DNA from: Pontibacter indicus
Lineage (GTDB): Bacteria; Bacteroidota; Bacteroidia; Cytophagales; Hymenobacteraceae
DNA: 64,000 nucleotides
Direction of reading: 5' to 3'
NCBI RefSeq assembly: GCF_900156345.1
Contig: NZ_FTPP01000002.1
Location: 620,001 to 684,000, forward strand
In this document: positions 1 through 64,000 of the stretch, piece after piece
Layout of the letters: every line of letters begins with the position of its first letter
Position numbering within the stretch: position 1 is the first letter of the stretch
The notes under the pieces: model-generated
Told to the model about the DNA's origin: nothing
Database searches by the model: none
The model's input: only the letters and a program-made list of their open reading frames with translations
Program-made: the position numbers and the translations under genes

Positions 1-1627
1 CGTAGCCCGGCGCGGCCTTGCGCTTGGCGTATAGCTGGATGAGCTCGGCGGCAATGTCCTTTACCTTGCTCTTGACCTTCTTCTTCTTGTTCTCCCACTC
101 CGGCGAGCCCAGTTTGCTCATGGTCGGCGGTCCGCCCTCTTTGCCGCTATACTTTGAGATCTTGTGCAGCGAGTGGATGGAAACGTAGAGCAGATCGTCG
201 TCGCGGTATACCAGTCGGATGGCCTCTTGCAGTCGACCGCCAACCTCTACCTTCTCCAGACCGGCAAAGCGGCCCACGCCATAGTCGGTGTGCGTGATGT
301 AGTCGCCGGGCTGCAGGGTGCGCAGCTCTTTCAGCGTCATGGCCTTGGACTTGGAGCGGCCCTCCTTGGCCTTGTGCTGGTAAAAGCGGTCGAAGAGCTG
401 GTGGTCGGTATAGCAGGTGATTTTGAGCTGATCGTCGATGAAACCCTCGCGTAACGATACTGCCAGATGCTGGAAACGCACATCGTGGTCCAACTCGTCG
501 AAGATGGTCGTGAGGCGATTGATCTGGCGCGGCGACTCCGTGGCGATGACGTTCACAAAGCCTTTGCTCTGCTGCTCGTGCAGGTCCTTGACCAGCCTGT
601 TGAAATCCTTGTTAAACGAGGGCTGCGGCTTGGACTGCAGCTGCAGCACTTCGGTGTCTTTGTAGTTGAAGCGCTTGCCGAACTCCACGATGCTGAACTT
701 CTCGAGTAGCTTCTTGAACTGCTTCTGCGTCTGAAACAGCTGCTCCGGATCCGACACGATCTGTGTGCCGCCGCTGCCCGCCATCAGCTTGTCAAACGCA
801 TGAGAAGCCTTGTCAAAATACTCGTCGATCACGTCCAGCGTCTGCCGCACATCCTTGAACCAGATGGTGGTGTTTTTGGGCAGGAAGTCGAGAAACGCCT
901 CGCGGGTTTCCTGTAGCAGTTTGGTTTGTACGTTGGGTATAATCGAGATGCTCTTCTTGGTCTCTACCGATAGCTGCGTGTCGGGGTCGAAGGACCGGAT
1001 ACTCTCAATCTCGTCGCCGAACAGTTCGATGCGGTAAGGCAGGTCGTTGGCATAAGAGAACACGTCTACGATGCCCCCGCGCACTGCATACTGGCCCGCC
1101 TCGTACACAAACTCGGTTCGCTCGAAGCCATATTCGGCCAGCATCTCGCTCAGGAAGTTTACATCCAGCTTTTCGCCCACCTTCGCGCCCAGCGTGTTTT
1201 CTACCAGCGACTTTTTATTGATCACTTTTTCGGTCAGCGCTTCGGGGTAGGTCACAATCAGTTCGCCTTTCTCGGACTTGCTGTTGAGGCGGTTGAGCAC
1301 CTCGGCCCGCATCAGGATGTTGGCGTTCTCGGTGTCGTCGAAGCTGTAAGGACGCTTATAGGACGTCGGGAAGAGCATCACCTCTTTCTCCTCGCCGAGT
1401 AGGTTTTTGAGGTCGGTATAGAAATAGGCCGCCTCCTCCTTGTCGTGCAGCACAAAAAGTTGGTGCTGCGGGTGCAAGGTATAAACGGCCGAGGCCATCA
1501 CGGCATCCAGACTGCCCGCCATGCCCTTGAGTTGCAGACGGTAGGGTTTATCAGCTTTAAGTCGCTCGGCAATGGTTTGCACCACCCCATCGAGACGGTA
1601 TAGCTCTAAAAAATCAGTTACTTTCAT
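1..1627 (-). CDS. mfd: Transcription-repair coupling factor Mfd, N-terminal part (cut by window edge)
   Basis: Mfd is the ATP-dependent DNA translocase that removes stalled RNA polymerase from lesions and recruits UvrA. The minus-strand reading frame opens at the ATG complementary to 1625-1627 (MKVTDFLELYRLDG) and runs without a stop to the left edge, about 542 codons. It contains the UvrB-like N-terminal module (FVYEAGQYAVRGGIVDVF, then YRIELFGDEIESIRSFDP) and the RNA-polymerase-interacting CarD-like domain (LQPGDYITHTDYGVGRFAGL). The window ends just before the helicase motor, so the motor motifs cannot be checked. A TACCTTTG box lies upstream at 1701-1708 on the minus strand, and the 5' leader contains a strong hairpin. 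Identification is secure; only completeness is unknown. Confidence 0.95.
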   Translation of the reverse strand, partial: MKVTDFLELYRLDGVVQTIAERLKADKPYRLQLKGMAGSLDAVMASAVYTLHPQHQLFVLHDKEEAAYFYTDLKNLLGEEKEVMLFPTSYKRPYSFDDTENANILMRAEVLNRLNSKSEKGELIVTYPEALTEKVINKKSLVENTLGAKVGEKLDVNFLSEMLAEYGFERTEFVYEAGQYAVRGGIVDVFSYANDLPYRIELFGDEIESIRSFDPDTQLSVETKKSISIIPNVQTKLLQETREAFLDFLPKNTTIWFKDVRQTLDVIDEYFDKASHAFDKLMAGSGGTQIVSDPEQLFQTQKQFKKLLEKFSIVEFGKRFNYKDTEVLQLQSKPQPSFNKDFNRLVKDLHEQQSKGFVNVIATESPRQINRLTTIFDELDHDVRFQHLAVSLREGFIDDQLKITCYTDHQLFDRFYQHKAKEGRSKSKAMTLKELRTLQPGDYITHTDYGVGRFAGLEKVEVGGRLQEAIRLVYRDDDLLYVSIHSLHKISKYSGKEGGPPTMSKLGSPEWENKKKKVKSKVKDIAAELIQLYAKRKAAPGY

Positions 1628-1652
1628 GCAGGTATATCACAAAACAGCAAAG

Positions 1653-1687
1653 GCAGAACACAGGACTTTTCGATAGTCGTGTTCTGC
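1653..1687 (-). promoter_or_regulatory. Hairpin in the mfd 5' leader
   Basis: GCAGAACAC at 1653-1661 and GTGTTCTGC at 1679-1687 are a perfect 9-bp inverted repeat with a 17-base loop, within which GACT and AGTC can pair again. It lies between the -7 box (1701-1708) and the mfd start, so it would be in the mRNA leader. There is no U-run, so it is not an obvious terminator. Its role is unknown. Confidence 0.5.
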
Positions 1688-1700
1688 TGGTTGTAGTTTA

Positions 1701-1708
1701 CAAAGGTA
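1701..1708 (-). promoter_or_regulatory. -7 box for mfd
   Basis: CAAAGGTA on plus reads TACCTTTG on minus, an exact match to the Bacteroidota TAnnTTTG element, about 75 bases before the mfd start. The upstream -33 element is weak (TCTG, spacing about 18). Confidence 0.55.
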
Positions 1709-1877
1709 AATAAACTAATGCTTTATCAGAACTGTGGGGAGGGGTAGAAAGTTGCGGGGAAAGAGAAATGTATTTCGGTGGAATAGGCTTAAGGTGATAC
1801 AATGGGATGGAAGTGACAGTATTGTCCAAGTGAATTTGCATCCACTTTTTTCACAAAAATCCATACCTTGTATACCC

Positions 1878-2363
1878 ATGGAAACACCTCTACTCCGCTA
1901 CAGACTAACCGACCCGATCGGCGTCACGACGAAAGTATACGCTCTCGTTATTATCGCTGGTAGCGTCTGGTTGTTTATGTCCCATCCTGTAGCCGGTATT
2001 CTCATGCTGCTGTTCGGGATTTTTCCATTAGTCCAGTACAAGTGCCTCGAAATTGATCTCTACAGCGGTACTTACTGCATGGGGATAAACATATTAGGCC
2101 ATACTGTTGGTACCAGAGAGCCATACCCCGGCACAAAGTGCATTTTCCTGAAGAAGAACAGAACCATTGCCTCTCACTCCCGACGTTCCTGGCGGCCCAT
2201 CGCATCCACTTCTTTTGATAGTTTTCTTTGGTTGGAGGATGGCACTAAAATTTTGCTGTCGTGCGACGGTACGAAAGACGCCGCCATACAACGAATACAG
2301 CCACTGGCCGAGGAACTGAAGACGGAAATCTTGGACCTTACGGCCCCACTGTCGCAGGCATAG
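1878..2363 (+). CDS. Small membrane protein of unknown function
   Basis: This frame can be opened further upstream at 1734, but the upstream residues are basic and unlike a protein. The start METPLLRYRLTDPIG at 1878 follows a TAnnTTG-like box (ATACCTTG at 1863-1870) and gives 161 residues. Two hydrophobic segments near residues 18-60 (VYALVIIAGSVWLF and VAGILMLLFGIFPLV) are followed by a polar C-terminal domain of about 100 residues that could be a small beta-rich, PH-like domain. That fold is a guess from the alternation of residues. No family is recognised. The gene is transcribed divergently from mfd. Confidence 0.55.
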   Translation: METPLLRYRLTDPIGVTTKVYALVIIAGSVWLFMSHPVAGILMLLFGIFPLVQYKCLEIDLYSGTYCMGINILGHTVGTREPYPGTKCIFLKKNRTIASHSRRSWRPIASTSFDSFLWLEDGTKILLSCDGTKDAAIQRIQPLAEELKTEILDLTAPLSQA

Positions 2364-2634
2364 TCGAGGTGTTATCTGTCAAGATTCACTCCCAAAGCAA
2401 CAACGTAAGACCTCGCACTTCCGATAGCCTTTCTATTTGCAGAGGCTTTGCCTTTCCACTCGTCCAAATATGCCAAAACAGGTATAGCACAGCATAATAA
2501 CCATTTCAAGAGTGTAATCAGCACTAAACTTTTAGCAGAATCAGTTATAGTTATATTTTAAATTCGTATAAGCATATAAGTGCTTTTGTTACGTTACAAC
2601 TAGCTTAATAGAGAAGCAACTAGCGGGACTTAAA

Positions 2635-3429
2635 ATGGATGTGCTCAAGCGAAATAACATCAATATGTTCGGAAAAGGCGAACAGGCGCTTATGTTCGGC
2701 CACGGCTTTGGGTGCGATCAGAACATGTGGCGCTTTGTCACGCCTGCTTTTCAGCAGCAGTACAAGATTGTGTTGTTCGACCATGTGGGGGCTGGCAACT
2801 CCGACCTCGAGGCGTATGACACCCACAAGTATGGCAGTCTACAGGGCTACGCTTCCGACATCCTGGAGATGTGCCAGGAGCTGGACCTGGAGAATGTGAT
2901 CTTTGTCGGGCATTCAGTGAGCGCCATGATGGGAGTGCTTAGTGCCATCAGAGAGCCGGACTTGTTCAGCAAACTGATTCTGATTGGCCCATCGCCTTGC
3001 TACATCAATGACGAGAATTATGTCGGCGGTTTTGACCGGGCCGATGTACTGTCGATGCTCGCTTACATGGAGCACGACTACCCGCTTTGGGCCGATACGT
3101 TTGCTCCCCTGATCATGGGGAACCCGGATAAGCCTTCTTTGGGGGAGGAGCTGGCGCAGAGCTTCTGCAACACAGATCCGGATATCGCCCGGCATTTTGC
3201 GCAGGTCACCTTTCTATCGGACAACCGCCAGGACCTACCCAAGCTGCAGACTGAAACCCTGATCATGCAGTGTGCCGAGGACATTATTGCCCCAGCCGAA
3301 GTCGGAGATTACGTGCACCACGCGATCCGCAACTCCACTCTGGTGCAGATGGAGGCCACCGGTCACTGTCCCAATCTGAGCGCCCCATTGGAGACCATTG
3401 CCATCATCGACGACTTCCTTCAGGTATAG
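2635..3429 (+). CDS. RsbQ-like alpha/beta hydrolase
   Basis: This 264-residue protein matches the length and layout of RsbQ/D14/KAI2-type hydrolases. The oxyanion region FGHGFGCDQNMW is at residues 21-32. The nucleophile elbow GHSVSA places Ser94, and Asp216 and His244 complete the catalytic triad, close to S96/D219/H247 of Bacillus RsbQ. RsbQ acts with the PAS phosphatase RsbP in energy-stress control of SigB; no RsbP partner is next to it here, so the substrate and role are open. The stop codon TAG lies inside a copy of the CAGGTATAGC motif (3425-3434). Family call is firm, function is inferred only at family level. Confidence 0.85.
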   Translation: MDVLKRNNINMFGKGEQALMFGHGFGCDQNMWRFVTPAFQQQYKIVLFDHVGAGNSDLEAYDTHKYGSLQGYASDILEMCQELDLENVIFVGHSVSAMMGVLSAIREPDLFSKLILIGPSPCYINDENYVGGFDRADVLSMLAYMEHDYPLWADTFAPLIMGNPDKPSLGEELAQSFCNTDPDIARHFAQVTFLSDNRQDLPKLQTETLIMQCAEDIIAPAEVGDYVHHAIRNSTLVQMEATGHCPNLSAPLETIAIIDDFLQV

Positions 3430-3531
3430 CCGCTTTCATAACAAGAGCTGTTTGATTTGAAGAGTAATAGGATATACCTATATTTTAATTATATTTAAGC
3501 TGCAATCTATTTGCAGTACTAAATTAATTTT

Positions 3532-4929
3532 ATGCTCCAAACCTTTACGCTTCAGCTGAAACAAACCGCCTCCGATCTATGGGCATTCCTCAAAACTCCG
3601 AAAGACGAGCCCGCTACGCTGGATAGTTCCTCAAGTAAGTTCCGCATCCTGCTGTATGTGCTCCTGATTGATGTGCTACTCGTGTTCGCGCTGACGGGCA
3701 TCAAAGGGTTGGTAGAACTCATAGGCTGGCATACTGGCAATACGCACGCCGTGCTCGAATTTATGCGGTCTTTCCCGGTATGGGCTTTTCTGCTGTTGGG
3801 TGTGCTGATAGTGCCTTTTCTGGAGGAACTGGTTTTCCGCTATGGGCTACGGTTTAAGAGCGGCTACATGGTTTTGCTGGCTTTTGCGGTGGCAATTGCA
3901 CTGGGTGTTGTGGCCTATTCGCTGGTGCCACTGGAAGGCGCCATCGGTGCATGGATTATACTGGGTATGGCCATGGTTTTGTATGGGCTGAACGGCGAAG
4001 CGGTCACCGGTTTCCTTGAAAAAATATGGCGAAAGGTATACGCCGTCTTCTTTTACCTGATGGCCTTTGCGTTTGGCCTGATTCACATCACCAATTTCAC
4101 TGACTTCGACTACGCTTCTGCGGCTGTACTGCTTATTCCGATCCTGGTAGCGCCTCAGATCGTGGGAGGTATGCTGATGGGGTATATGCGGGTGAAGCAT
4201 GGCTTCCGTTGGGGTTATTTTCTGCATGCAAGTCACAATGCCTTGTTTTTCGGACTGGCGCTGGCCTTTATGGGCACCTTGGAAGAGAAACTGCAAATCC
4301 AAAACGAGAGCTATACCCTGCAGGTAGAGGAGCACATGCGCCACGACCAAACTGCCATCGCTTCTAAATTTATTGGACCCGACTCGATCGGGTTTGAGAA
4401 CCAAAAACTACACGATGTCATCCTGGCGCTGCTGGATAAAGAAGAGTCTTTGGTAGAGCTCGACAAAAAGAAGCATCAGTACACAGCCATCGACCTGAGG
4501 TTTAAAGCCCACAACCCATCTGAGGATGTGATAGAAAGCAAACAGCAGGTACTCGAGCAACTGCAGCAGGTCTACAAGTTCGAGGTGACCTACCGCTCGC
4601 AAAAAAGGGACGCCTGGGATGTGGCGGTTGCCGATGCTGATCTACTGGCGACCCATTATGTAGCCGACCTGGGCCGTTCTACCGTTCAGTATAACGAGGA
4701 GGAGATCACATTCGAGAACGTGACGCTGGGGGAGTTGGTAGGCGCTGTGGAGAAAAACTTCAAGGTAGGACTTATCTCTGATCGGAAACTGCTGGAGCTA
4801 GGCAAGTACGACTTCAAACTACCCAAAAACGATTTCGAGCAGGCAAAAGAAGACCTGAAAACCAAGTATGGCATCCTGCTGCAATCACGCATGGAGCTGG
4901 CTGATTTGGCGGTGGTGTCTTTTAAGTAG
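3532..4929 (+). CDS. CPBP-family intramembrane metalloprotease with a long C-terminal soluble domain
   Basis: The membrane part (residues about 38-250) carries the CPBP/Abi signature: E98-E99 and R103 in EELVFR, the FxxxH motif with His185 (FGLIH), and HxxxN with His232 and Asn236 (HASHN). These residues bind the metal of this CAAX-protease-like fold. After the last membrane helix comes about 215 residues of soluble sequence with no domain I recognise, so at 465 residues the protein is about twice the length of a bare CPBP protease. It stands alone between an RsbQ-like gene and the convergent J-domain gene. Substrate unknown; a regulatory or substrate-binding role for the tail is inference. 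Confidence 0.85.
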   Translation: MLQTFTLQLKQTASDLWAFLKTPKDEPATLDSSSSKFRILLYVLLIDVLLVFALTGIKGLVELIGWHTGNTHAVLEFMRSFPVWAFLLLGVLIVPFLEELVFRYGLRFKSGYMVLLAFAVAIALGVVAYSLVPLEGAIGAWIILGMAMVLYGLNGEAVTGFLEKIWRKVYAVFFYLMAFAFGLIHITNFTDFDYASAAVLLIPILVAPQIVGGMLMGYMRVKHGFRWGYFLHASHNALFFGLALAFMGTLEEKLQIQNESYTLQVEEHMRHDQTAIASKFIGPDSIGFENQKLHDVILALLDKEESLVELDKKKHQYTAIDLRFKAHNPSEDVIESKQQVLEQLQQVYKFEVTYRSQKRDAWDVAVADADLLATHYVADLGRSTVQYNEEEITFENVTLGELVGAVEKNFKVGLISDRKLLELGKYDFKLPKNDFEQAKEDLKTKYGILLQSRMELADLAVVSFK

Positions 4930-4998
4930 GGCCGGGATAGATGTACACAGGTATAGGCCCCCGTCTTGAGTGCCTTCAGGTATACGGTTAGCTAAGCC

Positions 4999-6078
4999 TT
5001 ATTTCAGAATCACCTTGATCTGCACAGGGTCCTGCAGCACACGCAGGTTCTGCTTGAGCTGCTCGAGTTCGTAGGTCAGGCTTTCTTTGGCGCGCTTAAA
5101 CTTTTGGTTCATCTGCTTGGGAGAGCCGCAGAAGTTGTCGTAGAAGGTGGCGTTGGGGCCGAAGATAAAGGCGTTGAGCTCCGCCTGAAGCTCGCTGAGC
5201 TGATCATCCAAAAGTTTGATGTAGTAAGTCAACTGCTCGTCGGGCAGTTTGTCGAGGGCCTGGCCTTGCTCCTCCATAAACTCCATCTGCAGGCGCAGCA
5301 GCTCAAAAAAGTCGTCGTGGTGGTAGGCTTGCGTCACGCGCTTCATGGCTTCTTCTTTCCAGGCGCGCTTGGTTTCGTCCTGTTCTTTGTCGGGGTGAAG
5401 CTGCTTGGCCAGATCGGTGTACACGCGGCGACTGGCTTTGCTGATTTTGCTGAGTTCGGCCTTGGCTTTTGCCTCCTTCTCTTGCTGCGCTTTGGTCTTG
5501 CGGCCTCTCTGGCGGTCCTGCCGGGCACGTTCCCGCGCTTCCTCTTCGCGGTCCAGCTGGGCCTGCAGGCGCTCAAATTCATCGAGCTCGTCCCAATTGT
5601 CAGGTATAGCTCCCTCTTCCTCGTTGGCTATACCTTCCTCCGGAAATTCCTCATCTGGTAAGTATAGGGTGCGCTCGGCATAAGGAACTTCAGCATAGCG
5701 GTCGTGCAGGGCGATCAGGTCTTGGCGTTCGTAGTCGCGGATCAGGTCGAGGGCCATGCTGGCGATCAGTTGGGCGAGCTTTTCTTTCTCTCTAAAACTG
5801 AACAGCGGCAGGGCAAAAGCCTCGTCCAGCAGCTTGACCAAGGCCACGCGCTGCGCCACCTGCTGCATGATGATGGGGCGCAGTTCCTTTTCGATACGCT
5901 TCTGAGCCAGGTCCATGCTGTCGCGCCGTGTGGTCAGTTCCTGCTTCAGTTGCTCTATCTGGGCTACTTTCCTGTTAAATTCCTGTTGCAGCTGACTCAG
6001 CCGGCGCTGGTCCGGCGAGGTGATCTGGGGCGTGAGCGATGGAACAGGTTTGTCGGACTTGGGAGAAGGCATAAGCAA
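4999..6078 (-). CDS. J-domain-containing coiled-coil protein
   Basis: The 359-residue product has an N-terminal coiled coil (about 25-75), an acidic linker, a highly charged helical stretch (175-215), and a J-domain-like segment with the HPD motif at residues 228-230 (LAKQLHPDKE). The HPD tripeptide is what J-domains use to stimulate the ATPase of DnaK-type chaperones, so a co-chaperone role is likely. It lacks the Gly/Phe and zinc regions of DnaJ. Two possible starts (MLM) lie six bases apart. It follows the lipoprotein gene on the same strand, separated by a strong hairpin. Client unknown. Confidence 0.75.
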   Translation of the reverse strand: MLMPSPKSDKPVPSLTPQITSPDQRRLSQLQQEFNRKVAQIEQLKQELTTRRDSMDLAQKRIEKELRPIIMQQVAQRVALVKLLDEAFALPLFSFREKEKLAQLIASMALDLIRDYERQDLIALHDRYAEVPYAERTLYLPDEEFPEEGIANEEEGAIPDNWDELDEFERLQAQLDREEEARERARQDRQRGRKTKAQQEKEAKAKAELSKISKASRRVYTDLAKQLHPDKEQDETKRAWKEEAMKRVTQAYHHDDFFELLRLQMEFMEEQGQALDKLPDEQLTYYIKLLDDQLSELQAELNAFIFGPNATFYDNFCGSPKQMNQKFKRAKESLTYELEQLKQNLRVLQDPVQIKVILK

Positions 6079-6095
6079 TGGGCAGGTATAGGAAC

Positions 6096-6138
6096 AGGTA
6101 TAGCGCCGGCAATTTACGGATAAGCCGGTGCTATACCT
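6096..6138 (-). terminator. Hairpin built from two inverted GGTATAGC copies
   Basis: The arms 6096-6110 and 6124-6138 pair over 15 positions (one G-T wobble) around a 13-base loop. Each arm consists of AGGTATAGC followed by a GC-rich CCGGC extension. It lies directly after the lipoprotein gene and before the J-domain gene on the minus strand, so it could end transcription or stabilise the upstream message. No clear U-run follows. Confidence 0.55.
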
Positions 6139-6141
6139 ACC

Positions 6142-6771
6142 TTACTGCTGCGCATCGAACGGTATAAAGCGGTTGTTCTGCAGCAGGTATAGCGTGGTGC
6201 GGTTGCCGTCGAGCACCGACACGCCGTCGGTTTTCAGGTTGGTGAACTGCTGCTTGCGGGGGTTGCGCACGAGCGAGTCCTGCGGGGCGAGCCTGAGTTG
6301 CAGGTTGCTATACCTGCGCTCGTTCAGTTGCTGCGCGGGGTAAGCGGCCACTTTCATTTCGCGGGCCTGCGGAGTGCTGTAGTCTAGGAAAGCGAGGATG
6401 TAGATGGAGTCGTTCTGCAGCACCTGCACCGCATAGTCGGGTGTGCGGTTGCCGTTGAGGTTGCCGCGCAGGTATACCGGGTTGTCGACCTGCTGGGTGC
6501 GGTTGGACATGGCCTGGTCGGTGAGCACGGCTACTTCGGCCTGTGGCTGGCGTTGTTGCAGCAAGGTAGTGAGCGTGTCGGGCAGTGGATGCAGAATGGC
6601 GCCTTCATCAGTGGCGCGGGCTACGCTGTCGATAGAGGCTTTGGTGTCGGAGTCGATCTGACTTTCGATCAGGTCATCGTCGGCAGCGCGCTTGTAGTTG
6701 CCGTCGGCGGAGTCGGAACCGCAGGAGGCGAGGGCCAAAAGCCCAGTCAGGGCAAGTAGGTATGGTTTCAT
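6142..6771 (-). CDS. Lipoprotein of unknown function
   Basis: The start MKPYLLALTGLLALASCGSD was chosen because it gives a textbook lipoprotein signal peptide with the lipobox LASC, giving 209 residues; the frame stays open upstream without similar sense. The mature part is rich in Asp, Gln, Asn and Arg and contains a stretch (NLNGNRTPDYAVQVL) that reads like an FG-GAP or integrin-type repeat strand, often seen in surface proteins, but this is weak. It is followed by a 15-bp hairpin. No family assigned. Confidence 0.65.
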   Translation of the reverse strand: MKPYLLALTGLLALASCGSDSADGNYKRAADDDLIESQIDSDTKASIDSVARATDEGAILHPLPDTLTTLLQQRQPQAEVAVLTDQAMSNRTQQVDNPVYLRGNLNGNRTPDYAVQVLQNDSIYILAFLDYSTPQAREMKVAAYPAQQLNERRYSNLQLRLAPQDSLVRNPRKQQFTNLKTDGVSVLDGNRTTLYLLQNNRFIPFDAQQ

Positions 6772-6948
6772 AGGTATAGCGTTCGTTTTAAATAAGTTGC
6801 TTTGCATACCGTGCAGACTGGCAGAAAGTTGCAAGGCTCCGCCATGACAGGTATAAGTTAAAGCTCCAGGTATAGCTTCCGGTAACAACTATACCTGCCG
6901 GACATCTGCAAGATATATGCGCTAAATGTATAGCAGACATGAAGCATC

Positions 6949-8706
6949 CTACCGGATCAGCTCCACCTTGCGCTCGCCGATCTGCTGGCGCCACATGGCG
7001 TAGTAGAGTCCTTTTTGCTCCACCAGTTCGGCATGGGTGCCCTGCTCCACGATCTTGCCTTTTTCGAGCACATAAATGGTGTCGGCGTGCATGATGGTGC
7101 TAAGTCGGTGGGCGATTAGGATGGTGATCTGCTCGCGGAGGGCGGATATTTCCTTCACGGTGGCGGTGATCTCTTCTTCGGTGAGGGAATCGAGGGCAGA
7201 GGTGGCTTCGTCGAAAATGAGGAGGCGTGGGTTACGGATAAGGGCGCGGGCAATGGAAAGGCGTTGCTTTTCACCACCCGACATCTTCAGACCGCCCTCG
7301 CCAATTTGGGTATGGATGCCTTTCTCGGAGCGGGTGAGCAGTTGGGTGGCGGAGGCCTTTTCCATGGCCCGGATCACTTCCTCATCGGTGGCATCGGGTT
7401 TTACATACTGCAGGTTTTCCTTGATGGTGCCTGAAAACAGGTTGGTCTCCTGCGTCACAAAACCCAGCTGCCGCCGTGCTTCGTTCAGCCAGATTTCCTT
7501 CACGGGCGTGCCGTTGTAGTAAATCTCGCCGCTGGCCGGCAGGTATAGCCCGACCAGCAATTTCACCAGCGTGGATTTTCCGGAGCCCGACGGTCCCACA
7601 AAGGCAACAGTGTCGCCGGTGTTCGCCTCAAAGGAAATGCCATCGACGGAGTTTTGCGGCGCCCCTTTGTGCCGGAACACCACATTCTCAAACCGCAGCT
7701 GCTGCAACGGCCCGACGTTTATTGCCGACTCCGGCCGGGTCTCGACAGGCTTGTTCATGAGCTCGTCGAAGTTGTGGAGCGAGGCCTCGGCTTCGCGGTA
7801 GGTGAGGATGATGGTGCCCATGTCCTGCAGCGGCCCGAAGATGCTGACGGAAATAAACTGCATCGAAATCAGCTCGCCGGTGCTGAGCACATCCCGGAAA
7901 ATAAGCCAGAGCAAGGTGAACAGGATGGATTGCTTGAGCAAATTAAGGGCTGTGCCCTGTAGAAAAGAGAGCGTGCGCACCCGTTTCACTTTGGCCATTT
8001 CCAGCGAGAAAATCCGCTCGGTGTGCTCGCGCAGGCGGCGTATTTCGGGATAAGTCAAACCCAGACTTTTCACCAGTTCAATGTTGCGCAGCGACTCCGT
8101 GATCACACCCGACATCTTATTGGTGGCGCGGTTGATGGAGCGCTGCATGGTCTTGATCTTGGCGCTGAGCAAACTGGTCAGTCCGCCGAGCACCACCATC
8201 CCGATAATGAAAATAGGCACCAGCGCCCAGTGCTTCGTGATGGCATACCACACCAGGAAGCCAACGCCGACCAAAGACGAAAACAGGATGTTGATGAACG
8301 AGTTGATGAAGCGCTCGGTGTCGCGGCGCACGCGTTGCAGAATGGAAAGCGTTTCGCCACTGTTCTGGTCGGCGTATTCCTGGTAAGATAGTTTGAGGGT
8401 TTGCTTGAGGCCGTCGTTGAAGATCTGTACCCCGAACTTTTGCACCACCAGGTTGGTGAAATACTCCTGAAAGGCCTTTGCCAGGCGCGAGAGCAGCGCC
8501 ACCACCACAGCCAACAGCATCAACCACAGCGCACCCTTCACGCGTTCCTCGCTGGTCATGGTAAATGGCGGCGTGGCGTAGTTGTCGATGATCTTACCGA
8601 AGATGATCGGGTCGACCAGAGCCAGCACCTGGCTGGTGCCGGCCAGCAGCAGCGAAAGGATGACGAGCCCCCGATGAGGCTGCAGGTAGTTCCAGAGTAC
8701 GCGCAT
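6949..8706 (-). CDS. ABC exporter, fused permease and ATPase (MsbA/MDR type)
   Basis: A half-size ABC exporter of 585 residues that would work as a homodimer in the inner membrane. The N-terminal half carries about six membrane helices (residues 15-310). The ATPase follows with Walker A GPSGSGKST (371-379), the signature MSGGEKQR (475-482), Walker B LLIFDEATSALD (495-506) and the H-loop in LIAHRLSTI. The substrate cannot be read from the sequence; lipids, drugs or peptides are all possible for this family. It appears monocistronic, with about 180 bases of motif-rich spacer on each side. Confidence 0.92.
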   Translation of the reverse strand: MRVLWNYLQPHRGLVILSLLLAGTSQVLALVDPIIFGKIIDNYATPPFTMTSEERVKGALWLMLLAVVVALLSRLAKAFQEYFTNLVVQKFGVQIFNDGLKQTLKLSYQEYADQNSGETLSILQRVRRDTERFINSFINILFSSLVGVGFLVWYAITKHWALVPIFIIGMVVLGGLTSLLSAKIKTMQRSINRATNKMSGVITESLRNIELVKSLGLTYPEIRRLREHTERIFSLEMAKVKRVRTLSFLQGTALNLLKQSILFTLLWLIFRDVLSTGELISMQFISVSIFGPLQDMGTIILTYREAEASLHNFDELMNKPVETRPESAINVGPLQQLRFENVVFRHKGAPQNSVDGISFEANTGDTVAFVGPSGSGKSTLVKLLVGLYLPASGEIYYNGTPVKEIWLNEARRQLGFVTQETNLFSGTIKENLQYVKPDATDEEVIRAMEKASATQLLTRSEKGIHTQIGEGGLKMSGGEKQRLSIARALIRNPRLLIFDEATSALDSLTEEEITATVKEISALREQITILIAHRLSTIMHADTIYVLEKGKIVEQGTHAELVEQKGLYYAMWRQQIGERKVELIR

Positions 8707-8829
8707 GGGGTGTTTAGCTTTAAGTTCTCTTCCTACGGGTGTACCCGCTGCAGGTATACGGCTTGGCTGGTTTCGGCTCTGGGATGCAATCAGGTCAGCG
8801 ACAGGTATAGCTTTGAAACACAGGTATAA

Positions 8830-8860
8830 AAAATGCCCGAAGCGGGGCTCCGGGCATTTT
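8830..8860 (-). terminator. Intrinsic terminator after the PepSY-like gene
   Basis: AAAATGCCCG (8830-8839) and CGGGCATTTT (8851-8860) form a 10-bp stem with T-runs on both strands. It lies just beyond the stop of the PepSY-like gene read on minus, before the ABC exporter gene. Confidence 0.75.
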
Positions 8861-8885
8861 CATTAAGTATTTACAAAACGGGTGC

Positions 8886-9332
8886 TTAGTCCCAGTAGGT
8901 GGGCTCGGTTACTTCTTTTCCGTCTTTCGACAGCACCACTTTCTTGTCTTTGCCTTTCTGGTCGAGCTCCAGTTGGTAGTAGGTGTTGCCGTCTTTCTCT
9001 ACCTGCTCAATGTCATCCACACGCATGCCTTTGTAGTTCTGGCTGATGGCGCTTTGAATAGCCTGCGGCAGGTCCTTCTCCATCAGGTCGTGTCGCGTCA
9101 TCAGAATTTTGCCCGATGGGTCGATCATCGCGGCGTGGTCAATGCGGTCCACGTCAAAGTCTGCCTCGTAGTTCTCACCGTGCTTTTCCCACTCCAGATC
9201 GGTGGCGTTGGCATACTTCTGCGACAGGGCGCTCTTCACGGCTTCCGGAACATCCTGCTCTTTCACGTCCTGTGCCTGAACGGCCATCACGGAACCTATA
9301 ACAAAGGCAAATCCAACAAATATCTTTTTCAT
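8886..9332 (-). CDS. Secreted PepSY-like (BLIP-II/DUF2874-type) protein
   Basis: The 148-residue product begins with a signal peptide (MKKIFVGFAFVIGSVMAVQAQ) and then shows two similar repeats of about 60 residues, each with a helix followed by strands (VPEAVKSALSQKYANATDLEW... and LPQAIQSAISQNYKGMRVDDI...). This tandem arrangement and the xxAVxxxLxxxYP-like pattern fit the PepSY-like family common in periplasms of Bacteroidota. These are small proteins thought to inhibit or chaperone other secreted proteins; the partner here is unknown. It is a single-gene unit with its own terminator. Confidence 0.8.
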   Translation of the reverse strand: MKKIFVGFAFVIGSVMAVQAQDVKEQDVPEAVKSALSQKYANATDLEWEKHGENYEADFDVDRIDHAAMIDPSGKILMTRHDLMEKDLPQAIQSAISQNYKGMRVDDIEQVEKDGNTYYQLELDQKGKDKKVVLSKDGKEVTEPTYWD

Positions 9333-9437
9333 AACTTCTATATTTTAAGTTTTAAAAATGGGTATGGTGCAAGTTTACGGTGCAATTCTGAAGCAAATCT
9401 GAATTTTGGAAATTATTGATAATAAAATACTTGTATC

Positions 9438-10799
9438 TTATACGTTGCCAGTGTTTTGAAGGCCGGTTTGCGCGGGAGTACCATCGGGGTTGATGAACTG
9501 CACCTGCTGCCGTGGGTATACCGGTATGATTTTATTTATATACTCGGGTTTGTTCAGCTCCATGGTGAGGCGCAATGTGAGTTCGCTTTTCCATTTGCGT
9601 CGCTCGCGTGCTCCCACCAGGTAGCGGATGGTGATATTGGTCCACGACTCCTCCATCGAAACAAACACCTGTGGTTTGTCCGGCACCGTATTGTTCAGAC
9701 CCGCCTCCTGCAGTAACTGGGAGTAGGAGACTGTCGGCGCCTTCATGTAATCGCCCAGGAGTTCCAGCGCCACAGTTTCGACTACCTGCATGGCAAGCGG
9801 CATGTCCGACTCGTTTGCCACGCCCACATCCAGTTCATCCCACACGTAGGGGAAATCGGCGGTCAGGTTGATGACCGTGCCTGTCAGTACTTCGTTGTTG
9901 GGGAAAGTAACCAGTCGGCCCGTGGGCTGCTCGGCACGCACAAAGCCCGGCTGATAGGGTGCACCGATCTCCCAGACCGTGGTGGTGAGGAAATCGATGC
10001 GGTAGACGTCGCCGAACACATCGCCAACCTGGATGCGGTCGCCCACCCGGTAGTAGCCCTGGTAGGAGTTCATGAGCCAGCCTGTAAAGCTTTCGATAGG
10101 CGTCTGCAAGGACCACGACAGGGCCAGGCCGATCAGGCCGAATGAGCCGACCAGCGCCCGGATGTCGCCGGCCACCACACTCAGCGCCACCCCAATGGCC
10201 AGCAGCCAGACGGCAATGGAGACCAGCGAGATGATGGCGCTGGCGCTCTGCCACTTACCGATGGAGCGGAGGAGGATGGCCCGCAGTAGCCGAACCGCCA
10301 GCCAGGCCAAAATAAGGGTTATGAAGGCAATGATGATTTTAGGCAGGTTGTAAATGAAGCCTTCCCAAAGCCCCTGCAGTGCCCCGATCGCCTCATCAGT
10401 GGCTTCTTTGGTGGAGCTTTTCTTTTCCGCTGCTGCCTCTTCCGTAAGCGTGTCGCCCGGTATCAGGTCCTGCACCGCTACCTTTTCCACCACAGCCACG
10501 GTGTCGGGGTAGTTGTCTTGCGTCAGGCCGGCCTCGCTTGGGGCAAACATGAGCAGGATCAGGCCCGTAATGGCCACGGCCAGGAGGGAGGCCTGCCGGA
10601 AATTGCGCAGCCGGTGCTGGGCTCCTTTCACGGCGGAGCCACGTGCACGCTTTCTGTTTCGGAATTTGGTACGAAGCTTTCTGCGCGTGGCACTGGTGGT
10701 ATAGCGCTGCGGCTGACCAGGACGTTGTGTGCCATCGCCGGGTATTGGAATGCGTGGGTTTCGCTTGGAAATTCTTCTGTTTCGATCGTAAGCAGGCAT
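9438..10799 (-). CDS. MscS-family mechanosensitive channel
   Basis: The protein (453 residues) starts with about 60 very basic, Arg-rich residues, followed by a hydrophobic segment (about 73-92), an acidic periplasmic stretch and then three or four further helices. The segment with RALVGSFGLIGLALSWSLQTP is the pore-lining TM3 region, and GDRIQVGDVFGDVYRIDFLTTTV is the beta domain characteristic of MscS. The C-terminal alpha-beta part follows. Such channels open on membrane tension to release solutes during osmotic downshock. The unusual basic N-terminal extension would face the cytoplasm. Confidence 0.87.
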   Translation of the reverse strand: MPAYDRNRRISKRNPRIPIPGDGTQRPGQPQRYTTSATRRKLRTKFRNRKRARGSAVKGAQHRLRNFRQASLLAVAITGLILLMFAPSEAGLTQDNYPDTVAVVEKVAVQDLIPGDTLTEEAAAEKKSSTKEATDEAIGALQGLWEGFIYNLPKIIIAFITLILAWLAVRLLRAILLRSIGKWQSASAIISLVSIAVWLLAIGVALSVVAGDIRALVGSFGLIGLALSWSLQTPIESFTGWLMNSYQGYYRVGDRIQVGDVFGDVYRIDFLTTTVWEIGAPYQPGFVRAEQPTGRLVTFPNNEVLTGTVINLTADFPYVWDELDVGVANESDMPLAMQVVETVALELLGDYMKAPTVSYSQLLQEAGLNNTVPDKPQVFVSMEESWTNITIRYLVGARERRKWKSELTLRLTMELNKPEYINKIIPVYPRQQVQFINPDGTPAQTGLQNTGNV

Positions 10800-11006
10800 A
10801 GTTTCCGCGGCTTTCTCTTTGGGAGCTTTTTGCTTCTATACGCAGGAAAAGCCGGGGTGCTGCAAAGGGTGTGCGACAGACTCCCAATTCTTTGCCTTGC
10901 CGGCACAATCCAGAGGCACCGAAATTCGTTAGCTAAAAGGCCGATCAACTTGTAGTAAAACAGGAGCCAATTGTTTATCTTTCAGTCAAAACCAAAATAA
11001 AACACT

Positions 11007-11534
11007 ATGAAAAACCTGAAATTCACAAATGTACTCGCCATGCTGCTGGTAGGTATGCTGGTATCATTCTCAGCCTGGGCGCAGGACGCCAAGCCAAAAG
11101 CAAGTCCGCCAGCTACAGCTACAGGCAAGATTGGCACCGCCACTGTCACCATCAACTACGGCAGCCCATCGGTAAAGGGCCGCACCATTTGGGGTGAACT
11201 GGTACCGTACGACAAGGTATGGCGTTCGGGCGCAAACGAGGCCACGACCATCACCACCGACAAAGCTTTGATGGTAGAAGGCAAGCAGCTACCGGCAGGC
11301 ACCTACAGCTTTTACACCATTCCCGGCGAAAACGAGTGGACGGTGATCTTCAACAAGACCGCCAAGCAGTGGGGCACGCAGTACGACGAGAAGCAGGACG
11401 CGCTGCGCGTAAAAGCCAAGCCACGTCAGGCAGCTGCCATGAGCGAGCAACTGAAGTACGATGTGACCAAAGACGGCATTGTGCTGCGTTGGGAGAATCT
11501 GGAGTTGCCGGTAAAAGTACAGGCTGCCAAATAG
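11007..11534 (+). CDS. Secreted DUF2911 protein
   Basis: A signal peptide (MKNLKFTNVLAMLLVGMLVSFSAWAQ) precedes a DUF2911 domain that fills the rest of the 175 residues. Recognisable family segments are VTINYGSPSVKGRTIWGELV, VWRSGANEATTI and LPAGTYSFYTIPG. DUF2911 proteins are periplasmic or surface beta-rich proteins in Bacteroidota with no established biochemical role. It is followed by a good terminator that also faces the convergent tRNA-modification gene. Confidence 0.87.
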   Translation: MKNLKFTNVLAMLLVGMLVSFSAWAQDAKPKASPPATATGKIGTATVTINYGSPSVKGRTIWGELVPYDKVWRSGANEATTITTDKALMVEGKQLPAGTYSFYTIPGENEWTVIFNKTAKQWGTQYDEKQDALRVKAKPRQAAAMSEQLKYDVTKDGIVLRWENLELPVKVQAAK

Positions 11535-11554
11535 CGGAACCGACATTAAATCAG

Positions 11555-11604
11555 AAGCCCTGCTGTGGATTCAGGTATAGCCTGGAGCGCAGCAGGGCTT
11601 TTTT
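11555..11604 (+). terminator. Intrinsic terminator after the DUF2911 gene
   Basis: AAGCCCTGCTG (11555-11565) and CAGCAGGGCTT (11590-11600) form an 11-bp stem followed by a run of six T. The loop of 24 bases contains an exact CAGGTATAGC decamer. Confidence 0.85.
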
Positions 11605-11622
11605 GTGCCCGGATGCCAACTG

Positions 11623-12591
11623 CTATATCTGCGCAATGTGCCGCGGTAAGTCGTGTAGCTCGAATCGCTGCAGGAAGGTTTGCGCGTCGGCTATACCTGC
11701 GCTTTGCCAGCCGAGCAGCTGCGCTAGTTTCTGCCAAAGTTGCGACGGAGTGAGGCCGGCTTTGCGCATTTCGGTCAGCGAAAGCGAGTCGTGCGATTTG
11801 GAGAGCTTGTTGCCCTCGGCGGTGATGAGTGGGTGGTGTACAAATTGCGCCTGTGCGAAAGCGGCTGCGCCCGTATGCTGCGCCAGGAAAAGCTGCGCCG
11901 CTGTGGAGAGCATCAGGTCTTCGCCCCGCACGATCAGGTTCACACCCATGGCCAGGTCGTCGGCAATGGACGCGATCTGGTAGGCAGGTATAGCGTCTTT
12001 GCGGCGCACCACGAAGTCAGGCATTTCGAGGGCCAGTGCTACGGTGCAGTCACCCAAAAGCTGGTCGTGGAAGGCGATGGTCGTGCCCTCAGGTATACTG
12101 ATGCGCCAGGCGGCGTTGGGGGTGTCGAGCGGCAGCTGGGCATGGCGGCAGGTGAGTGGGTATAACCCCTGTGGCGACAAAGCATTTATCTGGCTGCGGG
12201 AACAGGGGCAGGCGTAGACCATACCTTGTTGCACCAGCTTATCCAACAGGCTGTTGTAGGAGGGAAGCCTTAAAAGCTGTGAGTAGTTCTCCTGAAAATC
12301 TTTGGTGTTACGTGGCCCTTCGTCGTAGTCGAGGCCCATGAAGGCGAGCGTGTCGAAGATGTCCTGCAGGTACTCGGGACGGAAGCGGGCATTATCGAGG
12401 TCGTCGATGCGGAGGGCTACTATACCCTGCTGCTTGCGTGCCAGCGCCCACGTAATGGCAAACGACAGCGCATTGCCCAGATGCAGAAAGCCGCTGGGAG
12501 TCGGGGCGATGCGGGTTTTTATGGGTTGGGTCGTTTGCAAAAGTATAGCGCTGGGTTTGGTAAGGTCAAAGGTATAGCTGCTATTTCTCAA
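11623..12591 (-). CDS. gluQ: Glutamyl-Q tRNA(Asp) synthetase (GluQRS-like)
   Basis: This 322-residue class I synthetase has the catalytic halves but no anticodon-binding domain, as expected of GluQRS, which attaches glutamate to queuosine at position 34 of tRNA(Asp). The HIGH-type motif is at 34-40 (GFLHLGN), the KMSKS-type motif at 262-266 (KLSKS), and the zinc site typical of this paralogue is present: C128, C130, Y144 and C148. A full GltX would be about 150 residues longer. It converges on the DUF2911 gene across a shared terminator. Confidence 0.85.
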   Translation of the reverse strand: MRNSSYTFDLTKPSAILLQTTQPIKTRIAPTPSGFLHLGNALSFAITWALARKQQGIVALRIDDLDNARFRPEYLQDIFDTLAFMGLDYDEGPRNTKDFQENYSQLLRLPSYNSLLDKLVQQGMVYACPCSRSQINALSPQGLYPLTCRHAQLPLDTPNAAWRISIPEGTTIAFHDQLLGDCTVALALEMPDFVVRRKDAIPAYQIASIADDLAMGVNLIVRGEDLMLSTAAQLFLAQHTGAAAFAQAQFVHHPLITAEGNKLSKSHDSLSLTEMRKAGLTPSQLWQKLAQLLGWQSAGIADAQTFLQRFELHDLPRHIAQI

Positions 12592-12728
12592 GTCAAATTA
12601 GAAAAGCTAAAATGCTCGGTAATAAGGTGGATGAGTTATGGAATTTTGGTAAGTTTGATAATATGCAGGAAAGTGTATGTTTACGCTTTTGAATAAGTTA
12701 CCCGCAATACAAAATATTTTAAAATGAT

Positions 12729-13346
12729 ATGCCCATAGTTCATCGCTTTATTGACCAACTTACAGAAATAGAACAGAATAAAACCTTCTGCGATAGACAA
12801 ATTGCTACAAATAGCAACATACTCATCATTGGAACCTTCAACCCGAGTGATGCAAGTTGTGAGAAAGAGAACACAGCAAATTGGTTTTATGGGAGAAACC
12901 AAAGCAAGTTTTGGAGATACTTTCCTACAGCATTAACTGGAGACTCTCTTCACCCAAATGATGGCATTGATGGACATCCACAAATTTGGAAGAAATATTG
13001 CATTGACAACGACATTGTGATTATTGACCTTATAAAATCAATTAATATCAATGATATACTACCCAACTTTGGCGATAGAGAAGTTAACTGTAAAATAAAC
13101 CACGATTTATCAAATACAGAATATTTCGATATAGATTTAGCTTTTAATGGAATTACTTTCATCAAAGTTATTTACTCTCTAACATGGACCGACAATTATA
13201 TACCGAGGTTGAAAAGAATTAGAGATATTATTAATAGAAAGCTGTTAGAAAATAATTGCATACAAAATGTTAATCAAATAAAATACTGTCTGACTCCTTC
13301 TAGAAACGACGCACAGACATCATGGACAAATGCAATAGTTGAATAA
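12729..13346 (+). CDS. Uracil-DNA-glycosylase-superfamily-like protein
   Basis: The 205-residue product has the layout of the UDG/MUG-type fold. ILIIGTFNPSD (31-41) corresponds to the first strand and catalytic loop, NWFYGRNQSKFWRYFP matches the FYxxRNxFW segment seen in the hypoxanthine and mismatch-specific branches, and CLTPSRNDAQTSW near the C terminus matches the late strand and loop that enters the minor groove. Such enzymes excise deaminated bases. The usual catalytic Asp or Asn cannot be assigned with certainty by eye. Low GC and Ile/Asn-rich codon use contrast with neighbours, suggesting recent acquisition. Confidence 0.6.
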   Translation: MPIVHRFIDQLTEIEQNKTFCDRQIATNSNILIIGTFNPSDASCEKENTANWFYGRNQSKFWRYFPTALTGDSLHPNDGIDGHPQIWKKYCIDNDIVIIDLIKSININDILPNFGDREVNCKINHDLSNTEYFDIDLAFNGITFIKVIYSLTWTDNYIPRLKRIRDIINRKLLENNCIQNVNQIKYCLTPSRNDAQTSWTNAIVE

Positions 13347-13351
13347 GTACA

Positions 13352-13429
13352 GCGGGTAACAAGAGCTAAACGCCAGCATCGGGCGACGGCCTCGGCCGCC
13401 GCTTAGCCTAACCGTTACCACATACCCGC
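13352..13429. repeat. GC-rich imperfect palindrome closing the cassette (attC-like)
   Basis: Outer arms GCGGGTAAC (13352-13360) and GTTACC plus CCCGC (13414-13419, 13425-13429) pair with a five-base bulge. Inner arms GCTAA (13365-13369) and TTAGC (13402-13406) pair, and the tip CGGCC-TC-GGCCG forms a further hairpin. Bulged bases in an otherwise paired 78-base site are a hallmark of integron attC sites, but the GTTRRRY core is not met exactly. Confidence 0.45.
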
Positions 13430-13442
13430 AAGCCATACAAGA

Positions 13443-13523
13443 GTAATAATTACCTCTGATTGACTAACAAGTGTAAAAAAATATTATTTTTACCTTCGTT
13501 TTAGAAACATGCGTAATTGTTAC
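13443..13523 (+). promoter_or_regulatory. Two operator-like palindromes GTAA-N3-TTAC before the Fic gene
   Basis: GTAATAATTAC (13443-13453) and GTAATTGTTAC (13513-13523) are each perfect GTAA-N3-TTAC palindromes. Their centres are 70 bases apart and they bracket the AT-rich promoter region of the Fic gene, whose start is at 13531. The Fic product ends in a helix-turn-helix, so self-regulation by looping is an attractive inference. Confidence 0.55.
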
Positions 13524-13530
13524 TCTCGAT

Positions 13531-14625
13531 ATGGCTTCATTTCACAGAGAAAAACCTTACAACGATTTACCCTTACTTCCTCCAAAGGCCGATTTGGAAA
13601 CGAAGGAGGTCATGCGAAAGACAGTCAAAGCCAGCAGGGCCCTGGCGCAACTGAACGGAGCCATCATCAACCTACCCAACCCTGGTCTTTTTCTGGACAC
13701 AATCCATCTGCAGGAAGCAAAGGCAAGTTCTGAGATCGAGAACATTATCACCACAAACGATGACCTCTATAAATCAGTCGTGGCAGAAAAGAGGTATGAA
13801 TCCACGGCAGCAAAAGAAGTGATCAGCTACAAAGAGGCTTTGTGGTACGGGCTGGAGAAACTGACAGAGCGGCCTTTCATTACAACGAACCTCTGCGTAG
13901 AAATTATGCAGTGCATTAAGCAAAATACATCGGGGATTAGGGCCACTCCAGGCACAACCTTGTCCAACACGCAGGGGGAAGTCATTTACACGCCGCCAGC
14001 AGGAGAAGCGGTAATACGTGAGAAACTGGCTAACCTGGAGCATTTCATTAACAGGGAAAGCAGCCTGGACCCCCTCATCAAAATGGCCGTCATGCACTAC
14101 CAATTCGAGGCCATTCATCCTTTTATAGACGGCAACGGACGCACAGGCAGGATTTTGCTGCTCCTTTACCTGAAACTGGAGAAACTACTGGATGTGCCTG
14201 CACTATACTTAAGCGAATACATCATTCAGAACAAGGCGGCTTATTACCAGAAGCTGCGGGATGTCACAGAAGCTGGAGACTGGGAAGGCTGGGTACTCTA
14301 CATGCTGGACATGATAGAAAAAACAGCAATCAGCGGACTACTAAAGTTGGGAGAGATTATGTCTGTTATGGAGGCCACATCGGAGGAAGTCAGAGCGAAA
14401 CTCCCCAAGATTTACTCGAAGGAGCTAATCGAAATACTGTTTAGGCTGCCCTACACAAAACGTCAGTTTCTGATTGATGCAAACATGGGAACACCAAAGA
14501 CAGTGGGTAATTATCTGATAGCGTTGGAGCAGGAAGGCTTCCTGAAATCAACTAAAGTAGGAAAAGAAAAGCTTTACCTCAACCAGCGATTAATGGAAGT
14601 ACTGGAGAATAAACGTAAGGCATGA
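13531..14625 (+). CDS. Fic-family AMP-transferase with N-terminal inhibitory helix and C-terminal HTH
   Basis: Fic enzymes transfer AMP from ATP to hydroxyl groups of target proteins. The active-site motif HPFIDGNGRTGR is complete at residues 196-207. The inhibitory motif (S/T)xxxE(G/N) is present at the N-terminal side (S66 to E70-N71 in SSEIEN), which makes this a class II, self-inhibited Fic. A Fic_N-type segment (LNGAIINLPNPGLFLDTIHLQ) precedes it. Residues about 315-345 (TKRQFLIDANMGTPKTVGNYL) read as a winged helix-turn-helix. Length of 364 matches this multidomain subfamily. No antitoxin gene is adjacent. It sits directly after the AT-rich cassette. Confidence 0.9.
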   Translation: MASFHREKPYNDLPLLPPKADLETKEVMRKTVKASRALAQLNGAIINLPNPGLFLDTIHLQEAKASSEIENIITTNDDLYKSVVAEKRYESTAAKEVISYKEALWYGLEKLTERPFITTNLCVEIMQCIKQNTSGIRATPGTTLSNTQGEVIYTPPAGEAVIREKLANLEHFINRESSLDPLIKMAVMHYQFEAIHPFIDGNGRTGRILLLLYLKLEKLLDVPALYLSEYIIQNKAAYYQKLRDVTEAGDWEGWVLYMLDMIEKTAISGLLKLGEIMSVMEATSEEVRAKLPKIYSKELIEILFRLPYTKRQFLIDANMGTPKTVGNYLIALEQEGFLKSTKVGKEKLYLNQRLMEVLENKRKA

Positions 14626-14711
14626 AAGCACAAAGCTGAATGTGATGCATAAGTGAAAATCTCTTCTTTCTTTTTGACAAAAAAACATTTGAGTCCTAAA
14701 ACCACCCCAAC

Positions 14712-15275
14712 ATGAATGCCCTACACCACTGCATCTCCCAATACTACCCGATTTCTATACCTGCCTGGGAGGCGCTTTCGTCAGCATTAACGCGGGTTGA
14801 ACTTCCGAAGAATGCTTTTCTGGTACGCGAGGGGACGGTATGCAATAAGCTATACTTTTTGGAGCGGGGCTGTTTGCGGGGCTATTACAACCTGGATGGC
14901 AAGGAGGTAACGTATTGGTTCGGCTTCGAGCATAATTTCATCACCTCTTTTTACTCTTTCATTTCGCGAAAGCCAGGTATAGAGAACATACAGGTACTGG
15001 AGGACTCCACCTTGTGGGGAATCAGTTCAGAAGCCCTGCACCAGTTGTTTGACGCGCACCACGACCTGGAGCGACTGGTGCGGATTATTAACGAGCAGTA
15101 CTACATCCGGCTGGAAGAGCGACTGATGGCCATGCAGTTCAAAACAGCGCGGGAGCGGTATGAGCAGCTACTGGGAACCTCGCCGCATATTCTGCAGCGG
15201 ATCCCGCTCGGGCAGATCGCCTCATACCTGGGCATCAGCCAGGAAACGCTGAGCAGGATCCGGAGTCAGGTTTAA
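14712..15275 (+). CDS. Crp/Fnr-family transcriptional regulator
   Basis: The 187-residue product has an N-terminal cyclic-nucleotide-binding-like beta barrel (about 25-115; FLVREGTVCNKLYFLERGCLRGY) and a long dimerisation helix, then a C-terminal helix-turn-helix (LGQIASYLGISQETLSRIRSQV), where QETLSR is the recognition helix. There are no Fnr-type cysteines, so it is unlikely to be an oxygen sensor. The gene is preceded by a TTTTTGACAAAA half-site near 14674 and followed by a perfect TTTTGACAATTGTCAAAA palindrome, which suggests that it regulates itself and the YiaA-like gene next door. Confidence 0.88.
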   Translation: MNALHHCISQYYPISIPAWEALSSALTRVELPKNAFLVREGTVCNKLYFLERGCLRGYYNLDGKEVTYWFGFEHNFITSFYSFISRKPGIENIQVLEDSTLWGISSEALHQLFDAHHDLERLVRIINEQYYIRLEERLMAMQFKTARERYEQLLGTSPHILQRIPLGQIASYLGISQETLSRIRSQV

Positions 15276-15288
15276 ACCGTTTTTCCTT

Positions 15289-15306
15289 TTTTGACAATTG
15301 TCAAAA
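15289..15306 (+). promoter_or_regulatory. Perfect 18-bp palindrome, likely Crp/Fnr-type operator
   Basis: TTTTGACAATTGTCAAAA is a perfect palindrome of the TTGAC-N4-GTCAA type bound by Crp/Fnr proteins. Its centre lies about 42 bases before the start point predicted from the downstream TACCTTTG box, the usual place for a class II activator. Confidence 0.65.
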
Positions 15307-15326
15307 GAAAACTTTTGGGGCTGCTA

Positions 15327-15334
15327 TACCTTTG
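15327..15334 (+). promoter_or_regulatory. -7 box for the YiaA-like gene
   Basis: TACCTTTG is an exact TAnnTTTG match 26 bases before the start codon. No good -33 element is found at the normal spacing, in keeping with an activator-dependent promoter. Confidence 0.6.
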
Positions 15335-15359
15335 ATTCATCACTTAACGAAAGACGACC

Positions 15360-15782
15360 ATGAATCAGAAACCATCCAACGCATTTGTAGCAGCCTCCTG
15401 GGCTACTTTACTCACAGGTATAACCGCTTACCTCATCGGCCTCTGGAACGCCGAAATGATGCTGAACGAAAAGGGCTATTATTTTTCCATCCTGATGTTC
15501 GGTCTGTTCTCGGCCATCTCGCTTCAGAAAAGTGTGCGCGACCAGCTGGAAGGTATACCTGTTACGAACATTTACTACGGCCTTAGCTGGTTCTCCACTT
15601 TGCTGGCCATCGTGCTGCTGACGGTCGGGCTGTGGAATGCCGATCTGCTCCTGAGCGAAAAAGGCTTCTATGGCATGTCGTTTCTGCTGAGCCTTTTCGC
15701 GGCCATTGCGGTGCAGAAAAATACCCGTGATAGCATAGCAAAAGAATTACCTGCCAAGCAGGATGCAGAGTTGTATTATTAA
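15360..15782 (+). CDS. YiaA/YiaB-family inner membrane protein
   Basis: The 140-residue product is two copies of a two-helix YiaAB unit: residues about 8-60 ([20 protein letters not shown], then [20 protein letters not shown]) and 70-125 ([21 protein letters not shown], then [20 protein letters not shown]). The conserved GLWNA(E/D) and QKSxRD/QKNTRD ends of each unit are clear. The molecular role of the family is not established. It probably belongs to the regulon of the upstream Crp/Fnr regulator. Confidence 0.88.
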
Positions 15783-15833
15783 TGACCACATTAACCGCCA
15801 TTATGAAATGATAACATCTCCTCAAACCACTTT

Positions 15834-16793
15834 ATGAAACTTTCCCGCGACATCATCCATAGCATTGCCCGGCACAGCAACTGGCGCGAGGCAGGTATAG
15901 CCGACTGGCTTCGCAAAGGGCAGGTATACGCCACGCCGCAGGACTGGATAAAGTTCATCCGGCTGTTTCTGCTCGGGCTTGGGGGTAGCTTCCTTATCTC
16001 GGGCATCATCTTCTTTTTCGCTTACAACTGGGCCGACATGCACAAGTTCGTGAAGCTGGGACTGATCGAGGTGCTGATCCTGGCGGTAACCTTTGCGGCA
16101 GTGTTCCTTAAGCTGAGTAGTACCGCCAAAAACGTGTTGCTCACGGCTGCTACCATGCTAGTGGGCGTGCTCTTTGCCGTGTTCGGACAGATCTACCAGA
16201 CGGGCGCCAACGCTTACGACTTCTTCCTGGGCTGGACCATTTGTGTGGTGCTGTGGGTAGCCGTGGCCCGGTTTCAACCGCTGTGGTTCATCTTCCTGGT
16301 GCTGCTCAACACCACTTTTGTGCTCTATACCCAACAGGTAGCCACGGGCTGGAGTTTTGCCGTGGTGCTCGACGCGCTTTTTGTGCTCAATGCCACGGCA
16401 GTGGTAGCATGGGAAGTGCTGGCTGCAAAAGGCCGTGTAAGTATACAGCACCGCTGGTTTCCAAGGCTGGTGAGTCTGGCGGCGATTACGGCTATTACCA
16501 TCAGCATGATTTCGAACTTGTATAACGGTATCGGAGAAGATTACCGCATTGCTTTCTTGCTGGGAGCAGTTATGTATGGGCTGGGCATCTGGTACGGACT
16601 GCGGGTGCGCGATATCTTTTACCTCACGGCCCTGCCGTTCAGCGGCATTGCTTTCGTGACGGCTGCACTGGTGCGCATCGGACAAAGTGCACCTGAAATG
16701 ATGCTGCTCCTCGCCACGTTATTTGTCGTGGGCAGCATCACGCTACTGGTACAGTATTTAACCAACCTTAACCGTCAGTGGCATGGCCGATAA
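15834..16793 (+). CDS. DUF2157 membrane protein
   Basis: First gene of a three-gene operon. The 319-residue product has a short cytoplasmic N terminus with the DUF2157 pattern (WREAGIADWLRKGQVYATPQDWIKFIRLFLLGLGG) followed by about nine membrane helices. It overlaps the next gene by 11 bases. DUF2157 is commonly found just before DUF4401 and GDYXXLXY genes, as here; the function of the set is not established. Confidence 0.87.
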   Translation: MKLSRDIIHSIARHSNWREAGIADWLRKGQVYATPQDWIKFIRLFLLGLGGSFLISGIIFFFAYNWADMHKFVKLGLIEVLILAVTFAAVFLKLSSTAKNVLLTAATMLVGVLFAVFGQIYQTGANAYDFFLGWTICVVLWVAVARFQPLWFIFLVLLNTTFVLYTQQVATGWSFAVVLDALFVLNATAVVAWEVLAAKGRVSIQHRWFPRLVSLAAITAITISMISNLYNGIGEDYRIAFLLGAVMYGLGIWYGLRVRDIFYLTALPFSGIAFVTAALVRIGQSAPEMMLLLATLFVVGSITLLVQYLTNLNRQWHGR

Positions 16794-17859
16794 AGAACAA
16801 CTTCAACTAGACTCTTGGCTGCATCAAATAGCGCAGGAGCAACCCGACTTCAGCTACGACGAAGTGGCGATAGCTGCAGAAATAGACCATTCCACGTCGC
16901 TGCTCAAGCGCTGGCCCGTCAAGCTGCTTACCATTCTGGGCGGTATGCTGGCGATGTCTACCCTCATGGGCTTTCTGATGATGGCGGGACTCTACAATTC
17001 AGGCATCGGCATGTTCGTGTTCGGGCTCAGTTTCCTGGTAGGAGCCGAAGTGCTGGTGCGCATCGAGAAGACCTTTACAGCAGATGCCATGGCGGTGGCC
17101 CTCAACATTGCCGGCTATGTGCTGTTGGGTGTCGGTATAGGAAGCATGTCTGAGAACGCAACGGCGGTAGCGCTGACGTTAGGTATAGCTGCCTTGTTGG
17201 TGTTGCTGTTTTCGCGGAGCACGATTTGTGTATTTCTGGCAGTGCTGGTGCTCAATGGCAGTCTGCTGAGTCTGATTTTCATCCACAAGGTATACAGCCT
17301 GGCGCATGTGCTGGTGACGGTGCTGGCTGGCTTGCTCACGTATGTGAGTTTGTTCGAAGCAAAGCTGATGGCCACTTTCCGTACCTTTATCCACGCATTT
17401 GGAGCCGTGCGCATGGGGCTGGTGTTTTCGCTGCTCGGTGTGCTGGTGCTTACCGTGCACCAGGATATGCTCTCGACGCGCATTGGGTATATGTGGGTTT
17501 CGGGTGTGGTGCTGATTGGCTGTCTGCTGCTGTTGCTACACCGTGTGCTGCGCGAGAGTGGGCTGACAGATAAAAAGACACTGGCCATTTTCTATATCTG
17601 TTGCGCGGTAGTGCTGTTGCCGACTGTGCTTGCGCCTTCGGTGCCGGGTGCTTTGCTGATGGTATTGTCCAGTTTCTATATTGGTCACAGAACGGGCCTG
17701 TGGGTCGGGCTGCTGGCGCTGGCTTACTTTCTGGTGCTCTACTACTACGACCTCAACATGACACTCCTAGCCAAGTCATTCGTGCTGATGGGCACTGGCG
17801 CCTTGTTTTTAGGTGGTCTATACCTGTTAAACCGTTATTTGAGAAGCTATGAAGCGTAA
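16783..17859 (+). CDS. DUF4401 membrane protein
   Basis: Second gene of the operon, overlapping both neighbours by 11 bases, which implies translational coupling. The 358-residue product has a soluble N terminus (about 40 residues) followed by about ten or eleven membrane helices. Identification as DUF4401 rests on this layout and on its position between a DUF2157 and a GDYXXLXY gene, which is the usual arrangement of the family. Function unknown. Confidence 0.8.
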   Translation: MADKEQLQLDSWLHQIAQEQPDFSYDEVAIAAEIDHSTSLLKRWPVKLLTILGGMLAMSTLMGFLMMAGLYNSGIGMFVFGLSFLVGAEVLVRIEKTFTADAMAVALNIAGYVLLGVGIGSMSENATAVALTLGIAALLVLLFSRSTICVFLAVLVLNGSLLSLIFIHKVYSLAHVLVTVLAGLLTYVSLFEAKLMATFRTFIHAFGAVRMGLVFSLLGVLVLTVHQDMLSTRIGYMWVSGVVLIGCLLLLLHRVLRESGLTDKKTLAIFYICCAVVLLPTVLAPSVPGALLMVLSSFYIGHRTGLWVGLLALAYFLVLYYYDLNMTLLAKSFVLMGTGALFLGGLYLLNRYLRSYEA

Positions 17860-18364
17860 CTTCAAAAGTATAGTCGTGCTGGTGAACCTGGTGGCAGTGC
17901 TGGCCTTTTTCAACCTGTCGGTGGTGGAGAAGGAGGACATTCTGGAAGACGGCCAACTGGTGCTGCTCAGCCTTGCCCCGGTAGATCCGCGCTCGCTCAT
18001 GCAGGGCGATTACATGGTGCTCAGCTACGCCATCAGCCAGACGCAGCAACTGGAGAAACTCCCTAACCGCGGCTATGCCGTCGTGCAGCTCGACTCCCAA
18101 CTTGTGGCCCAGCTGGTACGCTATCAACCGGAAAAGGAGCCACTGCACGAAGGGGAAATCCTGATCCGGTATAACAAAGGCGGGTGGTCGCTCAACCTGG
18201 GGGCTGAGTCGTACTTTTTTGAGGAAGGACAGGCGAAAACCTTTGAACAAGCTGCTTACGGCGGGCTGAAAGTGGACAGTGAAGGCAACAGCATATTGGT
18301 GGGCTTGTATGATGAAAACCGGACACTGATCGTACCAAAGCGGCAGCAAAAATCTCAGAAATAA
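17849..18364 (+). CDS. GDYXXLXY-domain protein
   Basis: Third gene of the operon. The 171-residue product has one N-terminal membrane anchor (FKSIVVLVNLVAVLAFFNLSVV) and an outer domain containing the signature GDYMVLSY (residues about 52-59) within a PRSLMQGDYMVLSYAI segment. The following beta-rich region (YAVVQLD, ILIRYN) is typical of the family. It presumably works with the two multi-span proteins encoded upstream; no reaction is known. Confidence 0.87.
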   Translation: MKRNFKSIVVLVNLVAVLAFFNLSVVEKEDILEDGQLVLLSLAPVDPRSLMQGDYMVLSYAISQTQQLEKLPNRGYAVVQLDSQLVAQLVRYQPEKEPLHEGEILIRYNKGGWSLNLGAESYFFEEGQAKTFEQAAYGGLKVDSEGNSILVGLYDENRTLIVPKRQQKSQK

Positions 18365-18398
18365 ACCTTATCTTGAATTCAAATCAAAAGAGCAGGCC

Positions 18399-18476
18399 AT
18401 GCACGGAATGCAGCAGATCGCACAGGACCTACAGGCCGAGCTGCGTGACCTGACCGAAATGAAAACCCAGGGATAG
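18399..18476 (+). CDS. Possible 25-residue peptide
   Basis: A short frame ATG to TAG lies between the GDYXXLXY gene and the next membrane gene, ending three bases before the next ATG (TAGGAGATG), an arrangement that would allow translational coupling. The predicted peptide forms an amphipathic helix (QQIAQDLQAELRDLTEM). It may instead be the remnant of a longer gene. No family. Confidence 0.3.
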   Translation: MHGMQQIAQDLQAELRDLTEMKTQG

Positions 18477-18479
18477 GAG

Positions 18480-18836
18480 ATGCGCATCGAGAAACGTTTT
18501 GTAGCAGGTATAGCACGCGGTCTCGCTTACTACGTGGGCGGTTGTGCGCTGGTCTGGCTCACTTACCTGCTGTTTGGTTGGGAATACACCCACGCACCCG
18601 GCGCACACCACCTGATGGGTTTGCTGGTGCTCGTGGTCGGTGCCGTACGGCTGATCAGGCGCCTGATCGGTATGCTGACAACTCCAGCCGACCTGCACAA
18701 CAAAGGAGCGCTCCTGGTCCATGCTCTGGCAGTGGTCGGTTTCATCCTTTTCTTCAAGCTCGTCGTCCTAAACGGCGCCCTCAAGCGCGACACCGGCGGC
18801 CTGGTCGTCTCCGAAACCCACACATCCGGCTACTAA
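18480..18836 (+). CDS. Small three-helix membrane protein of unknown function
   Basis: 118 residues with about three hydrophobic segments: GLAYYVGGCALVWLTYLLFG (about 15-35), HHLMGLLVLVVGAVRLI (40-60) and ALAVVGFILFFKLVVLNG (80-98). The ATG at 18480 follows a purine-rich GGAG and is spaced three bases from the stop of a tiny upstream frame. No family recognised. It lies downstream of the DUF2157 operon and may be co-transcribed with it. Confidence 0.6.
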   Translation: MRIEKRFVAGIARGLAYYVGGCALVWLTYLLFGWEYTHAPGAHHLMGLLVLVVGAVRLIRRLIGMLTTPADLHNKGALLVHALAVVGFILFFKLVVLNGALKRDTGGLVVSETHTSGY

Positions 18837-18987
18837 ACGCACTCTCCGCTTCTCACCAGTTAAACAACGGAATCCGATCCTCTTCTAAGTAATTGACTTT
18901 ATGCATCTCATTAACCTGAAGTGACCACTTCTTAGCCTGCATAACTTCCGGTGTCCCTGCTTGTTTATACCTGCGTAAGACAAGAAT

Positions 18988-19419
18988 ATGGGAAAGCTCT
19001 TAATAAAAATAACGATGCTCTGCTGGATGTGCTGTGCCCCGATAGTTATGCAGGCACAAGTCAATAAAGACATGAATTTGGAAGCCTATAAATGGGAGAA
19101 ACGCCTTTTGCTGCTCTTTGCTCCCACAATGAATGACGCCGAACTGGGTAGGCAAAAGGAGCTGGTTCGCAGAAGCCAGTCAGGTATAGCAGAGCGGCAG
19201 TTGGAGGTGCTGGAACTGGTGCCGGGCGGCAACGCGGCAACCATGCGCGAGGACCTGCTCCGAAAATTCGGGGTGGAAGCTGAGCGCTATACCTTGCTGC
19301 TGATCGGGAAAGACGGACAGGAGAAATTTCGGACTCAAAAAGCCGTACCGCTGGAAGAAGTCTTCAAAATAATCGACCAGATGCCGATGCGCCGGGAGGA
19401 AATGCGTAAACAGGACTAA
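18988..19419 (+). CDS. Secreted DUF4174 protein
   Basis: 143 residues starting with a signal peptide (MGKLLIKITMLCWMCCAPIVMQAQ), then a compact thioredoxin-like alpha/beta domain: RLLLLFAPTMNDAELGRQ, VLELVPG and YTLLLIGKDGQEKFRT strands and a final helix. This order matches DUF4174, whose members are periplasmic and of unknown activity. No CxxC is present, so it is not a disulfide enzyme. It ends 10 bases before the next gene, suggesting an operon. Confidence 0.78.
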   Translation: MGKLLIKITMLCWMCCAPIVMQAQVNKDMNLEAYKWEKRLLLLFAPTMNDAELGRQKELVRRSQSGIAERQLEVLELVPGGNAATMREDLLRKFGVEAERYTLLLIGKDGQEKFRTQKAVPLEEVFKIIDQMPMRREEMRKQD

Positions 19420-19429
19420 AACGATTGTC

Positions 19430-20053
19430 ATGGCTTTTGAGCAGCACTCCTTCCCGCACGAACGTCGCTCGCTGGTGGCAGATGTGCGGCATCAGTTGAT
19501 CTCGTTCATCCGCTCGTTCACGCTGTTGCTCTACATCGTGATGGGGATGGCCGTGGTGGGGGTGGTCATGAAATTTCTGGGGCTGACGGGCGGCAGTTTC
19601 GTGTTTGTGTTTGCCATGGCCGTGCTCATGTTGCTGCTGCTGGTGCAGGTCGGGCTGTCGTTTTTCTACATCGTTTCGAACGTGTGGCTGGCACTGCTGG
19701 GGGCCTTCAGTAGCTTTTCGCTGGTGGCGGGGCTGCTGGCGCTTATTTTCCGCTACCAGAACTGGTTTGGCTGGCAGGTGATCTTTTATGCCGTGGTGCC
19801 GCTATACCTGCTGGTGGGCCTGTTGCTGTTCCTATACCTGAAGCGCTTCCGGAAACTGCACGAGCCGCTGCGCAATTTCTTTTATCTTAATCTGGTCATC
19901 CCTTTTGCGTTTTTGCTGTTGCTGGGATTGGTGTCCTTTCTATTCAGTGCCGACCGCTTCAACAAAGAAGAAGACCCCGTGCTGGAGCAATCTCCTATAC
20001 CTATCGATAGGGCTGCAGCAGAGGATACGACAGGGTTGTGGCGGACATACTGA
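19430..20053 (+). CDS. Polytopic membrane protein of unknown function
   Basis: 207 residues with about six membrane helices between residues 20 and 180, a short polar N terminus (FEQHSFPHERRSLVADVRHQ) and a Glu/Pro-rich C-terminal tail. It begins 10 bases after the DUF4174 gene and is probably co-transcribed. No recognised motif. Confidence 0.65.
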   Translation: MAFEQHSFPHERRSLVADVRHQLISFIRSFTLLLYIVMGMAVVGVVMKFLGLTGGSFVFVFAMAVLMLLLLVQVGLSFFYIVSNVWLALLGAFSSFSLVAGLLALIFRYQNWFGWQVIFYAVVPLYLLVGLLLFLYLKRFRKLHEPLRNFFYLNLVIPFAFLLLLGLVSFLFSADRFNKEEDPVLEQSPIPIDRAAAEDTTGLWRTY

Positions 20054-20109
20054 AGCCACTGTCAGGTATAGGTTTGACTTAAAGGAAAAATATTACTAGT
20101 TTCAGATAT

Positions 20110-21315
20110 ATGAAACTAGCGTTCCTCTTCCCGCTCTTCATCTCGCTCGCCTTCACGCTCCAGGCCCAAACCCTGAAAGGCCGCGTGGTGGATGCTGCTA
20201 CGAATGAGACCTTGGAGTTTGTGTCGGTATACCTGAACACGACCACGCGGGGCACAACCACAAACGATAAAGGCGAATTCGCGCTGGCGATGCCCTCCGG
20301 CACCTACGATGTCATCGTCTCATACCTGGGCTACGAGCCGCTGGTGCACAGGGTGCAATCCGACAGCCTGCCTCCGTCCATCCTCTTTAAGCTGACGCCC
20401 AAGGCCCACATGCTGGGCGTAGTGGAAGTGCAGGGGAAGCGGGATGCGCAGTGGTACGACAACCTGGAGGTATTCAAAGAAAACTTTCTTGGCCGGAGCT
20501 GGATCGCAAAAGGCTGCAAACTTCTGAACCCGGAAGTGCTGACCATCGACTTCGACCAGCCCAGTGGTGTTATGTCGGTATCAGCCAGAGGCCCGCTTCT
20601 GATCGAAAACAGTTTGCTGGGCTACAAAGTGGAGTACCTGCTGACAGAGTTTACCTATCGGACAAAAGAAGGGTATGTGACCTTCGAGGGCTACCCGCGC
20701 TACGAACCGATGCAGGGCAGCAAAAGCAAACAACGCCGCTGGGACAAGAACAGGGAGTCGGCTTACCGAGGATCCGCCATGCACTTCGCACGGGCGCTGC
20801 GGCAGAAAAAACTGGAAGAGGAGGGCTTTAACCTGCGTCGCCTGTACCGCCTGCCGAACCCCAACCGGCCAACCGATGAAGAAATAGCCGGTGCGCGGGT
20901 TCACCTGCGGGCGAATGGCAACACAATCACTATTTCGGACAGCATCAGCGACATTCTGAAACGCGCCCGTTTGCCGCGCTTTGTAGAAAAGCTGGATATC
21001 AACCCGGTGCCCTATACCCAGTACCTGACACTCGACAGAGGCAAAGCTCATGTGGCCTTTGAGCAATTCATGCAGGTGGTCTATACCGGTGAGCAGGAAG
21101 AACCCGCATACGTCAGCAGTACTGCCAATTTTATGAATGGATCCGGCATGCGCAAGCCTACCTACCAAACGTCGGTCTTCTCATTGAGAGCAGATGGAGT
21201 AGAAGTGGAGGCTTCGGGGATTTTTCTGAACCCGCTTGATGTGTTGTTCGAAGGGTACTGGGGCTGGGAGAAAGTAGGCGACATGCTGCCACTCGACTAT
21301 CAGCTTTCACCCTGA
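20110..21315 (+). CDS. Carboxypeptidase-like regulatory-domain protein
   Basis: After a signal peptide (MKLAFLFPLFISLAFTLQAQ) residues 22-100 form a CarboxypepD_reg-like beta sandwich (LKGRVVDAATNETLEFVSVYL, then GTYDVIVSYLGYEPL), as used at the start of many TonB receptors and surface proteins. Residues 105-401 have no TonB-receptor barrel pattern; they include YKVEYLLTEFTYRTKEGYVTFEGYPRYE and a C-terminal GYWGWEKVGDMLPLDYQL, resembling the conserved ends of Bacteroidota proteins with this domain pair. Likely a periplasmic or outer membrane protein; role unknown. Confidence 0.8.
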   Translation: MKLAFLFPLFISLAFTLQAQTLKGRVVDAATNETLEFVSVYLNTTTRGTTTNDKGEFALAMPSGTYDVIVSYLGYEPLVHRVQSDSLPPSILFKLTPKAHMLGVVEVQGKRDAQWYDNLEVFKENFLGRSWIAKGCKLLNPEVLTIDFDQPSGVMSVSARGPLLIENSLLGYKVEYLLTEFTYRTKEGYVTFEGYPRYEPMQGSKSKQRRWDKNRESAYRGSAMHFARALRQKKLEEEGFNLRRLYRLPNPNRPTDEEIAGARVHLRANGNTITISDSISDILKRARLPRFVEKLDINPVPYTQYLTLDRGKAHVAFEQFMQVVYTGEQEEPAYVSSTANFMNGSGMRKPTYQTSVFSLRADGVEVEASGIFLNPLDVLFEGYWGWEKVGDMLPLDYQLSP

Positions 21316-21341
21316 TCGCGGCCAACCCGACGCTATACCTG

Positions 21342-21890
21342 TTACTCAGCGCACTGCTGGTCTGTCTTCTGCAGCTGCTCTACCGGGAAGCCCTTGGCAT
21401 TGGCCAGTTGCTCTAATCGGGCGTAGGTGGCTTCATCCATGGTAGGAGTGCGGGAGAGAAACCAGAGGCTTTCGCGGTCCGGCGCTCCCACCATCACGTA
21501 GCGGTAGTCCGGGTCGAGCTCCAAAATCCAGTAATCGCCTTTGAAGGGCCAGAAGAACTGCACTTTGAGCTTGCTGTTGTTGCTACCCTCCACCGGAAAT
21601 CCCTTTGCCACGGCATCGCTTACCTTGCCTTTTTTCAGGCAGGAGTTGTATACCTCCACATAGCCTTTTTCTGCATTGAACTTATACTCGGCCGTGGTGC
21701 AGCGGCAGCCCCTGGTGAAACGCTGCGGGATGGAAGCGATCTCGTACCACTTGCCCATGTATCGCTCCAGGTCCACGTTGGGCACTGTTTCGAGCGGTGC
21801 GTTTGTGGTGCTGCAACTGCTGATGATAGCCGCGCCGAGTAGTACAGCGCCGGCAGTCAGGATAAGCTTTTTGTTTTTGTCGAGGGCCAT
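21342..21890 (-). CDS. Bacterial lipocalin (Blc-like) lipoprotein
   Basis: The 182-residue protein has a lipoprotein signal peptide with lipobox ISSC (about residues 22-26) and a lipocalin domain. The first lipocalin motif is clear (YMGKWYEIASIPQRF, containing GxW), followed by CRCTTAEYKF. Later segments (KLKVQFFWPFKGDYWILELD, YRYVMVGAPDRESLWFLSR) match Blc. It is an outer membrane lipoprotein that likely binds fatty acids or lysophospholipids. It converges on the preceding plus-strand gene with only 26 bases between stops. Confidence 0.9.
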   Translation of the reverse strand: MALDKNKKLILTAGAVLLGAAIISSCSTTNAPLETVPNVDLERYMGKWYEIASIPQRFTRGCRCTTAEYKFNAEKGYVEVYNSCLKKGKVSDAVAKGFPVEGSNNSKLKVQFFWPFKGDYWILELDPDYRYVMVGAPDRESLWFLSRTPTMDEATYARLEQLANAKGFPVEQLQKTDQQCAE

Positions 21891-21902
21891 TCTTGCAACG
21901 TG

Positions 21903-22334
21903 TTAAAGCTGCCTGGCCATTTTGTAGTGCTGAATAGAGCCAAACAACAGGTATGATTTTTCTACTACTTCATACCCGTTGCGGCGATAAAAGTTCACGG
22001 CATTTTCGCGGGCCTGCAGGGTCATAGTGGTAGCGCCCAGTTGTCGGGCGTGGTCCTCGAGGTAACGGAGCAACTGGTCGCCGAGACGCTGGCCCTGTTT
22101 GTCGGCGCGGATGCCCATAAAGCGGATCTGCCCTTCCTGCGGTGTGTTCAGGTGCAATCGACAAACGCCTACTGCCTGTCCGTCGTCATCCACCAGCATG
22201 GCGTGTATAGCTTGGTCATCGTCCCCGGCGCGTTCGCTCCCCTCAGGCTGGTCCCAGGGTTTGCGTAGGGTGTCATAGCGGAGTTGGTAGTATTGTTTGA
22301 ATTGCTCGGGGGTAGCGGGTTCTATTACTTCCAT
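21903..22334 (-). CDS. GNAT-family N-acetyltransferase (ElaA-like)
   Basis: The frame can be opened upstream, but the start at MEVIEPATPEQFKQYYQLRY gives a well-formed GNAT domain of 143 residues. The acetyl-CoA loop is visible as IRADKQGQRLGDQLL (variant of QxxGxG/A) and the late ENAVNFYRRNGYEVV is the classic GNAT beta5-alpha4 region. The opening LRYDTLRKPW resembles ElaA-type members. Substrate unknown. It is 12 bases from the lipocalin gene on the same strand and probably shares its transcript. Confidence 0.85.
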   Translation of the reverse strand: MEVIEPATPEQFKQYYQLRYDTLRKPWDQPEGSERAGDDDQAIHAMLVDDDGQAVGVCRLHLNTPQEGQIRFMGIRADKQGQRLGDQLLRYLEDHARQLGATTMTLQARENAVNFYRRNGYEVVEKSYLLFGSIQHYKMARQL

Positions 22335-22442
22335 ATAGAGGTGTTTATGATAATGCAAGTTTAGTTTAAAATCTGATGTGGTAGGTATAGCAGAGTGTGC
22401 TTGTATAACGTGTTTTTCGCCTATGCGGCGGGCTTTAGGTAT

Positions 22443-22885
22443 GGCGCGAGCGTCCACGCTTGTATCTACTATCTTGGGGCCTCTGGCCCTGTCTCAGGGA
22501 CAGGTATAGCAAACTACCAAAAGGCTCTTTCGGATTTCTTAATCCGAAATCAATCTGGTGGGGATGTCCACATCCCCTTGTGTAAGGTATAGCTACTGCT
22601 GCAGGTATAGCAACCTGACTTGTTTCATAGCTTGCCCTGGCCGGGCGGGCCTTACTTTTTGTCTTGACACAAAAAGTAAGCAAAAAAGTCAAGACGCTCC
22701 AAACTCGCTGAACGCTCAAACAGTGGAGCGCCGAAAAGTGCACCGTGCACTGCTTTTTGCTTTGTAGTTGAAGGGGCTAGTTACTCTTGCTATACCTGTC
22801 AGTGGTATGTAGCAGATAAAATAAAACTTATACATGAAATTGGTAGTGGCTAATTCCTCTCTCGGGAGGGGCAGGGGCCCTAGAT
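22443..22885 (+). repeat. Intergenic repeat, copy 1
   Basis: This non-coding stretch matches, in reverse complement, the block at 33626-34025. Shared landmarks in order are GGCGCGAGCGTCC, TCTACTATC followed by TGGGGCCTC, GCAGGTATAGCAACCTG, CTTGTTTCAT, a TTTTTGTCTTGACACAAAAA palindrome, ACTCGCTGA, ACAGTGGAGC, CCGAAAAG and GAGGGGCAGGGG. The parts between are diverged and differ in length, so the copies are old. It fills most of the 719-base gap between the GNAT gene and yajQ; no gene is seen in it. Confidence 0.7.
22651..22680. repeat. Perfect 12-bp hairpin within intergenic repeat copy 1
   Basis: CTTACTTTTTGT (22651-22662) and ACAAAAAGTAAG (22669-22680) form a perfect stem with loop CTTGAC. 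An outer pair, GTCTTGAC (22661-22668) and GTCAAGAC (22687-22694), gives a competing fold. The second repeat copy keeps a shorter version of the stem. Confidence 0.7.
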
Positions 22886-22996
22886 AAAGATTCAGACAAA
22901 GTAGTCCCGCATGTCCCATGCCTTCAACAATTAACAATCAGCAATCAACAATTCAACCATTAATAATTTAACCATTCAGCAATTCGCCCTTTTAAA

Positions 22997-23004
22997 TAAC
23001 TTTG
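22997..23004 (+). promoter_or_regulatory. -7 box for yajQ
   Basis: TAACTTTG matches TAnnTTTG exactly, 49 bases before the yajQ start. The upstream -33 element is not obvious in the AT-rich spacer. Confidence 0.55.
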
Positions 23005-23053
23005 CAGCTTATAAACCGTGTAAACCTTATCATTTAACCTAACCCGAAAAACT

Positions 23054-23551
23054 ATGGCATCTTTCGATATCGTCAGCAAAGTAGATCCGCAAATCATGGA
23101 CAATGCGGTGAATGTGGCACGCAAGGAAATCATGAACCGCTACGACTTCCGCGACACCAAAGGCTCGCTTGAGTTCGACAAGAAAAACAACGAAGTGAAG
23201 ATCTCCATGGAGAACGACATGCGCCTGCAGCACACCGAGGACGTGCTCATCGGCAAAATGGTGAAGCAGGGCCTCGACGCCACTGCCCTCGATTTCTCCA
23301 AGGAAGCCTACCAGAGTGGGGCGATGGTGAAGAAAGACATCAAGGTGAAAGCCGGCATCGACAAGGAGACATCCAAGAAGATCATGAAGCTGATCAAAGA
23401 CAGCAAACTGAAGGTGTCAGCCGCCATCATGGACGAAACCATCCGGGTGACAGGCAAAAAAATCGACGACTTGCAGCAAGTGATCGCGCTTTTGCGTACA
23501 AACGCCGAAGAAATAGGCATGCCGCTTCAGTATGTGAACATGAAGTCCTAA
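23054..23551 (+). CDS. yajQ: YajQ-family nucleotide-binding protein
   Basis: A 165-residue protein of full YajQ length that starts MASFDIVSKVDPQIMDNAVN. It contains the conserved RYDFRDTKGSLEF segment and the two ferredoxin-like subdomains, ending in the usual PLQYVNM(K/R)S. Members bind tRNA, GTP or cyclic di-GMP depending on the species; the ligand here is not known. The TerC gene follows after 77 AT-rich bases. Confidence 0.93.
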   Translation: MASFDIVSKVDPQIMDNAVNVARKEIMNRYDFRDTKGSLEFDKKNNEVKISMENDMRLQHTEDVLIGKMVKQGLDATALDFSKEAYQSGAMVKKDIKVKAGIDKETSKKIMKLIKDSKLKVSAAIMDETIRVTGKKIDDLQQVIALLRTNAEEIGMPLQYVNMKS

Positions 23552-23628
23552 TGCTTAAGGGTTAAATTGTTGTCTTCAGGAAAAGCAATTTAGCCATTTG
23601 ACAATTTAACCTTTACCTCACTCACCTT

Positions 23629-24414
23629 ATGCTCGATATCTTCGCCAACCCAGACACCTGGGTAAGTTTGCTGACCCTGACCTTTATGGAAGTGGTGCTC
23701 GGCATCGACAACATCGTGTTCATCTCGATCATAGTCAGCCGGTTGCCGAAAGAGCAGCAGGCCAGGGGGCGCAATATCGGCTTAACGCTGGCTTTAGTTT
23801 TCCGCATTATCCTGTTGATGTTCATCGCCTGGATCGTGAGCGCCAGCGACCCGATCTTCTCAATCAACCTACCGTTCACGAACGAGGACTTCCCCGTGTC
23901 GTGGCGCGACATCATTCTCTTCGCGGGTGGTCTGTTCCTGCTGGCCAAATCCGTTACCGAGATCCACAACAAACTGGAAGGCGAGGAGGAAGGCCATGAG
24001 GCTGGAAAGGGAACCACCACGCTGGGTAAGGTGCTGATCCAGATCATCCTGATCGATATTGTGTTCTCCTTCGACTCCATCCTGACGGCGGTCGGGTTGG
24101 CCCAGGAAATCGTCGTGATGGTGGTGGCCGTGATCATTGCCATGGGCATTATGCTGGTTTTCGCCAAGTACGTGAGCGACTTCGTGAACAAGCACCCGAC
24201 CGTGAAAATGCTGGCGCTTTCGTTCCTGCTGCTCATCGGCTTTATGCTCGTGGTAGAGGCGCTGCACCAGCACATCCCGAAAGGCTACATCTATTTTGCC
24301 ATGTTCTTCTCGCTGATGGTGGAGATGCTCAACCTGCGCCTGCGCAAAAAGACCCAGCCGGTGCACCTGCGCCAGAACGAAGTGATCATGCCCGAAGACG
24401 AACTGGCGCGCTAA
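23629..24414 (+). CDS. TerC-family integral membrane protein
   Basis: 261 residues with about seven membrane helices. The TerC signatures MEVVLGIDNIVFISIIV (about 17-33) and IDIVFSFDSILTAVG (about 142-156) with their paired acidic residues within the membrane are present. The hydrophilic insert at about 110-130 is Glu/His-rich. TerC proteins are linked to metal (manganese, calcium) handling and metalation of exported proteins; the exact cargo is not readable here. It ends at a strong terminator. Confidence 0.92.
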   Translation: MLDIFANPDTWVSLLTLTFMEVVLGIDNIVFISIIVSRLPKEQQARGRNIGLTLALVFRIILLMFIAWIVSASDPIFSINLPFTNEDFPVSWRDIILFAGGLFLLAKSVTEIHNKLEGEEEGHEAGKGTTTLGKVLIQIILIDIVFSFDSILTAVGLAQEIVVMVVAVIIAMGIMLVFAKYVSDFVNKHPTVKMLALSFLLLIGFMLVVEALHQHIPKGYIYFAMFFSLMVEMLNLRLRKKTQPVHLRQNEVIMPEDELAR

Positions 24415-24431
24415 GCTGCGCTATACCTGCC

Positions 24432-24468
24432 AAAGCGGCGCTCCTATACCTGGGGCGCCGCTTTTTTT
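24432..24468 (+). terminator. Intrinsic terminator after terC
   Basis: AAAGCGGCGC (24432-24441) and GCGCCGCTTT (24455-24464) form a 10-bp stem followed by a T-run. The loop contains CTATACC, half of the scattered motif. Confidence 0.88.
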
Positions 24469-24532
24469 ATGCTGATGCACCAGCGAACCGGCAGAATTCC
24501 TATATTAGCCTTGAACTATACTATAGCCTCTC

Positions 24533-26830
24533 ATGCAGTTGATACTTAGGTCTTTGTTGCTCTTGGTTGTTGCGACGCTCGCCTGGCTGAGCGTCTGGTT
24601 GCTGATGCCGCCCTCACCGGAACCTGCCACTGCACCTGCCACCGAATTTTCGGCGGAGCGGGCCATGGCGCATGTGCACCAAATAGCCCGGGAGCCGCAC
24701 GCCATGGGCACAGCCGCCCATGCAGAGGTGCGCCGCTATTTGCTTGGCCAGATGGGGCAACTCGGATTGCAGCCGCAGGTACAGGAAACGACGGTGGCCT
24801 GGCAGCAGGGACCGTTTTCTACGGCGGGCTATGTGTATAATTTGCTCGGCCGCATCAAAGGGAGCGCAAGCACAGGCAAGGCGATACTGCTGATGGCCCA
24901 TTACGACTCGCAGCCCAACACCCGCGGGGCCGCCGACGATGCCGCTGGCGTGGCCGCCATACTCGAAACCGTGCGTGCCCTTAAAACGGAGAAAGCTCTG
25001 GAGCATGACGTGATCGTGTTGCTGACTGATGGCGAGGAGTACGGGCTGTTTGGGGCGAGAGGCTTTTTAGAGCATCCCTGGGCAAAAGACGTGGCGCTGG
25101 TGCTGAATGTAGAGGCGCGCGGCAACCAGGGACCGAGCATGACTTTCGAGTTGAGCCCCGAAAATGGCTGGCTGGCCAAGCAGTACGGTCAGGTGGCACC
25201 TTATCCGTTCATCAGCTCTGTGGCCTACGAGGTATACCGCCGCATGCCCAACGACACTGACTTCACCGTTTTCCGAAATGCGGGCTATAGCGGGCTCAAC
25301 TCCGCCTTTATCGATGGCTTCGTGCACTATCACAAACTCTCCGATTCCCCCGAAAACCTGAGCCAGGGCAGTCTGCAGCAGCATGGCGAGAACATGCTGG
25401 CCTTGGTGCGCCACTTCGGCACCGCTGATCTTTCTTCGGTGAAAGCGCCTGATGCGGTTTTCTTTAATTTCATTGGCAAGTGGGTCATTCACTACCCGGT
25501 GTGGCTCAACCTGGTGTGGGTGCTGCTGACGCTCGTGCTGGTGGTGGTGTTACTGCGGATGGTGGTGCGCAAAAAGTTGGCGACGGGCAAGCAGTTGATG
25601 GCGGGCTCGGGTATACCACTGCTTTGGCTCGTGCTGATTGGTGGGGGCGTCTACCTGCTCAACCTACCGGTGCTGCGTTTGCTTCCTTATGCCCATACCG
25701 GCAACGGCGTATACCATACCCATTTCTTCCTGGTAGGCTACTTGCTAGTGGCGCTTGGACTGTTTTTGTGGCTGGCCTACAGGGCGGTGCGTCGCAGGCC
25801 TGTGTTTGGCCTGGTGGCAGGCAGTCTGGCAGGGCAAGTGCCGCCTATGCTGGTGCTATACCTGCTGGTGCCCTCGGCGGCCTACCTGGCGGTGTTCCCG
25901 TTGCTCTTCGCGGTGCTGGGTTATATCGTGGTGCTGCATTTTGAGCTATACCGGCCCGGCCGCGCGCTGGCTTGTGCCTTGGTGGTGGTGCTGGCGGCAG
26001 TGCCGGCTATTTTCTTACTGATGCCGATTGTGCAGGTACTGTTCGTGGTGTTCTCACTGGGCTTGCCGGTGGCGGCTATTATCCTCTTTCTGCTACTACT
26101 TAACCTACTACTGCCCGTGTTGGTGGCCGGCGAGTCAGGTCGCGCTACCTGGGCTATACCTGCGCTCAGTTTGCTGGCAGGTATAGCGGTGTTAGGCATC
26201 GCCATTAGCAAAGAGCAACCCTCGCCCGACACGCCCCTGCACAGCCACACCGCCTACTACTTGGATGCTGACAACCAAACTGCTACCTGGGCAACGTCGC
26301 ATGAGCAACTCAACGAATGGAACAGACAGTTTTTCCCGAAGCCCGAAAAAGGAACCCTGGCAGCGATGTACCCGCAAGCGCAACGGCCTTATCTGCTCAA
26401 CACGGCGCCTGCTATACCTGTGGCCGCCCCGGTAGCTACCGTGCTGAGCGACTCAACGGCGGCTGAAACACGCGTGCTGCGCCTGCATCTGACTTCGCAG
26501 CGACAGGCGTCACATCTGGAAGTGGTGCTGCAACCCGAAGACCCCGCTATACCTTTGCAGGCGACTCTAAATGGGAAAAGCGCTCCTCTGCAAACTATTG
26601 AAGCGCCGAACGGCCAGGTATACCACCTACGCTTCTATGGGCTGCCTCTGAGCAAACAAGTGGAGTTAGAACTTACACTGCCCGCAGGGGCCAAACTCAA
26701 CCTATTGCTCTTCGACCACAGCATCGGTCTGCCGACGCAACTGGTGCGTAAACCCATGCCAGCGCATATCCTACCTGAGCAGGGCCGCGACAGCAACCTG
26801 ACAGTGGTGCGCAAGGCTTATCAGTTCTAA
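24533..26830 (+). CDS. Membrane-bound M28-family zinc metallopeptidase
   Basis: A 765-residue peptidase with an N-terminal membrane anchor (8-25) and an M28 domain (about 40-300). The zinc ligands lie in MAHYDS (His123), GAADDAAG (Asp135 or Asp136) and TDGEEYG (Glu168-Glu169), with later NVEARG and HKLSD contributing the remainder. Then come about nine membrane helices (about 320-560) and a C-terminal beta-rich outer domain. This order matches the ERMP1/Fxna-like group with a multi-span tail. It is likely an aminopeptidase acting in the periplasm. Two inverted CAGGTATAGC copies lie in the helix region. Confidence 0.87.
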   Translation: MQLILRSLLLLVVATLAWLSVWLLMPPSPEPATAPATEFSAERAMAHVHQIAREPHAMGTAAHAEVRRYLLGQMGQLGLQPQVQETTVAWQQGPFSTAGYVYNLLGRIKGSASTGKAILLMAHYDSQPNTRGAADDAAGVAAILETVRALKTEKALEHDVIVLLTDGEEYGLFGARGFLEHPWAKDVALVLNVEARGNQGPSMTFELSPENGWLAKQYGQVAPYPFISSVAYEVYRRMPNDTDFTVFRNAGYSGLNSAFIDGFVHYHKLSDSPENLSQGSLQQHGENMLALVRHFGTADLSSVKAPDAVFFNFIGKWVIHYPVWLNLVWVLLTLVLVVVLLRMVVRKKLATGKQLMAGSGIPLLWLVLIGGGVYLLNLPVLRLLPYAHTGNGVYHTHFFLVGYLLVALGLFLWLAYRAVRRRPVFGLVAGSLAGQVPPMLVLYLLVPSAAYLAVFPLLFAVLGYIVVLHFELYRPGRALACALVVVLAAVPAIFLLMPIVQVLFVVFSLGLPVAAIILFLLLLNLLLPVLVAGESGRATWAIPALSLLAGIAVLGIAISKEQPSPDTPLHSHTAYYLDADNQTATWATSHEQLNEWNRQFFPKPEKGTLAAMYPQAQRPYLLNTAPAIPVAAPVATVLSDSTAAETRVLRLHLTSQRQASHLEVVLQPEDPAIPLQATLNGKSAPLQTIEAPNGQVYHLRFYGLPLSKQVELELTLPAGAKLNLLLFDHSIGLPTQLVRKPMPAHILPEQGRDSNLTVVRKAYQF

Positions 26831-26947
26831 GAGTTTAGCAAAAGAAGAAGGCATTGCTGCACTTTAAGGGGTTTCTTTAAGCAAGGCATAACTTGTGCTG
26901 TGGGGTATACGGTATAGCTGTATATACTACCTTGTGCACCCATACTT

Positions 26948-27502
26948 ATGCTCACCGATAAACTCCTCACCCTGGCCTTTGGGCTCGTGTTCTTGCTGAT
27001 GATCGCCTGCAGCGATGGCCCTGAAGCTAACCAGGCCAAAACCACCACGCCTCCGGCTGTAAAAGAAATGAGCCGCAGCGCCGCCTTCCTCGACTATGCC
27101 GCCAGCACCACCATGCTGCAGGCCGAACTGGCCCGACTGGCCTCGGAGCGTGCCCAGTCGGAAGAGGTCAAAGCCCTCGGCACTGAAATGCTCGACTTCT
27201 ACGGCCGGGCTATGAAACAATTGCAGCAGGTTGCCCGGGCGGAAGGACTGCACACCAGCCTGCCCGACTCGCTGGGTTCGGCTGACAGGGCAACAGTGGA
27301 AGAGTTTGGAAAGCTGACGGGGGCCGCGTTTGACGAGCACTACAAAGCCTACGTGTATGAGTCGCAGCAATCGCAGCTGGACCATTACGGCGAGATGTTG
27401 CTCAGAGCGGAGGAAGAGGAAATCAGGAGTTGGGTGAACGAAATGCAGCTGCAATTGCGCGCGCGTCTGCAACTGGCTGCCCAGTACGACAGCGCGAGGT
27501 AA
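26948..27502 (+). CDS. DUF4142 lipoprotein
   Basis: The 184-residue product starts with a lipoprotein signal (LVFLLMIACSDG, Cys at about 21). The mature part is a long four-helix DUF4142 domain: AAFLDYAASTTMLQAELARL, EEVKALGTEMLDFYGRA, FDEHYKAYVYESQQSQLDHY and a final WVNEMQLQLRARLQ. DUF4142 proteins are ferritin-like helical proteins of the cell envelope, of unknown role. The convergent next gene stops 16 bases away. Confidence 0.85.
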   Translation: MLTDKLLTLAFGLVFLLMIACSDGPEANQAKTTTPPAVKEMSRSAAFLDYAASTTMLQAELARLASERAQSEEVKALGTEMLDFYGRAMKQLQQVARAEGLHTSLPDSLGSADRATVEEFGKLTGAAFDEHYKAYVYESQQSQLDHYGEMLLRAEEEEIRSWVNEMQLQLRARLQLAAQYDSAR

Positions 27503-27518
27503 GTATAGCAGGTATAGC

Positions 27519-28187
27519 TTAGCGCCAGAGGTCGGCGGCTTTGCGGGCCATCCGGAAGAAAAGTTCTTTCTCCAGGCCTGCCACTTGGCGGGCTTCACAC
27601 TCGGAGTAGCCGTTTTCGGAGGCGTTGAGGTAGTCATAGTAGAGCTGCGCCAGTTCCAGCGAGTCGTCCTCAAACTGCTCGGTCATGCTTTCGCGCTGCA
27701 GCTTTTCAGGCTCGAAGATCTTGGACGGGTATAGCTTGTCGAGCTGGTAGATCAGGTATTTCTGCGAGGTGTTGTCGGAGCGCTTGCTTCCGCCGCCCAG
27801 CAGTTGCTCCAGCGGCAGGTCATCGTCATCGTCGTATTCATCTTCCAGTTCATCGTCCACGGCCAGTGGCTCATACACAATCAGGTCGAAGCCAGTCAGC
27901 TCCAGGTAATCTTCGAACTGCTCTTTGATGGGCACCAGGGTAGGGGAGTCGTGGTCGGTGTTGAGCACATTGGCCATGTGGAGGGCAATTTCCTTGCCTT
28001 TGTCGCCGGCGCCGATCAGGATTTGGTTAAACTGCGTGAAGTCGCAGCCCAGGTAAATGAACTTGTACTCATCGTCCAGCACAGTAAAGCACCATAGCGT
28101 GATGAACTCTGTATCGTCAATCACAACAGTGTCTATGTAGAGCTCATTTATCTGGATATAATATGGCGCGTACTGTGGAGAGTCCAT
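27519..28187 (-). CDS. Acidic protein of unknown function
   Basis: The start MDSPQYAPYYIQINELYIDT gives 222 residues. The first 115 residues alternate strands and helices (FITLWCFTVLDDEYKFIYLGCDFTQF split by polar turns). A very acidic linker of Asp/Glu (about 131-142) follows, then a helical C-terminal half with QLYYDYLNASENGYSECEA. It has no signal peptide or membrane segment, so it is likely cytoplasmic. No family recognised. Confidence 0.6.
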   Translation of the reverse strand: MDSPQYAPYYIQINELYIDTVVIDDTEFITLWCFTVLDDEYKFIYLGCDFTQFNQILIGAGDKGKEIALHMANVLNTDHDSPTLVPIKEQFEDYLELTGFDLIVYEPLAVDDELEDEYDDDDDLPLEQLLGGGSKRSDNTSQKYLIYQLDKLYPSKIFEPEKLQRESMTEQFEDDSLELAQLYYDYLNASENGYSECEARQVAGLEKELFFRMARKAADLWR

Positions 28188-28277
28188 GGCTGGTTCGGAT
28201 TTTGTTGTACAGTATTTGCGTATACGGTGTTTGTTTGCACATGGCAAAGTTTCTATATAGAAAGTAAGCGAAAGGCC

Positions 28278-28463
28278 CTAATCTTCGTGTCGGTAAATAT
28301 AGTACAATACCCCTCCAAGTGCCGTTACGCCCGCGCGTATGGCCCAGCCAACACCTTCGCCCCACTGGTTAACCCAATTTAGCACCAACAGATTGGCGCC
28401 CGAAAGACCCATAACGAGCGAAACCAGCCCGGCAAGAAGCAGAAACAGTCCGATGAATTTCAT
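28278..28463 (-). CDS. Small two-helix membrane protein
   Basis: The start MKFIGLFLLLAGLVSLVMGL gives 61 residues with a first helix at 2-22 and a second at about 40-56 (AIRAGVTALGGVLYYIYR). It matches the general pattern of short YtpI/DUF-type membrane proteins but no family is certain. An AT-rich region upstream (28500-28600) could hold its promoter. Confidence 0.55.
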   Translation of the reverse strand: MKFIGLFLLLAGLVSLVMGLSGANLLVLNWVNQWGEGVGWAIRAGVTALGGVLYYIYRHED

Positions 28464-28641
28464 AGTGGCTTTTTTAGAAGGTGAAGACCTCAAATATAGA
28501 ATTGTGTTGTAACAGGGAAGCCCCGTTTTGAACAACCTCTATATAGTCCACTTTAAATATAATAAATATTATTTTCAGCACAAGATTTTATGCAAAAAAA
28601 TGCTGGATTGGCAGCTGTGAGGTATAGGATTAAAGCCTGAA

Positions 28642-29649
28642 TCAGGACCAAATGCGCTCCATAAAGCGCTGTGCGTTTCGGTAGGCGAGCTGCTCAAGCT
28701 GCGGTTGGGAAAGTTTGTCCTGAAGCTGCTCCAACAGATAGGTATAGCTGGTGCCTGCGTGCTCGTGCTCCTTAAAATAGTAGGGCACCCGGCTCAGATC
28801 CGGTGAATCGAGGGTATAGAAGTAGTCGGCTCCGAAGCAGATGCTGTTTTCGGCACCTTTCTCAAAGCCATACAAAATGTGCTGCAGCAGGGCCTCGGGC
28901 TGTTCGTTGTTCACGAAGGCCCGCAGAAAGTTCATGCCGATCAGCCCCTGCCGGCGAATAATTTCCTGTGCGATCTCGTCGGGCAGGTTGCGGTTGTGCT
29001 CCCATACCGGCCGGAAGTTGGAGTGGCTGGCCATGACAGGTATGTCGAGCCGCTCACGGTCGATGTGCTCGAGGATATCGTAAGCCAGGGCATCGCTGGT
29101 ATGCGAAAAGTCCACGGCGATGCGGCGGCCGTGCAGGTAGTCGAGCAGCATTTTGCCGTCGCGCGTAATGCCGCGGTCCGTCATGTTGCCGCCCCCGAAG
29201 CGGTTTCCCATATGGTGCGTGAAACTGATGTACAGGAGTCGCTCCACCGCATCGATAATCTTCTCGAGCTTCTTAAAACCCTCTTCCAGCGGTTCATCCT
29301 CTTCGCAAAAGCCCGAGGCGTTCTCGACGGAAGCTACCATGCCAATATCGCCTTTACCGCTCAACGCATTTTGTAACGATGCCGTATTCGTCACCGCTGT
29401 CAGGCAGCTGCGCTCGTCAGTGGCCAGCTTCCGGAATATTTCGGCCTGCAAGTGTGCATAGTGGGTGCTTCCCGGCGCGGTGGCACAATAAATGGCCATC
29501 GTCTGCAGCCGCACGTTGCCTTGCGTCAGGGCAGGCAGCGAACACCCGATCTCGGCCACATTGTCAATAGCGGAATCAGGCACGTCCGACAGGTATACCA
29601 AAAGGTCGCAGTGCAGGTCGATGATGGGCAGTCGGGCAGGAGGTGTCAT
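28642..29649 (-). CDS. Membrane dipeptidase, family M19
   Basis: The start MTPPARLPIIDLHCD was preferred over one 26 codons upstream because the family domain begins here, giving 335 residues. The zinc-binding HxD is seen in DLHCD. Family segments ASVENASGF, SFTHHMGNRFGGG and ITRDGKMLLDYLHGRRIAVDFSHTSD follow, as does MASHSNFRPVWEHNRNLPDE, containing the substrate pocket. M19 enzymes cleave dipeptides, including D-residue-containing ones. No signal peptide is present in the chosen frame. Single gene. Confidence 0.88.
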   Translation of the reverse strand: MTPPARLPIIDLHCDLLVYLSDVPDSAIDNVAEIGCSLPALTQGNVRLQTMAIYCATAPGSTHYAHLQAEIFRKLATDERSCLTAVTNTASLQNALSGKGDIGMVASVENASGFCEEDEPLEEGFKKLEKIIDAVERLLYISFTHHMGNRFGGGNMTDRGITRDGKMLLDYLHGRRIAVDFSHTSDALAYDILEHIDRERLDIPVMASHSNFRPVWEHNRNLPDEIAQEIIRRQGLIGMNFLRAFVNNEQPEALLQHILYGFEKGAENSICFGADYFYTLDSPDLSRVPYYFKEHEHAGTSYTYLLEQLQDKLSQPQLEQLAYRNAQRFMERIWS

Positions 29650-29726
29650 GAAGTTGATTTTTTGTTCGGTGTAAGATACGGAGAAGCAGGGCAGAAGGTA
29701 TAGCTGTGTGCGTTTCCGGTTACCCA

Positions 29727-30031
29727 TCTGTCATTTCGGCGAAAGGAGGAATCAGAAGCACATCAGTCAGGTATAGGAGTGCGAGCTATAGCAGAGGATG
29801 CAGGAATGATTGCCGTTCTCTGCATCCTTTAAAGAGGGACCTTTTTCTATGTTGTCATTCCGACGATAGGAGGAATTTGATATCATACAGGCCGTAAGTT
29901 GGGCGAGAGCGCCAACGCGGCTTTGCTGTGAGTCCTTTCAGTAATCGGGTCCCATGGTTTCACCGCCGGTTCCCGCTGCGCTCGAACCAGCGGTAGCAGG
30001 ATAACAGATTTCTCCTATCGTCGAAATGACA
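29727..30031. repeat. Three copies of a GTCATTTCGACGATAGGAG-type repeat with internal hairpins
   Basis: Copies lie at 29727-29753 and 29852-29880 (plus) and 30005-30031 (minus). The last two face each other and enclose 124 bases that contain ACCGCCGGTTC (29962-29972) opposed to GAACCAGCGGT (29984-29994). A further hairpin AGGATGCAG/CTGCATCCT lies at 29795-29828. This fills most of the 467-base gap between the dipeptidase and the receptor; no gene is seen. It looks like a REP or MITE-like unit. Confidence 0.65.
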
Positions 30032-30070
30032 GAAGAGAGAGGAATAACAAGGAGAATGGTATACAAACAA

Positions 30071-30098
30071 AGAAGCCGGAGATTTCTCCCCGGCTTCT
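30071..30098 (-). terminator. Terminator after the TonB-dependent receptor
   Basis: AGAAGCCGG (30071-30079) and CCGGCTTCT (30090-30098) form a 9-bp stem. Read on minus it follows the receptor stop by about 20 bases and is followed by TTTGTTTG. Confidence 0.75.
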
Positions 30099-30116
30099 CA
30101 TTAAGTGCAAAGTTTC

Positions 30117-32606
30117 TTAGTTGTCAAAGCCCTCATCTTCTCCACCATTCTGCTCGTTTTGTCGGCGGCGTTCGCGGTTGGTACCTTCGCTGTTGAGGCG
30201 GTAGGTGAAGCCCAGGTAGATGATGCGGCTCTGGCGGCGGTTCTCGCTCTCGGTTCTGAACTCGGGGCCGAAGCTCAGGAAGTTGAACTGGCGCGTGTTG
30301 AACACATCCGACACGCGCAGGGAAATGGTGCCGTTCTTTTTGAGGACGTCCTTTTTCATGGCCAGGTCAGCGCTGAACATCTGCTCCATCCGGCCCTGAA
30401 TGTCAGCCATGGGCGAGCGGTAGAATCCAGAAAGCTGGATGTTAAGGTCCTCCCATACCGTAAAAGTAGAGTTCACTTTTGAGTTCCAGCTGAACTGGGC
30501 ATTGCTCAGCTCCGTGTCGCCCTGGGTGGTGTTAAGCTGCGTCCGGAAGCCCGAGATGCTGCCGTTGATGCGCCACCACTTTGTGGCCGGGTAGTTGAAG
30601 CCGAGCTCAGCGCCATAGGCTTTGTTGTCGGAGATGTTTAGGAACGTGGTCTCGGTGGCAGGTATGGTATCGTTATCGACGATCACCTGGGTTGCCATCC
30701 GGAAGCGCTCTATCTCGTCCATCGTGTGGCGGTAAAAGACAGTGGCATTGATGGAGGCCTCGCCCCAGTACTTCAGGTAGCCCAGCTCCAGCGAGTTGAC
30801 GAACTCCGGCTTCAGTTCGGGGTTGCCGTAGTGCACGCTAAATCGGTCTGAGCGATCCACAAAAGGGTTCAGGAAACGGCTGCGCGGCCTGTTGATACGG
30901 CGGCTGTAGCTGAACTGCAGTTTGTTGTCTGGGTTGAAATCCTTGGTGATGAAGAGCGTCGGGAAGAGGCTGAAGTAGTCGTTGCTGCTCTTTTCGCCCT
31001 CCTCGGTGCGCAGGTCGGTCTTGGTCACGGTCTGCTCGGCGCGCAGCCCCACCTGGTAGCTGATGGACTTATACCGGTTGCTGTAGTTGGAGTAGACGGA
31101 GTAGATGTTCTGGTCGAAAACGAAATGGTTGCTCTGATCGGTGCTGTAGATCATTTCGCCGGTCTCATTGTTGCGGTTGAAGAAGCGGGAGTCTTCGTCC
31201 AGGCGCTCGAAGGAGCTGCGGAAGCCCGCCTCAAACTTGCTGTGCTCCGAAATGGGGTGCACATAATCGGCTCTGGCCACTATTTCGCGGTTGGCATCGT
31301 CCACCAGCGTCTGCTGCATTTCTGGGAAGGCGCCCTGCAAGCTGCTTCGCTCGTCGAACAGCGCCACTTCGTCGTCGATGTTGGTGTTGTACACGATGTC
31401 GGCCGTCAGTTCCTGCCCTTTCCGCTCAAAAGTCTGTCGGTAGCCCAGCGTCACGTCCACGGCGTTCTCGTTTTCTTCTTCGGTAGTATTGCGGGTGCGG
31501 GTGTTCACCAACTGACGGTTCTCGTCCTCGAAGCGATAGAAAATGTTGTTATACCCCGTGTCGCGGCCGAAGCGGTAGATGCCGGAGGCTGACAAGGTAT
31601 GGCGCGGCGTCAGGAAATAGTCGGCGCCCAAACGGAAGCTGTGCGAAACGTCTTTGCTGTCGCGTGTGCCCTCCTGTTGGCGGTAACTGGTGCTGTCCTG
31701 CTGCCCGAAGTCGTTGAAGTGGTAGTTGGTCGTGAAGCTGTCGCTCCATCCTGGCCGGGTGCGCTGCCTGAAGTCATAGCCGGAGTTGAGCGACCACTTG
31801 TAGTAGCGGTAGTTCAGGTTGAGCGAGGTGTTGTAGTTGTCGTAAGTGCCAGCCGTGACGGAGGCGGTGCCATTGAAGCCGGGCTTTTTCTCTTTCTTCA
31901 GCACCAGGTTGATGATGCCCGAGGTGCCTTCCGGGTTGTACTTGGACGACGGGTTCGTGATCAGTTCGATGCTCTCGATCAGGTTGGCGGGAATCTGGTC
32001 GAGGGTAAGATTGGAGAGTGCGGAGCGCTTGCCGTCCACCAGAATGGTGACGTTGGAGCTTCCGCGCATGCTCACGTTGCCGTCCACATCCACCGTCACC
32101 GAAGGCAGGTTCTGCATCACCTCGGCCACCGAGCCGCTTTCGGCGTTGATGTCCTGACTCACGTTCACCACCCGCTTGTCCAGCTCGAACGATACGATGG
32201 GCCGCTCCGTCACAATCTGCACTTCTTTCAGTTGCGTAGCACTGCCCCGCACAGGTATAGCGCCTAGCTGTAGGTTATTGTTGGCCGCCGTGATGGCGAT
32301 GTTGGGGATGAATTTGGTTGGATAACCGACTGAGGAAACGCGCAAAATGAAGCGACCCTGTGGTACGCTTGTCAGTTCGAACTTTCCTTCCATGTCAGAA
32401 GTGGCACCGGTTACGACGCTGGAGTCACGGGCGGTAAGCAGCACCACATTAGCAAAACCCAGCGGCGCCTTGGTTTCTTCGTCCTGCACCGTGCCGGAAA
32501 TGCGGCCCTGGGTGTTCGTCTGTGCTTGTCCCTGAGCCAGAAGCGTGGTGCTGGAGATAAATAGTAGGCAAAGAACGAGGAGGAATGGTAAGGTATTGGC
32601 TCTCAT
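30117..32606 (-). CDS. TonB-dependent outer membrane receptor (beta-barrel type PF14905)
   Basis: An 829-residue receptor with a signal peptide (about 1-25), an N-terminal carboxypeptidase-like domain (about 33-115; GRISGTVQDEETKAPLGFANVVL), a plug domain (about 125-240; SVAEVMQNLPSVTVDVDGNVSMRG split by turns, VTILVDGKRSAL), and a long barrel with many alternating aromatic strands. The end (FTYRLNSEGTNRERRRQN...) lacks the terminal Phe of typical SusC but fits the outer-membrane-beta family. No SusD partner is adjacent, so it is not a polysaccharide-utilisation pair; ligand unknown (iron or other small compounds are possible). Confidence 0.9.
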   Translation of the reverse strand: MRANTLPFLLVLCLLFISSTTLLAQGQAQTNTQGRISGTVQDEETKAPLGFANVVLLTARDSSVVTGATSDMEGKFELTSVPQGRFILRVSSVGYPTKFIPNIAITAANNNLQLGAIPVRGSATQLKEVQIVTERPIVSFELDKRVVNVSQDINAESGSVAEVMQNLPSVTVDVDGNVSMRGSSNVTILVDGKRSALSNLTLDQIPANLIESIELITNPSSKYNPEGTSGIINLVLKKEKKPGFNGTASVTAGTYDNYNTSLNLNYRYYKWSLNSGYDFRQRTRPGWSDSFTTNYHFNDFGQQDSTSYRQQEGTRDSKDVSHSFRLGADYFLTPRHTLSASGIYRFGRDTGYNNIFYRFEDENRQLVNTRTRNTTEEENENAVDVTLGYRQTFERKGQELTADIVYNTNIDDEVALFDERSSLQGAFPEMQQTLVDDANREIVARADYVHPISEHSKFEAGFRSSFERLDEDSRFFNRNNETGEMIYSTDQSNHFVFDQNIYSVYSNYSNRYKSISYQVGLRAEQTVTKTDLRTEEGEKSSNDYFSLFPTLFITKDFNPDNKLQFSYSRRINRPRSRFLNPFVDRSDRFSVHYGNPELKPEFVNSLELGYLKYWGEASINATVFYRHTMDEIERFRMATQVIVDNDTIPATETTFLNISDNKAYGAELGFNYPATKWWRINGSISGFRTQLNTTQGDTELSNAQFSWNSKVNSTFTVWEDLNIQLSGFYRSPMADIQGRMEQMFSADLAMKKDVLKKNGTISLRVSDVFNTRQFNFLSFGPEFRTESENRRQSRIIYLGFTYRLNSEGTNRERRRQNEQNGGEDEGFDN

Positions 32607-32851
32607 AGTTTTTTATACGGGTAATCAAAGGAGGTGCTTTTTCGCCTTAGGGTGTAAAGGCAGCAGAGGGAGCGGGAGAGAAAAGTAATAACCGGGGTAC
32701 GCCGCAGTTTTCTTTTAACGGAAATGGCGGTTTCCCCCGGCTCAACTTTTAGCCACAGGTAAGACAAGCCATGGCCGGGAAGGTTTAAACGGTACAGCTA
32801 AAAAACTTAAAAAAATATGCCCGCAGGCTACAAGGTCTGTGTTTCAGTTGT

Positions 32852-33382
32852 TTATCGTGTGATCTTGCTCAGGAAGTCCCACACCACCACACCGGTTGCC
32901 ACCGAAATATTAAGCGAGTGCTTGGTGCCGAACTGCGGGATCTCGAGCACGAAATCAGAATGATGGATCACCTCCTGCTCCACCCCAAACACCTCGTTTC
33001 CCAATACCAAGGCATAGCGCTGCTCTGGCTCAGGTATAAACTCGTTTAGCTTCAGGCTGTTTTCAGCTTGTTCCACCGAGCCAATTACAAAACCCTGATC
33101 TTTCAGCTGCTTCACCAGTTCCAATGTATCCGGCACATGCTCCCAGTCCACCGATTCGGTGGCGCCAAGAGCGGTTTTTTCGATATCACGGTGAGGCGGG
33201 GTGCCAGTAATGCCGCAGAGGTATACCTTCTCGACCATAAAGGCATCGGCGGTGCGGAAAACAGAGCCCACATTATTGAGGCTGCGCACATTGTCGAGCA
33301 CCAAGACTAACGGTATTTTTTTCTTATTTTTGAATTCTTCAACCGAGTCGCGGTTGAGGTCGTCCATGGAAAGTTTACGCAT
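32852..33382 (-). CDS. TrmH-family RNA 2'-O-methyltransferase
   Basis: The start MRKLSMDDLNRDSVEEF gives 176 residues, the length of a bare SPOUT domain. Motif 1 is NVGSVFRTADAF, motif 2 is LVLGNEVFGVEQEVI and motif 3 is IPQFGTKHSLNISVATGVV, which form the knotted SAM site. It resembles TrmH-like proteins that methylate tRNA or rRNA; the target is not readable. An upstream frame extension was rejected because it overlaps AT-rich promoter-like sequence. Confidence 0.88.
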   Translation of the reverse strand: MRKLSMDDLNRDSVEEFKNKKKIPLVLVLDNVRSLNNVGSVFRTADAFMVEKVYLCGITGTPPHRDIEKTALGATESVDWEHVPDTLELVKQLKDQGFVIGSVEQAENSLKLNEFIPEPEQRYALVLGNEVFGVEQEVIHHSDFVLEIPQFGTKHSLNISVATGVVVWDFLSKITR

Positions 33383-33383
33383 T

Positions 33384-33415
33384 GTTTTTTTGACAAAGGA
33401 TGTTTTGACAAAAGA
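33384..33415. promoter_or_regulatory. Two TTTTGACAAA direct repeats before the TrmH gene
   Basis: On plus, TTTTTTTGACAAAGGATG is followed by TTTTGACAAAAGA, so the unit TTTTGACAAA occurs twice about 17 bases apart. The unit equals half of the palindrome at 15289. It lies directly before the start codon, so a repressor role or chance is possible. Confidence 0.3.
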
Positions 33416-33460
33416 CGATAGACTTTTGTTGTGGGTATAGCGTGTGACCATACCTTGGTG

Positions 33461-33468
33461 CAAAGGTA
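33461..33468 (-). promoter_or_regulatory. -7 box for the TrmH-type gene
   Basis: CAAAGGTA on plus reads TACCTTTG on minus, an exact TAnnTTTG match 79 bases before the start codon. Confidence 0.5.
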
Positions 33469-33625
33469 GGGAATTGGGTTGTCTGAAACTTCATATAGGG
33501 CCCCCGCCCCAAGGATTTACAGGATTTTGGGATTGACAGGATTGCCGCAAACTACTTAACACACGTCTGCCCTTCTTGATAGAGGGCCCATACTCCTAGC
33601 AGGGAATCTGTGCACGATTGACACA

Positions 33626-34025
33626 CCCCTGCCCCTCTCAAAAGGGGATTTTCTGAAGCCGCCATATGAGGTATAAGCGTTGTGGCAAACTACCTCTGGC
33701 AGGTACAGCAAGACTAACTTGCACGCTGGCAATGAAAGAGACCGTGTCGCCAGGTGCGCTTTTCGGTGCTCCACTGTTGGGGGTGAAGGGGTCCCCCTTT
33801 CAAGAGCGGTCAGCGAGTGGGGGTAGGGCCCCTCGATTTTTGTGTCAAGACAAAAAGTGAGTACCCGCCGCACAGGCCAAGCAATGAAACAAGCAGGTTG
33901 CTATACCTGCAACAATAGCTACGCTAGGCATGAGCATTGATACAGGTACAACCAGACGGTGCTATACCTGGAGCACAGGGGCCGGAGGCCCCACGATAGT
34001 AGACACGAGCGAGGACGCTCGCGCC
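33626..34025 (-). repeat. Intergenic repeat, copy 2 (inverted relative to copy 1)
   Basis: Read on minus, this block repeats the ordered landmarks of the copy at 22443-22885: GGCGCGAGCGTCC, TCTACTATC with TGGGGCCTC, GCAGGTATAGCAACCTG, the TTTTTGTCTTGACACAAAAA core, ACTCGCTGA, ACAGTGGAGC and GAGAGGGGCAGGGG. It occupies most of the 744-base gap between the TrmH gene and mutS. No convincing gene is seen in it. Confidence 0.7.
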
Positions 34026-34126
34026 ATGAAAGCGAGAACGTCCAGAATTGAGTTTGGAGATTTTCAACTCGCGCCACAATAATTTAAGATTAAACGGGAA
34101 ATCAATCCCATCAAAGTGATACAGGT

Positions 34127-36757
34127 ATGAAAGGAGGAGACAACGGCACTGTAACCCCACTGATGAAACAGTACAACGCCATCAAGGCGAAGCATCCGGG
34201 GGCGCTGCTGCTATTCAGGGTAGGAGACTTCTACGAGACCTTTGGCGAGGACGCCATCAAGGCCAGCAAGATATTGGACATTGTACTGACCAAGCGCGGC
34301 AACGGCTCTGCCTCGGAGACAGCGCTTGCCGGTTTCCCGCACCACTCCCTCGACACCTACCTGCCCAAACTGGTACGGGCCGGGGAGCGCGTGGCCATCT
34401 GCGATCAGCTCGAAGACCCTAAATCGGTGAAAGGTATTGTGAAGCGGGGCGTTACCGAGCTGGTAACACCCGGCGTGTCTTTTAACGACCAGGTGCTGGA
34501 AAAACGCAGCAACAATTATCTGGCGGCTGTACATTTTGGCAAAACGGAGGCCGGTGTTTCCTTTCTGGATATCTCGACAGGCGAGTTCATCACCGCACAG
34601 GGCGATAAAAACTACGTAGGCAAGTTGCTGCAGAGCCTGGCGCCGGCAGAGGTGCTCTTCTGCAAGCGCGAGAAAGAAACCTTCTTTCAGAGCTACGGTC
34701 CCGATTTTCGCTACTATGCGCTGGAGGAGTGGGTGTTCAGCTACGACTTCGCCTATGAATCGCTGACGCGGCATTTTAATACGACTTCGCTCAAGGGATT
34801 CGGCATCGAAGGGATGCAGGAGGCCATTACTTCGGCAGGAGCCATCCTGCATTATCTCTCTGAAACGCACCACCACGAGATCAGCCACATCGCCACCATC
34901 TCCCGCCTGGAGGAGGACAAGTACGTGTGGCTCGACCGCTTCACGGTACGCAACCTGGAGCTGGTATACCCGCAGAACCAGGACGGCGTGCCGCTAATCC
35001 AGATCCTCGACCAGACCACTACGCCAATGGGTGCCCGTTTGCTGAAAAAGTGGGTGGTGCTGCCGCTGAAGGATGTAGTGCAGATCAAACGCCGTCTCGA
35101 CACAGTAGAGGCGCTGACCCAGCACGGCGAACTGCTCGACGAGCTATACCTGCACCTCAAGCAAATCAACGACCTCGAGCGCCTGATCTCCAAAGTAGCC
35201 GTGCGCCGTGTGAACCCACGGGAACTCATGCAATTGGCGAAAGCTTTGGATGCGATTCAGCCGATCAAGAAGCTGCTGGCGGCAAGCGGTATACCTGCCC
35301 TCGTGAAGCTGGCCGACCAGCTGGCACCATGCGATGGGCTGCGCGAGGAGATCAAGAACGTGCTCAAGCCGGACGCCCCAATGCTCACCAACCAGGGCAA
35401 TATGATCAACGATGGGGTAAACGAGGAGCTGGATGAGCTCCGCAAGATCGCTTTTTCGGGGAAGGATTATCTGGCTCAACTGCAACAGCGGGAGGTTAAG
35501 AATACAGGCATTAGCTCTCTGAAGATCGCCTATAACAAGGTGTTTGGCTACTACCTGGAAGTGACGCACGCGCACAAAGACAAAGTGCCGGCCAGCTGGA
35601 TCCGCAAGCAGACGCTGGTGAATGCCGAGCGCTACATCACCGAGGAGCTCAAAACTTACGAAGAGAAGATTCTCAATGCCGAAGAGCGCATTTATACCAT
35701 CGAGTTTAGCCTCTTCAACGAGCTGGTGCTGCAGGCCATGGATTACGTGGGGCAAATCCAGCAAAATGCCAAAGTCATCGCCGTGATCGACTGCCTGAGC
35801 GCCTTTGCAGGTATAGCCGTGGCGGGCAACTACGTGAAGCCCGAGGTGAACAATAGCCATGTGCTCGACATCAGGAAAGGCCGTCATCCGGTGATCGAAA
35901 AGCAACTGCCGCTGGGGGAGGAGTACGTGCCCAACGACATCTTCCTCGACAACGAAGAACAACAGGTGATCATCATCACAGGTCCGAACATGGCAGGTAA
36001 GAGTGCCCTCCTACGCCAGACGGCCCTGATCGTGCTGATGGCGCAGATCGGTTGCTTCGTTCCTGCTGAGGCGGCCAGCATCGGCATCATCGACAAGATC
36101 TTTACCCGTGTGGGCGCTTCGGATAACCTCTCGAAAGGTGAGTCGACCTTTATGGTGGAGATGACTGAGACGGCCAGTATCCTGAACAACCTCTCGGATC
36201 GCAGCCTGGTGCTGATGGATGAGATTGGCCGCGGCACGAGTACTTATGACGGCATTTCCATTGCCTGGGCTATTGTGGAGCACCTGCACAATCACCCGAA
36301 GTTCCGGGCCAAGACGCTTTTTGCCACGCACTACCACGAGCTCAATCAGCTGGCTGAAGATTTTCCGCGCGTGAAAAATTACAATGTGTCGGTGAAGGAG
36401 ACAGGCGGCAAGATTCTGTTCATGCGCAAACTGGTAGAGGGCGGCAGCGAGCACAGTTTCGGTATACATGTGGCCCAGATGGCCGGTATGCCGAACAGCG
36501 TGGTGCTGCGCGCCGACGAGATTATGCATCACCTCGAAAAAGAGAAGGTATCGGAGCAGGCGCCGAAGCAACGCATGAAGTCTGCCCCAAAAAACAACTA
36601 CCAACTAAGCATGTTCGAGTTACAGGACCCGCAACTGCAGCGTGTGAAGGAGCTCATGGAGCAGCTCGATATTAACACCATAACCCCTGTGGAGGCACTT
36701 TTGAAACTCAACGAGCTCAAATTATTGTTGAAAGATAAAGGCGAAACGGTGCGCTAG
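34127..36757 (+). CDS. mutS: DNA mismatch repair protein MutS
   Basis: A full-length MutS of 876 residues. The mismatch-reading Phe-x-Glu is at F35-Y36-E37 in RVGDFYETFG. Connector, core and clamp domains follow, then the ATPase with Walker A GPNMAGKS at 619-626, the signature region STFMVEMTE, Walker B LVLMDEIGRGTSTYDG and the FATHYHEL switch. The C-terminal tail carries a helix-turn-helix and a short dimerisation end. It works with MutL to start repair of replication errors. Several in-frame GGTATA copies encode Gly-Ile-Ala and Gly-Ile-Pro. It stands alone, upstream of two tRNA genes. Confidence 0.97.
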   Translation: MKGGDNGTVTPLMKQYNAIKAKHPGALLLFRVGDFYETFGEDAIKASKILDIVLTKRGNGSASETALAGFPHHSLDTYLPKLVRAGERVAICDQLEDPKSVKGIVKRGVTELVTPGVSFNDQVLEKRSNNYLAAVHFGKTEAGVSFLDISTGEFITAQGDKNYVGKLLQSLAPAEVLFCKREKETFFQSYGPDFRYYALEEWVFSYDFAYESLTRHFNTTSLKGFGIEGMQEAITSAGAILHYLSETHHHEISHIATISRLEEDKYVWLDRFTVRNLELVYPQNQDGVPLIQILDQTTTPMGARLLKKWVVLPLKDVVQIKRRLDTVEALTQHGELLDELYLHLKQINDLERLISKVAVRRVNPRELMQLAKALDAIQPIKKLLAASGIPALVKLADQLAPCDGLREEIKNVLKPDAPMLTNQGNMINDGVNEELDELRKIAFSGKDYLAQLQQREVKNTGISSLKIAYNKVFGYYLEVTHAHKDKVPASWIRKQTLVNAERYITEELKTYEEKILNAEERIYTIEFSLFNELVLQAMDYVGQIQQNAKVIAVIDCLSAFAGIAVAGNYVKPEVNNSHVLDIRKGRHPVIEKQLPLGEEYVPNDIFLDNEEQQVIIITGPNMAGKSALLRQTALIVLMAQIGCFVPAEAASIGIIDKIFTRVGASDNLSKGESTFMVEMTETASILNNLSDRSLVLMDEIGRGTSTYDGISIAWAIVEHLHNHPKFRAKTLFATHYHELNQLAEDFPRVKNYNVSVKETGGKILFMRKLVEGGSEHSFGIHVAQMAGMPNSVVLRADEIMHHLEKEKVSEQAPKQRMKSAPKNNYQLSMFELQDPQLQRVKELMEQLDINTITPVEALLKLNELKLLLKDKGETVR

Positions 36758-36795
36758 AAGGTATAGCCGGGCTGCGCTCAAAATTTTCTAAAAAT

Positions 36796-36827
36796 TTTCT
36801 CGCTGAAAATCAGTAAAAAGCGAGAAA
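36796..36827 (+). terminator. Possible hairpin terminator after mutS
   Basis: TTTCTCGCT (36796-36804) and AGCGAGAAA (36819-36827) form a 9-bp stem, with a further AAAATTTT/AAAAATTT outer pairing. There is no U-run directly after, so termination is uncertain. Confidence 0.4.
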
Positions 36828-36853
36828 GTAGCAGAAAAATTTAGGGCGCCCTC

Positions 36854-36883
36854 TTGACTTCTGGATTTTTGTCTATATCTTTG
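36854..36883 (+). promoter_or_regulatory. Consensus Bacteroidota promoter for the tRNA genes
   Basis: TTG (36854-36856) is followed after exactly 19 bases by TATCTTTG (36876-36883), a full match to the TTG-N19-TAnnTTTG housekeeping promoter. The start point would be near 36890, about 32 bases before tRNA-Gly. Confidence 0.85.
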
Positions 36884-36921
36884 TATCACTAAATCGCTAA
36901 GGGGGTTTAGAAAAGACTAAA

Positions 36922-36994
36922 GCGGGAGTAGCTCAGTTGGTAGAGCGCGACCTTGCCAAGGTCGAGGTCGCGAGTTCGAACCTCGTCTCCCGCT
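36922..36994 (+). tRNA. tRNA-Gly (anticodon GCC)
   Basis: A standard cloverleaf can be drawn: acceptor GCGGGAG pairs with CTCCCGC, D-arm GCTC/GAGC, anticodon stem CGACC/GGTCG with loop TTGCCAA (anticodon GCC), and T-arm GCGAG with loop TTCGAAC. The discriminator is T and no CCA is encoded. It is followed at once by a hairpin terminator. Confidence 0.97.
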
Positions 36995-37005
36995 CAAAAG
37001 AAGAT

Positions 37006-37039
37006 AAAGACGTTGTGATAAGCAACGTCTTTGTTTTTT
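37006..37039 (+). terminator. Intrinsic terminator after tRNA-Gly
   Basis: AAAGACGTTG (37006-37015) and CAACGTCTTT (37023-37032) form a perfect 10-bp stem with loop TGATAAG, then GTTTTTT. It separates the two tRNA genes into units, unless read-through occurs. Confidence 0.88.
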
Positions 37040-37071
37040 AAAGTCACTTCTTCGGGATTAGCCCGAAGGTT

Positions 37072-37155
37072 GCCGGGATGGTGGAATTGGTAGACACGCA
37101 AGACTTAAAATCTTGTGGCCGCAAGGCCGTGCGGGTTCGATTCCCGCTCCTGGTA
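37072..37155 (+). tRNA. tRNA-Leu (anticodon TAA)
   Basis: Acceptor GCCGGGA pairs with TCCTGGT (two wobbles), the anticodon stem CAAGA/TCTTG holds loop CTTAAAA (anticodon TAA), and a long variable arm (GGCCGCAAGGCC) marks a class II tRNA. T-arm GCGGG with loop TTCGATT. Discriminator A, no CCA encoded. Confidence 0.96.
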
Positions 37156-37163
37156 CTGGAAAT

Positions 37164-37203
37164 AGAAAGCCCTTGTAACGGAAGTTGCAAGGGCTTTCTT
37201 CGT
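37164..37203 (+). terminator. Intrinsic terminator after tRNA-Leu
   Basis: The arms 37164-37179 and 37184-37199 form a 16-bp stem with one G-T wobble and a GGAA tetraloop, followed by T residues. Confidence 0.88.
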
Positions 37204-37343
37204 TTATAGCCCTATATTGTACTTACCTTAAAATTAGAAGCGAAATAGAGGGAGCCTGCCGAAGTATGGCAGATTCTAACTAAATCTGCACCAAAGACGT
37301 GACATCCCTAAGCAATTGGGCATCGAAGGGAGAAAGACAATTT

Positions 37344-37421
37344 TTAGTCTAATACCAGTTCATAGCCTAAGTACAGCACGGAACCTACCAGCATGAGCGA
37401 GAGCATGATACTTGGTGTCAT
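37344..37421 (-). CDS. Possible 25-residue membrane peptide
   Basis: A minus-strand frame from ATG (37419-37421) to TAA encodes 25 residues, almost wholly a single hydrophobic helix (PSIMLSLMLVGSVLYLGYE). It lies in the 582-base gap after tRNA-Leu. Codon pattern and hydrophobicity are protein-like, but no family or promoter is certain. Confidence 0.35.
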   Translation of the reverse strand: MTPSIMLSLMLVGSVLYLGYELVLD

Positions 37422-37492
37422 AAGCTTAATGGGTTTAAAAGTGTGTAATATGAATGTGTGGAAAGCAGTATTGCTAGCTTTAGTTGTATAAC

Positions 37493-37624
37493 ATGTTGAC
37501 AGGCAATGTGTTTGGCGTAAGATCGGATAAAGATGAGCACAGGGAGGAAAGTGGCGCTCCAGGTATACTGACCCTCTTATTAGTAGTATCTTTAATAGTC
37601 ATATTTAGCAGGATCTTAGCTTAA
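37493..37624 (+). CDS. Possible 43-residue single-helix membrane protein
   Basis: The frame starts MLTGNVFGVRSDKDEHREES and ends in a hydrophobic helix (GILTLLLVVSLIVIFSRIL), giving a charged head plus a C-terminal anchor. It lies in the gap between tRNA-Leu and the TcmP-like gene, on the same strand as the latter. No family; it could be chance in AT-rich DNA. Confidence 0.4.
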   Translation: MLTGNVFGVRSDKDEHREESGAPGILTLLLVVSLIVIFSRILA

Positions 37625-37711
37625 TTCGGCTAATACCCGCTCCTAATCCAGCATAAGCTGAGAAGTCCCATGTAACGAGATTTGCAGGGAACTTTTTGTC
37701 TCGACAAGCCT

Positions 37712-37719
37712 TATCTTTG
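37712..37719 (+). promoter_or_regulatory. -7 box for the TcmP-like gene
   Basis: TATCTTTG matches TAnnTTTG exactly, 66 bases before the start codon. TTTG candidates upstream are at non-standard distances. Confidence 0.5.
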
Positions 37720-37785
37720 CATACCTAAACCAATACTTCCGTACAGGTATACCCAGCAACCTGACAGCAGACAGCATTACAACCC

Positions 37786-38907
37786 ATGGCCGCAACACCC
37801 AGCGACTTCTTCAAGACAAACCGGACAGCCTCCGAAATAAAAGCTGAGCTGTTGCCGAGCTTTTTTGAGGTATGGGCGACTGTGATGCTACAGCATGCAG
37901 GTGCGTCAGAAAGGTTATTACGCTGTATCGATCTACAGGCGGGCCTTGATCTGAATGAGTCGTCTCCCGCGGTTATGCAGCTATTGCGACAGGTATACAA
38001 AAGCACCGGCTCCCGAACTGATCTGAATAAAGGTATGGGCTTGATGCTCTACGATGCTGATACATATACCTTGACTGAACTGCAGGAGCGGGTAGCACAG
38101 CTGCCGTTTTACCAGGATCTGGTAAATCTGCCCGTTTTTCTGCAGGAGGAGAGCGAAGAGGCGCCTATGGAACGTCTCCTAACCGATCAGCCTTCATTTG
38201 CCTTTCTTGATCCCACACAAGAAGGCATACCACAACAGTTTCTGCTCCACGCCATCCAGAAGAGTGAAGCGGACTTGCTGATGCTTTTCAGCCCGAAAGC
38301 ACTGGAGACTGCCGTGAAGAAAGCGAGGGCCGAAAGCCAGCTTCAGGAAATATTTGCAGAGCGACTGGAAGCAATAAGGGTCTTCTACAAACAGAACAGG
38401 AACGCAGACAGGAGGGAGGAGTACCTGCTGGATTGTTTTGAAGGGATTTTCCGGGGCAAAGACTTCTATACCCTGCGCTTCCGAATAAACCTTACTGACA
38501 AAAGGCAGACGAGCCAATACCTGGTCTTCTCAGTGAAGTCGGAGCAGGTATACCTTCGATTAAAAGAGCTGCTCGAAAGGTATAGCGACTACCAGGAGGA
38601 TGGGGTGCCGTTGTTCGGTGCTAACCTGCAGGCGCAGCAGATGTCCCTGTTCCACGAGCATTACAGGTATGCTGTCGCCAGGTTAGCGCAGGAACTTCTG
38701 GCAGATGCCGGCACTTACAACAATCGCACGCTACAGCACATCTATGAGCAACACAGCCTGGGCACTCACTATACCCTGGCAAACTACCAGATAGCCTATG
38801 AAAGGCTGATGCGGCAGGGGCTGGTGCGCTTCATCAACCCGAAAACCGGGCAGCCCGTGACAAAGCTGACAGCAGCGTCGCTGATCAGGTATAGCCTCCG
38901 GAAGTAA
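37786..38907 (+). CDS. Three-Cys-motif partner protein TcmP-like
   Basis: The 373-residue product follows the TcmP layout: KTNRTASEIKAELLPSFFEVW (10-30), the first nucleotide-binding-like segment CIDLQAGLDL (47-56, in place of the usual DGFAGPG), FAFLDPTQEGIP (138-149, equivalent to the FFLDPFG motif), and YLVFSVKS (245-252), which matches the YLVFATKHxxG element of the family. The end has a winged-helix-like region. TcmP is usually encoded beside a phage Gp37/Gp68-type three-Cys-motif protein; none is adjacent here. Divergence of the first motif makes activity uncertain. Confidence 0.65.
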   Translation: MAATPSDFFKTNRTASEIKAELLPSFFEVWATVMLQHAGASERLLRCIDLQAGLDLNESSPAVMQLLRQVYKSTGSRTDLNKGMGLMLYDADTYTLTELQERVAQLPFYQDLVNLPVFLQEESEEAPMERLLTDQPSFAFLDPTQEGIPQQFLLHAIQKSEADLLMLFSPKALETAVKKARAESQLQEIFAERLEAIRVFYKQNRNADRREEYLLDCFEGIFRGKDFYTLRFRINLTDKRQTSQYLVFSVKSEQVYLRLKELLERYSDYQEDGVPLFGANLQAQQMSLFHEHYRYAVARLAQELLADAGTYNNRTLQHIYEQHSLGTHYTLANYQIAYERLMRQGLVRFINPKTGQPVTKLTAASLIRYSLRK

Positions 38908-38947
38908 GCTTGATCAGTTTCTGTTTCAGGCCATGTGCTGCTGGTGT

Positions 38948-39220
38948 TTATTCGGCGGTCGTCGGGTCTATCACTGTCCCTACTCTGCTTATCTTATTGG
39001 CTGGGAAACCTCCTTGCCGGGCATGTTCCCGCACCATCTCTTCATTCGGCGCATTGTAGATGCAGTAAATCTTATCGTCGGTTACATAGCTCTGAACCCA
39101 CTGAATCTTGGTGCCCATCTTGTCGAGCACGCCGCAGGAGGTCTGGGAAATGGATTTCAGCTGATCCGGTGTCAGTTTGCCGGCATCCGGAATTTCTCTT
39201 TCAATGACAAATTTAGGCAT
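38948..39220 (-). CDS. DUF4242 (SCO4226-like) protein
   Basis: A 90-residue protein (MPKFVIEREIPDAGKLTP) with the short ferredoxin-like fold typical of DUF4242. Its segments IQWVQSYVTDDKIYCIYNAP and EEMVREHARQGGFPANKI match the family. One member, Streptomyces SCO4226, binds nickel; the ligand here is not known. It converges on the TcmP-like gene. Confidence 0.85.
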   Translation of the reverse strand: MPKFVIEREIPDAGKLTPDQLKSISQTSCGVLDKMGTKIQWVQSYVTDDKIYCIYNAPNEEMVREHARQGGFPANKISRVGTVIDPTTAE

Positions 39221-39398
39221 GGTGTTTTGAGGAATGATTGCTACAGAAAATGGTATGCATCAAAAACACAATAGTCCGTTGTGACTACCAAGCGAGGAGA
39301 AATAGCAGGGTGAAAACTGGCAGAGGATTGGTACTATCTGCTTACGTGCAGGTATGCTTCTGGTTTAGCAGTAGGCAGATGTCTATGATCAGCTCTTA

Positions 39399-40724
39399 TT
39401 ACCGAACCAATTCCCTGTTTCGGTTTGCATCAATAGCCAGCAAAATGAAGAGCAGGATGGTAAACGACCACAACGAGGAGCCGCCGTAGCTGAAGAATGG
39501 AAGCGGTATACCTACCACCGGTGCCAAGCCGATGGTCATGCCCACATTGATGACAAAGTGGAAGAAGATGACAGACACTACGCAGTAGCCGTAGGTACGG
39601 CCAAAGACGGATTTCTGCCGCTCAGCAATGTACACAATCCGCATCATGAGCAGCATAAACAGACCAATCAGGATCGTGCTGCCCACCCAGCCATGCTCTT
39701 CGCCAATGGTACAGAAGATAAAGTCGGTACTTTGCTCCGGCACGAAATCAAACTTGGTTTGCGTTCCCTCTAGAAAGCCCTTGCCCCAGAAACCGCCCGA
39801 ACCAATCGCGATCTTTGACTGTGTCACGTTCCAGCCATAGCCCAGCGGATCTGCCTCCGGGTTGATCAGGGCCTTGATACGGTTCTGCTGGTGTGGCTGC
39901 AGGATGTCGTTCACAAAATAATCCACACTGAACACCATGCCCACCACCAGCACAAACAGCGCGATCATGGTTTTGAAGCGGCGCATGAGACGGTAGTCTA
40001 GGAACATAGCCAGACCCATCAGCGCGGCAATGCCAATAAGCAGGTATAGCTTTGGTACGAGTAGGGTCAGGATAAAAATGGCCGCTGCCGTGCCCCCAAT
40101 GATCAGAATCAGCGGCGACATGCCCTCCCGGAAGAAAGCCAGGATAAAGGCGCCGAACACCAGCGCAGAGCCCGTTTCGTTTTGCAGAATAATGATTACA
40201 GCCGGCACAAACGTAATGGCGGCCAGAATCATCTGGTCCTTCATTTTCTGCTGCCGCAGACTCACATTGCTCAGGAACTTGGATATGGCCAGCGCTGTGG
40301 CAAACTTAGAAAGCTCAGCAGGCTGAAGGCGAAAGCCACCCCCCAAATCAAGCCAGGAGCGTGAACCCGCCACCGGGTTGGCTACTGCCAGCGTAAAGAG
40401 CAGCAGGAGTATAATACCGCCATAGATGGGATAAGCCAGGTGCTCGTATACCTTGTAATCGACTACGAGCAATATTATGATCAGAATAAGACCCGCTGCA
40501 ATAAACGTTAGCTGCCTGCCCGAGTTAATGTCGAAGCTGAAGATGTTTACTACGTTGTCGGGGCTGTAAACCACGGCGTAGATGTTCATCCAACCCAGAC
40601 ATACCAGCACAAAGTAAATCAGCACCGTGAACCAGTCGAGGTTACCAAACACGCTCGTCGACTGGCGGCGGCTGCTAGGCTGCACCAGGCGCTCTTTAAG
40701 CAATCCCTGTCCTGTAGTTGCCAT
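39399..40724 (-). CDS. rodA: Peptidoglycan polymerase RodA
   Basis: The last gene of the cell-shape operon encodes a 441-residue SEDS protein with ten membrane helices. It shows the conserved GGSGFWGKGFLEGTQTK-like loop, the FVPEQSTDFIFCTIGEEHG segment with the catalytic-region residues, and a C-terminal GIPLPFFSYGGSSL motif. RodA polymerises lipid II with its partner PBP2, which is encoded directly upstream with one base between them. The N-terminal cytoplasmic tail is longer than in E. coli. Confidence 0.95.
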   Translation of the reverse strand: MATTGQGLLKERLVQPSSRRQSTSVFGNLDWFTVLIYFVLVCLGWMNIYAVVYSPDNVVNIFSFDINSGRQLTFIAAGLILIIILLVVDYKVYEHLAYPIYGGIILLLLFTLAVANPVAGSRSWLDLGGGFRLQPAELSKFATALAISKFLSNVSLRQQKMKDQMILAAITFVPAVIIILQNETGSALVFGAFILAFFREGMSPLILIIGGTAAAIFILTLLVPKLYLLIGIAALMGLAMFLDYRLMRRFKTMIALFVLVVGMVFSVDYFVNDILQPHQQNRIKALINPEADPLGYGWNVTQSKIAIGSGGFWGKGFLEGTQTKFDFVPEQSTDFIFCTIGEEHGWVGSTILIGLFMLLMMRIVYIAERQKSVFGRTYGYCVVSVIFFHFVINVGMTIGLAPVVGIPLPFFSYGGSSLWSFTILLFILLAIDANRNRELVR

Positions 40725-40725
40725 A

Positions 40726-42558
40726 TTACTTTGATTTAATATTCAAATACTCACGGCTCAACACCCACTTCTCCTGCACTTTGAGGGCAGAGATAGAGTC
40801 AGTCATGTACTTTTCAATCATCAGGCCCGCAATCGGGGCTGCTGACTGGCCTCCCCACTTGCCATGCTCCACGTATACTGCGATCGCAATCTTAGGATCT
40901 TCTTTCGGAGCGAAAGCTACAAACACGGCGTGGTCAGGTCCCTGTGGGTTCTGGGCCGTACCGGTTTTACCGCAAACGGTTATACCTATTTTATCCAGGC
41001 TGGCCTTGCGGCCTGTACCGGCGCGTACTACTTCGGCCATGCCTTCAATAATGGGTTCGAAATGGTGTGGCTTAACAGAGGTATAGTGGCGCTCGTAGTT
41101 GTCTGCCAATGGCTTACCGTCCTCGCCAATTGAGCGAATGAGGTGCGGGGTTACATAATACCCTTTATTAGCGACAACAGCCATAAAGTTCGCCATCTGT
41201 AGCGGCGTTACCCCCAGTTCGCCCTGCCCGATGCTAAGGGAATAGATAGTGGAGTATTTCCAGCGGTTCTTGCCATACACGCGGTCGTACAGGTCGGTAG
41301 ACGCGATGATGCCCGATTTCTCACCTGGTATGTCGATTCCCAACTTCTTTCCAAACCCAAAGGTGAGTACATGCTCGCGCCAGTCCTTCAGGCCCAGTGC
41401 CGTGTCTGTGAACGTGTTCTTGGATTTTCCCTGGTTAATCAGTGCTTTGTAAGCCATAAAGAACCAAGGGTTACAGGAGTGCTGCACGGCACCGCGCAAG
41501 TCGAGTGGCGAAGGGTGCGGGTGGCAGTTCACCAACGATTTGTTACAGGCATACCTTGTATTCGGGTCTATCACGCCATCTTCCAGCGCAATAAGGGCCT
41601 GCGTCAGTTTAAAGATAGAGCCCGGCGGGTTGCGGTCTGCCATGATCGGGCGGTTGAACATGGTTTTGTCCGGGTCCTGCAGCAATTGCATGTAGTTCTT
41701 GCCGTAGTCTTTGCCCGTGAACAGGTTCGGGTCATAAAAAGGTGCCGACACATAGGCCAGGATCTCACCCGTCTTCGGTTCAATGGCCACAATACTGCCT
41801 TTGGCGCCGTTCATCAGGTACTCGCCGTAGGCCTGGAGATCGAGGTCGATGGTGCTCACCATGTTCTGGCCGGCTATGGAAAGGGTGTCGTAGGCGCCGT
41901 CCTTGAACGAGCCTTTGTCGATGCCGCGCACGTTCACCATCTTGTACTTCACGCCACGCTTGCCCATGAGGTACTTCTCGTAGGCCATCTCTATACCTGA
42001 TTTCCCGATATAGTCACCGGGGCGGTAGCCTTTGTAGGTGCTGTCCTCAAGCTGTTTCGGGCTGATCTCGGCAATGTAGCCCAGCGCATGGCTCAGGCTC
42101 TGGTGCGGATAGCCGCGGGCAGTACGGGCGTTGATGTAAAAGCCGGGGAAGTCGATCAGGTTATCCTGGATGTGGGCAAAATCCTGCGTGCTCAGCATCT
42201 GCTGAAAGATGGAAGGCTTCACCCAGGAGTAAGCACGGGCCTTTTTGAAGCGCTCGCGGGCATCCTCCAAGGTAATGTCGAGCATGCTGGCCAGGCGCAG
42301 TGTGTCGATGTTGCGGGCTTCCTTGGGCACGATCATCAGGTCGTACACGGGCGTATTCTGCACCAGCAACTCGCCATTGCGGTCGTAAATTAGTCCCCGG
42401 AAAGGATACTGGATAACGGTTTTGATCGCGTTGGTTTCAGCGGCCTGCTTGTAGCTGCTGTCCACCACCTGGATGTAGAAAAGGCGCAGTGCGTACACCA
42501 CACCCACCACCAGGAATATCGATTGTATGACGTACTTTCTGTTTTCGAGGTAATTCAT
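40726..42558 (-). CDS. mrdA: Penicillin-binding protein 2 (peptidoglycan transpeptidase)
   Basis: 610 residues with one membrane anchor (about 10-30), a dimerisation domain and a transpeptidase domain. The catalytic SxxK is S314-I-F-K317, the SxN motif is S361-C-N363 and the KTG motif is K531-T-G. It cross-links new peptidoglycan made by RodA in the elongasome. Its start overlaps the mreD stop by 4 bases, and rodA follows after one base, showing tight operon packing. Confidence 0.96.
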   Translation of the reverse strand: MNYLENRKYVIQSIFLVVGVVYALRLFYIQVVDSSYKQAAETNAIKTVIQYPFRGLIYDRNGELLVQNTPVYDLMIVPKEARNIDTLRLASMLDITLEDARERFKKARAYSWVKPSIFQQMLSTQDFAHIQDNLIDFPGFYINARTARGYPHQSLSHALGYIAEISPKQLEDSTYKGYRPGDYIGKSGIEMAYEKYLMGKRGVKYKMVNVRGIDKGSFKDGAYDTLSIAGQNMVSTIDLDLQAYGEYLMNGAKGSIVAIEPKTGEILAYVSAPFYDPNLFTGKDYGKNYMQLLQDPDKTMFNRPIMADRNPPGSIFKLTQALIALEDGVIDPNTRYACNKSLVNCHPHPSPLDLRGAVQHSCNPWFFMAYKALINQGKSKNTFTDTALGLKDWREHVLTFGFGKKLGIDIPGEKSGIIASTDLYDRVYGKNRWKYSTIYSLSIGQGELGVTPLQMANFMAVVANKGYYVTPHLIRSIGEDGKPLADNYERHYTSVKPHHFEPIIEGMAEVVRAGTGRKASLDKIGITVCGKTGTAQNPQGPDHAVFVAFAPKEDPKIAIAVYVEHGKWGGQSAAPIAGLMIEKYMTDSISALKVQEKWVLSREYLNIKSK

Positions 42559-43079
42559 CTATTCGCTCTCTTAAGGGAGAAGAACAGTAATTGCAATATA
42601 ACCATAACAACGCCCGTAAACAACACACTCAGCAGAATCTTGGGCACTGCGGACGAAAGGCCCTCCAGACTGAAAATTTCGAGCAGGAAGACGGCCGTGT
42701 GGTGTGCCAGAATCAGTGTGAGGGCATAGGCCAGAAACCAGCGCCAGCCCATCACGTGTATGTTCACGGAATCATTGCTATCGTAACCATCGCGTGGCGT
42801 CAGAAGGTTCAATATCATGGGTCTTAAATAGGCCAGCAGCACACTGGCCGCCGCGTGTATGCCCATGGTATCGTAGAAAATGTCTACTGCAAAGCCTGCT
42901 ATAAAGCCCAGGAACAGCAGCAGGACCCGGTTTATTTCCAGTGGCAGAAACAAGAGAAAGGCAATGTAGATAAAACTGAAACCCGTGCCGAACAGCACCA
43001 GGTTGTCCATCAGCAGTATCTGCAAGGCCACAAATACCACAAATTGCACGATATGTCGGAGACCTAGGCTGTTATTCAT
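42555..43079 (-). CDS. mreD: Rod-shape determining protein MreD
   Basis: A 174-residue protein with five or six membrane helices, the length of MreD. It contains FIYIAFLLFLPLEINR and a GIHAAASVLLAYLRPMIL segment. It overlaps mreC by 8 bases and PBP2 by 4. Recognition rests on its position and topology, since MreD diverges strongly in sequence. Confidence 0.9.
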   Translation of the reverse strand: MNNSLGLRHIVQFVVFVALQILLMDNLVLFGTGFSFIYIAFLLFLPLEINRVLLLFLGFIAGFAVDIFYDTMGIHAAASVLLAYLRPMILNLLTPRDGYDSNDSVNIHVMGWRWFLAYALTLILAHHTAVFLLEIFSLEGLSSAVPKILLSVLFTGVVMVILQLLFFSLKRANR

Positions 43080-43935
43080 GGGGTAGTATTCCTGCTTCTA
43101 CTTCGAGGGAGTCCTGCTCCGGACGTCGCGGATTTTCCACAACATACACATAAGAGAGCTGCGCAAAGTCAACGGAAAGCTCCACCCGGATCGTATAAAA
43201 ACTCTTGTCCAGCTCGCGCTCCACCTCGCTGATCGTGCCGACCATAATGCCTTCCGGAAATACAGTGTTAAATCCGCTGGTGACAATGGTGTCGCCAATC
43301 TCAGGCTTGATGTGCAGCGGAATGTAGTCGAGCAGCGCGGTGCGGTAGTCGCCTCCGGTCCATTTGATGGTACCAAAGGTGTTGTTTTTCCTGATCTTGG
43401 CCGAGATCAGCATCTGCGAGTGCAGCAGCGACGTAACTGTAGCGTAATGCCGCGACACGGTTTTGACACGTCCGACGGCCCCATTCGGGGAAATGACACC
43501 CATGCCCGGTTTCACGCCATCCTGACTGCCTATGGCTAGTGTCAGGTAGTTGTTGGTGCGACGAATTGAGTTATTGATGACACGGCCGGCATGCAGTATG
43601 AAAGGCTTCGACATGGCAGAGTCGGAAGCCGCATAGAAAGTCGTGTCGAGCTGTTCGGTGCTGTCCGCTGCGGCGTGCTGCCTGTAGGACATAAGCTCCT
43701 GGCGCAGGACGGCATTCTCCTGGGCAAGCGTACTGTTCACAGACGCTAGCCTGAAGTAGTCGGTCACACCACTCTGAAACTCAAGTACCTGCCCTACATA
43801 CGTGTTGGCGGAGTTGAACATGGCAGCCCCCTGGTATGTGTTGTAACGCACGATCAGGAAAATGCACAAGGCCTCCAGCAACACGAATATAAGGAATGCA
43901 CGGAACCGGTAAATGAAAGCAAATAGATTCCGCAT
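43072..43935 (-). CDS. mreC: Rod-shape determining protein MreC
   Basis: 287 residues with one N-terminal membrane helix (about 12-30), a coiled coil (LASVNSTLAQENAVLRQELM) and the two beta-barrel domains of MreC (RTNNYLTLAIGSQDGVKPGM, GVISPNGAVGRV, GDTIVTSGFNTVFPEGIMVG). It is the periplasmic scaffold that activates PBP2/RodA. Confidence 0.95.
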   Translation of the reverse strand: MRNLFAFIYRFRAFLIFVLLEALCIFLIVRYNTYQGAAMFNSANTYVGQVLEFQSGVTDYFRLASVNSTLAQENAVLRQELMSYRQHAAADSTEQLDTTFYAASDSAMSKPFILHAGRVINNSIRRTNNYLTLAIGSQDGVKPGMGVISPNGAVGRVKTVSRHYATVTSLLHSQMLISAKIRKNNTFGTIKWTGGDYRTALLDYIPLHIKPEIGDTIVTSGFNTVFPEGIMVGTISEVERELDKSFYTIRVELSVDFAQLSYVYVVENPRRPEQDSLEVEAGILPHE

Positions 43936-43944
43936 GCGGCACTC

Positions 43945-44970
43945 TTAGGTCAGAAGGACGTTCTTGAAGCCTTCCAGATTTTTGATAGCCGCACCCGTGC
44001 CACGCACTACCGCTCTAAGCGGGTCTTCGGCAATGTGGATCGGCAGTTTGGTTTTGGCAGCCAGACGCTTGTCGAAGCCGCGCAGCAGGGCACCACCGCC
44101 TGTCAGGTGAATACCGTTGTCGTAAATGTCGGCCGAAAGCTCCGGCGGAGCGATCTCCAGCGCCTTCAGCACCGCTTCCTCAATCTTCGACACCGACTTG
44201 TCCAGTGCAATGGCGATCTCCTGGTACGTTACCTTGATCACCTTCGGTATACCTGTCATCAGGTCGCGGCCACGGATTTCATAGTCAGCAGGCGGGTTCT
44301 CCAGCTCCGTCAGGGCCGAGCCTACTTCAATTTTGATCTTCTCGGCAGAGCGCTCGCCGATCAGCAGGTTATGCTGGCGGCGCATGTAGTCGAGGATGTC
44401 CTTGGTGAACACGTCGCCTGCGATGCGGATGGACTGGTCGCACACAATACCGGAAAGGGCTACTACGGCAATTTCTGTGGTACCACCCCCGATGTCCACG
44501 ATCATGGAACCGATCGGCTGCTCCACGTCGATGCCTATACCGATGGCGGCAGCCATTGGTTCCTGAATCATCCATACCTCTTTGGCACCGGCATGCTGGG
44601 CCGAGTCACGCACGGCGCGTTTCTCCACCTCGGTGATGCCTGAAGGGATACAGATCACCATGCGATGCGAAGGCTGGAACAAGCGACGGCCCGTGTCGAT
44701 CATTTTAATCATCCCGCGGATCATTTCCTCAGCAGCGTGGAAGTCGGCAATCACACCGTCTTTCAGCGGGCGGATGGTCTTGATGTTTTCGTGGGTTTTT
44801 TCGTGCATCTGCATGGCGTTGCGGCCAATGGCGAGCACTCTGCCCGTAGTGCGGTCCACAGCGATAATGGACGGTTCATCCACCACGATTTTGTCGTTGT
44901 GGATGATGAGGGTATTGGCGGTACCCAAATCGATGGCTATATCGCTGGTAAGAAAGTTAAATAGTCCCAT
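43945..44970 (-). CDS. mreB: Rod-shape actin homologue MreB
   Basis: 341 residues with the actin-fold ATP site: phosphate-1 IDLGTANTLI, phosphate-2 IVDIGGGTTEIAV and the adenosine loop GGGALLRG. Membrane-bound MreB filaments guide the elongasome encoded by the next four genes. It ends nine bases before mreC. The long AT-rich spacer upstream (44971-45270) probably holds the operon promoter. Confidence 0.97.
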   Translation of the reverse strand: MGLFNFLTSDIAIDLGTANTLIIHNDKIVVDEPSIIAVDRTTGRVLAIGRNAMQMHEKTHENIKTIRPLKDGVIADFHAAEEMIRGMIKMIDTGRRLFQPSHRMVICIPSGITEVEKRAVRDSAQHAGAKEVWMIQEPMAAAIGIGIDVEQPIGSMIVDIGGGTTEIAVVALSGIVCDQSIRIAGDVFTKDILDYMRRQHNLLIGERSAEKIKIEVGSALTELENPPADYEIRGRDLMTGIPKVIKVTYQEIAIALDKSVSKIEEAVLKALEIAPPELSADIYDNGIHLTGGGALLRGFDKRLAAKTKLPIHIAEDPLRAVVRGTGAAIKNLEGFKNVLLT

Positions 44971-45335
44971 TCTTATTTTTTAAAGGCGTGCGGCTGCCCT
45001 ATATATTTTTAATATACAATATTTCTTGTCAAAAACTAGCCGCAAAATTAGTGATTTTCAGCGGAATTAATAATGCTGATGCGGAACAGGCGAAAGTTTT
45101 CAATTTTTTTCTTACCCAATTTCCTTACAATTCTGTTCGTCGCCCTTCATAACGTGCCTGCAGGTATAAAATTGGATAGAGTTGCATTTAGATTTGTATC
45201 GACTTGTATAAAAAATTGCAGGTATAGACAGGGATGATAGGCAACGGTGTCACCCGGATTTAAGATCAAGAAAAAGCCCCATCCTATGAAGAATGGGGCC
45301 TCTGGAAATGTTATACCTGCAATAGGCGCTATACC
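44971..45335. other. 365-base non-coding gap between purH and mreB
   Basis: It holds the purH terminator (45271-45300) and an AT-rich stretch upstream of mreB with two copies of the GGTATA motif near 45163 and 45220. A full consensus promoter could not be fixed with confidence. No gene is seen. Confidence 0.6.
45271..45300 (-). terminator. Terminator after purH
   Basis: GCCCCAT (45276-45282) and ATGGGGC (45293-45299) form the stem; read on minus it is followed by TTTTTC. It lies about 40 bases beyond the purH stop. Confidence 0.8.
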
Positions 45336-46859
45336 TTAGTGCTTGAAGTGGCGCACGCCGGTCATCACCATGGCCATGTTGTGGGCGTCGCAGTAGTCGA
45401 TCGAGTCCTGGTCTTTGATTGAGCCGCCCGGCTGCACCACTGCCTTTATGCCTGCCTGGTCCGCAATCTCCACGCAGTCCGGGAAAGGGAAGAAGGCGTC
45501 GGAGGCCATTACGGTATTGCTGATATCGAAGCCAAAGCTCTTGGCTTTCTCAATCGCCTGACGCAGCGCGTCTACGCGGGAGGTCTGGCCTACGCCGCTG
45601 GAGATCATCATCTTGTCGGTAGCCAGCACAATGGTGTTGGACTTGGTATGCTTGCAAACTTTGGCCGCAAATACGAGTGCTTTTTTCTCTTCAGCGGATG
45701 GCTCGCGTTTAGTGGCTGTTTTGAAGTCGGCCTCAGTCTCAGTTTTCAGGTCTTTGTCCTGCTCGATCACACCGTTCAGTAGCGTCTTGAACTGCTTGGT
45801 TGGCAGCTCTACCGGCTTCTGCTTCAGCAGGATGCGGTTTTTCTTGGTACGCAGCAGCTCCAGCGCGTCGGCATCAAAGTCAGGAGCGATCAGCACCTCG
45901 AAGAACAGCTTGTTCAGTTCCTCGGCAGCACCCATGTCAATCGTGCGATTTGCGATGATTACACCACCGAAAGCCGAAACCGGATCAGTAGAAAGCGCAT
46001 TCAAATAAGCTTCTTTGATCGTCTCGCCCGTGGCGCAACCGCAGGCGTTGGTGTGCTTCAGGATGGCGACGGTCGGTTCTTCGAACTCAGCGCCCAGTGC
46101 CACGGCAGCATCCACGTCCACCAAGTTGTTGTAAGAAAGCTGCTTGCCGTTGAGCTGCTCAAAGAGGTCCTCCAGCTTGCCATAGAAAGTGCCTTGCTGG
46201 TGCGGGTTTTCGCCATAGCGCAGCGGGGTAGCCTCGCGCACGCTCTGCTTGAACACATTGATGTCCTGCTCTTTGCTCAGGTAGTTGAAAATGTGCGTGT
46301 CGTAGTTGGAGGAGATGTCGAATGCCTTGGCAGCGAAACGCTTGCGGTCTGCCAACTCCGTAGCGCCGTCCTTGGCCTTCAGGAGCTCTACCACTTCGTC
46401 GTACTGCTCGCGCGACGACACGATCAGCACGTCCTGGAAGTTTTTGGCAGCTGCTCTGATGAGGGAAATGCCGCCAATATCAATCTTCTCGATCACATCC
46501 GCCTCTGCTGCGCCTGACGCTACCGTCTCCTCAAAAGGATACAGGTCCACCACTACCAAGTCGATTGGCGGAATCTCGTACTGCGCACGCTCGGCCAGGT
46601 CGCTTTCGTTGGCGCGGCGATGCAGGATGCCTCCAAACACTTTCGGATGCAGCGTCTTCACGCGGCCACCGAAGATGGAAGGATAGGCCGTTAAGTCTTC
46701 TACAGCCACTACCTCGGCGCCCTGCTCTTCCAGAAAGGCCTGTGTACCGCCTGTAGAGTAGATGGTGACGTTGTGCTGCTTGAGGAGCTCTACCAGTGGC
46801 TCCAGACGGTCTTTGTAGTAAACCGAGATCAGTGCGGATTTGATTTTAACAGATTGCAT
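45336..46859 (-). CDS. purH: Bifunctional AICAR transformylase/IMP cyclohydrolase PurH
   Basis: A 507-residue PurH that carries out the last two steps of IMP synthesis. The N-terminal MGS-like cyclohydrolase part holds YSTGGTQAFLEEQG and FGGRVKTLHPKVFGGIL, and the C-terminal transformylase part holds the catalytic Lys-His pair in ILKHTNACGCA and the end segment VQPGGSIKDQDSIDYCD. It follows purN on the same strand after a 137-base spacer. Confidence 0.97.
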   Translation of the reverse strand: MQSVKIKSALISVYYKDRLEPLVELLKQHNVTIYSTGGTQAFLEEQGAEVVAVEDLTAYPSIFGGRVKTLHPKVFGGILHRRANESDLAERAQYEIPPIDLVVVDLYPFEETVASGAAEADVIEKIDIGGISLIRAAAKNFQDVLIVSSREQYDEVVELLKAKDGATELADRKRFAAKAFDISSNYDTHIFNYLSKEQDINVFKQSVREATPLRYGENPHQQGTFYGKLEDLFEQLNGKQLSYNNLVDVDAAVALGAEFEEPTVAILKHTNACGCATGETIKEAYLNALSTDPVSAFGGVIIANRTIDMGAAEELNKLFFEVLIAPDFDADALELLRTKKNRILLKQKPVELPTKQFKTLLNGVIEQDKDLKTETEADFKTATKREPSAEEKKALVFAAKVCKHTKSNTIVLATDKMMISSGVGQTSRVDALRQAIEKAKSFGFDISNTVMASDAFFPFPDCVEIADQAGIKAVVQPGGSIKDQDSIDYCDAHNMAMVMTGVRHFKH

Positions 46860-46920
46860 GTGGTTAATGGGCTAATATGTTAATTTTTTAATGTGCTAAT
46901 GTGTGTGTTAGGACCTTTTG

Positions 46921-46956
46921 CAGGTATAGCCATTGCGTTTTGAGTTGCTATACCTG
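46921..46956 (-). terminator. Hairpin of two inverted CAGGTATAGC copies between purN and purH
   Basis: CAGGTATAGC (46921-46930) and GCTATACCTG (46947-46956) are exact inverted copies of the scattered decamer, forming a 10-bp stem around a 16-base loop. It follows the purN stop by about 40 bases and precedes purH, so it may attenuate or separate the two transcripts. Confidence 0.5.
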
Positions 46957-46996
46957 ATTCTCGGGCCATGTTTATGGGCGTTTGCCTGCAGCATTC

Positions 46997-47617
46997 CTAA
47001 CTCTTGGCTGTCTGCAGCACCAGTTTTTCCACGACCTCAGGCAAATACTTGTGCTCGAGTTGTAGTACACGGGCGGCCAAATCTTCTGGCGTGTCGTCGG
47101 GGTGCACAGGGCAACGTTCCTGCAGGACAAACTCGCCTTTGTCGTACTCCTCGTTCACGCGGTGTATCGTGATGCCTGACTCTTTGTCGCCAGCGGTAAC
47201 AACGGCTGTGTGCACGTTAAGGCCGTGCATGCCTTTGCCACCGTACTGCGGCAGCAGGGCAGGGTGTATGTTGATGATGCGGTCCGGAAAAGCCTGCAGG
47301 AAGTTCTGGGGCACCAGCCACAGGAAGCCGGCCAGCACGATCAGGTCGGGCTGGAAGGATTGTACCTGCTCCAGCACTTTGGTGGAGTTATAGAACTCGT
47401 CGCGGGAAAACAAAAGAGCCGGGACGTGGAAGGTCTCGGCTCTTTTTAGGGCATACGCTTTCGGGTTGTTGGCGAACAGGGCGGCCACACGTATCTGTGG
47501 ATGGTGCTTGAAGTACTCCATCAGACGCTGCGCATTGCTGCCTGAACCCGAAGCGAAAATGACTATATTCTTTTTATCTGCTGGTGTCAAAGGTATAGCT
47601 ATCGATTGAAACCGCAA
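46997..47617 (-). CDS. purN: Phosphoribosylglycinamide formyltransferase PurN
   Basis: 206 residues with the GART fold. The phosphate-binding loop ASGSGSNAQRL and the folate/catalytic region NIHPALLPQYGGKGMHG (Asn and His of the triad) are present, and HRVNEEYDKG carries the Asp. It formylates GAR in purine synthesis. A few extra N-terminal residues precede the usual start (NIVIFASG), so the true start may be slightly downstream. Confidence 0.94.
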   Translation of the reverse strand: MRFQSIAIPLTPADKKNIVIFASGSGSNAQRLMEYFKHHPQIRVAALFANNPKAYALKRAETFHVPALLFSRDEFYNSTKVLEQVQSFQPDLIVLAGFLWLVPQNFLQAFPDRIINIHPALLPQYGGKGMHGLNVHTAVVTAGDKESGITIHRVNEEYDKGEFVLQERCPVHPDDTPEDLAARVLQLEHKYLPEVVEKLVLQTAKS

Positions 47618-47672
47618 ATATAGCGGGTTTAGGTATAGGAGCTAGCAAAATCAGGCAGAAAAGGTATAGGGA

Positions 47673-48128
47673 TTATCTTCTGAAGGTACGGGTATACAGC
47701 TCAATCCACTCTAGCGGCGTCATTTTGGAGGCCAACTCACCGATCAGCGCCAGCGGTACATGCTCTGGTTTCTTAAAGCGGATACAACTTTTACCCATGT
47801 CAAGCTTTCGATCGCTGTGTTTCGGGAACTCCTCCTGAAACCAGTTAAGGAGGCTTTCATCGGCATACATCCCCATATGGTACACGGCAATGTGATTCTT
47901 CTGCGAGGCAATGCCCATGAAGGGCAGAGGTTGCTTCGGGTCGCAGTGGTAGCCGGCCGGGTATAAGGTATGCGGCACGGCATAGCCCAGCATGCCGTAG
48001 CCCATCATTTCTTCAAAACCTGTCGGAATATTTTGCAAGATCACATTTCGCAGATCCTGCATGATCTGCTGGCGGGCTTCAGGCAACTCAGCCAGGTATA
48101 GCTCGGGGGTAGGGGCGGTTGATTGCAT
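47673..48128 (-). CDS. DUF1801/YdhG-like protein
   Basis: A 151-residue protein with the YdhG-like fold: YLAELPEARQQIMQDLRNVI, GFEEMMGYGMLGYAVP, FMGIASQKNHIAVYHMGM and GKSCIRFKKPEHVPLALIGEL are characteristic. Members are small cytoplasmic proteins of unknown biochemistry, in some species linked to iron. Probably monocistronic. Confidence 0.88.
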   Translation of the reverse strand: MQSTAPTPELYLAELPEARQQIMQDLRNVILQNIPTGFEEMMGYGMLGYAVPHTLYPAGYHCDPKQPLPFMGIASQKNHIAVYHMGMYADESLLNWFQEEFPKHSDRKLDMGKSCIRFKKPEHVPLALIGELASKMTPLEWIELYTRTFRR

Positions 48129-48169
48129 ATTGGTTGATGTAGGTATAGCATGTATTGCCTGTGCTCAAT

Positions 48170-48709
48170 TTAGGCTTCTTCAGCCAGGGCAATTATTTTG
48201 GTCAGGGTGTTGAAGTTCCTTGTCGTTGCTGCGACTCCCAGTTTCCTCTCTAGGAGGTTATTGCTGAGTTTACTGTCACTGAAGGCTTGGGGAATAAACA
48301 TGTAGCCTCCCATAGGTGTGATGCTGAGTTTTTCCGGCCCAAAGTCCTGTGCGAGCAGTACCTGTACTTTCTCCTCAGCCGGCGGCTCCTGAAAAGAGAC
48401 AAAAAATACCCGTGCTATCGGATGTTCGTCTCCCACGAATGGATTGTTCTCAAGCATCTGCCTGAGTTCTTCACTGGTTCTGACCACAATGGCCAGCTCC
48501 GGCCCGATATGCTCTTTTATGAGCTGATGTACTCGTAACTCCAGTTCCTTGGCTGATAGATCGCTTTGTAAAACCACATTCCCGCTCTGAATCCAAGTGT
48601 GTACCTTTTGAAAGCCGGCATCTGTTAAAACCTGCCGCAGCTGTGCCATCGGTACTCTGTTTTTCCCGGTGGGCATCACGCCGCGTAGTAGCACAAGGTA
48701 GGTCTTCAT
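48170..48709 (-). CDS. DUF1697 protein
   Basis: 179 residues matching DUF1697: YLVLLRGVMPTGKNRVPMAQ, DAGFQKVHTWIQSGNVVLQS, VRTSEELRQMLENNPF and the C-terminal TTRNFNTLTKIIALA. The family is widespread and small, with no established activity. Confidence 0.9.
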   Translation of the reverse strand: MKTYLVLLRGVMPTGKNRVPMAQLRQVLTDAGFQKVHTWIQSGNVVLQSDLSAKELELRVHQLIKEHIGPELAIVVRTSEELRQMLENNPFVGDEHPIARVFFVSFQEPPAEEKVQVLLAQDFGPEKLSITPMGGYMFIPQAFSDSKLSNNLLERKLGVAATTRNFNTLTKIIALAEEA

Positions 48710-48736
48710 AACGGACAGGAGGATGTGAGTAGCAGG

Positions 48737-49153
48737 CTATTTTACCTGGATCTGCTTTTCGGCAAAAAAAGCGCGAAGCTCCTCGGTCGCGGGGGCTACG
48801 CTGCTAATGCGTCTTTTCTTTCCGCTGCTCAGCTTTAAATCCAGAAAGCGGTTGCCGTTTCGCTCTTTAAAGATAGCAGCTACTACCTCCTGCAGGCTAA
48901 TTTCGCTTCTGGTAGTCCTCAAAAGAATGTATGCCAAGCCTATTAAGTGACCTGCGCCAATAATCAGACCGGTCCAAAGCAGGAATTGATCGCCGGTTTG
49001 TAAGTACCGCAGCACCGAGACAATGCCGAATAGTGCCCAAGCGGCTGATGAAACGATGGAACGAAGATGCTCCCGTTTTGCCTTGTCCCGTATTGTGATT
49101 TTATCGTCGCTGAGTACGATCTCTCCTTTTTCTAGTTGTAAAAGTCTCTCCAT
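48737..49153 (-). CDS. Small membrane protein of unknown function
   Basis: 138 residues. A polar N terminus (LLQLEKGEIVLSDDKITIRD) is followed by two membrane helices (about 32-50 and 55-75) and a polar C-terminal domain with RSEISLQEVVAAIFKERN and FLDLKLSSGKKRRIS. The split layout could form a PH-like domain interrupted by a hairpin of helices; no family is certain. Confidence 0.6.
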   Translation of the reverse strand: MERLLQLEKGEIVLSDDKITIRDKAKREHLRSIVSSAAWALFGIVSVLRYLQTGDQFLLWTGLIIGAGHLIGLAYILLRTTRSEISLQEVVAAIFKERNGNRFLDLKLSSGKKRRISSVAPATEELRAFFAEKQIQVK

Positions 49154-49252
49154 ATAAGGTATAGGTAGAAGCTTGCTTTAGTGCCTCTGAAAATAGAGAT
49201 TAATTCCCTATAAATGAAATGAAAGCGGCCAGGCAGAGGGGAAATAAGCAAG

Positions 49253-49753
49253 CTATACCTTCCGTTTCGCTTTCAGCGACCAGGTGAAGCGAAACTCCGC
49301 CACTCTATCGCCCGCCTCGTCTATACCTGTGCTGGTGGCCACCACTGTCACGCCTTCGCCGGTGGCTTTGGTCTGGTCGGCGGCTTCTTTGATCTGGTGC
49401 CCGTCTTCGCAGGTAAAGGTTATTTTTCCCACTGCCTTTTTGGTGAAGTCGCCCTCCATGTGCACCACAAGCATCGATACGCCCGGATCAGATTTATAGG
49501 TCTGCGCCATGCACAGCAAACCCGTCGAGAGCTCGGCCGCCATGCTTAGGCTGGCAAAATAGATGGAGTAGAACGGGTTCTTGTTGAAGTACTTGTAGGG
49601 AATCGTCACCTCCGCACGCTCTTCCGAAATGGATCGCACACGTAAGCCGGCCAGGTAGGCCATCGGCAGCCTGGACAGCATAAAGAGCCGGAGCTTATAA
49701 GGCGATGCGGCTAGTTTCCGGAACTGGTCGGCAGTTGAGGCAGGTGCGGGCAT
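49253..49753 (-). CDS. DUF4442 hotdog-fold protein (possible thioesterase)
   Basis: 166 residues with a hotdog fold. The helix segment NKNPFYSIYFASLSMAAELSTG and strands RVRSISEERAEVTIPYK and GEGVTVVATSTGIDEAGDRV match DUF4442, related to PaaI-type thioesterases. Catalytic residues are not conserved enough to assign the substrate. Confidence 0.85.
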   Translation of the reverse strand: MPAPASTADQFRKLAASPYKLRLFMLSRLPMAYLAGLRVRSISEERAEVTIPYKYFNKNPFYSIYFASLSMAAELSTGLLCMAQTYKSDPGVSMLVVHMEGDFTKKAVGKITFTCEDGHQIKEAADQTKATGEGVTVVATSTGIDEAGDRVAEFRFTWSLKAKRKV

Positions 49754-49808
49754 AACGAAGGTTAGATACAGGTTTGGCTAACGGATCAAGAACTATCAGG
49801 TATAGCAC

Positions 49809-50252
49809 CTACGCATGCGCCAGTTGCCTGACCGGCTGCACAACGCATTTGTCGCATACGCCCTGCACACAAAACCGGAACTCCTTCACCTCATAGCCCT
49901 CCGGCAGACGTAGCGTGGGCACGTAAACCTCGTTCAGGCAATAGGTATGCCCGCAGGCAGTGCAGCTGAAGTGTATGTGATCGTGCTGGTGCCGGTGTTT
50001 GTTGCAGGCTTGCCGGCAAAGGGCATAGCGCGTAATGCCGTCGGTGCTGGGGATGCTGTGCAGCAGCCCGTGCTTCTCAAAGGCATGCAGGGTGCGGTAC
50101 AGCGTGACCCGGTCGAACTGCGGACCGAGTTGCTGCTCTATGGCAGCATGTGCCAACGCGTGGCGGTGCTCAAGAAACAATCGAAGCACCTCTACACGGC
50201 ACCTCGTCTTCCGAAGCCCGTAGGCCTCGAGTAAAGGGTGAAGTTTGTTCAT
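49809..50252 (-). CDS. Fur-family metalloregulator
   Basis: The start MNKLHPLLEAYGLRKTRCRV gives 147 residues, the length of Fur. The winged helix is present (TRCRVEVLRLFL, DRVTLYRTLHAFEKHGLL). The metal-binding half has His-rich KHRHQHDHIHF, the zinc pair SCTACG and a C-terminal GVCDKC. The metal sensed (iron, zinc or peroxide through iron) cannot be decided by eye. An inverted repeat upstream (50278-50298) is a candidate operator. Confidence 0.87.
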   Translation of the reverse strand: MNKLHPLLEAYGLRKTRCRVEVLRLFLEHRHALAHAAIEQQLGPQFDRVTLYRTLHAFEKHGLLHSIPSTDGITRYALCRQACNKHRHQHDHIHFSCTACGHTYCLNEVYVPTLRLPEGYEVKEFRFCVQGVCDKCVVQPVRQLAHA

Positions 50253-50277
50253 ATTGTTAGGTAGGTTCGGGTACGGT

Positions 50278-50298
50278 CGTTCGTCGTGTGAGCGAACG
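50278..50298. promoter_or_regulatory. Inverted repeat before the Fur-family gene
   Basis: CGTTCG (50278-50283) and CGAACG (50293-50298) are a perfect inverted repeat separated by nine bases, about 26 bases before the start codon. The sequence is GC-rich, unlike the AT-rich Fur box of other bacteria. Confidence 0.35.
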
Positions 50299-50506
50299 GA
50301 CTGTGTAATTAACAAAATGCACATGGAAAATGCAAGACCTAACCCCTTGGCGTTCTCCGTATTATGCTTCTTTATATTGTAAAATACAGGTATAAAATGG
50401 TGGGTTAAAAAGAAGGTCGGCAGAAGCAGGTATAGCGTGGCTTGTTATAGAACGCGAAATACGAGTCGCGTCTAGCGAACGGCTTATTCTATACCTGAAG
50501 AGTCTG

Positions 50507-51352
50507 TTAATTGATCAGCAGCATGGACAGAATGCCGGTCAGCATGATGAGCTTGCCCAGGTTGCTGAGGTAGGTGAAGTCGCGTTTGCGGTCGGCGCGC
50601 ACCAGTTTTACCGTCATCCAGATGCTTGGAATCAACACCAGCAGCAGCATGTACATGTCAAAGCCTATACCTGTGACGGGGTGGAAGATGACCACTAGCA
50701 GGAAAGCCTGGAAGAGCGCGATAATAGGGTATAGCACATACTTGGCGCGCCGTATACCCAGCACAATCGGGAGGGTGCGGCAGTCGAAAGAAGCGTCGCC
50801 CCGCACATCTTCCATGTCCTTGACGATCTCCCGGATAAGCGAAATCAAAAAGGCAAACACCGCGTAGCTGATGGTAATGTTATTGAGTTTGCCGGCATAA
50901 ACGGCCACCACCAGCAGCATGGAGGCTGACAGCAGCGCAATGACCACGTTGCCGGCCAACGGCATCTTTTTCAGCGTGGCCGAGTAGCCCCACAGCAGCA
51001 AAACAGCACCCACATTGATCAGGCCTACAGGTATAGACAAGGCAAAGCCGAGCGCTATACCTGCAAACGAAAGCACCATGTGCGTGAACAAGGCTGGCCT
51101 GCGCCGGATGCTCCTGCCCACCACCACCCGGTCCGGTTTGTTGATGGCGTCGATCTTGACATCGTAATAATCGTTGATGATGTAGCCCGCCGCCGCGATG
51201 CACACCGTAGAGAGCGTGAGCACCAGAAACCCGGGCGTGGCTATACCTGCCAGGTCGATGCCCGCGCTCAGCAAACTAGCCTGCACCAGCGCCTGGCTGA
51301 GCACGATGAGCAGCAGGTTGGGGAAGCGGATAAGCGACAGAAATTCTTTCAA
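50507..51352 (-). CDS. UbiA-family prenyltransferase (geranylgeranylglycerol-phosphate transferase-like)
   Basis: 281 residues with about nine membrane helices. The first Asp-rich motif is N60-D61-Y-Y-D64 with D68 (INDYYDVKIDAINKPDR) and the second is KDMEDVRGDASFDCRTLP (about 172-189). These bind prenyl diphosphate through magnesium. In Bacteroidota this type is annotated as geranylgeranylglycerol-phosphate geranylgeranyltransferase; heme, quinone or other prenyl acceptors are alternatives. Two inverted CAGGTATAG copies lie within the gene (51028-51063). Confidence 0.88.
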   Translation of the reverse strand: MKEFLSLIRFPNLLLIVLSQALVQASLLSAGIDLAGIATPGFLVLTLSTVCIAAAGYIINDYYDVKIDAINKPDRVVVGRSIRRRPALFTHMVLSFAGIALGFALSIPVGLINVGAVLLLWGYSATLKKMPLAGNVVIALLSASMLLVVAVYAGKLNNITISYAVFAFLISLIREIVKDMEDVRGDASFDCRTLPIVLGIRRAKYVLYPIIALFQAFLLVVIFHPVTGIGFDMYMLLLVLIPSIWMTVKLVRADRKRDFTYLSNLGKLIMLTGILSMLLIN

Positions 51353-51423
51353 GGCGATGTAACGTAGCAGGTATAGCGCTTGTAAAGTTAAGGCCAGTGC
51401 GTGGCACCGCCAACAAAGGGCAT

Positions 51424-51452
51424 AAAAAAACCCCTTGCCGGAAGGGGTTTTT
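51424..51452 (-). terminator. Terminator after the cold-shock gene
   Basis: AAACCCCTT and AAGGGGTTT pair around loop GCCGG, with A- and T-runs on the two sides. It follows the cold-shock gene stop on minus by about 20 bases. Confidence 0.85.
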
Positions 51453-51470
51453 CATGTCGGTGTAGAGCTG

Positions 51471-51665
51471 TTAGAGACGCTGTACGTTCACCGCGTTGAT
51501 TCCTTTTTTGCCTTCCTGGGTATCGAAAGCTACTCTGTCGTGCTGCTGAATCTGCAAGCCGTTCAGGCCTGTTACGTGCACAAAGAAATCCTCATTTGTT
51601 TCGTCTTCTGTGATGAAGCCGAAGCCTTTAGATTCAATAAAAAACTTTACTTTTCCTGTCTTCAT
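51471..51665 (-). CDS. Cold-shock domain protein (CspA family)
   Basis: The start MKTGKVKFFIESKGFGFITE gives 64 residues, the length of CspA. RNP1 (KGFGFI) and RNP2 (DFFVHV) are both present, so it binds single-stranded nucleic acid. The frame extends upstream, but the leader is AT-rich and not protein-like. The long AT-rich 5' region (51666-51780) could be the cold-responsive leader typical of csp mRNAs. Confidence 0.93.
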   Translation of the reverse strand: MKTGKVKFFIESKGFGFITEDETNEDFFVHVTGLNGLQIQQHDRVAFDTQEGKKGINAVNVQRL

Positions 51666-51782
51666 AAAATGAAAATAAATAATTTTAAAATAAATTGACT
51701 GTAAGATTAAAAAATAATTATATATATGCAAATTTTTATGTAAAAGAAATTTGCTATTTGTTTTGAGAATAGTATAACGCGC

Positions 51783-52280
51783 TTACCAAGTGTCCTGCAC
51801 TTTCATGATTTTCTCAATCAGTTCACGCACAGCGCCCTTGCCTCCGTCCTTAGTTGAAATGAAGGTGCAAATCTCCCGGATGTCATCTGCCGCATCGGCA
51901 GGGCAGGCCCGCAGGCCGCAACGCTGCATGGCTTCCTGGTCTGGCATGTCGTCGCCCATGTAGGCTACCGTAGCCGGGTGGATTCCCCGCATGTAAAGGT
52001 AGTTCTCCAGTTCCTCCACTTTGTCCTCTACGCCTAGAAACATATCCTCGATCTCAAGCTCCTCCAGGCGCACGCGCACGCCCGGTTCATTTTTAGCAGT
52101 GATGATGGCCACGTTATATCCTTGGCGTATGGCGTGTTTGATGGCAAAGCCATCTTTTATGTTGAAGGCACGCACTTTTTCGCCGTCGGCAAACACGTAG
52201 AGCGAGCCGTCTGTCAGTACGCCATCCACATCAAAAACGAAGGTATTGATGCGTGTAAGGTCAGGTTGAGTAATCGACAT
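51783..52280 (-). CDS. kdsC: KDO-8-phosphate phosphatase KdsC-like (HAD)
   Basis: 165 residues of the tetrameric HAD phosphatase type without a cap. The nucleophile pair is D17 and D19 in FVFDVDGVLTDG, then IITAKNE and AYMGDDMPDQ give motifs 2 and 4. This subfamily removes phosphate from KDO-8-P in lipopolysaccharide synthesis; other C0-type phosphatases are a smaller possibility. Confidence 0.88.
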   Translation of the reverse strand: MSITQPDLTRINTFVFDVDGVLTDGSLYVFADGEKVRAFNIKDGFAIKHAIRQGYNVAIITAKNEPGVRVRLEELEIEDMFLGVEDKVEELENYLYMRGIHPATVAYMGDDMPDQEAMQRCGLRACPADAADDIREICTFISTKDGGKGAVRELIEKIMKVQDTW

Positions 52281-52293
52281 AGTTATAAAAGAA

Positions 52294-52321
52294 AAAGGTC
52301 CTTTCGAGTGAAAGGACCTTT
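52294..52321 (-). terminator. Terminator after iscX
   Basis: AAAGGTCCTTTC (52294-52305) and GAAAGGACCTTT (52310-52321) form a perfect 12-bp stem with loop GAGT, followed on minus by TTTC. It lies between iscX and the KdsC-like gene. Confidence 0.87.
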
Positions 52322-52373
52322 AAAAATATATATTTAATTTAATATTACGAATTTTTCAGGACTGAATGTAAGC

Positions 52374-52616
52374 TTAGTCCTGGTTGTCGCGCCACTCGTA
52401 TACCCAGGCCGCCTGTATCTGCTCCAGGTGTCCCTCATTGGATTCCTCGCGCTTACCAACAAAGTTAGGCAGCGTCAGTACCCAGTCCAGCAGCTCAGTA
52501 AAGCGCACGCGGTAAATCTTTGACTCGTTGAAATCATCGCCGAATTTTTCGTACAGGGCCATGGCTATGTCTTCATAGTCATTCCAGTGAATCGGCGGTT
52601 CATAATTCTTATCCAT
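52374..52616 (-). CDS. iscX: Fe-S cluster assembly protein IscX
   Basis: 80 residues matching the whole of IscX: IHWNDYEDIAMALYEKF and ESKIYRVRFTELLDWVL are the conserved parts. IscX binds IscS and modulates iron-sulfur cluster assembly. It follows the ferredoxin gene with 66 bases between, forming an isc-type pair away from a full isc operon. Confidence 0.93.
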   Translation of the reverse strand: MDKNYEPPIHWNDYEDIAMALYEKFGDDFNESKIYRVRFTELLDWVLTLPNFVGKREESNEGHLEQIQAAWVYEWRDNQD

Positions 52617-52682
52617 GTGTCTATCAGTTATTGTGGATGTTCAGTTATCGGTTAATCAGCATTGCTTGGGTGGCAGTCCGGA

Positions 52683-53012
52683 TTAATGACCCAGGAAGTC
52701 CTGTGGCGGTATCGTTACAACGACATCCTCGTTGCCCTGCACAACGCACTGGCAGCCCAGGCGGGAGTTGATGCGCGGGTCAACGGCGCGGTCAATGTAG
52801 TCTTCTTCTTTGTCCGAGATCTCCGGCAGGTCGTCCATACCTGACTCCACGTACACGTGGCAGGTACTGCAGCCGCACACGCCGCCGCAGTTGTGCTGCA
52901 GCTTAATGTCGTTGTTAAGCGCCACGTCCAGCACCGATTCGCCCTCCACAGCCGGGAGAACCTGATCGGGTGAGCCGTCAGCGAATTTGAAAGTTATATT
53001 TACAATTTTCAT
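52683..53012 (-). CDS. fdx: Adrenodoxin-type 2Fe-2S ferredoxin
   Basis: 109 residues with ligands C42, C48, C51 and C87 in the C-x5-C-x2-C-x35-C order of adrenodoxin-type ferredoxins; C46 and C89 are additional. HNCGGVCGCSTCHVYV is the cluster loop. It probably donates electrons in iron-sulfur cluster assembly, in keeping with iscX next to it. Confidence 0.93.
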   Translation of the reverse strand: MKIVNITFKFADGSPDQVLPAVEGESVLDVALNNDIKLQHNCGGVCGCSTCHVYVESGMDDLPEISDKEEDYIDRAVDPRINSRLGCQCVVQGNEDVVVTIPPQDFLGH

Positions 53013-53032
53013 GTCTCTTGCTATTTACGGTG

Positions 53033-53063
53033 CAAAGTTATGAAACATGCCCCCCGATTCAAA
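53033..53063 (-). promoter_or_regulatory. Consensus promoter for fdx-iscX
   Basis: On minus, TTTG (complement of 53060-53063) is followed after exactly 19 bases by TAACTTTG (complement of 53033-53040). This is a perfect Bacteroidota housekeeping promoter, with the start codon about 20 bases downstream. Confidence 0.85.
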
Positions 53064-53146
53064 GCCGGGCGCTTTATACCTTTGCTGAATATAACAAAAG
53101 GAGGATGAATAGGTTGCTTTATGCGAAGGGTGACTGCAGATGAGAC

Positions 53147-53926
53147 CTACTTTTTCGGGTGCTGCGCCTGTATGCTCCGCGTGAGCAACTGGTATACCTG
53201 TTGGTAGAACGGCTGGTCCTGCAGCAGCTTCAGGTGTTCCTCGATCACATTCTGATCATGGCGCACAGCAGGTCCTGTCTGCACTTGGAAAGGATGACTC
53301 TGTAGTGCCTTGGCAACCGTCTCCTGAATAAGCGGCTGTAGGAGCGTATTGGGCAGGTCTGCCTGTTGGAGCAGCTGTCGGCTTATACCCAGCAGGTGGT
53401 TGGTGAAGTTGCAGGCAAACACAGCCGCCAGGTGCAGCTGCTTTCTTTTGCGAGAGTCCACTAGGTGTACTTCCTTTGAAATAGTGCCAGCCACTTCCTG
53501 CAATGTCTGAAAGGTGTGTTCGTCTTCGGCTTCCAGTAAAATGGGTATCGTGCTGAAATCAATAGGTTTCGATTTGGAGAAGGTCTGCAGCGGGTAGAAC
53601 ACACCCGTCCGGGCACCAGTTATACCTTGTAAAGCTGCCAGCGGCTGCGATCCCGAGGTGTGCACTACAATAGACCCTGCTGGAACTCTTACTGTCGCCA
53701 CGACCGAGGCAATGGCCGCATCCGGCACAGCAATTACAAATAGCTCAGCGCCAGTAGTTCGCAAATCAAGAGAGTCAACCGCCTTGGCTGGCGACAGTTC
53801 CGCTGCCAGTTCTTCCCGGTGCGCGGCAGTCGGGCTGTATAAAGCCACTATCTTATGCCCCGCTTGGTTCAACGCCTTTCCTAAGTGCCAAGCTACATTC
53901 CCGGAACCGATGAGGGTTATTTTCAT
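53147..53926 (-). CDS. Rossmann and DUF2520 domain protein
   Basis: The start MKITLIGSGNVAWHLGKALN gives 259 residues. Residues 1-120 form a dinucleotide-binding fold with GSGNVA, VIAVPDAAI and VVHTSGSQPLAAL; residues 125-255 are a helical DUF2520 domain with GVFYPLQTFSK and FACNFTNHLLGIS. The pair resembles ketopantoate or pyrroline-carboxylate reductase-like dehydrogenases, with substrate unknown. The stop of the glycosyltransferase gene upstream overlaps this start as ATGA. Confidence 0.88.
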   Translation of the reverse strand: MKITLIGSGNVAWHLGKALNQAGHKIVALYSPTAAHREELAAELSPAKAVDSLDLRTTGAELFVIAVPDAAIASVVATVRVPAGSIVVHTSGSQPLAALQGITGARTGVFYPLQTFSKSKPIDFSTIPILLEAEDEHTFQTLQEVAGTISKEVHLVDSRKRKQLHLAAVFACNFTNHLLGISRQLLQQADLPNTLLQPLIQETVAKALQSHPFQVQTGPAVRHDQNVIEEHLKLLQDQPFYQQVYQLLTRSIQAQHPKK

Positions 53927-55143
53927 GGGGAGGGAGTGTGTTGGGTGATAACTTGCTGGTACAGGTCCATGATTTGCTTGCATACCACAGATCTGGAGTA
54001 TTTACTCATAAAATTGGCTCTTATTTCTTTAGCATTGTACCGCTCATAATTCAGATACAAATCTTCCATGGCTCCAAATAGTGCATCTGTGTTACCTGGT
54101 TCTACCACCAACCCATTCTTGTCGTGTATAATACTTTCAGAGCCCCCACAATAAGTGCCAATTAAAGGTTTACCGCATGCTGAGGCTTCTAATAAGACAA
54201 GTGGTAGATTTTCATGAAAACTAGGTAATACAAATGCATCACAATTCTGGAGTTGCTCTGCAGCCTGTTGTCGGTTTAAAGTACCCAGCCATTGAACATG
54301 CTCTGTGATAGATAAACTTGAAGCCAATGATTGGTACTCCTGACGCTGCGGCCCATCGCCTCCGATTATCAAGCGTGTGTTTTTATATTGCTCATGTATA
54401 CGTTTGAATGCTTCAAGCAGAAATTTTATCCCTTTTCTATCTTCCAAAACAGCTAATGTAAAGAACGTAAACCTTTGGTCTGTTTTAGGTATATGCTTAG
54501 GTTGGAAGACGCTCTCATCGGTTAAGTTTGGAATAAGCTTAAGCCTTGGTATGTCCCATTGTGTTAATGTCTCTTTCTGCTGTGGACTAACTACGATATT
54601 TGCTGCTGAATAATGAAATGGCTTGGCTAAGTATTGATTTAAAGTACCATTAGCTTTCAAAAATGAACGAAATGGGAAAGGTGCCATATGCTCAGTAATA
54701 GTATAAGGGACAGCGAACTTTTCAGCTAGCATCATAGCTACCCAACCGCCTGGGTGAGCGCTGTGTGCGTGGATAATATCGACCTTACCGACTTCTTCTT
54801 GGAATTTTTGAAAGTGTTTTACATTCACTTTAATAATGTTGTTGATATTGCCTCGAAGAAACTTTCTCGTCCAAGTAAAAGCAGGGGTATAATATTCTGT
54901 AATATTTCTCCCCAACTTTTGTGTAGTAGCCTTCTTCAAAGGGTATTTAAAAAGTTTTGAGATGTTTTTTAAATGATCTTTGCCCAGCAATAGTAAATCA
55001 TTTTCATGCGTTCCCCACGTGCTTATAGCGAAATTCGATTCAGGGTATAACTCAGCCACAGCGAGAGACTGCTCTTTGTTGAAAATTCCTGTGTGTGGGT
55101 TATCTTTGCTGGGATACCAAGAAGGAATGACAAATACGTTCAT
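53923..55143 (-). CDS. GT4-family glycosyltransferase
   Basis: 406 residues with a GT-B fold. The C-terminal half holds IIGGDGPQRQEY and the nucleotide-sugar EX7E motif (EN LPLVLL E followed by ASACGKPLIGTYCGG), typical of GT4. The N-terminal half contains IIHAHSAHPGGWVA. The gene is clearly more AT-rich than neighbours and shares ATGA overlaps with both flanking genes, so it is tightly coupled. It may add a sugar to an O-antigen or exopolysaccharide. Confidence 0.88.
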   Translation of the reverse strand: MNVFVIPSWYPSKDNPHTGIFNKEQSLAVAELYPESNFAISTWGTHENDLLLLGKDHLKNISKLFKYPLKKATTQKLGRNITEYYTPAFTWTRKFLRGNINNIIKVNVKHFQKFQEEVGKVDIIHAHSAHPGGWVAMMLAEKFAVPYTITEHMAPFPFRSFLKANGTLNQYLAKPFHYSAANIVVSPQQKETLTQWDIPRLKLIPNLTDESVFQPKHIPKTDQRFTFFTLAVLEDRKGIKFLLEAFKRIHEQYKNTRLIIGGDGPQRQEYQSLASSLSITEHVQWLGTLNRQQAAEQLQNCDAFVLPSFHENLPLVLLEASACGKPLIGTYCGGSESIIHDKNGLVVEPGNTDALFGAMEDLYLNYERYNAKEIRANFMSKYSRSVVCKQIMDLYQQVITQHTPSP

Positions 55144-56057
55144 CGATAAATAGTATATTCAGGTACACAGCCTAACTGAGCTGAAACTTGAGAAAATGAA
55201 CTGTTATAAGAACCTAGAACCTTCTGGGTTTTAGATAAACAGTAAAGGTCAACCAAAGAGTCCTGTATACCTTCCGTTGAGTTTCTGTCCAAAGTTCTTT
55301 TTTGGCTGGTTATTACCTTTCCAGGAAACAGGTCTTTTACTAAAGCTTCTGTCTCTGCACAGTCAGTTGCAAGAAAGAAGTTAACTGTTGGTTTTGTTTT
55401 TAGTTCCTCCAGCATCCTTTTAATAAAATGCTCTGTACTGCTGTACTTAATAGCTTCAGTATGATCGGTTCGACGAATATGTACTCCAATTGTATTGCTA
55501 AATTGCTGTGTAACAGAGTTAATAATATTTTGTAAATGCTTTATTGGAATGAAATTCCTAACATAATTTTGTTCAGATGAAAATCGCCAGGAGGTACAGA
55601 TAAAGCAGTTTTTTTCAGTTTGCATCCTTTCTTTGAAAGGCTTCAATAATTCATAAGACTTTTCCTCGTAATCATAAATAGTACTAAAATTTTTGGGAGA
55701 GATATCTGAAATGGGTTCTAAAGCATCATAAATTTCTTCAAACCATATTTCATGCTTAATTCCTAAAATTAATGATGTTAATGTATATATTTTTTTGCGA
55801 ACAGGAGTATGAGGTTTGGAGCCAGGTAAATAAGGATAAAGTAATTTTAACCCTAAGAACCTCTTTTCTTCAATTACCCTAAAGTTACTGCTTGGCTCAA
55901 ATAAATCTGAGTAACGGCAATTTAAGAATCTGTCTCTACCCCAAAACACCACCAAGTCTTTGTTTAAAGAATCTGCTATTTGTAAAGCAGAATCTATGGC
56001 ACGTATTCTATTGCAGAGCCCTGCTACAGGTTTGAGATAAATTTTCTTTTTTGACAT
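55140..56057 (-). CDS. NodZ/fucosyltransferase-like glycosyltransferase
   Basis: 305 residues. YLKPVAGLCNRIRAIDSAL at the start corresponds to the GxGNRxR-type loop of fucosyltransferases, and IGVHIRRTDHTEAIKYSS carries the HxRRxD motif that binds GDP-fucose in NodZ, POFUT and GT11/GT23 enzymes. FFLATDCAETEALVKDLFPG and a late DLYCLSKTQKVLGSYNSSFSQ also match. The exact sugar transferred is inference. It overlaps the GT4 gene by four bases and is AT-rich. Confidence 0.72.
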   Translation of the reverse strand: MSKKKIYLKPVAGLCNRIRAIDSALQIADSLNKDLVVFWGRDRFLNCRYSDLFEPSSNFRVIEEKRFLGLKLLYPYLPGSKPHTPVRKKIYTLTSLILGIKHEIWFEEIYDALEPISDISPKNFSTIYDYEEKSYELLKPFKERMQTEKNCFICTSWRFSSEQNYVRNFIPIKHLQNIINSVTQQFSNTIGVHIRRTDHTEAIKYSSTEHFIKRMLEELKTKPTVNFFLATDCAETEALVKDLFPGKVITSQKRTLDRNSTEGIQDSLVDLYCLSKTQKVLGSYNSSFSQVSAQLGCVPEYTIYR

Positions 56058-56131
56058 GTTGAAATTTACTTATAACAAATAAGGCAGGCCTTTCAAAGGC
56101 CTGCCTTACAAATCTAACACAATTCAGCAGT

Positions 56132-58729
56132 TTACGCTACTTGTGCCTTGCGTTCCGCTTTTACCTTCGGTGCTTTCCCTTCGCCAGAACCGCCTTCTTT
56201 GTTGCGGCGCATAATGGCCATGACAAAGCCGATGGACATGATGATCGTGCCGATCCAGAGGATGTTCACGAAGGGCTTCTCCATTGCTTTCAGGATGATG
56301 TAGTCCTTCTGCGTCACGTTCACGCCGATTTTGAAGCGGTGATTTTCTGTGTCGATGTTGAGGAACGTGATGCGAATGCCTAAGTCTTCAATCACTTCCG
56401 GTACGCGGCCCATCATCTGGTCTTTGATCATCAGGACAGGGTGGGCGTGGTAGTTTTTGCGCTCGCCCATGATCTTCATGGCAGCTTGCACCGCTACGTC
56501 ACCTTCTACCAGCTTTACGCCAGGCACCTGGTCTATTTGCTCAATACCGTTGAACACGGCAATGTAGTCGTTGATCACAATCGTATCACCGGCTGAGAGC
56601 TCGTACTCCTGCAGTTCGCCCCAGTCCTTTTCTTCGTTCGGGTCAGGTACTGTGGAAACGTGGGTATAAAGGTCCTTGTCAGCGAAGTGCTTGATGTCCG
56701 GGGAGGCGAGGAGGCCCATGTTCGGGTTTACCTGGGCTCTTGGATAGAGCACAAAGTTTTCCTTGTCGCTTTCGTAGCTCACTTCGTAGTACGTGTTCTC
56801 TGGAGAGATCAGGTCCAGCGTGTCACCGGTCTCGAAATACACCTTGCCTTTTGCTTCTATTCTGCCACGGGCGATGGCCTTGTACAGGTCATCAGTCTGG
56901 TAAAGAAGCTCTTTGTTCACGTAGCCTGGCACGCCTTCCACTTCCTGGAACTGACCGTGGTAGCTCACTTTGAAGCGATCCATCTGCACAGGTGTGTTGC
57001 GCCACAGCAGCACGTTGTCACGGTTAATTTCGTCCGGGAACTCACGTGAGTAAAGGAGACCTGAGTTGTTTTGCGAGATGATGTTGGAGTAACCTGAAGA
57101 GAAGAGGATACCAATCAGCATCAGTGCTATACCGATGTGGGCCACAGCACCACCTGACAGCGTTACTTTCTTCTGCAGCAGGCCAAGTATAATGCTGAAG
57201 TTGGCGAATACCGCGAACAGCGACACCACAAACAGCAGGATGTATACCGGATTATCCAGCTTGAACGTGAAGATATCGAACTTATTGGAGAGGATGATTA
57301 CCAGACTGGAGAACAGCAGGGTAAGCATGATCGGCATGGTGATGGCATCTTTAAAGCTCTTCTTGTTCGCTTTTTTCCACCACAATAGCTGACCTACCCC
57401 TGTCAGGATGGCGATGGCAACACCCGCCCACAGCTGGAACTTGGTATAGTGCTCTACTTGGTCGGCAGGCAAAGCAGCGTTTGAGTCGATGCCGAAGAAA
57501 CCAAGGAAAGAGTTGTATACAGGTATAGAGGTCGTTACGAGCACCTGGAAAGCGGCCAGACAAAGCACAGCGGAGCCAATAAACACCCAGAACTCAGCAC
57601 TGTAAGTTGAAAGTTCTTTCTCCGTTGTCGGAATTTTTTTCCAGTTGTACACAAGCAGCGCAATGGACAGCACCGTGAAAGCCATCATATAAGTGAACAG
57701 CTGGCCTGACAGACCTAAGTCAGTGAAGGAGTGAACTGAGGCGTTGCCCAGAATACCGCTTCGTGTCAGGAAAGTCGCGTACAGGATCAGGATAAAGGAT
57801 GTGATTACCAGGATAAACGAAGCGCGCAGGCCCTGCTTGCTTCGACGGTAAGCGATCATGGTATGAATACCGCCCACCAGCACAAGCCACGGAATGTATA
57901 CCGCGTTCTCCACCGGGTCCCAGTTCCAGTAGCCACCGAAGTTCAGCGTTTCATAGGCCCAGTAAGCACCCATCATGATACCAATACCAAGTGATACGGC
58001 AGCAAAGTGTGTCCAAGGCAGGGCAGGGCGAATCCACTCACTGAACTTGCCTTTCCAAAGACCGGCAATCGCAAACGCAAACGGAACAAGTGCGGCGGCG
58101 TAGCCCAGGAACAGAGTTGGCGGGTGAATCACCATCCAATAGTTCTGCAACAGCGGGTTCAGGCCGGTACCGTCAGCTGGCCTAAAGTTAGGGTCCATGG
58201 CAAACACAGGGGCGTCGGCCATGAAATCGCGCATCAGAATAAAAGGAGAAGAACCAAGCTTAAAGTCGCCGATCACCACGCCCAGGATCATGGAAGAGAT
58301 GAATATCTGTACGAAAGAGAAGATGGCCATCACAGGTGCTTCCCACTGCTTGTTCTTCTTGCCGGCGTTCATCAGCACCAGGCCCAGGGCCACGTGCCAG
58401 AACATCCAAAGCAGGAACGACCCCTCCTGACCTTCCCAAAAACAGGAGATCATGTAATGCACCGGCAGGTGATTCGACGAGTGACTCCAGGCATAGTAGT
58501 ACTCGTAGCGGTGCTCGTAAATAATGTTGAAAAGGCAGAAAATAATGGCTATAACCGCTGCACTGTGCACATAAAAGGATATGCGGGCCAGTTTGCGCCA
58601 GCTAGTATCGCCACTTTCTTCCGTTTTTTGGCGCGCGGCCATAAAATAAGCATAGGAGGCTACGATGGCCGCTACGAAAGCTACAATCACACTAGCATGG
58701 CCAAAGTCTCCAATCAGCGTATTAATCAT
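56132..58729 (-). CDS. ccmF: Cytochrome c heme lyase CcmF
   Basis: An 865-residue membrane protein with about 14 helices and the tryptophan-rich heme-handling motif GGYWNWDPVENA that marks CcmF/NrfE. A periplasmic loop and a large C-terminal beta-rich domain follow (about 590-820). CcmF takes heme from CcmE and attaches it to apocytochrome c. It is longer than E. coli CcmF (about 650), as is usual in this phylum. Last gene of the ccm set. Confidence 0.93.
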   Translation of the reverse strand: MINTLIGDFGHASVIVAFVAAIVASYAYFMAARQKTEESGDTSWRKLARISFYVHSAAVIAIIFCLFNIIYEHRYEYYYAWSHSSNHLPVHYMISCFWEGQEGSFLLWMFWHVALGLVLMNAGKKNKQWEAPVMAIFSFVQIFISSMILGVVIGDFKLGSSPFILMRDFMADAPVFAMDPNFRPADGTGLNPLLQNYWMVIHPPTLFLGYAAALVPFAFAIAGLWKGKFSEWIRPALPWTHFAAVSLGIGIMMGAYWAYETLNFGGYWNWDPVENAVYIPWLVLVGGIHTMIAYRRSKQGLRASFILVITSFILILYATFLTRSGILGNASVHSFTDLGLSGQLFTYMMAFTVLSIALLVYNWKKIPTTEKELSTYSAEFWVFIGSAVLCLAAFQVLVTTSIPVYNSFLGFFGIDSNAALPADQVEHYTKFQLWAGVAIAILTGVGQLLWWKKANKKSFKDAITMPIMLTLLFSSLVIILSNKFDIFTFKLDNPVYILLFVVSLFAVFANFSIILGLLQKKVTLSGGAVAHIGIALMLIGILFSSGYSNIISQNNSGLLYSREFPDEINRDNVLLWRNTPVQMDRFKVSYHGQFQEVEGVPGYVNKELLYQTDDLYKAIARGRIEAKGKVYFETGDTLDLISPENTYYEVSYESDKENFVLYPRAQVNPNMGLLASPDIKHFADKDLYTHVSTVPDPNEEKDWGELQEYELSAGDTIVINDYIAVFNGIEQIDQVPGVKLVEGDVAVQAAMKIMGERKNYHAHPVLMIKDQMMGRVPEVIEDLGIRITFLNIDTENHRFKIGVNVTQKDYIILKAMEKPFVNILWIGTIIMSIGFVMAIMRRNKEGGSGEGKAPKVKAERKAQVA

Positions 58730-58818
58730 CTTATATAGTTAAGAGTTGAGAGTTATGAGTTAAGAGTTGAAGAGGTATAAAAAGACTTTTAACTCTTCAC
58801 TTTAACTTTTAACTAAAT

Positions 58819-59244
58819 TTATATACCTGCAGTGTTGGTTTGAATTTCGTTCTCCGTGTATTTGGACGGACACTTGAGGAGGATCTTGTCGGCCACGAAA
58901 ACGTCGTTCTGCATGTTGCCTGTAATCACAACCTGCTCGGAGCGCTCAAAGTCCTGCGGCTTAGGGTTGAAGTAGACCACACGCTGCTCGTAACGGTTGG
59001 TGTCCACCAGCGTGAAGGAAAAGTAGTTCGGGTCCTTCATCGGTTCATAGTGCATGCCCACGATATGTCCCTGATCGTCTTTCTTAAGGCGGCCTACCAC
59101 GTGTACCTTCGTAGTCTTGCCATCCTCCGCCAGTTCAATAGCCTCACCAAACGAAACATAGGTGCTCGCGTCGCCAGCTGTGGTCATGATGATGCCGATG
59201 GCCATGGCGATAATTAAAATACCGATGATGTGTGATTTTTTCAT
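58819..59244 (-). CDS. ccmE: Heme chaperone CcmE, CxxxY variant
   Basis: 141 residues with an N-terminal membrane helix and an OB-fold domain. The heme-attachment motif, HxxxY in E. coli, here reads C125-P-S-K-Y129 (LLKCPSKYTENE), i.e. the CxxxY variant. CcmE receives heme from CcmC and passes it to CcmF. The rest matches the family (VHVVGRLKKDDQGHIVG, FSFTLVDTN, VITGNMQNDVFVADKIL). Confidence 0.92.
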   Translation of the reverse strand: MKKSHIIGILIIAMAIGIIMTTAGDASTYVSFGEAIELAEDGKTTKVHVVGRLKKDDQGHIVGMHYEPMKDPNYFSFTLVDTNRYEQRVVYFNPKPQDFERSEQVVITGNMQNDVFVADKILLKCPSKYTENEIQTNTAGI

Positions 59245-59350
59245 CTTAATCCGAGGTATAGATTCTCCTATTCTGATAGCCTAACACACGACAGAGGCTT
59301 TTAAATCCATCGCAGATAGGGATATTCGTCATTTTTTGCTAAAAAAAGAC

Positions 59351-59626
59351 CTAGCGATTTACATACTCGTCTTTCAGCTGCTTTTCCAGTCGGCCCACCT
59401 TGCGGTCGAGGGCAATGAGGTAGAACAGCACACCTGCCAGCACGGTGAGCAGCACGGCCACCACCACGTAGATCTTGCCATCCTGGCGCAGGGCATCAGC
59501 CATTTCGATGTTCTGCTGCGGAGCCGACGAGAACTCCACCATCTGGTCCTGGGCCATGGCTGGTTCAACGGCCAGCAGCATGCCCAACATAAAGCAGCAA
59601 ATGGCCAGTATTCTAAACATTTTCAT
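59351..59626 (-). CDS. ccmD: CcmD-like protein with signal peptide
   Basis: 91 residues: a signal peptide (MKMFRILAICCFMLGMLLAVEPAMAQ), a short linker and one membrane helix (IYVVVAVLLTVLAGVLFYLIALD) followed by a basic RKVGRLEKQLKD tail. The tail and position right after ccmC identify CcmD, the small adaptor of the CcmABCD heme exporter. The signal peptide is an addition compared with proteobacterial CcmD. It overlaps ccmC by 14 bases. Confidence 0.8.
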   Translation of the reverse strand: MKMFRILAICCFMLGMLLAVEPAMAQDQMVEFSSAPQQNIEMADALRQDGKIYVVVAVLLTVLAGVLFYLIALDRKVGRLEKQLKDEYVNR

Positions 59627-60278
59627 ATAGGCGTTGTCTCAGTAATTCAAGTCTCGATTTCACATTTATGATCCAGACACCCAGCAGCGTCCAGCCCAGC
59701 ACGGCCGGGTAGAACACCATACGCAGGCTGCTGTCGAGGTCGTAGGCGTTAAAGCCGGGGTTGCCGCCGTTACCCGGGTGGAGCGAGTCCGTCAGGCGGG
59801 GCAGTATGAAAAGCAATGGGATAAGGGCCGCAAAGGCGAAGATGTTGTAGACCGCACTGATGCGGGCGCGTTGCTGTTGCTCGGCAAAGGAGCTGCGCAG
59901 CACCAGGTAGGCGAAGTAAATCAGCAGGCCAATGGCCGCACCGTTCTGTTTCGGGTCGTTGCTCCAGTACTCGCCCCACGTAAACTTAGCCCACTCCATA
60001 CCTGTCACGATGCCCAGGACGCCGAAAAGTATCCCTACCTTGGCAGATTCGTGGGCAATCACGTCGTTCCGGACACTGGGTTTTCGCAAGTACTTAATGG
60101 AGTACACCACCGACACCAGCAGGATCAGGATCATGCCAAACCACATGGGCACGTGGAAGTACAGATTGCGGATGGTTTCGTTGAGGATGGCCAGTCGGGG
60201 AACATCCGACAGCATACCTACTGCCACGGTAAACACCAGCAGCAGCACGGTCAGTATTTTCCACCAGTTCTTTTTCAT
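59613..60278 (-). CDS. ccmC: Heme exporter/handling protein CcmC
   Basis: 221 residues with six membrane helices. The tryptophan-rich loop reads TWGEYWSNDPKQNGA, where the usual WWVWD of CcmC is replaced by an EYWSND form; conserved histidines lie in the loops before and after (FHVPMW and DVIAHESAK). CcmC attaches heme to CcmE. Family placement is firm from layout and from its neighbours. Confidence 0.9.
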   Translation of the reverse strand: MKKNWWKILTVLLLVFTVAVGMLSDVPRLAILNETIRNLYFHVPMWFGMILILLVSVVYSIKYLRKPSVRNDVIAHESAKVGILFGVLGIVTGMEWAKFTWGEYWSNDPKQNGAAIGLLIYFAYLVLRSSFAEQQQRARISAVYNIFAFAALIPLLFILPRLTDSLHPGNGGNPGFNAYDLDSSLRMVFYPAVLGWTLLGVWIINVKSRLELLRQRLYENV

Positions 60279-60461
60279 GTTCCTTCTTCTCTTATTTTGA
60301 TGGAAGCCCGTTTGGGCAGGCCTTCATACTACTTTTATCTCTAACAGTTCTGCCGCTGAAATTGTCGCAAAACCGGGCTGAAACTGTCTCTTAATTTTGG
60401 CCGGATCAGTTAGTTATACCTTATTTTCCGGCGGCTATACCTTGGCGTGCCGGGGTATGCC

Positions 60462-61103
60462 TTACGAACGCCAAAGGTACGGGAACAAAATATAAGAAAC
60501 AGTGATAACGATCATGTTTATGGCAAGCAAAGTCAGCAGTTCGTCGAGACTGGCGGCCCGCTCCAGTCCGTCCATGGCGTTTTTAGACATTTTGATCAGC
60601 ATGAGCAGCATCGGCACGATCACCGGGAAGCTGAGCACGGCCATCAGGGTGCTGCTGTTGGCGGCCTTGGAGGCTATACCTGAAATCATGGTGAGCGAGG
60701 TCGCAAAACCGATGGCGCCTAGCAGAATGCTGAGCAAAAACATCGGGATGTCCTCTACCGGATTGCCCAGCACAAATGCGTAGAACACGAAGCAGATGAG
60801 CGCCAGCACCAGCATGAGGCAGGCGTTGTAAAGGATCTTGGCCAGTATGATGCCCTGCGGACTCACGATGGAGTAGAAATAGAGCAGCCGGCCGCGGTTC
60901 TCCTGCATAAAGCTCTTGGCAATGGCGTTAACCGACGTGAAGAGCATGATGATCCAGAAAAGCGCATTCCAGACAGGCACCTGCAGGACATTGGAGCGCA
61001 GCCCGAAGCTAAGGTAGCAGACGAATACGGTGCTGCTGACATAAAGCAACATGCCGTTGAAGGCATACTTCTGCCGCAACTCCAGCAGAAAATCCTTTTG
61101 CAT
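60462..61103 (-). CDS. ccmB: Heme exporter subunit CcmB
   Basis: The start MQKDFLLELRQKYAFNGMLL gives 213 residues with six membrane helices, the length of CcmB. The frame stays open 61 codons upstream without family sense. It contains SFMQENRGRLLYFYSIVSPQGIILAKILYN, a segment typical of CcmB. The ATPase partner CcmA is not encoded in this cluster. A TACCTTTG box lies upstream at 61146-61153. Confidence 0.9.
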   Translation of the reverse strand: MQKDFLLELRQKYAFNGMLLYVSSTVFVCYLSFGLRSNVLQVPVWNALFWIIMLFTSVNAIAKSFMQENRGRLLYFYSIVSPQGIILAKILYNACLMLVLALICFVFYAFVLGNPVEDIPMFLLSILLGAIGFATSLTMISGIASKAANSSTLMAVLSFPVIVPMLLMLIKMSKNAMDGLERAASLDELLTLLAINMIVITVSYILFPYLWRS

Positions 61104-61145
61104 TAGGTATATGACTTCTTTGAACAGCACCGTCGTAATTTTGCG

Positions 61146-61153
61146 CAAAGGTA
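61146..61153 (-). promoter_or_regulatory. -7 box for the ccm operon
   Basis: CAAAGGTA on plus reads TACCTTTG on minus, an exact TAnnTTTG match about 45 bases before the ccmB start. Confidence 0.55.
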
Positions 61154-61272
61154 CGACACAAATTGTATAATTACTAAGGGGCGGTGGGAGGTATAGGTAT
61201 AGCCAGGCTTCTAAGGTGATCTTCCATAGTGGCGGGGTGCTCCGAGCCCGTCGGGTTTCAAACCCGGCAGCA

Positions 61273-61305
61273 TAAAAAAGGCGCAAGTTCGAAAACCTGC
61301 GCCTA
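61273..61305 (-). terminator. Terminator after phoU
   Basis: GGCGCAAG (61280-61287) pairs with CCTGCGCC (61296-61303) with one mismatch. Read on minus it ends in TTTTTT and lies about 70 bases beyond the phoU stop. Confidence 0.8.
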
Positions 61306-61373
61306 TAATCATGCTATACCTGTTAAACTTAACCTCCTCAAACCCACAATTAAACCATCAACAATTTAACAAT

Positions 61374-62051
61374 CTATTCATCCTTCTTTTTCTTCTTTCT
61401 TTTGTGCTTCACCACCTTCGCCTCGCGGTAGAAAATGATTTCCTCGGCCATGTTGGTTACCTGGTCGCCTGCACGTTCGAGCTTTTTGATGATAGAAAGT
61501 ATCGCCAGTCCTTCTGGTATGCGGTCGGGGTTGGCTTGCAGATACTTGGTAATAATCACGTCCGACTTGCGGTATATTTTGTTGAGGGCCTTGTCGAGCT
61601 TAATGACTTCTTTGGCAAGTTTCGGGTCGTCTTGCACAAAGGCCACGCGGCAATCGCGGAACATGGCAATCGCCTGGTCATACATCACCATCATATTGGT
61701 GAGCTCTATCAATTCGGGGTCGAAGGGGCGCTCCATTTTTTTAACGAAGTGGGCCATGCTTTCAGCCGTGTCGCCGATTCGCTCCAAGTTCGTGTTTATT
61801 TTAAGAAGGGAGAGCGCAGCGCGTAAATCTACTGCCACCGGCGTGTACAGGGCAAGGAAGTTTTCGCACATCCGGTCTATTTTGATGTCGTAGTTGTTGA
61901 CCTTGCGCTCAAGTTTGATAATGCGGTCGGCCAGTTCGGAGTCAGCGTTCATCACGGCGTCGCGTCCGCTGGCGAGCTGGTGGTCAACCAGGTCCCACAT
62001 CTCCAGTAGTTTCTCCCGCAGCCGGCTTATTTCTTCATCAATGTGTAGCAT
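61374..62051 (-). CDS. phoU: Phosphate regulon protein PhoU
   Basis: 225 residues with two similar three-helix bundles. MWDLVDHQLASGRDAVMNAD and LERIGDTAESMAHF match the metal-binding ExxxD-type signature of PhoU, repeated as LERAGDQVTNMAEEI. PhoU restrains the Pst transporter and the PhoR kinase when phosphate is plentiful. It ends in a very basic, Lys-rich tail. Last gene of the pst operon. Confidence 0.95.
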   Translation of the reverse strand: MLHIDEEISRLREKLLEMWDLVDHQLASGRDAVMNADSELADRIIKLERKVNNYDIKIDRMCENFLALYTPVAVDLRAALSLLKINTNLERIGDTAESMAHFVKKMERPFDPELIELTNMMVMYDQAIAMFRDCRVAFVQDDPKLAKEVIKLDKALNKIYRKSDVIITKYLQANPDRIPEGLAILSIIKKLERAGDQVTNMAEEIIFYREAKVVKHKRKKKKKDE

Positions 62052-62111
62052 TCGTATGTCTTTGTTTGAGTGAGACTAAATTTCTATACGTGAATCGGCG
62101 GTGAGCATCCC

Positions 62112-62876
62112 TTAACCGAAACGGCCCGTGATGTAGTTTTGCGTGCGCTCGTTTTTAGGGCTCGTAAACATGGTTTTGGTTTTGGAATACTCCACCAGCT
62201 CACCCATGTAGAAGAAGGCGGTGTGGTCACTTACGCGACCGGCCTGCTGCATGTTGTGCGTCACAATAATGATGGTGTAGTACTGCTTCAGCTCATGAAT
62301 CAAGTCCTCAATTTTAGCCGTTGAGATGGGGTCTAGAGCCGAGGTGGGTTCGTCCATCAGGATCACCGACGGCGAGATGGCCAGCGCGCGGGCAATGCAG
62401 AGGCGCTGCTGTTGTCCACCGGAAAGGGCCAGCGCCGATTTGTCCAGCTTGTCTTTCACCTCGTCCCAAAGGGCCGTCTGGCGCAGCGACTTCTCACAAG
62501 TCTCCCGCAACAGTTTCTTGTCCTTTATACCTTGTATTTTAAGGCCGTAGACTACGTTCTCGAAAATTGTTTTGGGGAAAGGGTTCGGTTTCTGGAACAC
62601 CATGCCCACCTCTTTGCGTAGTTCGTCTACCCGTACGTTACTGGCGTAAATATCGCGGTTGTCCAACAAAATCTGCCCTTGCACGCGGAAACCGTCGATG
62701 TAGTCGTTCATGCGGTTAAGGGTACGCAAAAACGTGGACTTGCCGCAGCCTGAAGGACCGATAAAGGCTGTCACAGCCTTTTCTTCCATGGCGATGTTGA
62801 TGTTTTTAAGCGCATGAAAATCGCCGTAATAGGCATCGAGGTTAATAGCCTCTAACTTGTGTTGTCTTTTGGTCAT
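62112..62876 (-). CDS. pstB: Phosphate ABC transporter ATPase PstB
   Basis: 254 residues. Walker A is GPSGCGKST (about 38-46), the signature is [15 protein letters not shown] and Walker B is [12 protein letters not shown]. The [11 protein letters not shown] segment is specific to PstB. It powers phosphate uptake through PstA and PstC, encoded upstream in the same operon. Confidence 0.96.
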
Positions 62877-62886
62877 GGGTGAAAAC

Positions 62887-63744
62887 TTACCATTTTATTT
62901 TCTTTTGCTGACGGTTACGCAGGTATACCGCAATGCCGTTAAGCAAGAAGGTAATCAGTAACAGGATAATAATGGCTGCCGCCGCATTGGTCAGGAAGGC
63001 TGCCTGTGGACGCGAGGTCCAGTTAAAGATCTGGATCGGCAGCACCGTAAACTCGTCCATCGGCGACTTCGGCACAAAAGGCACATAAGCCAGCGCCCCG
63101 ATCACGATCAGCGGAGCTGCCTCGCCTACTGCCCTGGAAAGCGCCAGGATTACACCCGTCAGGATACCCCCAAACGAGGCGGGCAGCACCTGGTGCCACA
63201 CCGTCTGCCATTTAGAGGCGCCTAGCGCAAACGAACCGTCGCGGATGGTGCGGGGCACCGCCTTGATGGCTTCGCGCGTGGTCACAATCACGATAGGCAG
63301 GATAAGGAGCGAAAGCGTAAGCGCACCAACCAGCAAAACCGGCCCCAGATACATGAAACGCACAAAAAGCTCCAGACCCAGCAAACCATAAATAATGGAC
63401 GGCACACCAGCCAGGTTGGCAATGTTAATCTCTAGGAAATCCGCGAGCTTCGTCTTTTTCGCGTACTCCTCCAGGTATACGCCGGCGGCTATACCTAGCG
63501 GGAAGGCAATCAGGGCGGAAAGCACCAGAATCCAGAGCGTACCGGTCCAAGCGGTGAGTATACCTGCCCGGGCAGCCCGGCGCGAAGGCAAACTGGTCAG
63601 GAAGTCCCAGTCAATGCGGCGAACACCTTCAATAACGATATCAACCAGGAAGATGGCCAGCACCACCAGCCCGATGAAGGTACAGAAAATGCCGAACACC
63701 TGAAAGGCCTTGTCTTTGAGGCGGTTTTTTTCGGAGTTAGTCAT
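62887..63744 (-). CDS. pstA: Phosphate ABC transporter permease PstA
   Basis: 285 residues with six membrane helices. The EAA loop contacting PstB is [20 protein letters not shown] ([17 protein letters not shown] follows). [19 protein letters not shown] is another family segment. It overlaps pstC by 8 bases and precedes pstB by 10. Confidence 0.95.
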
Positions 63745-64000
63745 ACTTTTCCTGATATTTCTTTTTAATCCAGAAGCTGAGGTTGTTCAGCAGGAACGTG
63801 AACACAAACAGCGTCATACCTGCCGCGAAAATGGTGCGGTACTCGAGCGAGCCGTGCGGCACGTCGCCCATGCTCACCTGCACAATGTAGGTGGTGATCG
63901 TCTCGATCGGCACCAGCGGGTTGAGCGTAAGACGCGGCTGCTGACCTGCGGCGATGGCCACGATCATGGTTTCACCCACTGCTCTTGAAATAGCCAGGAT
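63737..64000 (-). CDS. pstC: Phosphate ABC transporter permease PstC, C-terminal end (cut by window edge)
   Basis: The minus-strand frame is open to the right edge. The visible 87 residues begin [20 protein letters not shown], the C-terminal part of the PstC permease, and end with a membrane helix and [12 protein letters not shown]. The rest of the gene, and probably pstS, lie beyond the window. Confidence 0.92.

Follow-up and report, generated by a model that had tools for sequence, protein, structure and literature searches.

The decamer CAGGTATAGC is enriched throughout the genome of Pontibacter indicus and belongs to a family of words that follow lineage across the genus with a constant TATA core, two dialects being present in some genomes. 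Copies persist in lineages of the same dialect and do not in others. The core of the family is ARSTATAR, plus a ATATATAA variant, and its abundance is best explained by a trans-acting, sequence-specific reader; we infer that this putative reader is a DNA-uptake receptor. Thus, CAGGTATAGC may be a dialect of a DNA-uptake (self) sequence that is shared across the genus and propagated through biased transformation, a reading that we put forward tentatively and at somewhat less than even confidence.

Enrichment in the window and the genome

The window (the whole 64,000-nt stretch analyzed here) contains 43 exact copies of CAGGTATAGC, 26 forward and 17 reverse, where the sequence-only reading had counted about 40 by eye. 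Twelve of the 13 example positions given in that reading lay within 0 to 4 bases of a real copy, and the remaining one, 19192, was 11 bases off (the copy is at 19181). All copies listed are exact matches to CAGGTATAGC.

2479..2488, +, copy
3421..3430, +, copy; its TAG is the stop codon of ORF 2635-3429
5601..5610, +, copy
6095..6104, +, copy
6184..6193, +, copy
6307..6316, -, copy
6867..6876, +, copy
7540..7549, +, copy
8802..8811, +, copy
11572..11581, +, copy
11690..11699, -, copy
11985..11994, +, copy
15892..15901, +, copy
18505..18514, +, copy
19181..19190, +, copy
19801..19810, -, copy
21332..21341, -, copy
22501..22510, +, copy
22602..22611, +, copy
22789..22798, -, copy
24420..24429, -, copy
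25855..25864, -, copy
26153..26162, -, copy
26178..26187, +, copy
26411..26420, -, copy
27509..27518, +, copy
32252..32261, +, copy
33900..33909, -, copy
33961..33970, -, copy
35143..35152, -, copy
35808..35817, +, copy
38886..38895, +, copy
40041..40050, +, copy
46921..46930, +, copy; inverted pair arm 1 (partner 46947..46956)
46947..46956, -, copy; inverted pair arm 2 (partner 46921..46930)
48093..48102, +, copy
49797..49806, +, copy
50427..50436, +, copy
51054..51063, -, copy
51240..51249, -, copy
51368..51377, +, copy
60673..60682, -, copy
61313..61322, -, copy

Across the whole P. indicus genome, CAGGTATAGC occurs 1,472 times (768 plus 704) versus 4 (2 plus 2) for the reversed word. A 284-kb sample of the same genome held 113 exact copies and none of the reversed word; with one mismatch, the counts were 241 for CAGGTATAGC versus 4. 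Markov expectations for this sample were 0.4 (order 1), 1.0 (order 2), and 3.4 (order 3) copies, and 12.3 at order 4, for which the training data were this very sample with its motif copies left in. The earlier proposal of a genome-wide signal of this lineage was therefore supported: the count was not near the Markov expectation (113 versus 0.4 to 12.3 in the 284-kb sample), copies were not clustered in the window alone (1,472 genome-wide versus 43 in the window), and the word is restricted to a clade. The shorter word GGTATA, previously put at about 3 per kb in the first 10.7 kb, measured 3.46 per kb there versus 3.23 per kb over the window (207 copies), so the start of the window is nothing special.

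Length, placement, and orientation of the word

The flank profile contained no clear information outside the 10 bp, and tolerance at the inner positions of the word was sharp. Word density was 2- to 16-fold higher between ORFs than within them; by crude ORF calls, 73 of the 113 CAGGTATAGC copies lay within ORFs. These 73 copies were read as Gly-Ile-Ala (20), Arg-Tyr-Ser (5), Ala-Ile-Pro (20), Leu-Tyr-Leu (24), and x-Tyr-Thr-x (4), and none was in the TAG phase. Of the peptides proposed from the sequence alone, Gly-Ile-Ala, Arg-Tyr-Ser, and Leu-Tyr-Leu were recovered, and the supposed Gly-Ile-Pro is in fact Ala-Ile-Pro; the proposed reading as a stop is exemplified by the copy at 3421..3430, which terminates its ORF.

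Bases of intergenic copies were better conserved than their flanks; for AAGTATAA and AACTATAG copies in coding sequence, the excess of conservation over the flanks was weak. The word occurs in divergent, tandem, and convergent spacers, with the highest density in convergent spacers in three of three clades; a promoter or terminator role was rejected on the basis of its presence in spacers of all three orientations. Same-direction pairs were in excess at spacings of 6 to 8 bp and, in the AACTATAG clade, also at 19 to 20 bp, with no convincing helical phasing in copy spacings. No replichore bias was seen in G030, the only genome tested, in which 20 stretches carried 292 leading versus 263 lagging copies of AACTATAG.

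Dialects across the genus

CAGGTATAGC is one dialect of the Pontibacter word family. Our genus sample comprised 50 species-level genomes, 40 motif-rich (strong) and 10 motif-poor (weak), with AAGTATAA in 22 genomes, AGGTATAG in 12 (one clade), AACTATAG in 5, and ATATATAA in 1; G026 and G032 are two-dialect genomes. Dialects sorted by lineage on a mutS tree, where AGGTATAG formed a single clade with support of 100/100. The ratio of ARSTATAR to its reversed form was 4.5 to 15.8 in 39 of the 50 genomes and no higher than about 1.4 in 150 other Hymenobacteraceae genomes, none of which was enriched. G087, a small genome outside Pontibacter in the order sample, had a ratio of 2.4. Of 80 Bacteroidota-centered mutS loci, 79 were surveyed after one shorter than 9 kb had been set aside; among the best 40 of these 79, a similar word was found only at the three Pontibacter loci. 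Larger genomes carried less of the motif (rho of -0.61 across 49 genomes, excluding G069 and uncorrected for phylogeny). No paper on a Pontibacter motif or on Pontibacter competence was among the matches listed.

Retention at orthologous sites

Between two AAGTATAA clades, 233 of 467 orthologous AAGTATAA copies were kept, compared with 163 of 1,148 for a permuted-word control. When AAGTATAA copies were followed into AGGTATAG genomes, 16 of 350 were kept. For AGGTATAG copies followed into two AAGTATAA clades, an aligned AGGTATAG stood at 0 of 220 sites in the first clade and at 9 of 152 in the second. A variety of words occupied the aligned sites in other dialects, and most of the nine commonest listed contained no gap. 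Retention only under a genome's own dialect argues that a trans-acting reader maintains the word.

Plasmid-like contigs and motif-poor stretches

The word is near background on three plasmid-like contigs, with 3 AAGTATAA copies in 53.8 kb versus 153 in 140 kb of chromosome in G020, 5 copies in 60 kb versus 64 in 100 kb in G019, and 3 copies in 40 kb versus 36 in 60 kb in G001. Relaxase and ArdC genes are present on the G020 and G019 contigs, and TraG on that of G020. The word was also depleted in one island-like desert, which, like the three contigs, may be a recent arrival. A very poor stretch in G000 is mainly an ilv operon, indicating that low density is not confined to foreign DNA.

Competence genes and the putative reader

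ComEC (PF03772) and a ComEA-like frame, the latter broken in G021, were present in all 50 genus genomes. A type IV pilus or type II secretion system (T2SS) ATPase (PF00437) was not found in these 50 genomes, with up to 31 first-look candidates scored per genome; there were short partial matches only, three genomes lying barely above the cutoff with about 60 of 370 positions covered. A ComP-type pilin is therefore not expected as the putative receptor, which would represent a new type. In motif-poor genomes, comEC was full length and stop-free in 10 of 10, as was the comEA-like gene in the 9 of 9 fetched. Presence of the two proteins is thus not discriminating, and their loss as the cause of motif loss was rejected for these genomes.

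G021 is the sole genome that fits ComEC/ComEA-like loss with a lower motif level. Both genes are frameshifted there, every other gene tested near the comEA-like gene or near mutS kept its frame, and the genome's enrichment of 4.49 is the lowest in its 12-genome clade (chance of 1 in 12). In G009, comEC is broken, yet enrichment is ordinary (6.95).

Against mutS distance, the mean residual of ComEC was -0.020 when the two genomes shared a dialect and +0.033 when they did not; for ComEA, the values were -0.043 and -0.001, respectively. G021 and G009 ComEC and G021 ComEA were dropped for length. ComEC or ComEA as the specificity determinant was rejected since there was little dialect effect apart from faster ComEC divergence in the two AACTATAG genomes sampled, which accompanied the ComEC difference. 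An HHH_3 protein of about 770 amino acids, presumably Tex-like, was set aside.

Possible explanations for the word

Under biased transformation, chromosomal fragments with the cell's own word would be preferentially taken up by the putative receptor, and the incoming DNA would pass the ComEA-like protein and ComEC before recombining at the homologous locus. Word-creating mutations would be favored in transfer and would spread by molecular drive, coding constraint would limit the word in genes, and foreign DNA would start without it. Upon a shift in receptor specificity, the old word would decay and a new one would build up at other positions. A fuller version, possible but held with more reserve, is a type IV pilus-free form of self-recognition with evolving dialects: a new receptor would feed ComEA/ComEC, and at least three specificity changes would have kept the TATA core, with thousands of positions rewritten per change and a gene-exchange barrier between sister species.

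Biased repair or modification similar to that suggested by the highly iterated palindromes (HIPs) of cyanobacteria, with a methyltransferase or mismatch-repair-linked enzyme converting near-matches and no transformation needed, appears unlikely. HIP1 and alternate HIPs are likewise short words iterated genome-wide with lineage replacements, and PMC4390886 describes HIPs as GC-rich palindromes with associated methyltransferases that they track. The sharp inner-position tolerance and slow loss observed here would also suit a correction process. However, the Pontibacter word is a non-palindromic, TATA-cored decamer, and two of the three methyltransferase families searched did not track it in the 50 genomes: PF01555 occurred in 27 of 40 strong, 4 of 10 weak, and 1 of 5 AACTATAG genomes and PF02086 in 13 of 50, leading us to reject a tracking methyltransferase in these families. 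PF07669 was present in 47 of 50 genomes as family-level matches, orthologs not separated. In addition, a cell-wide repair bias should mark long-resident plasmids too, although the residence time of the plasmid-like contigs may be short. Given the lack of a palindrome and the two families that do not track the word, uptake sequences were the better fit of the analogues named in the sequence-only reading, and HIP1 the poorer.

Equally improbable, in our estimation, are binding sites of a chromosome-organizing or maintenance protein (nucleoid, segregation, or replication) under weak selection for density. The word's abundance on the chromosome and on both strands, its excess between genes, the conservation of intergenic copies above flanks, and the local clusters of same-direction copies would all be expected of such sites; however, at least three dialect changes are required if AAGTATAA is ancestral, and copies do not hold their positions (the 0 of 220 and 9 of 152 above), so that functional sites would have had to disappear in their thousands at the same time. 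Replichore bias is also lacking in G030, and helical phasing is absent beyond a few short spacings. Chi and KOPS are oriented with replication. A polar recombination or segregation site of this type would likewise be a short, non-palindromic, lineage-specific word, but strand symmetry in the G030 replichores and the lower density in genes make it very improbable. Mobile short-repeat debris or a transposase target site would account for high copy number, spacers included, and is the least probable explanation of all given the lack of clear information beyond 10 bp, the varied, mostly ungapped words among the commonest nine aligned in other dialects, and the presence of copies in ORFs in several codon phases.

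Relation to known systems and significance

The uptake words described so far come mainly from two families of proteobacteria, in which pilins have been shown or predicted to act as receptors. The uptake signal sequence (USS) of the Pasteurellaceae, with extra flanking signal, resembles the Pontibacter word in being short and present in over a thousand copies on both strands; its sequence is unrelated, and Pontibacter has no clear flanking signal and no pilus ATPase that we found. The DNA uptake sequence (DUS) of the Neisseriaceae is closer, being a ten-base non-palindromic word with thousands of copies, lineage dialects, and a constant core. Differences are the phylum, the core (CTG in the DUS, TATA here), and, in Pontibacter, the undetected pilus or T2SS ATPase and hence no expected ComP-type pilin, with uptake itself putative. 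The S. muelleri genome has two DUS dialects, similar to G026 and G032, according to PMC3630211, and PMC7371117 describes atypical DUS distribution in mobile elements, as seen here. Within the Bacteroidota, Riemerella columbina prefers its own DNA in transformation; in that study (PMC7965970), no uptake word was established, and the top words were A/T-rich. Unlike REP/BIME repeats, the Pontibacter word lacks a longer palindromic spacer unit (no clear signal past 10 bp; 73 of 113 copies in ORFs).

The genus constitutes a natural experiment: its 50 species-level genomes offer four dialects, two genomes in which a pair of dialects coexists, and ten that are motif-poor. Dialect-dependent retention amounts to trans-acting maintenance of a genome word and bears on the old question of drive versus site function. 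In practical terms, the word may help to separate resident chromosome from recently arrived DNA. Finally, a comparable word in a Bacteroidota genus with no detected pilus ATPase would point to another type of DNA receptor, one that can be searched for.

Abundance and anatomy of the decamer

The decamer CAGGTATAGC is a real, genome-wide and clade-bound signal. A sequence-only reading had described it as saturating the window and had taken it for a genome-wide property of the lineage, and counting bears out both claims. The window carries 43 exact copies (26 forward, 17 reverse), and the whole genome (4,566,239 bases, 8 contigs) carries 768 + 704, versus 2 + 2 for the reversed word used as control. 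Counts are also far above Markov expectation: a 284-kb sample of the genome held 113 exact and 241 one-mismatch decamers (reversed word, 0 and 4), against 0.4 to 3.4 exact copies expected under orders 1 to 3 and 12.3 under an order-4 model trained with the motif included. An initial survey of 36 genus-mates showed it to be common in 8 (559 to 1,456) and rare in the other 28 (19 to 134). The host is a Pontibacter, the MutS protein of the window sharing 97% identity with its P. ramchanderi counterpart.

The decamer tolerates very little change at its inner positions. Genomes using AGGTATAG, one of several lineage-specific versions ("dialects") of the word, yielded 196 exact decamers in 494 kb versus at most 8 for each single substitution at positions 2 to 7; some G was tolerated at position 8 (21 copies), and positions 1, 9, and 10 were loose. 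The 3' end was looser in the other dialects than in AGGTATAG genomes. Beyond 10 bp the signal was near background. The exceptions were AACTATAG genomes, in which position +3 kept a weak signal of 0.10 bits that the palindrome AACTATAGTT probably explains, and G069 (82 copies), whose flanks were noisy.

Dialects and their range

Ranking 8-mers against an order-2 model in mutS-centred stretches of 49 genus-mates (20 kb each; four shorter, at contig ends) showed that the genus is structured into dialects, with AGGTATAG, AAGTATAA, and AACTATAG as top words and TATATAAA/ATATATAA in G069. At a density of at least 0.45/kb, and with G069 placed by hand, 12 genomes were assigned to AGGTATAG, 22 to AAGTATAA, 5 to AACTATAG, 1 to ATATATAA, and 10 to none. 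On the mutS tree, AGGTATAG genomes form a single clade (100/100), AAGTATAA genomes are scattered over several branches, and AACTATAG genomes join G026 and G032 in a starred clade of seven. The latter two each carry two dialects, with 23 copies of AAGTATAA apiece per 20 kb alongside 24 (G026) or 12 (G032) copies of AACTATAA. In the simplest order, AAGTATAA would be ancestral and the other dialects derived.

Genome-wide, the ratio of the family core ARSTATAR to its reversed control ranged from 4.5 to 15.8 in 39 of the 50 genus genomes; the remaining eleven, among them G069 with its own word, lay between 0.95 and 3.6. Among 150 genomes from five other Hymenobacteraceae genera, none showed such enrichment (ratio at most about 1.4). 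Ratios outside Pontibacter in a Cytophagales sample (148 genomes) were mostly below 1 and above 1 in some, the highest being 2.4 in a 1.2-Mb genome (G087). The reversed word was commoner than ARSTATAR in most genomes sampled there, and words of this shape are thus often avoided. Non-Pontibacter genomes were scored for ARSTATAR, with words of other form covered only at mutS loci. Other locally repeated 8-mers were seen in a 22-kb Bernardetiaceae stretch (L027; AATCATTA, 12 copies) and a 13-kb stretch of a Bacteroidales MAG (L047; CATTTACA, 15 copies). A longer dispersed element, roughly CTCCGGAGGGCCTTTTTCATTAGAATAATT, combining a terminator-like hairpin with a fixed tail, was met in Pontibacter genomes G025 (L165, L267, L288) and G068 (L160, L269), with at least 21 copies among the matches listed and none in two scanned G027 stretches.

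Genomic placement

Relative to crude open reading frames (ORFs; at least 80 aa, chosen greedily, with straddling copies scored as outside), decamer density in the P. indicus genome (G000) was 0.29/kb inside and 1.18/kb outside. The outside/inside ratio was 2.3 for AGGTATAG in other AGGTATAG genomes, 4.1 for AAGTATAA, and 7.8 for AACTATAG; ATATATA reached 16 in a single stretch of G069 with 28 copies. Every spacer class contains copies. No replichore strand bias was found for AACTATAG in 20 stretches of G030 (292 leading, 263 lagging; strands assigned from GC skew). In the window, one spacer holds two inverted decamers 16 bases apart (46921-46956), which could form a hairpin; such pairs are few. 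The gene at positions 13531-14625 matches SoFic-like protein adenylyltransferase Fic with 424 bits, short of the curated cut-off (550).

The word is scarce on the second contigs of three assemblies, where AAGTATAA occurred 3 times in 53.8 kb, 5 in 60 kb, and 3 in 40 kb, versus 153 in 140 kb, 64 in 100 kb, and 36 in 60 kb of the respective chromosomes. ARSTATAR density on these plasmid-like contigs was 0.30 to 0.45/kb (control, 0.22 to 0.33). Relaxase and ArdC genes are present on two of them, together with TraG on one of the two; the third (L205, G001) carries a transposase and a chloramphenicol acetyltransferase family gene. A chromosomal desert in G030 (L190, 7.5 to 20 kb) includes genes for HipA, an HTH protein, RadC, and AbiEii. 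However, a G000 stretch in which 5 kb hold 2 to 3 copies (the mean is 13.4) consists mainly of an ilv operon, whose low density is probably due to coding constraint, and this speaks against reading low density purely as foreign DNA.

Maintenance of copies

In same-dialect alignments of at least 300 bp and 75%, intergenic AGGTATAG bases were conserved at 0.78 to 0.92 (flanks, 0.71 to 0.75), AACTATAG bases at 0.78 to 0.88 (flanks, 0.72), and seven of eight AAGTATAA bases at 0.79 to 0.86, the last at 0.70 (flanks, 0.70 to 0.74). Coding AGGTATAG copies were clearly more conserved than their flanks (0.91 to 0.96; flanks, 0.81 to 0.82), and coding AAGTATAA and AACTATAG copies gave mixed results.

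Retention of dialect words in alignments (minimum, 200 bp and 70%), with permuted words as control. Counts are sites x genome pairs and are not independent; B1 and B2 are two deep AAGTATAA clades.
Word; comparison; word retained; permuted words retained
AAGTATAA; B1 to B2; 233/467; 163/1,148
AAGTATAA; B1 to AGGTATAG genomes; 16/350; 140/1,202
AAGTATAA; B2 to AGGTATAG genomes; 8/254; 62/1,239
AAGTATAA; B1 to AACTATAG genomes; 30/342; 107/826
AAGTATAA; B2 to AACTATAG genomes; 25/192; 96/824 (not below control)
AAGTATAA; in motif-poor G025/G027/G068; 0/97; 41/298
AAGTATAA; in six other motif-poor genomes; 18/273; 110/716
AGGTATAG; inside own clade; 240/356; 301/1,274
AGGTATAG; in B1; 0/220; 288/1,592
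AGGTATAG; in B2; 9/152; 84/919
AACTATAG; inside own clade; 127/261; 226/733 (weakest contrast)
AACTATAG; in B2; 1/170; 172/1,063

Copies are thus protected in genomes using the same dialect and unprotected in others, and those of a new dialect mostly appear at new positions. Both observations are predicted by a trans-acting, sequence-specific reader and not by a local function of each site.

Competence genes and possible function

All 50 genus genomes encode ComEC; in G021 and G009 the gene contains stops. The ComEA-like protein of G000 (318 aa, three HHH_3 stretches) scores 92 bits against TIGR01259, below the cut-off of 152; its frame spans about 304 to 346 aa in 49 genomes and is broken in G021. 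There, comEC is frameshifted into two frames and the comEA-like gene into three (L257, L277). Frame tests in G021 were passed by 8/9 and 10/12 genes in the mutS region and by 9/14 and 10/12 around the comEA-like gene, itself one failure per set; the remaining failures were in-frame stops with the frame unchanged, and in two control pairs 2 of 9 and 2 of 10 genes failed. G021 also has the lowest enrichment of the 12 genomes in its clade, a coincidence that is suggestive but not significant. In G009 (L266), comEC is broken (two frames, stops), its 3' part is unmatched in the fetched stretch, and motif density is ordinary. ComEC of the AACTATAG genomes G030 and G060 (L259, L260) has diverged beyond the mutS-distance prediction (residual, about +0.16).

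Two results count against an uptake function of the word: none of the genes examined tracked the motif, and motif-poor genomes retain both comEC and the comEA-like gene. The T2SS/T4P ATPase family gave nothing beyond a short partial match in any genus genome examined, and a ComP-type pilin is therefore not expected. Because this pilus feature, which was tested for, was not found, we do not class the word as a DNA uptake sequence (DUS), although it behaves like one. A reader might instead be a biased repair or modification activity, or a chromosome-organising protein; either could keep the word abundant, and we give the two equal weight as serious alternatives, each less likely than uptake. A transfer advantage is preferred because a reader's change of specificity would be costly if each of thousands of sites were needed, a cost that transfer does not bear. 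Combined with the near absence of the word on plasmid-like contigs and its close similarity to the uptake-sequence dialects described for Neisseriaceae (PMC3630211; PMC7371117), this argument makes an uptake word our first choice. Within Bacteroidota, Riemerella columbina reportedly prefers its own DNA, with no uptake word established for it (PMC7965970). DNA uptake is, tentatively, the most likely function of the Pontibacter word, which would confer its advantage through biased uptake followed by recombination.
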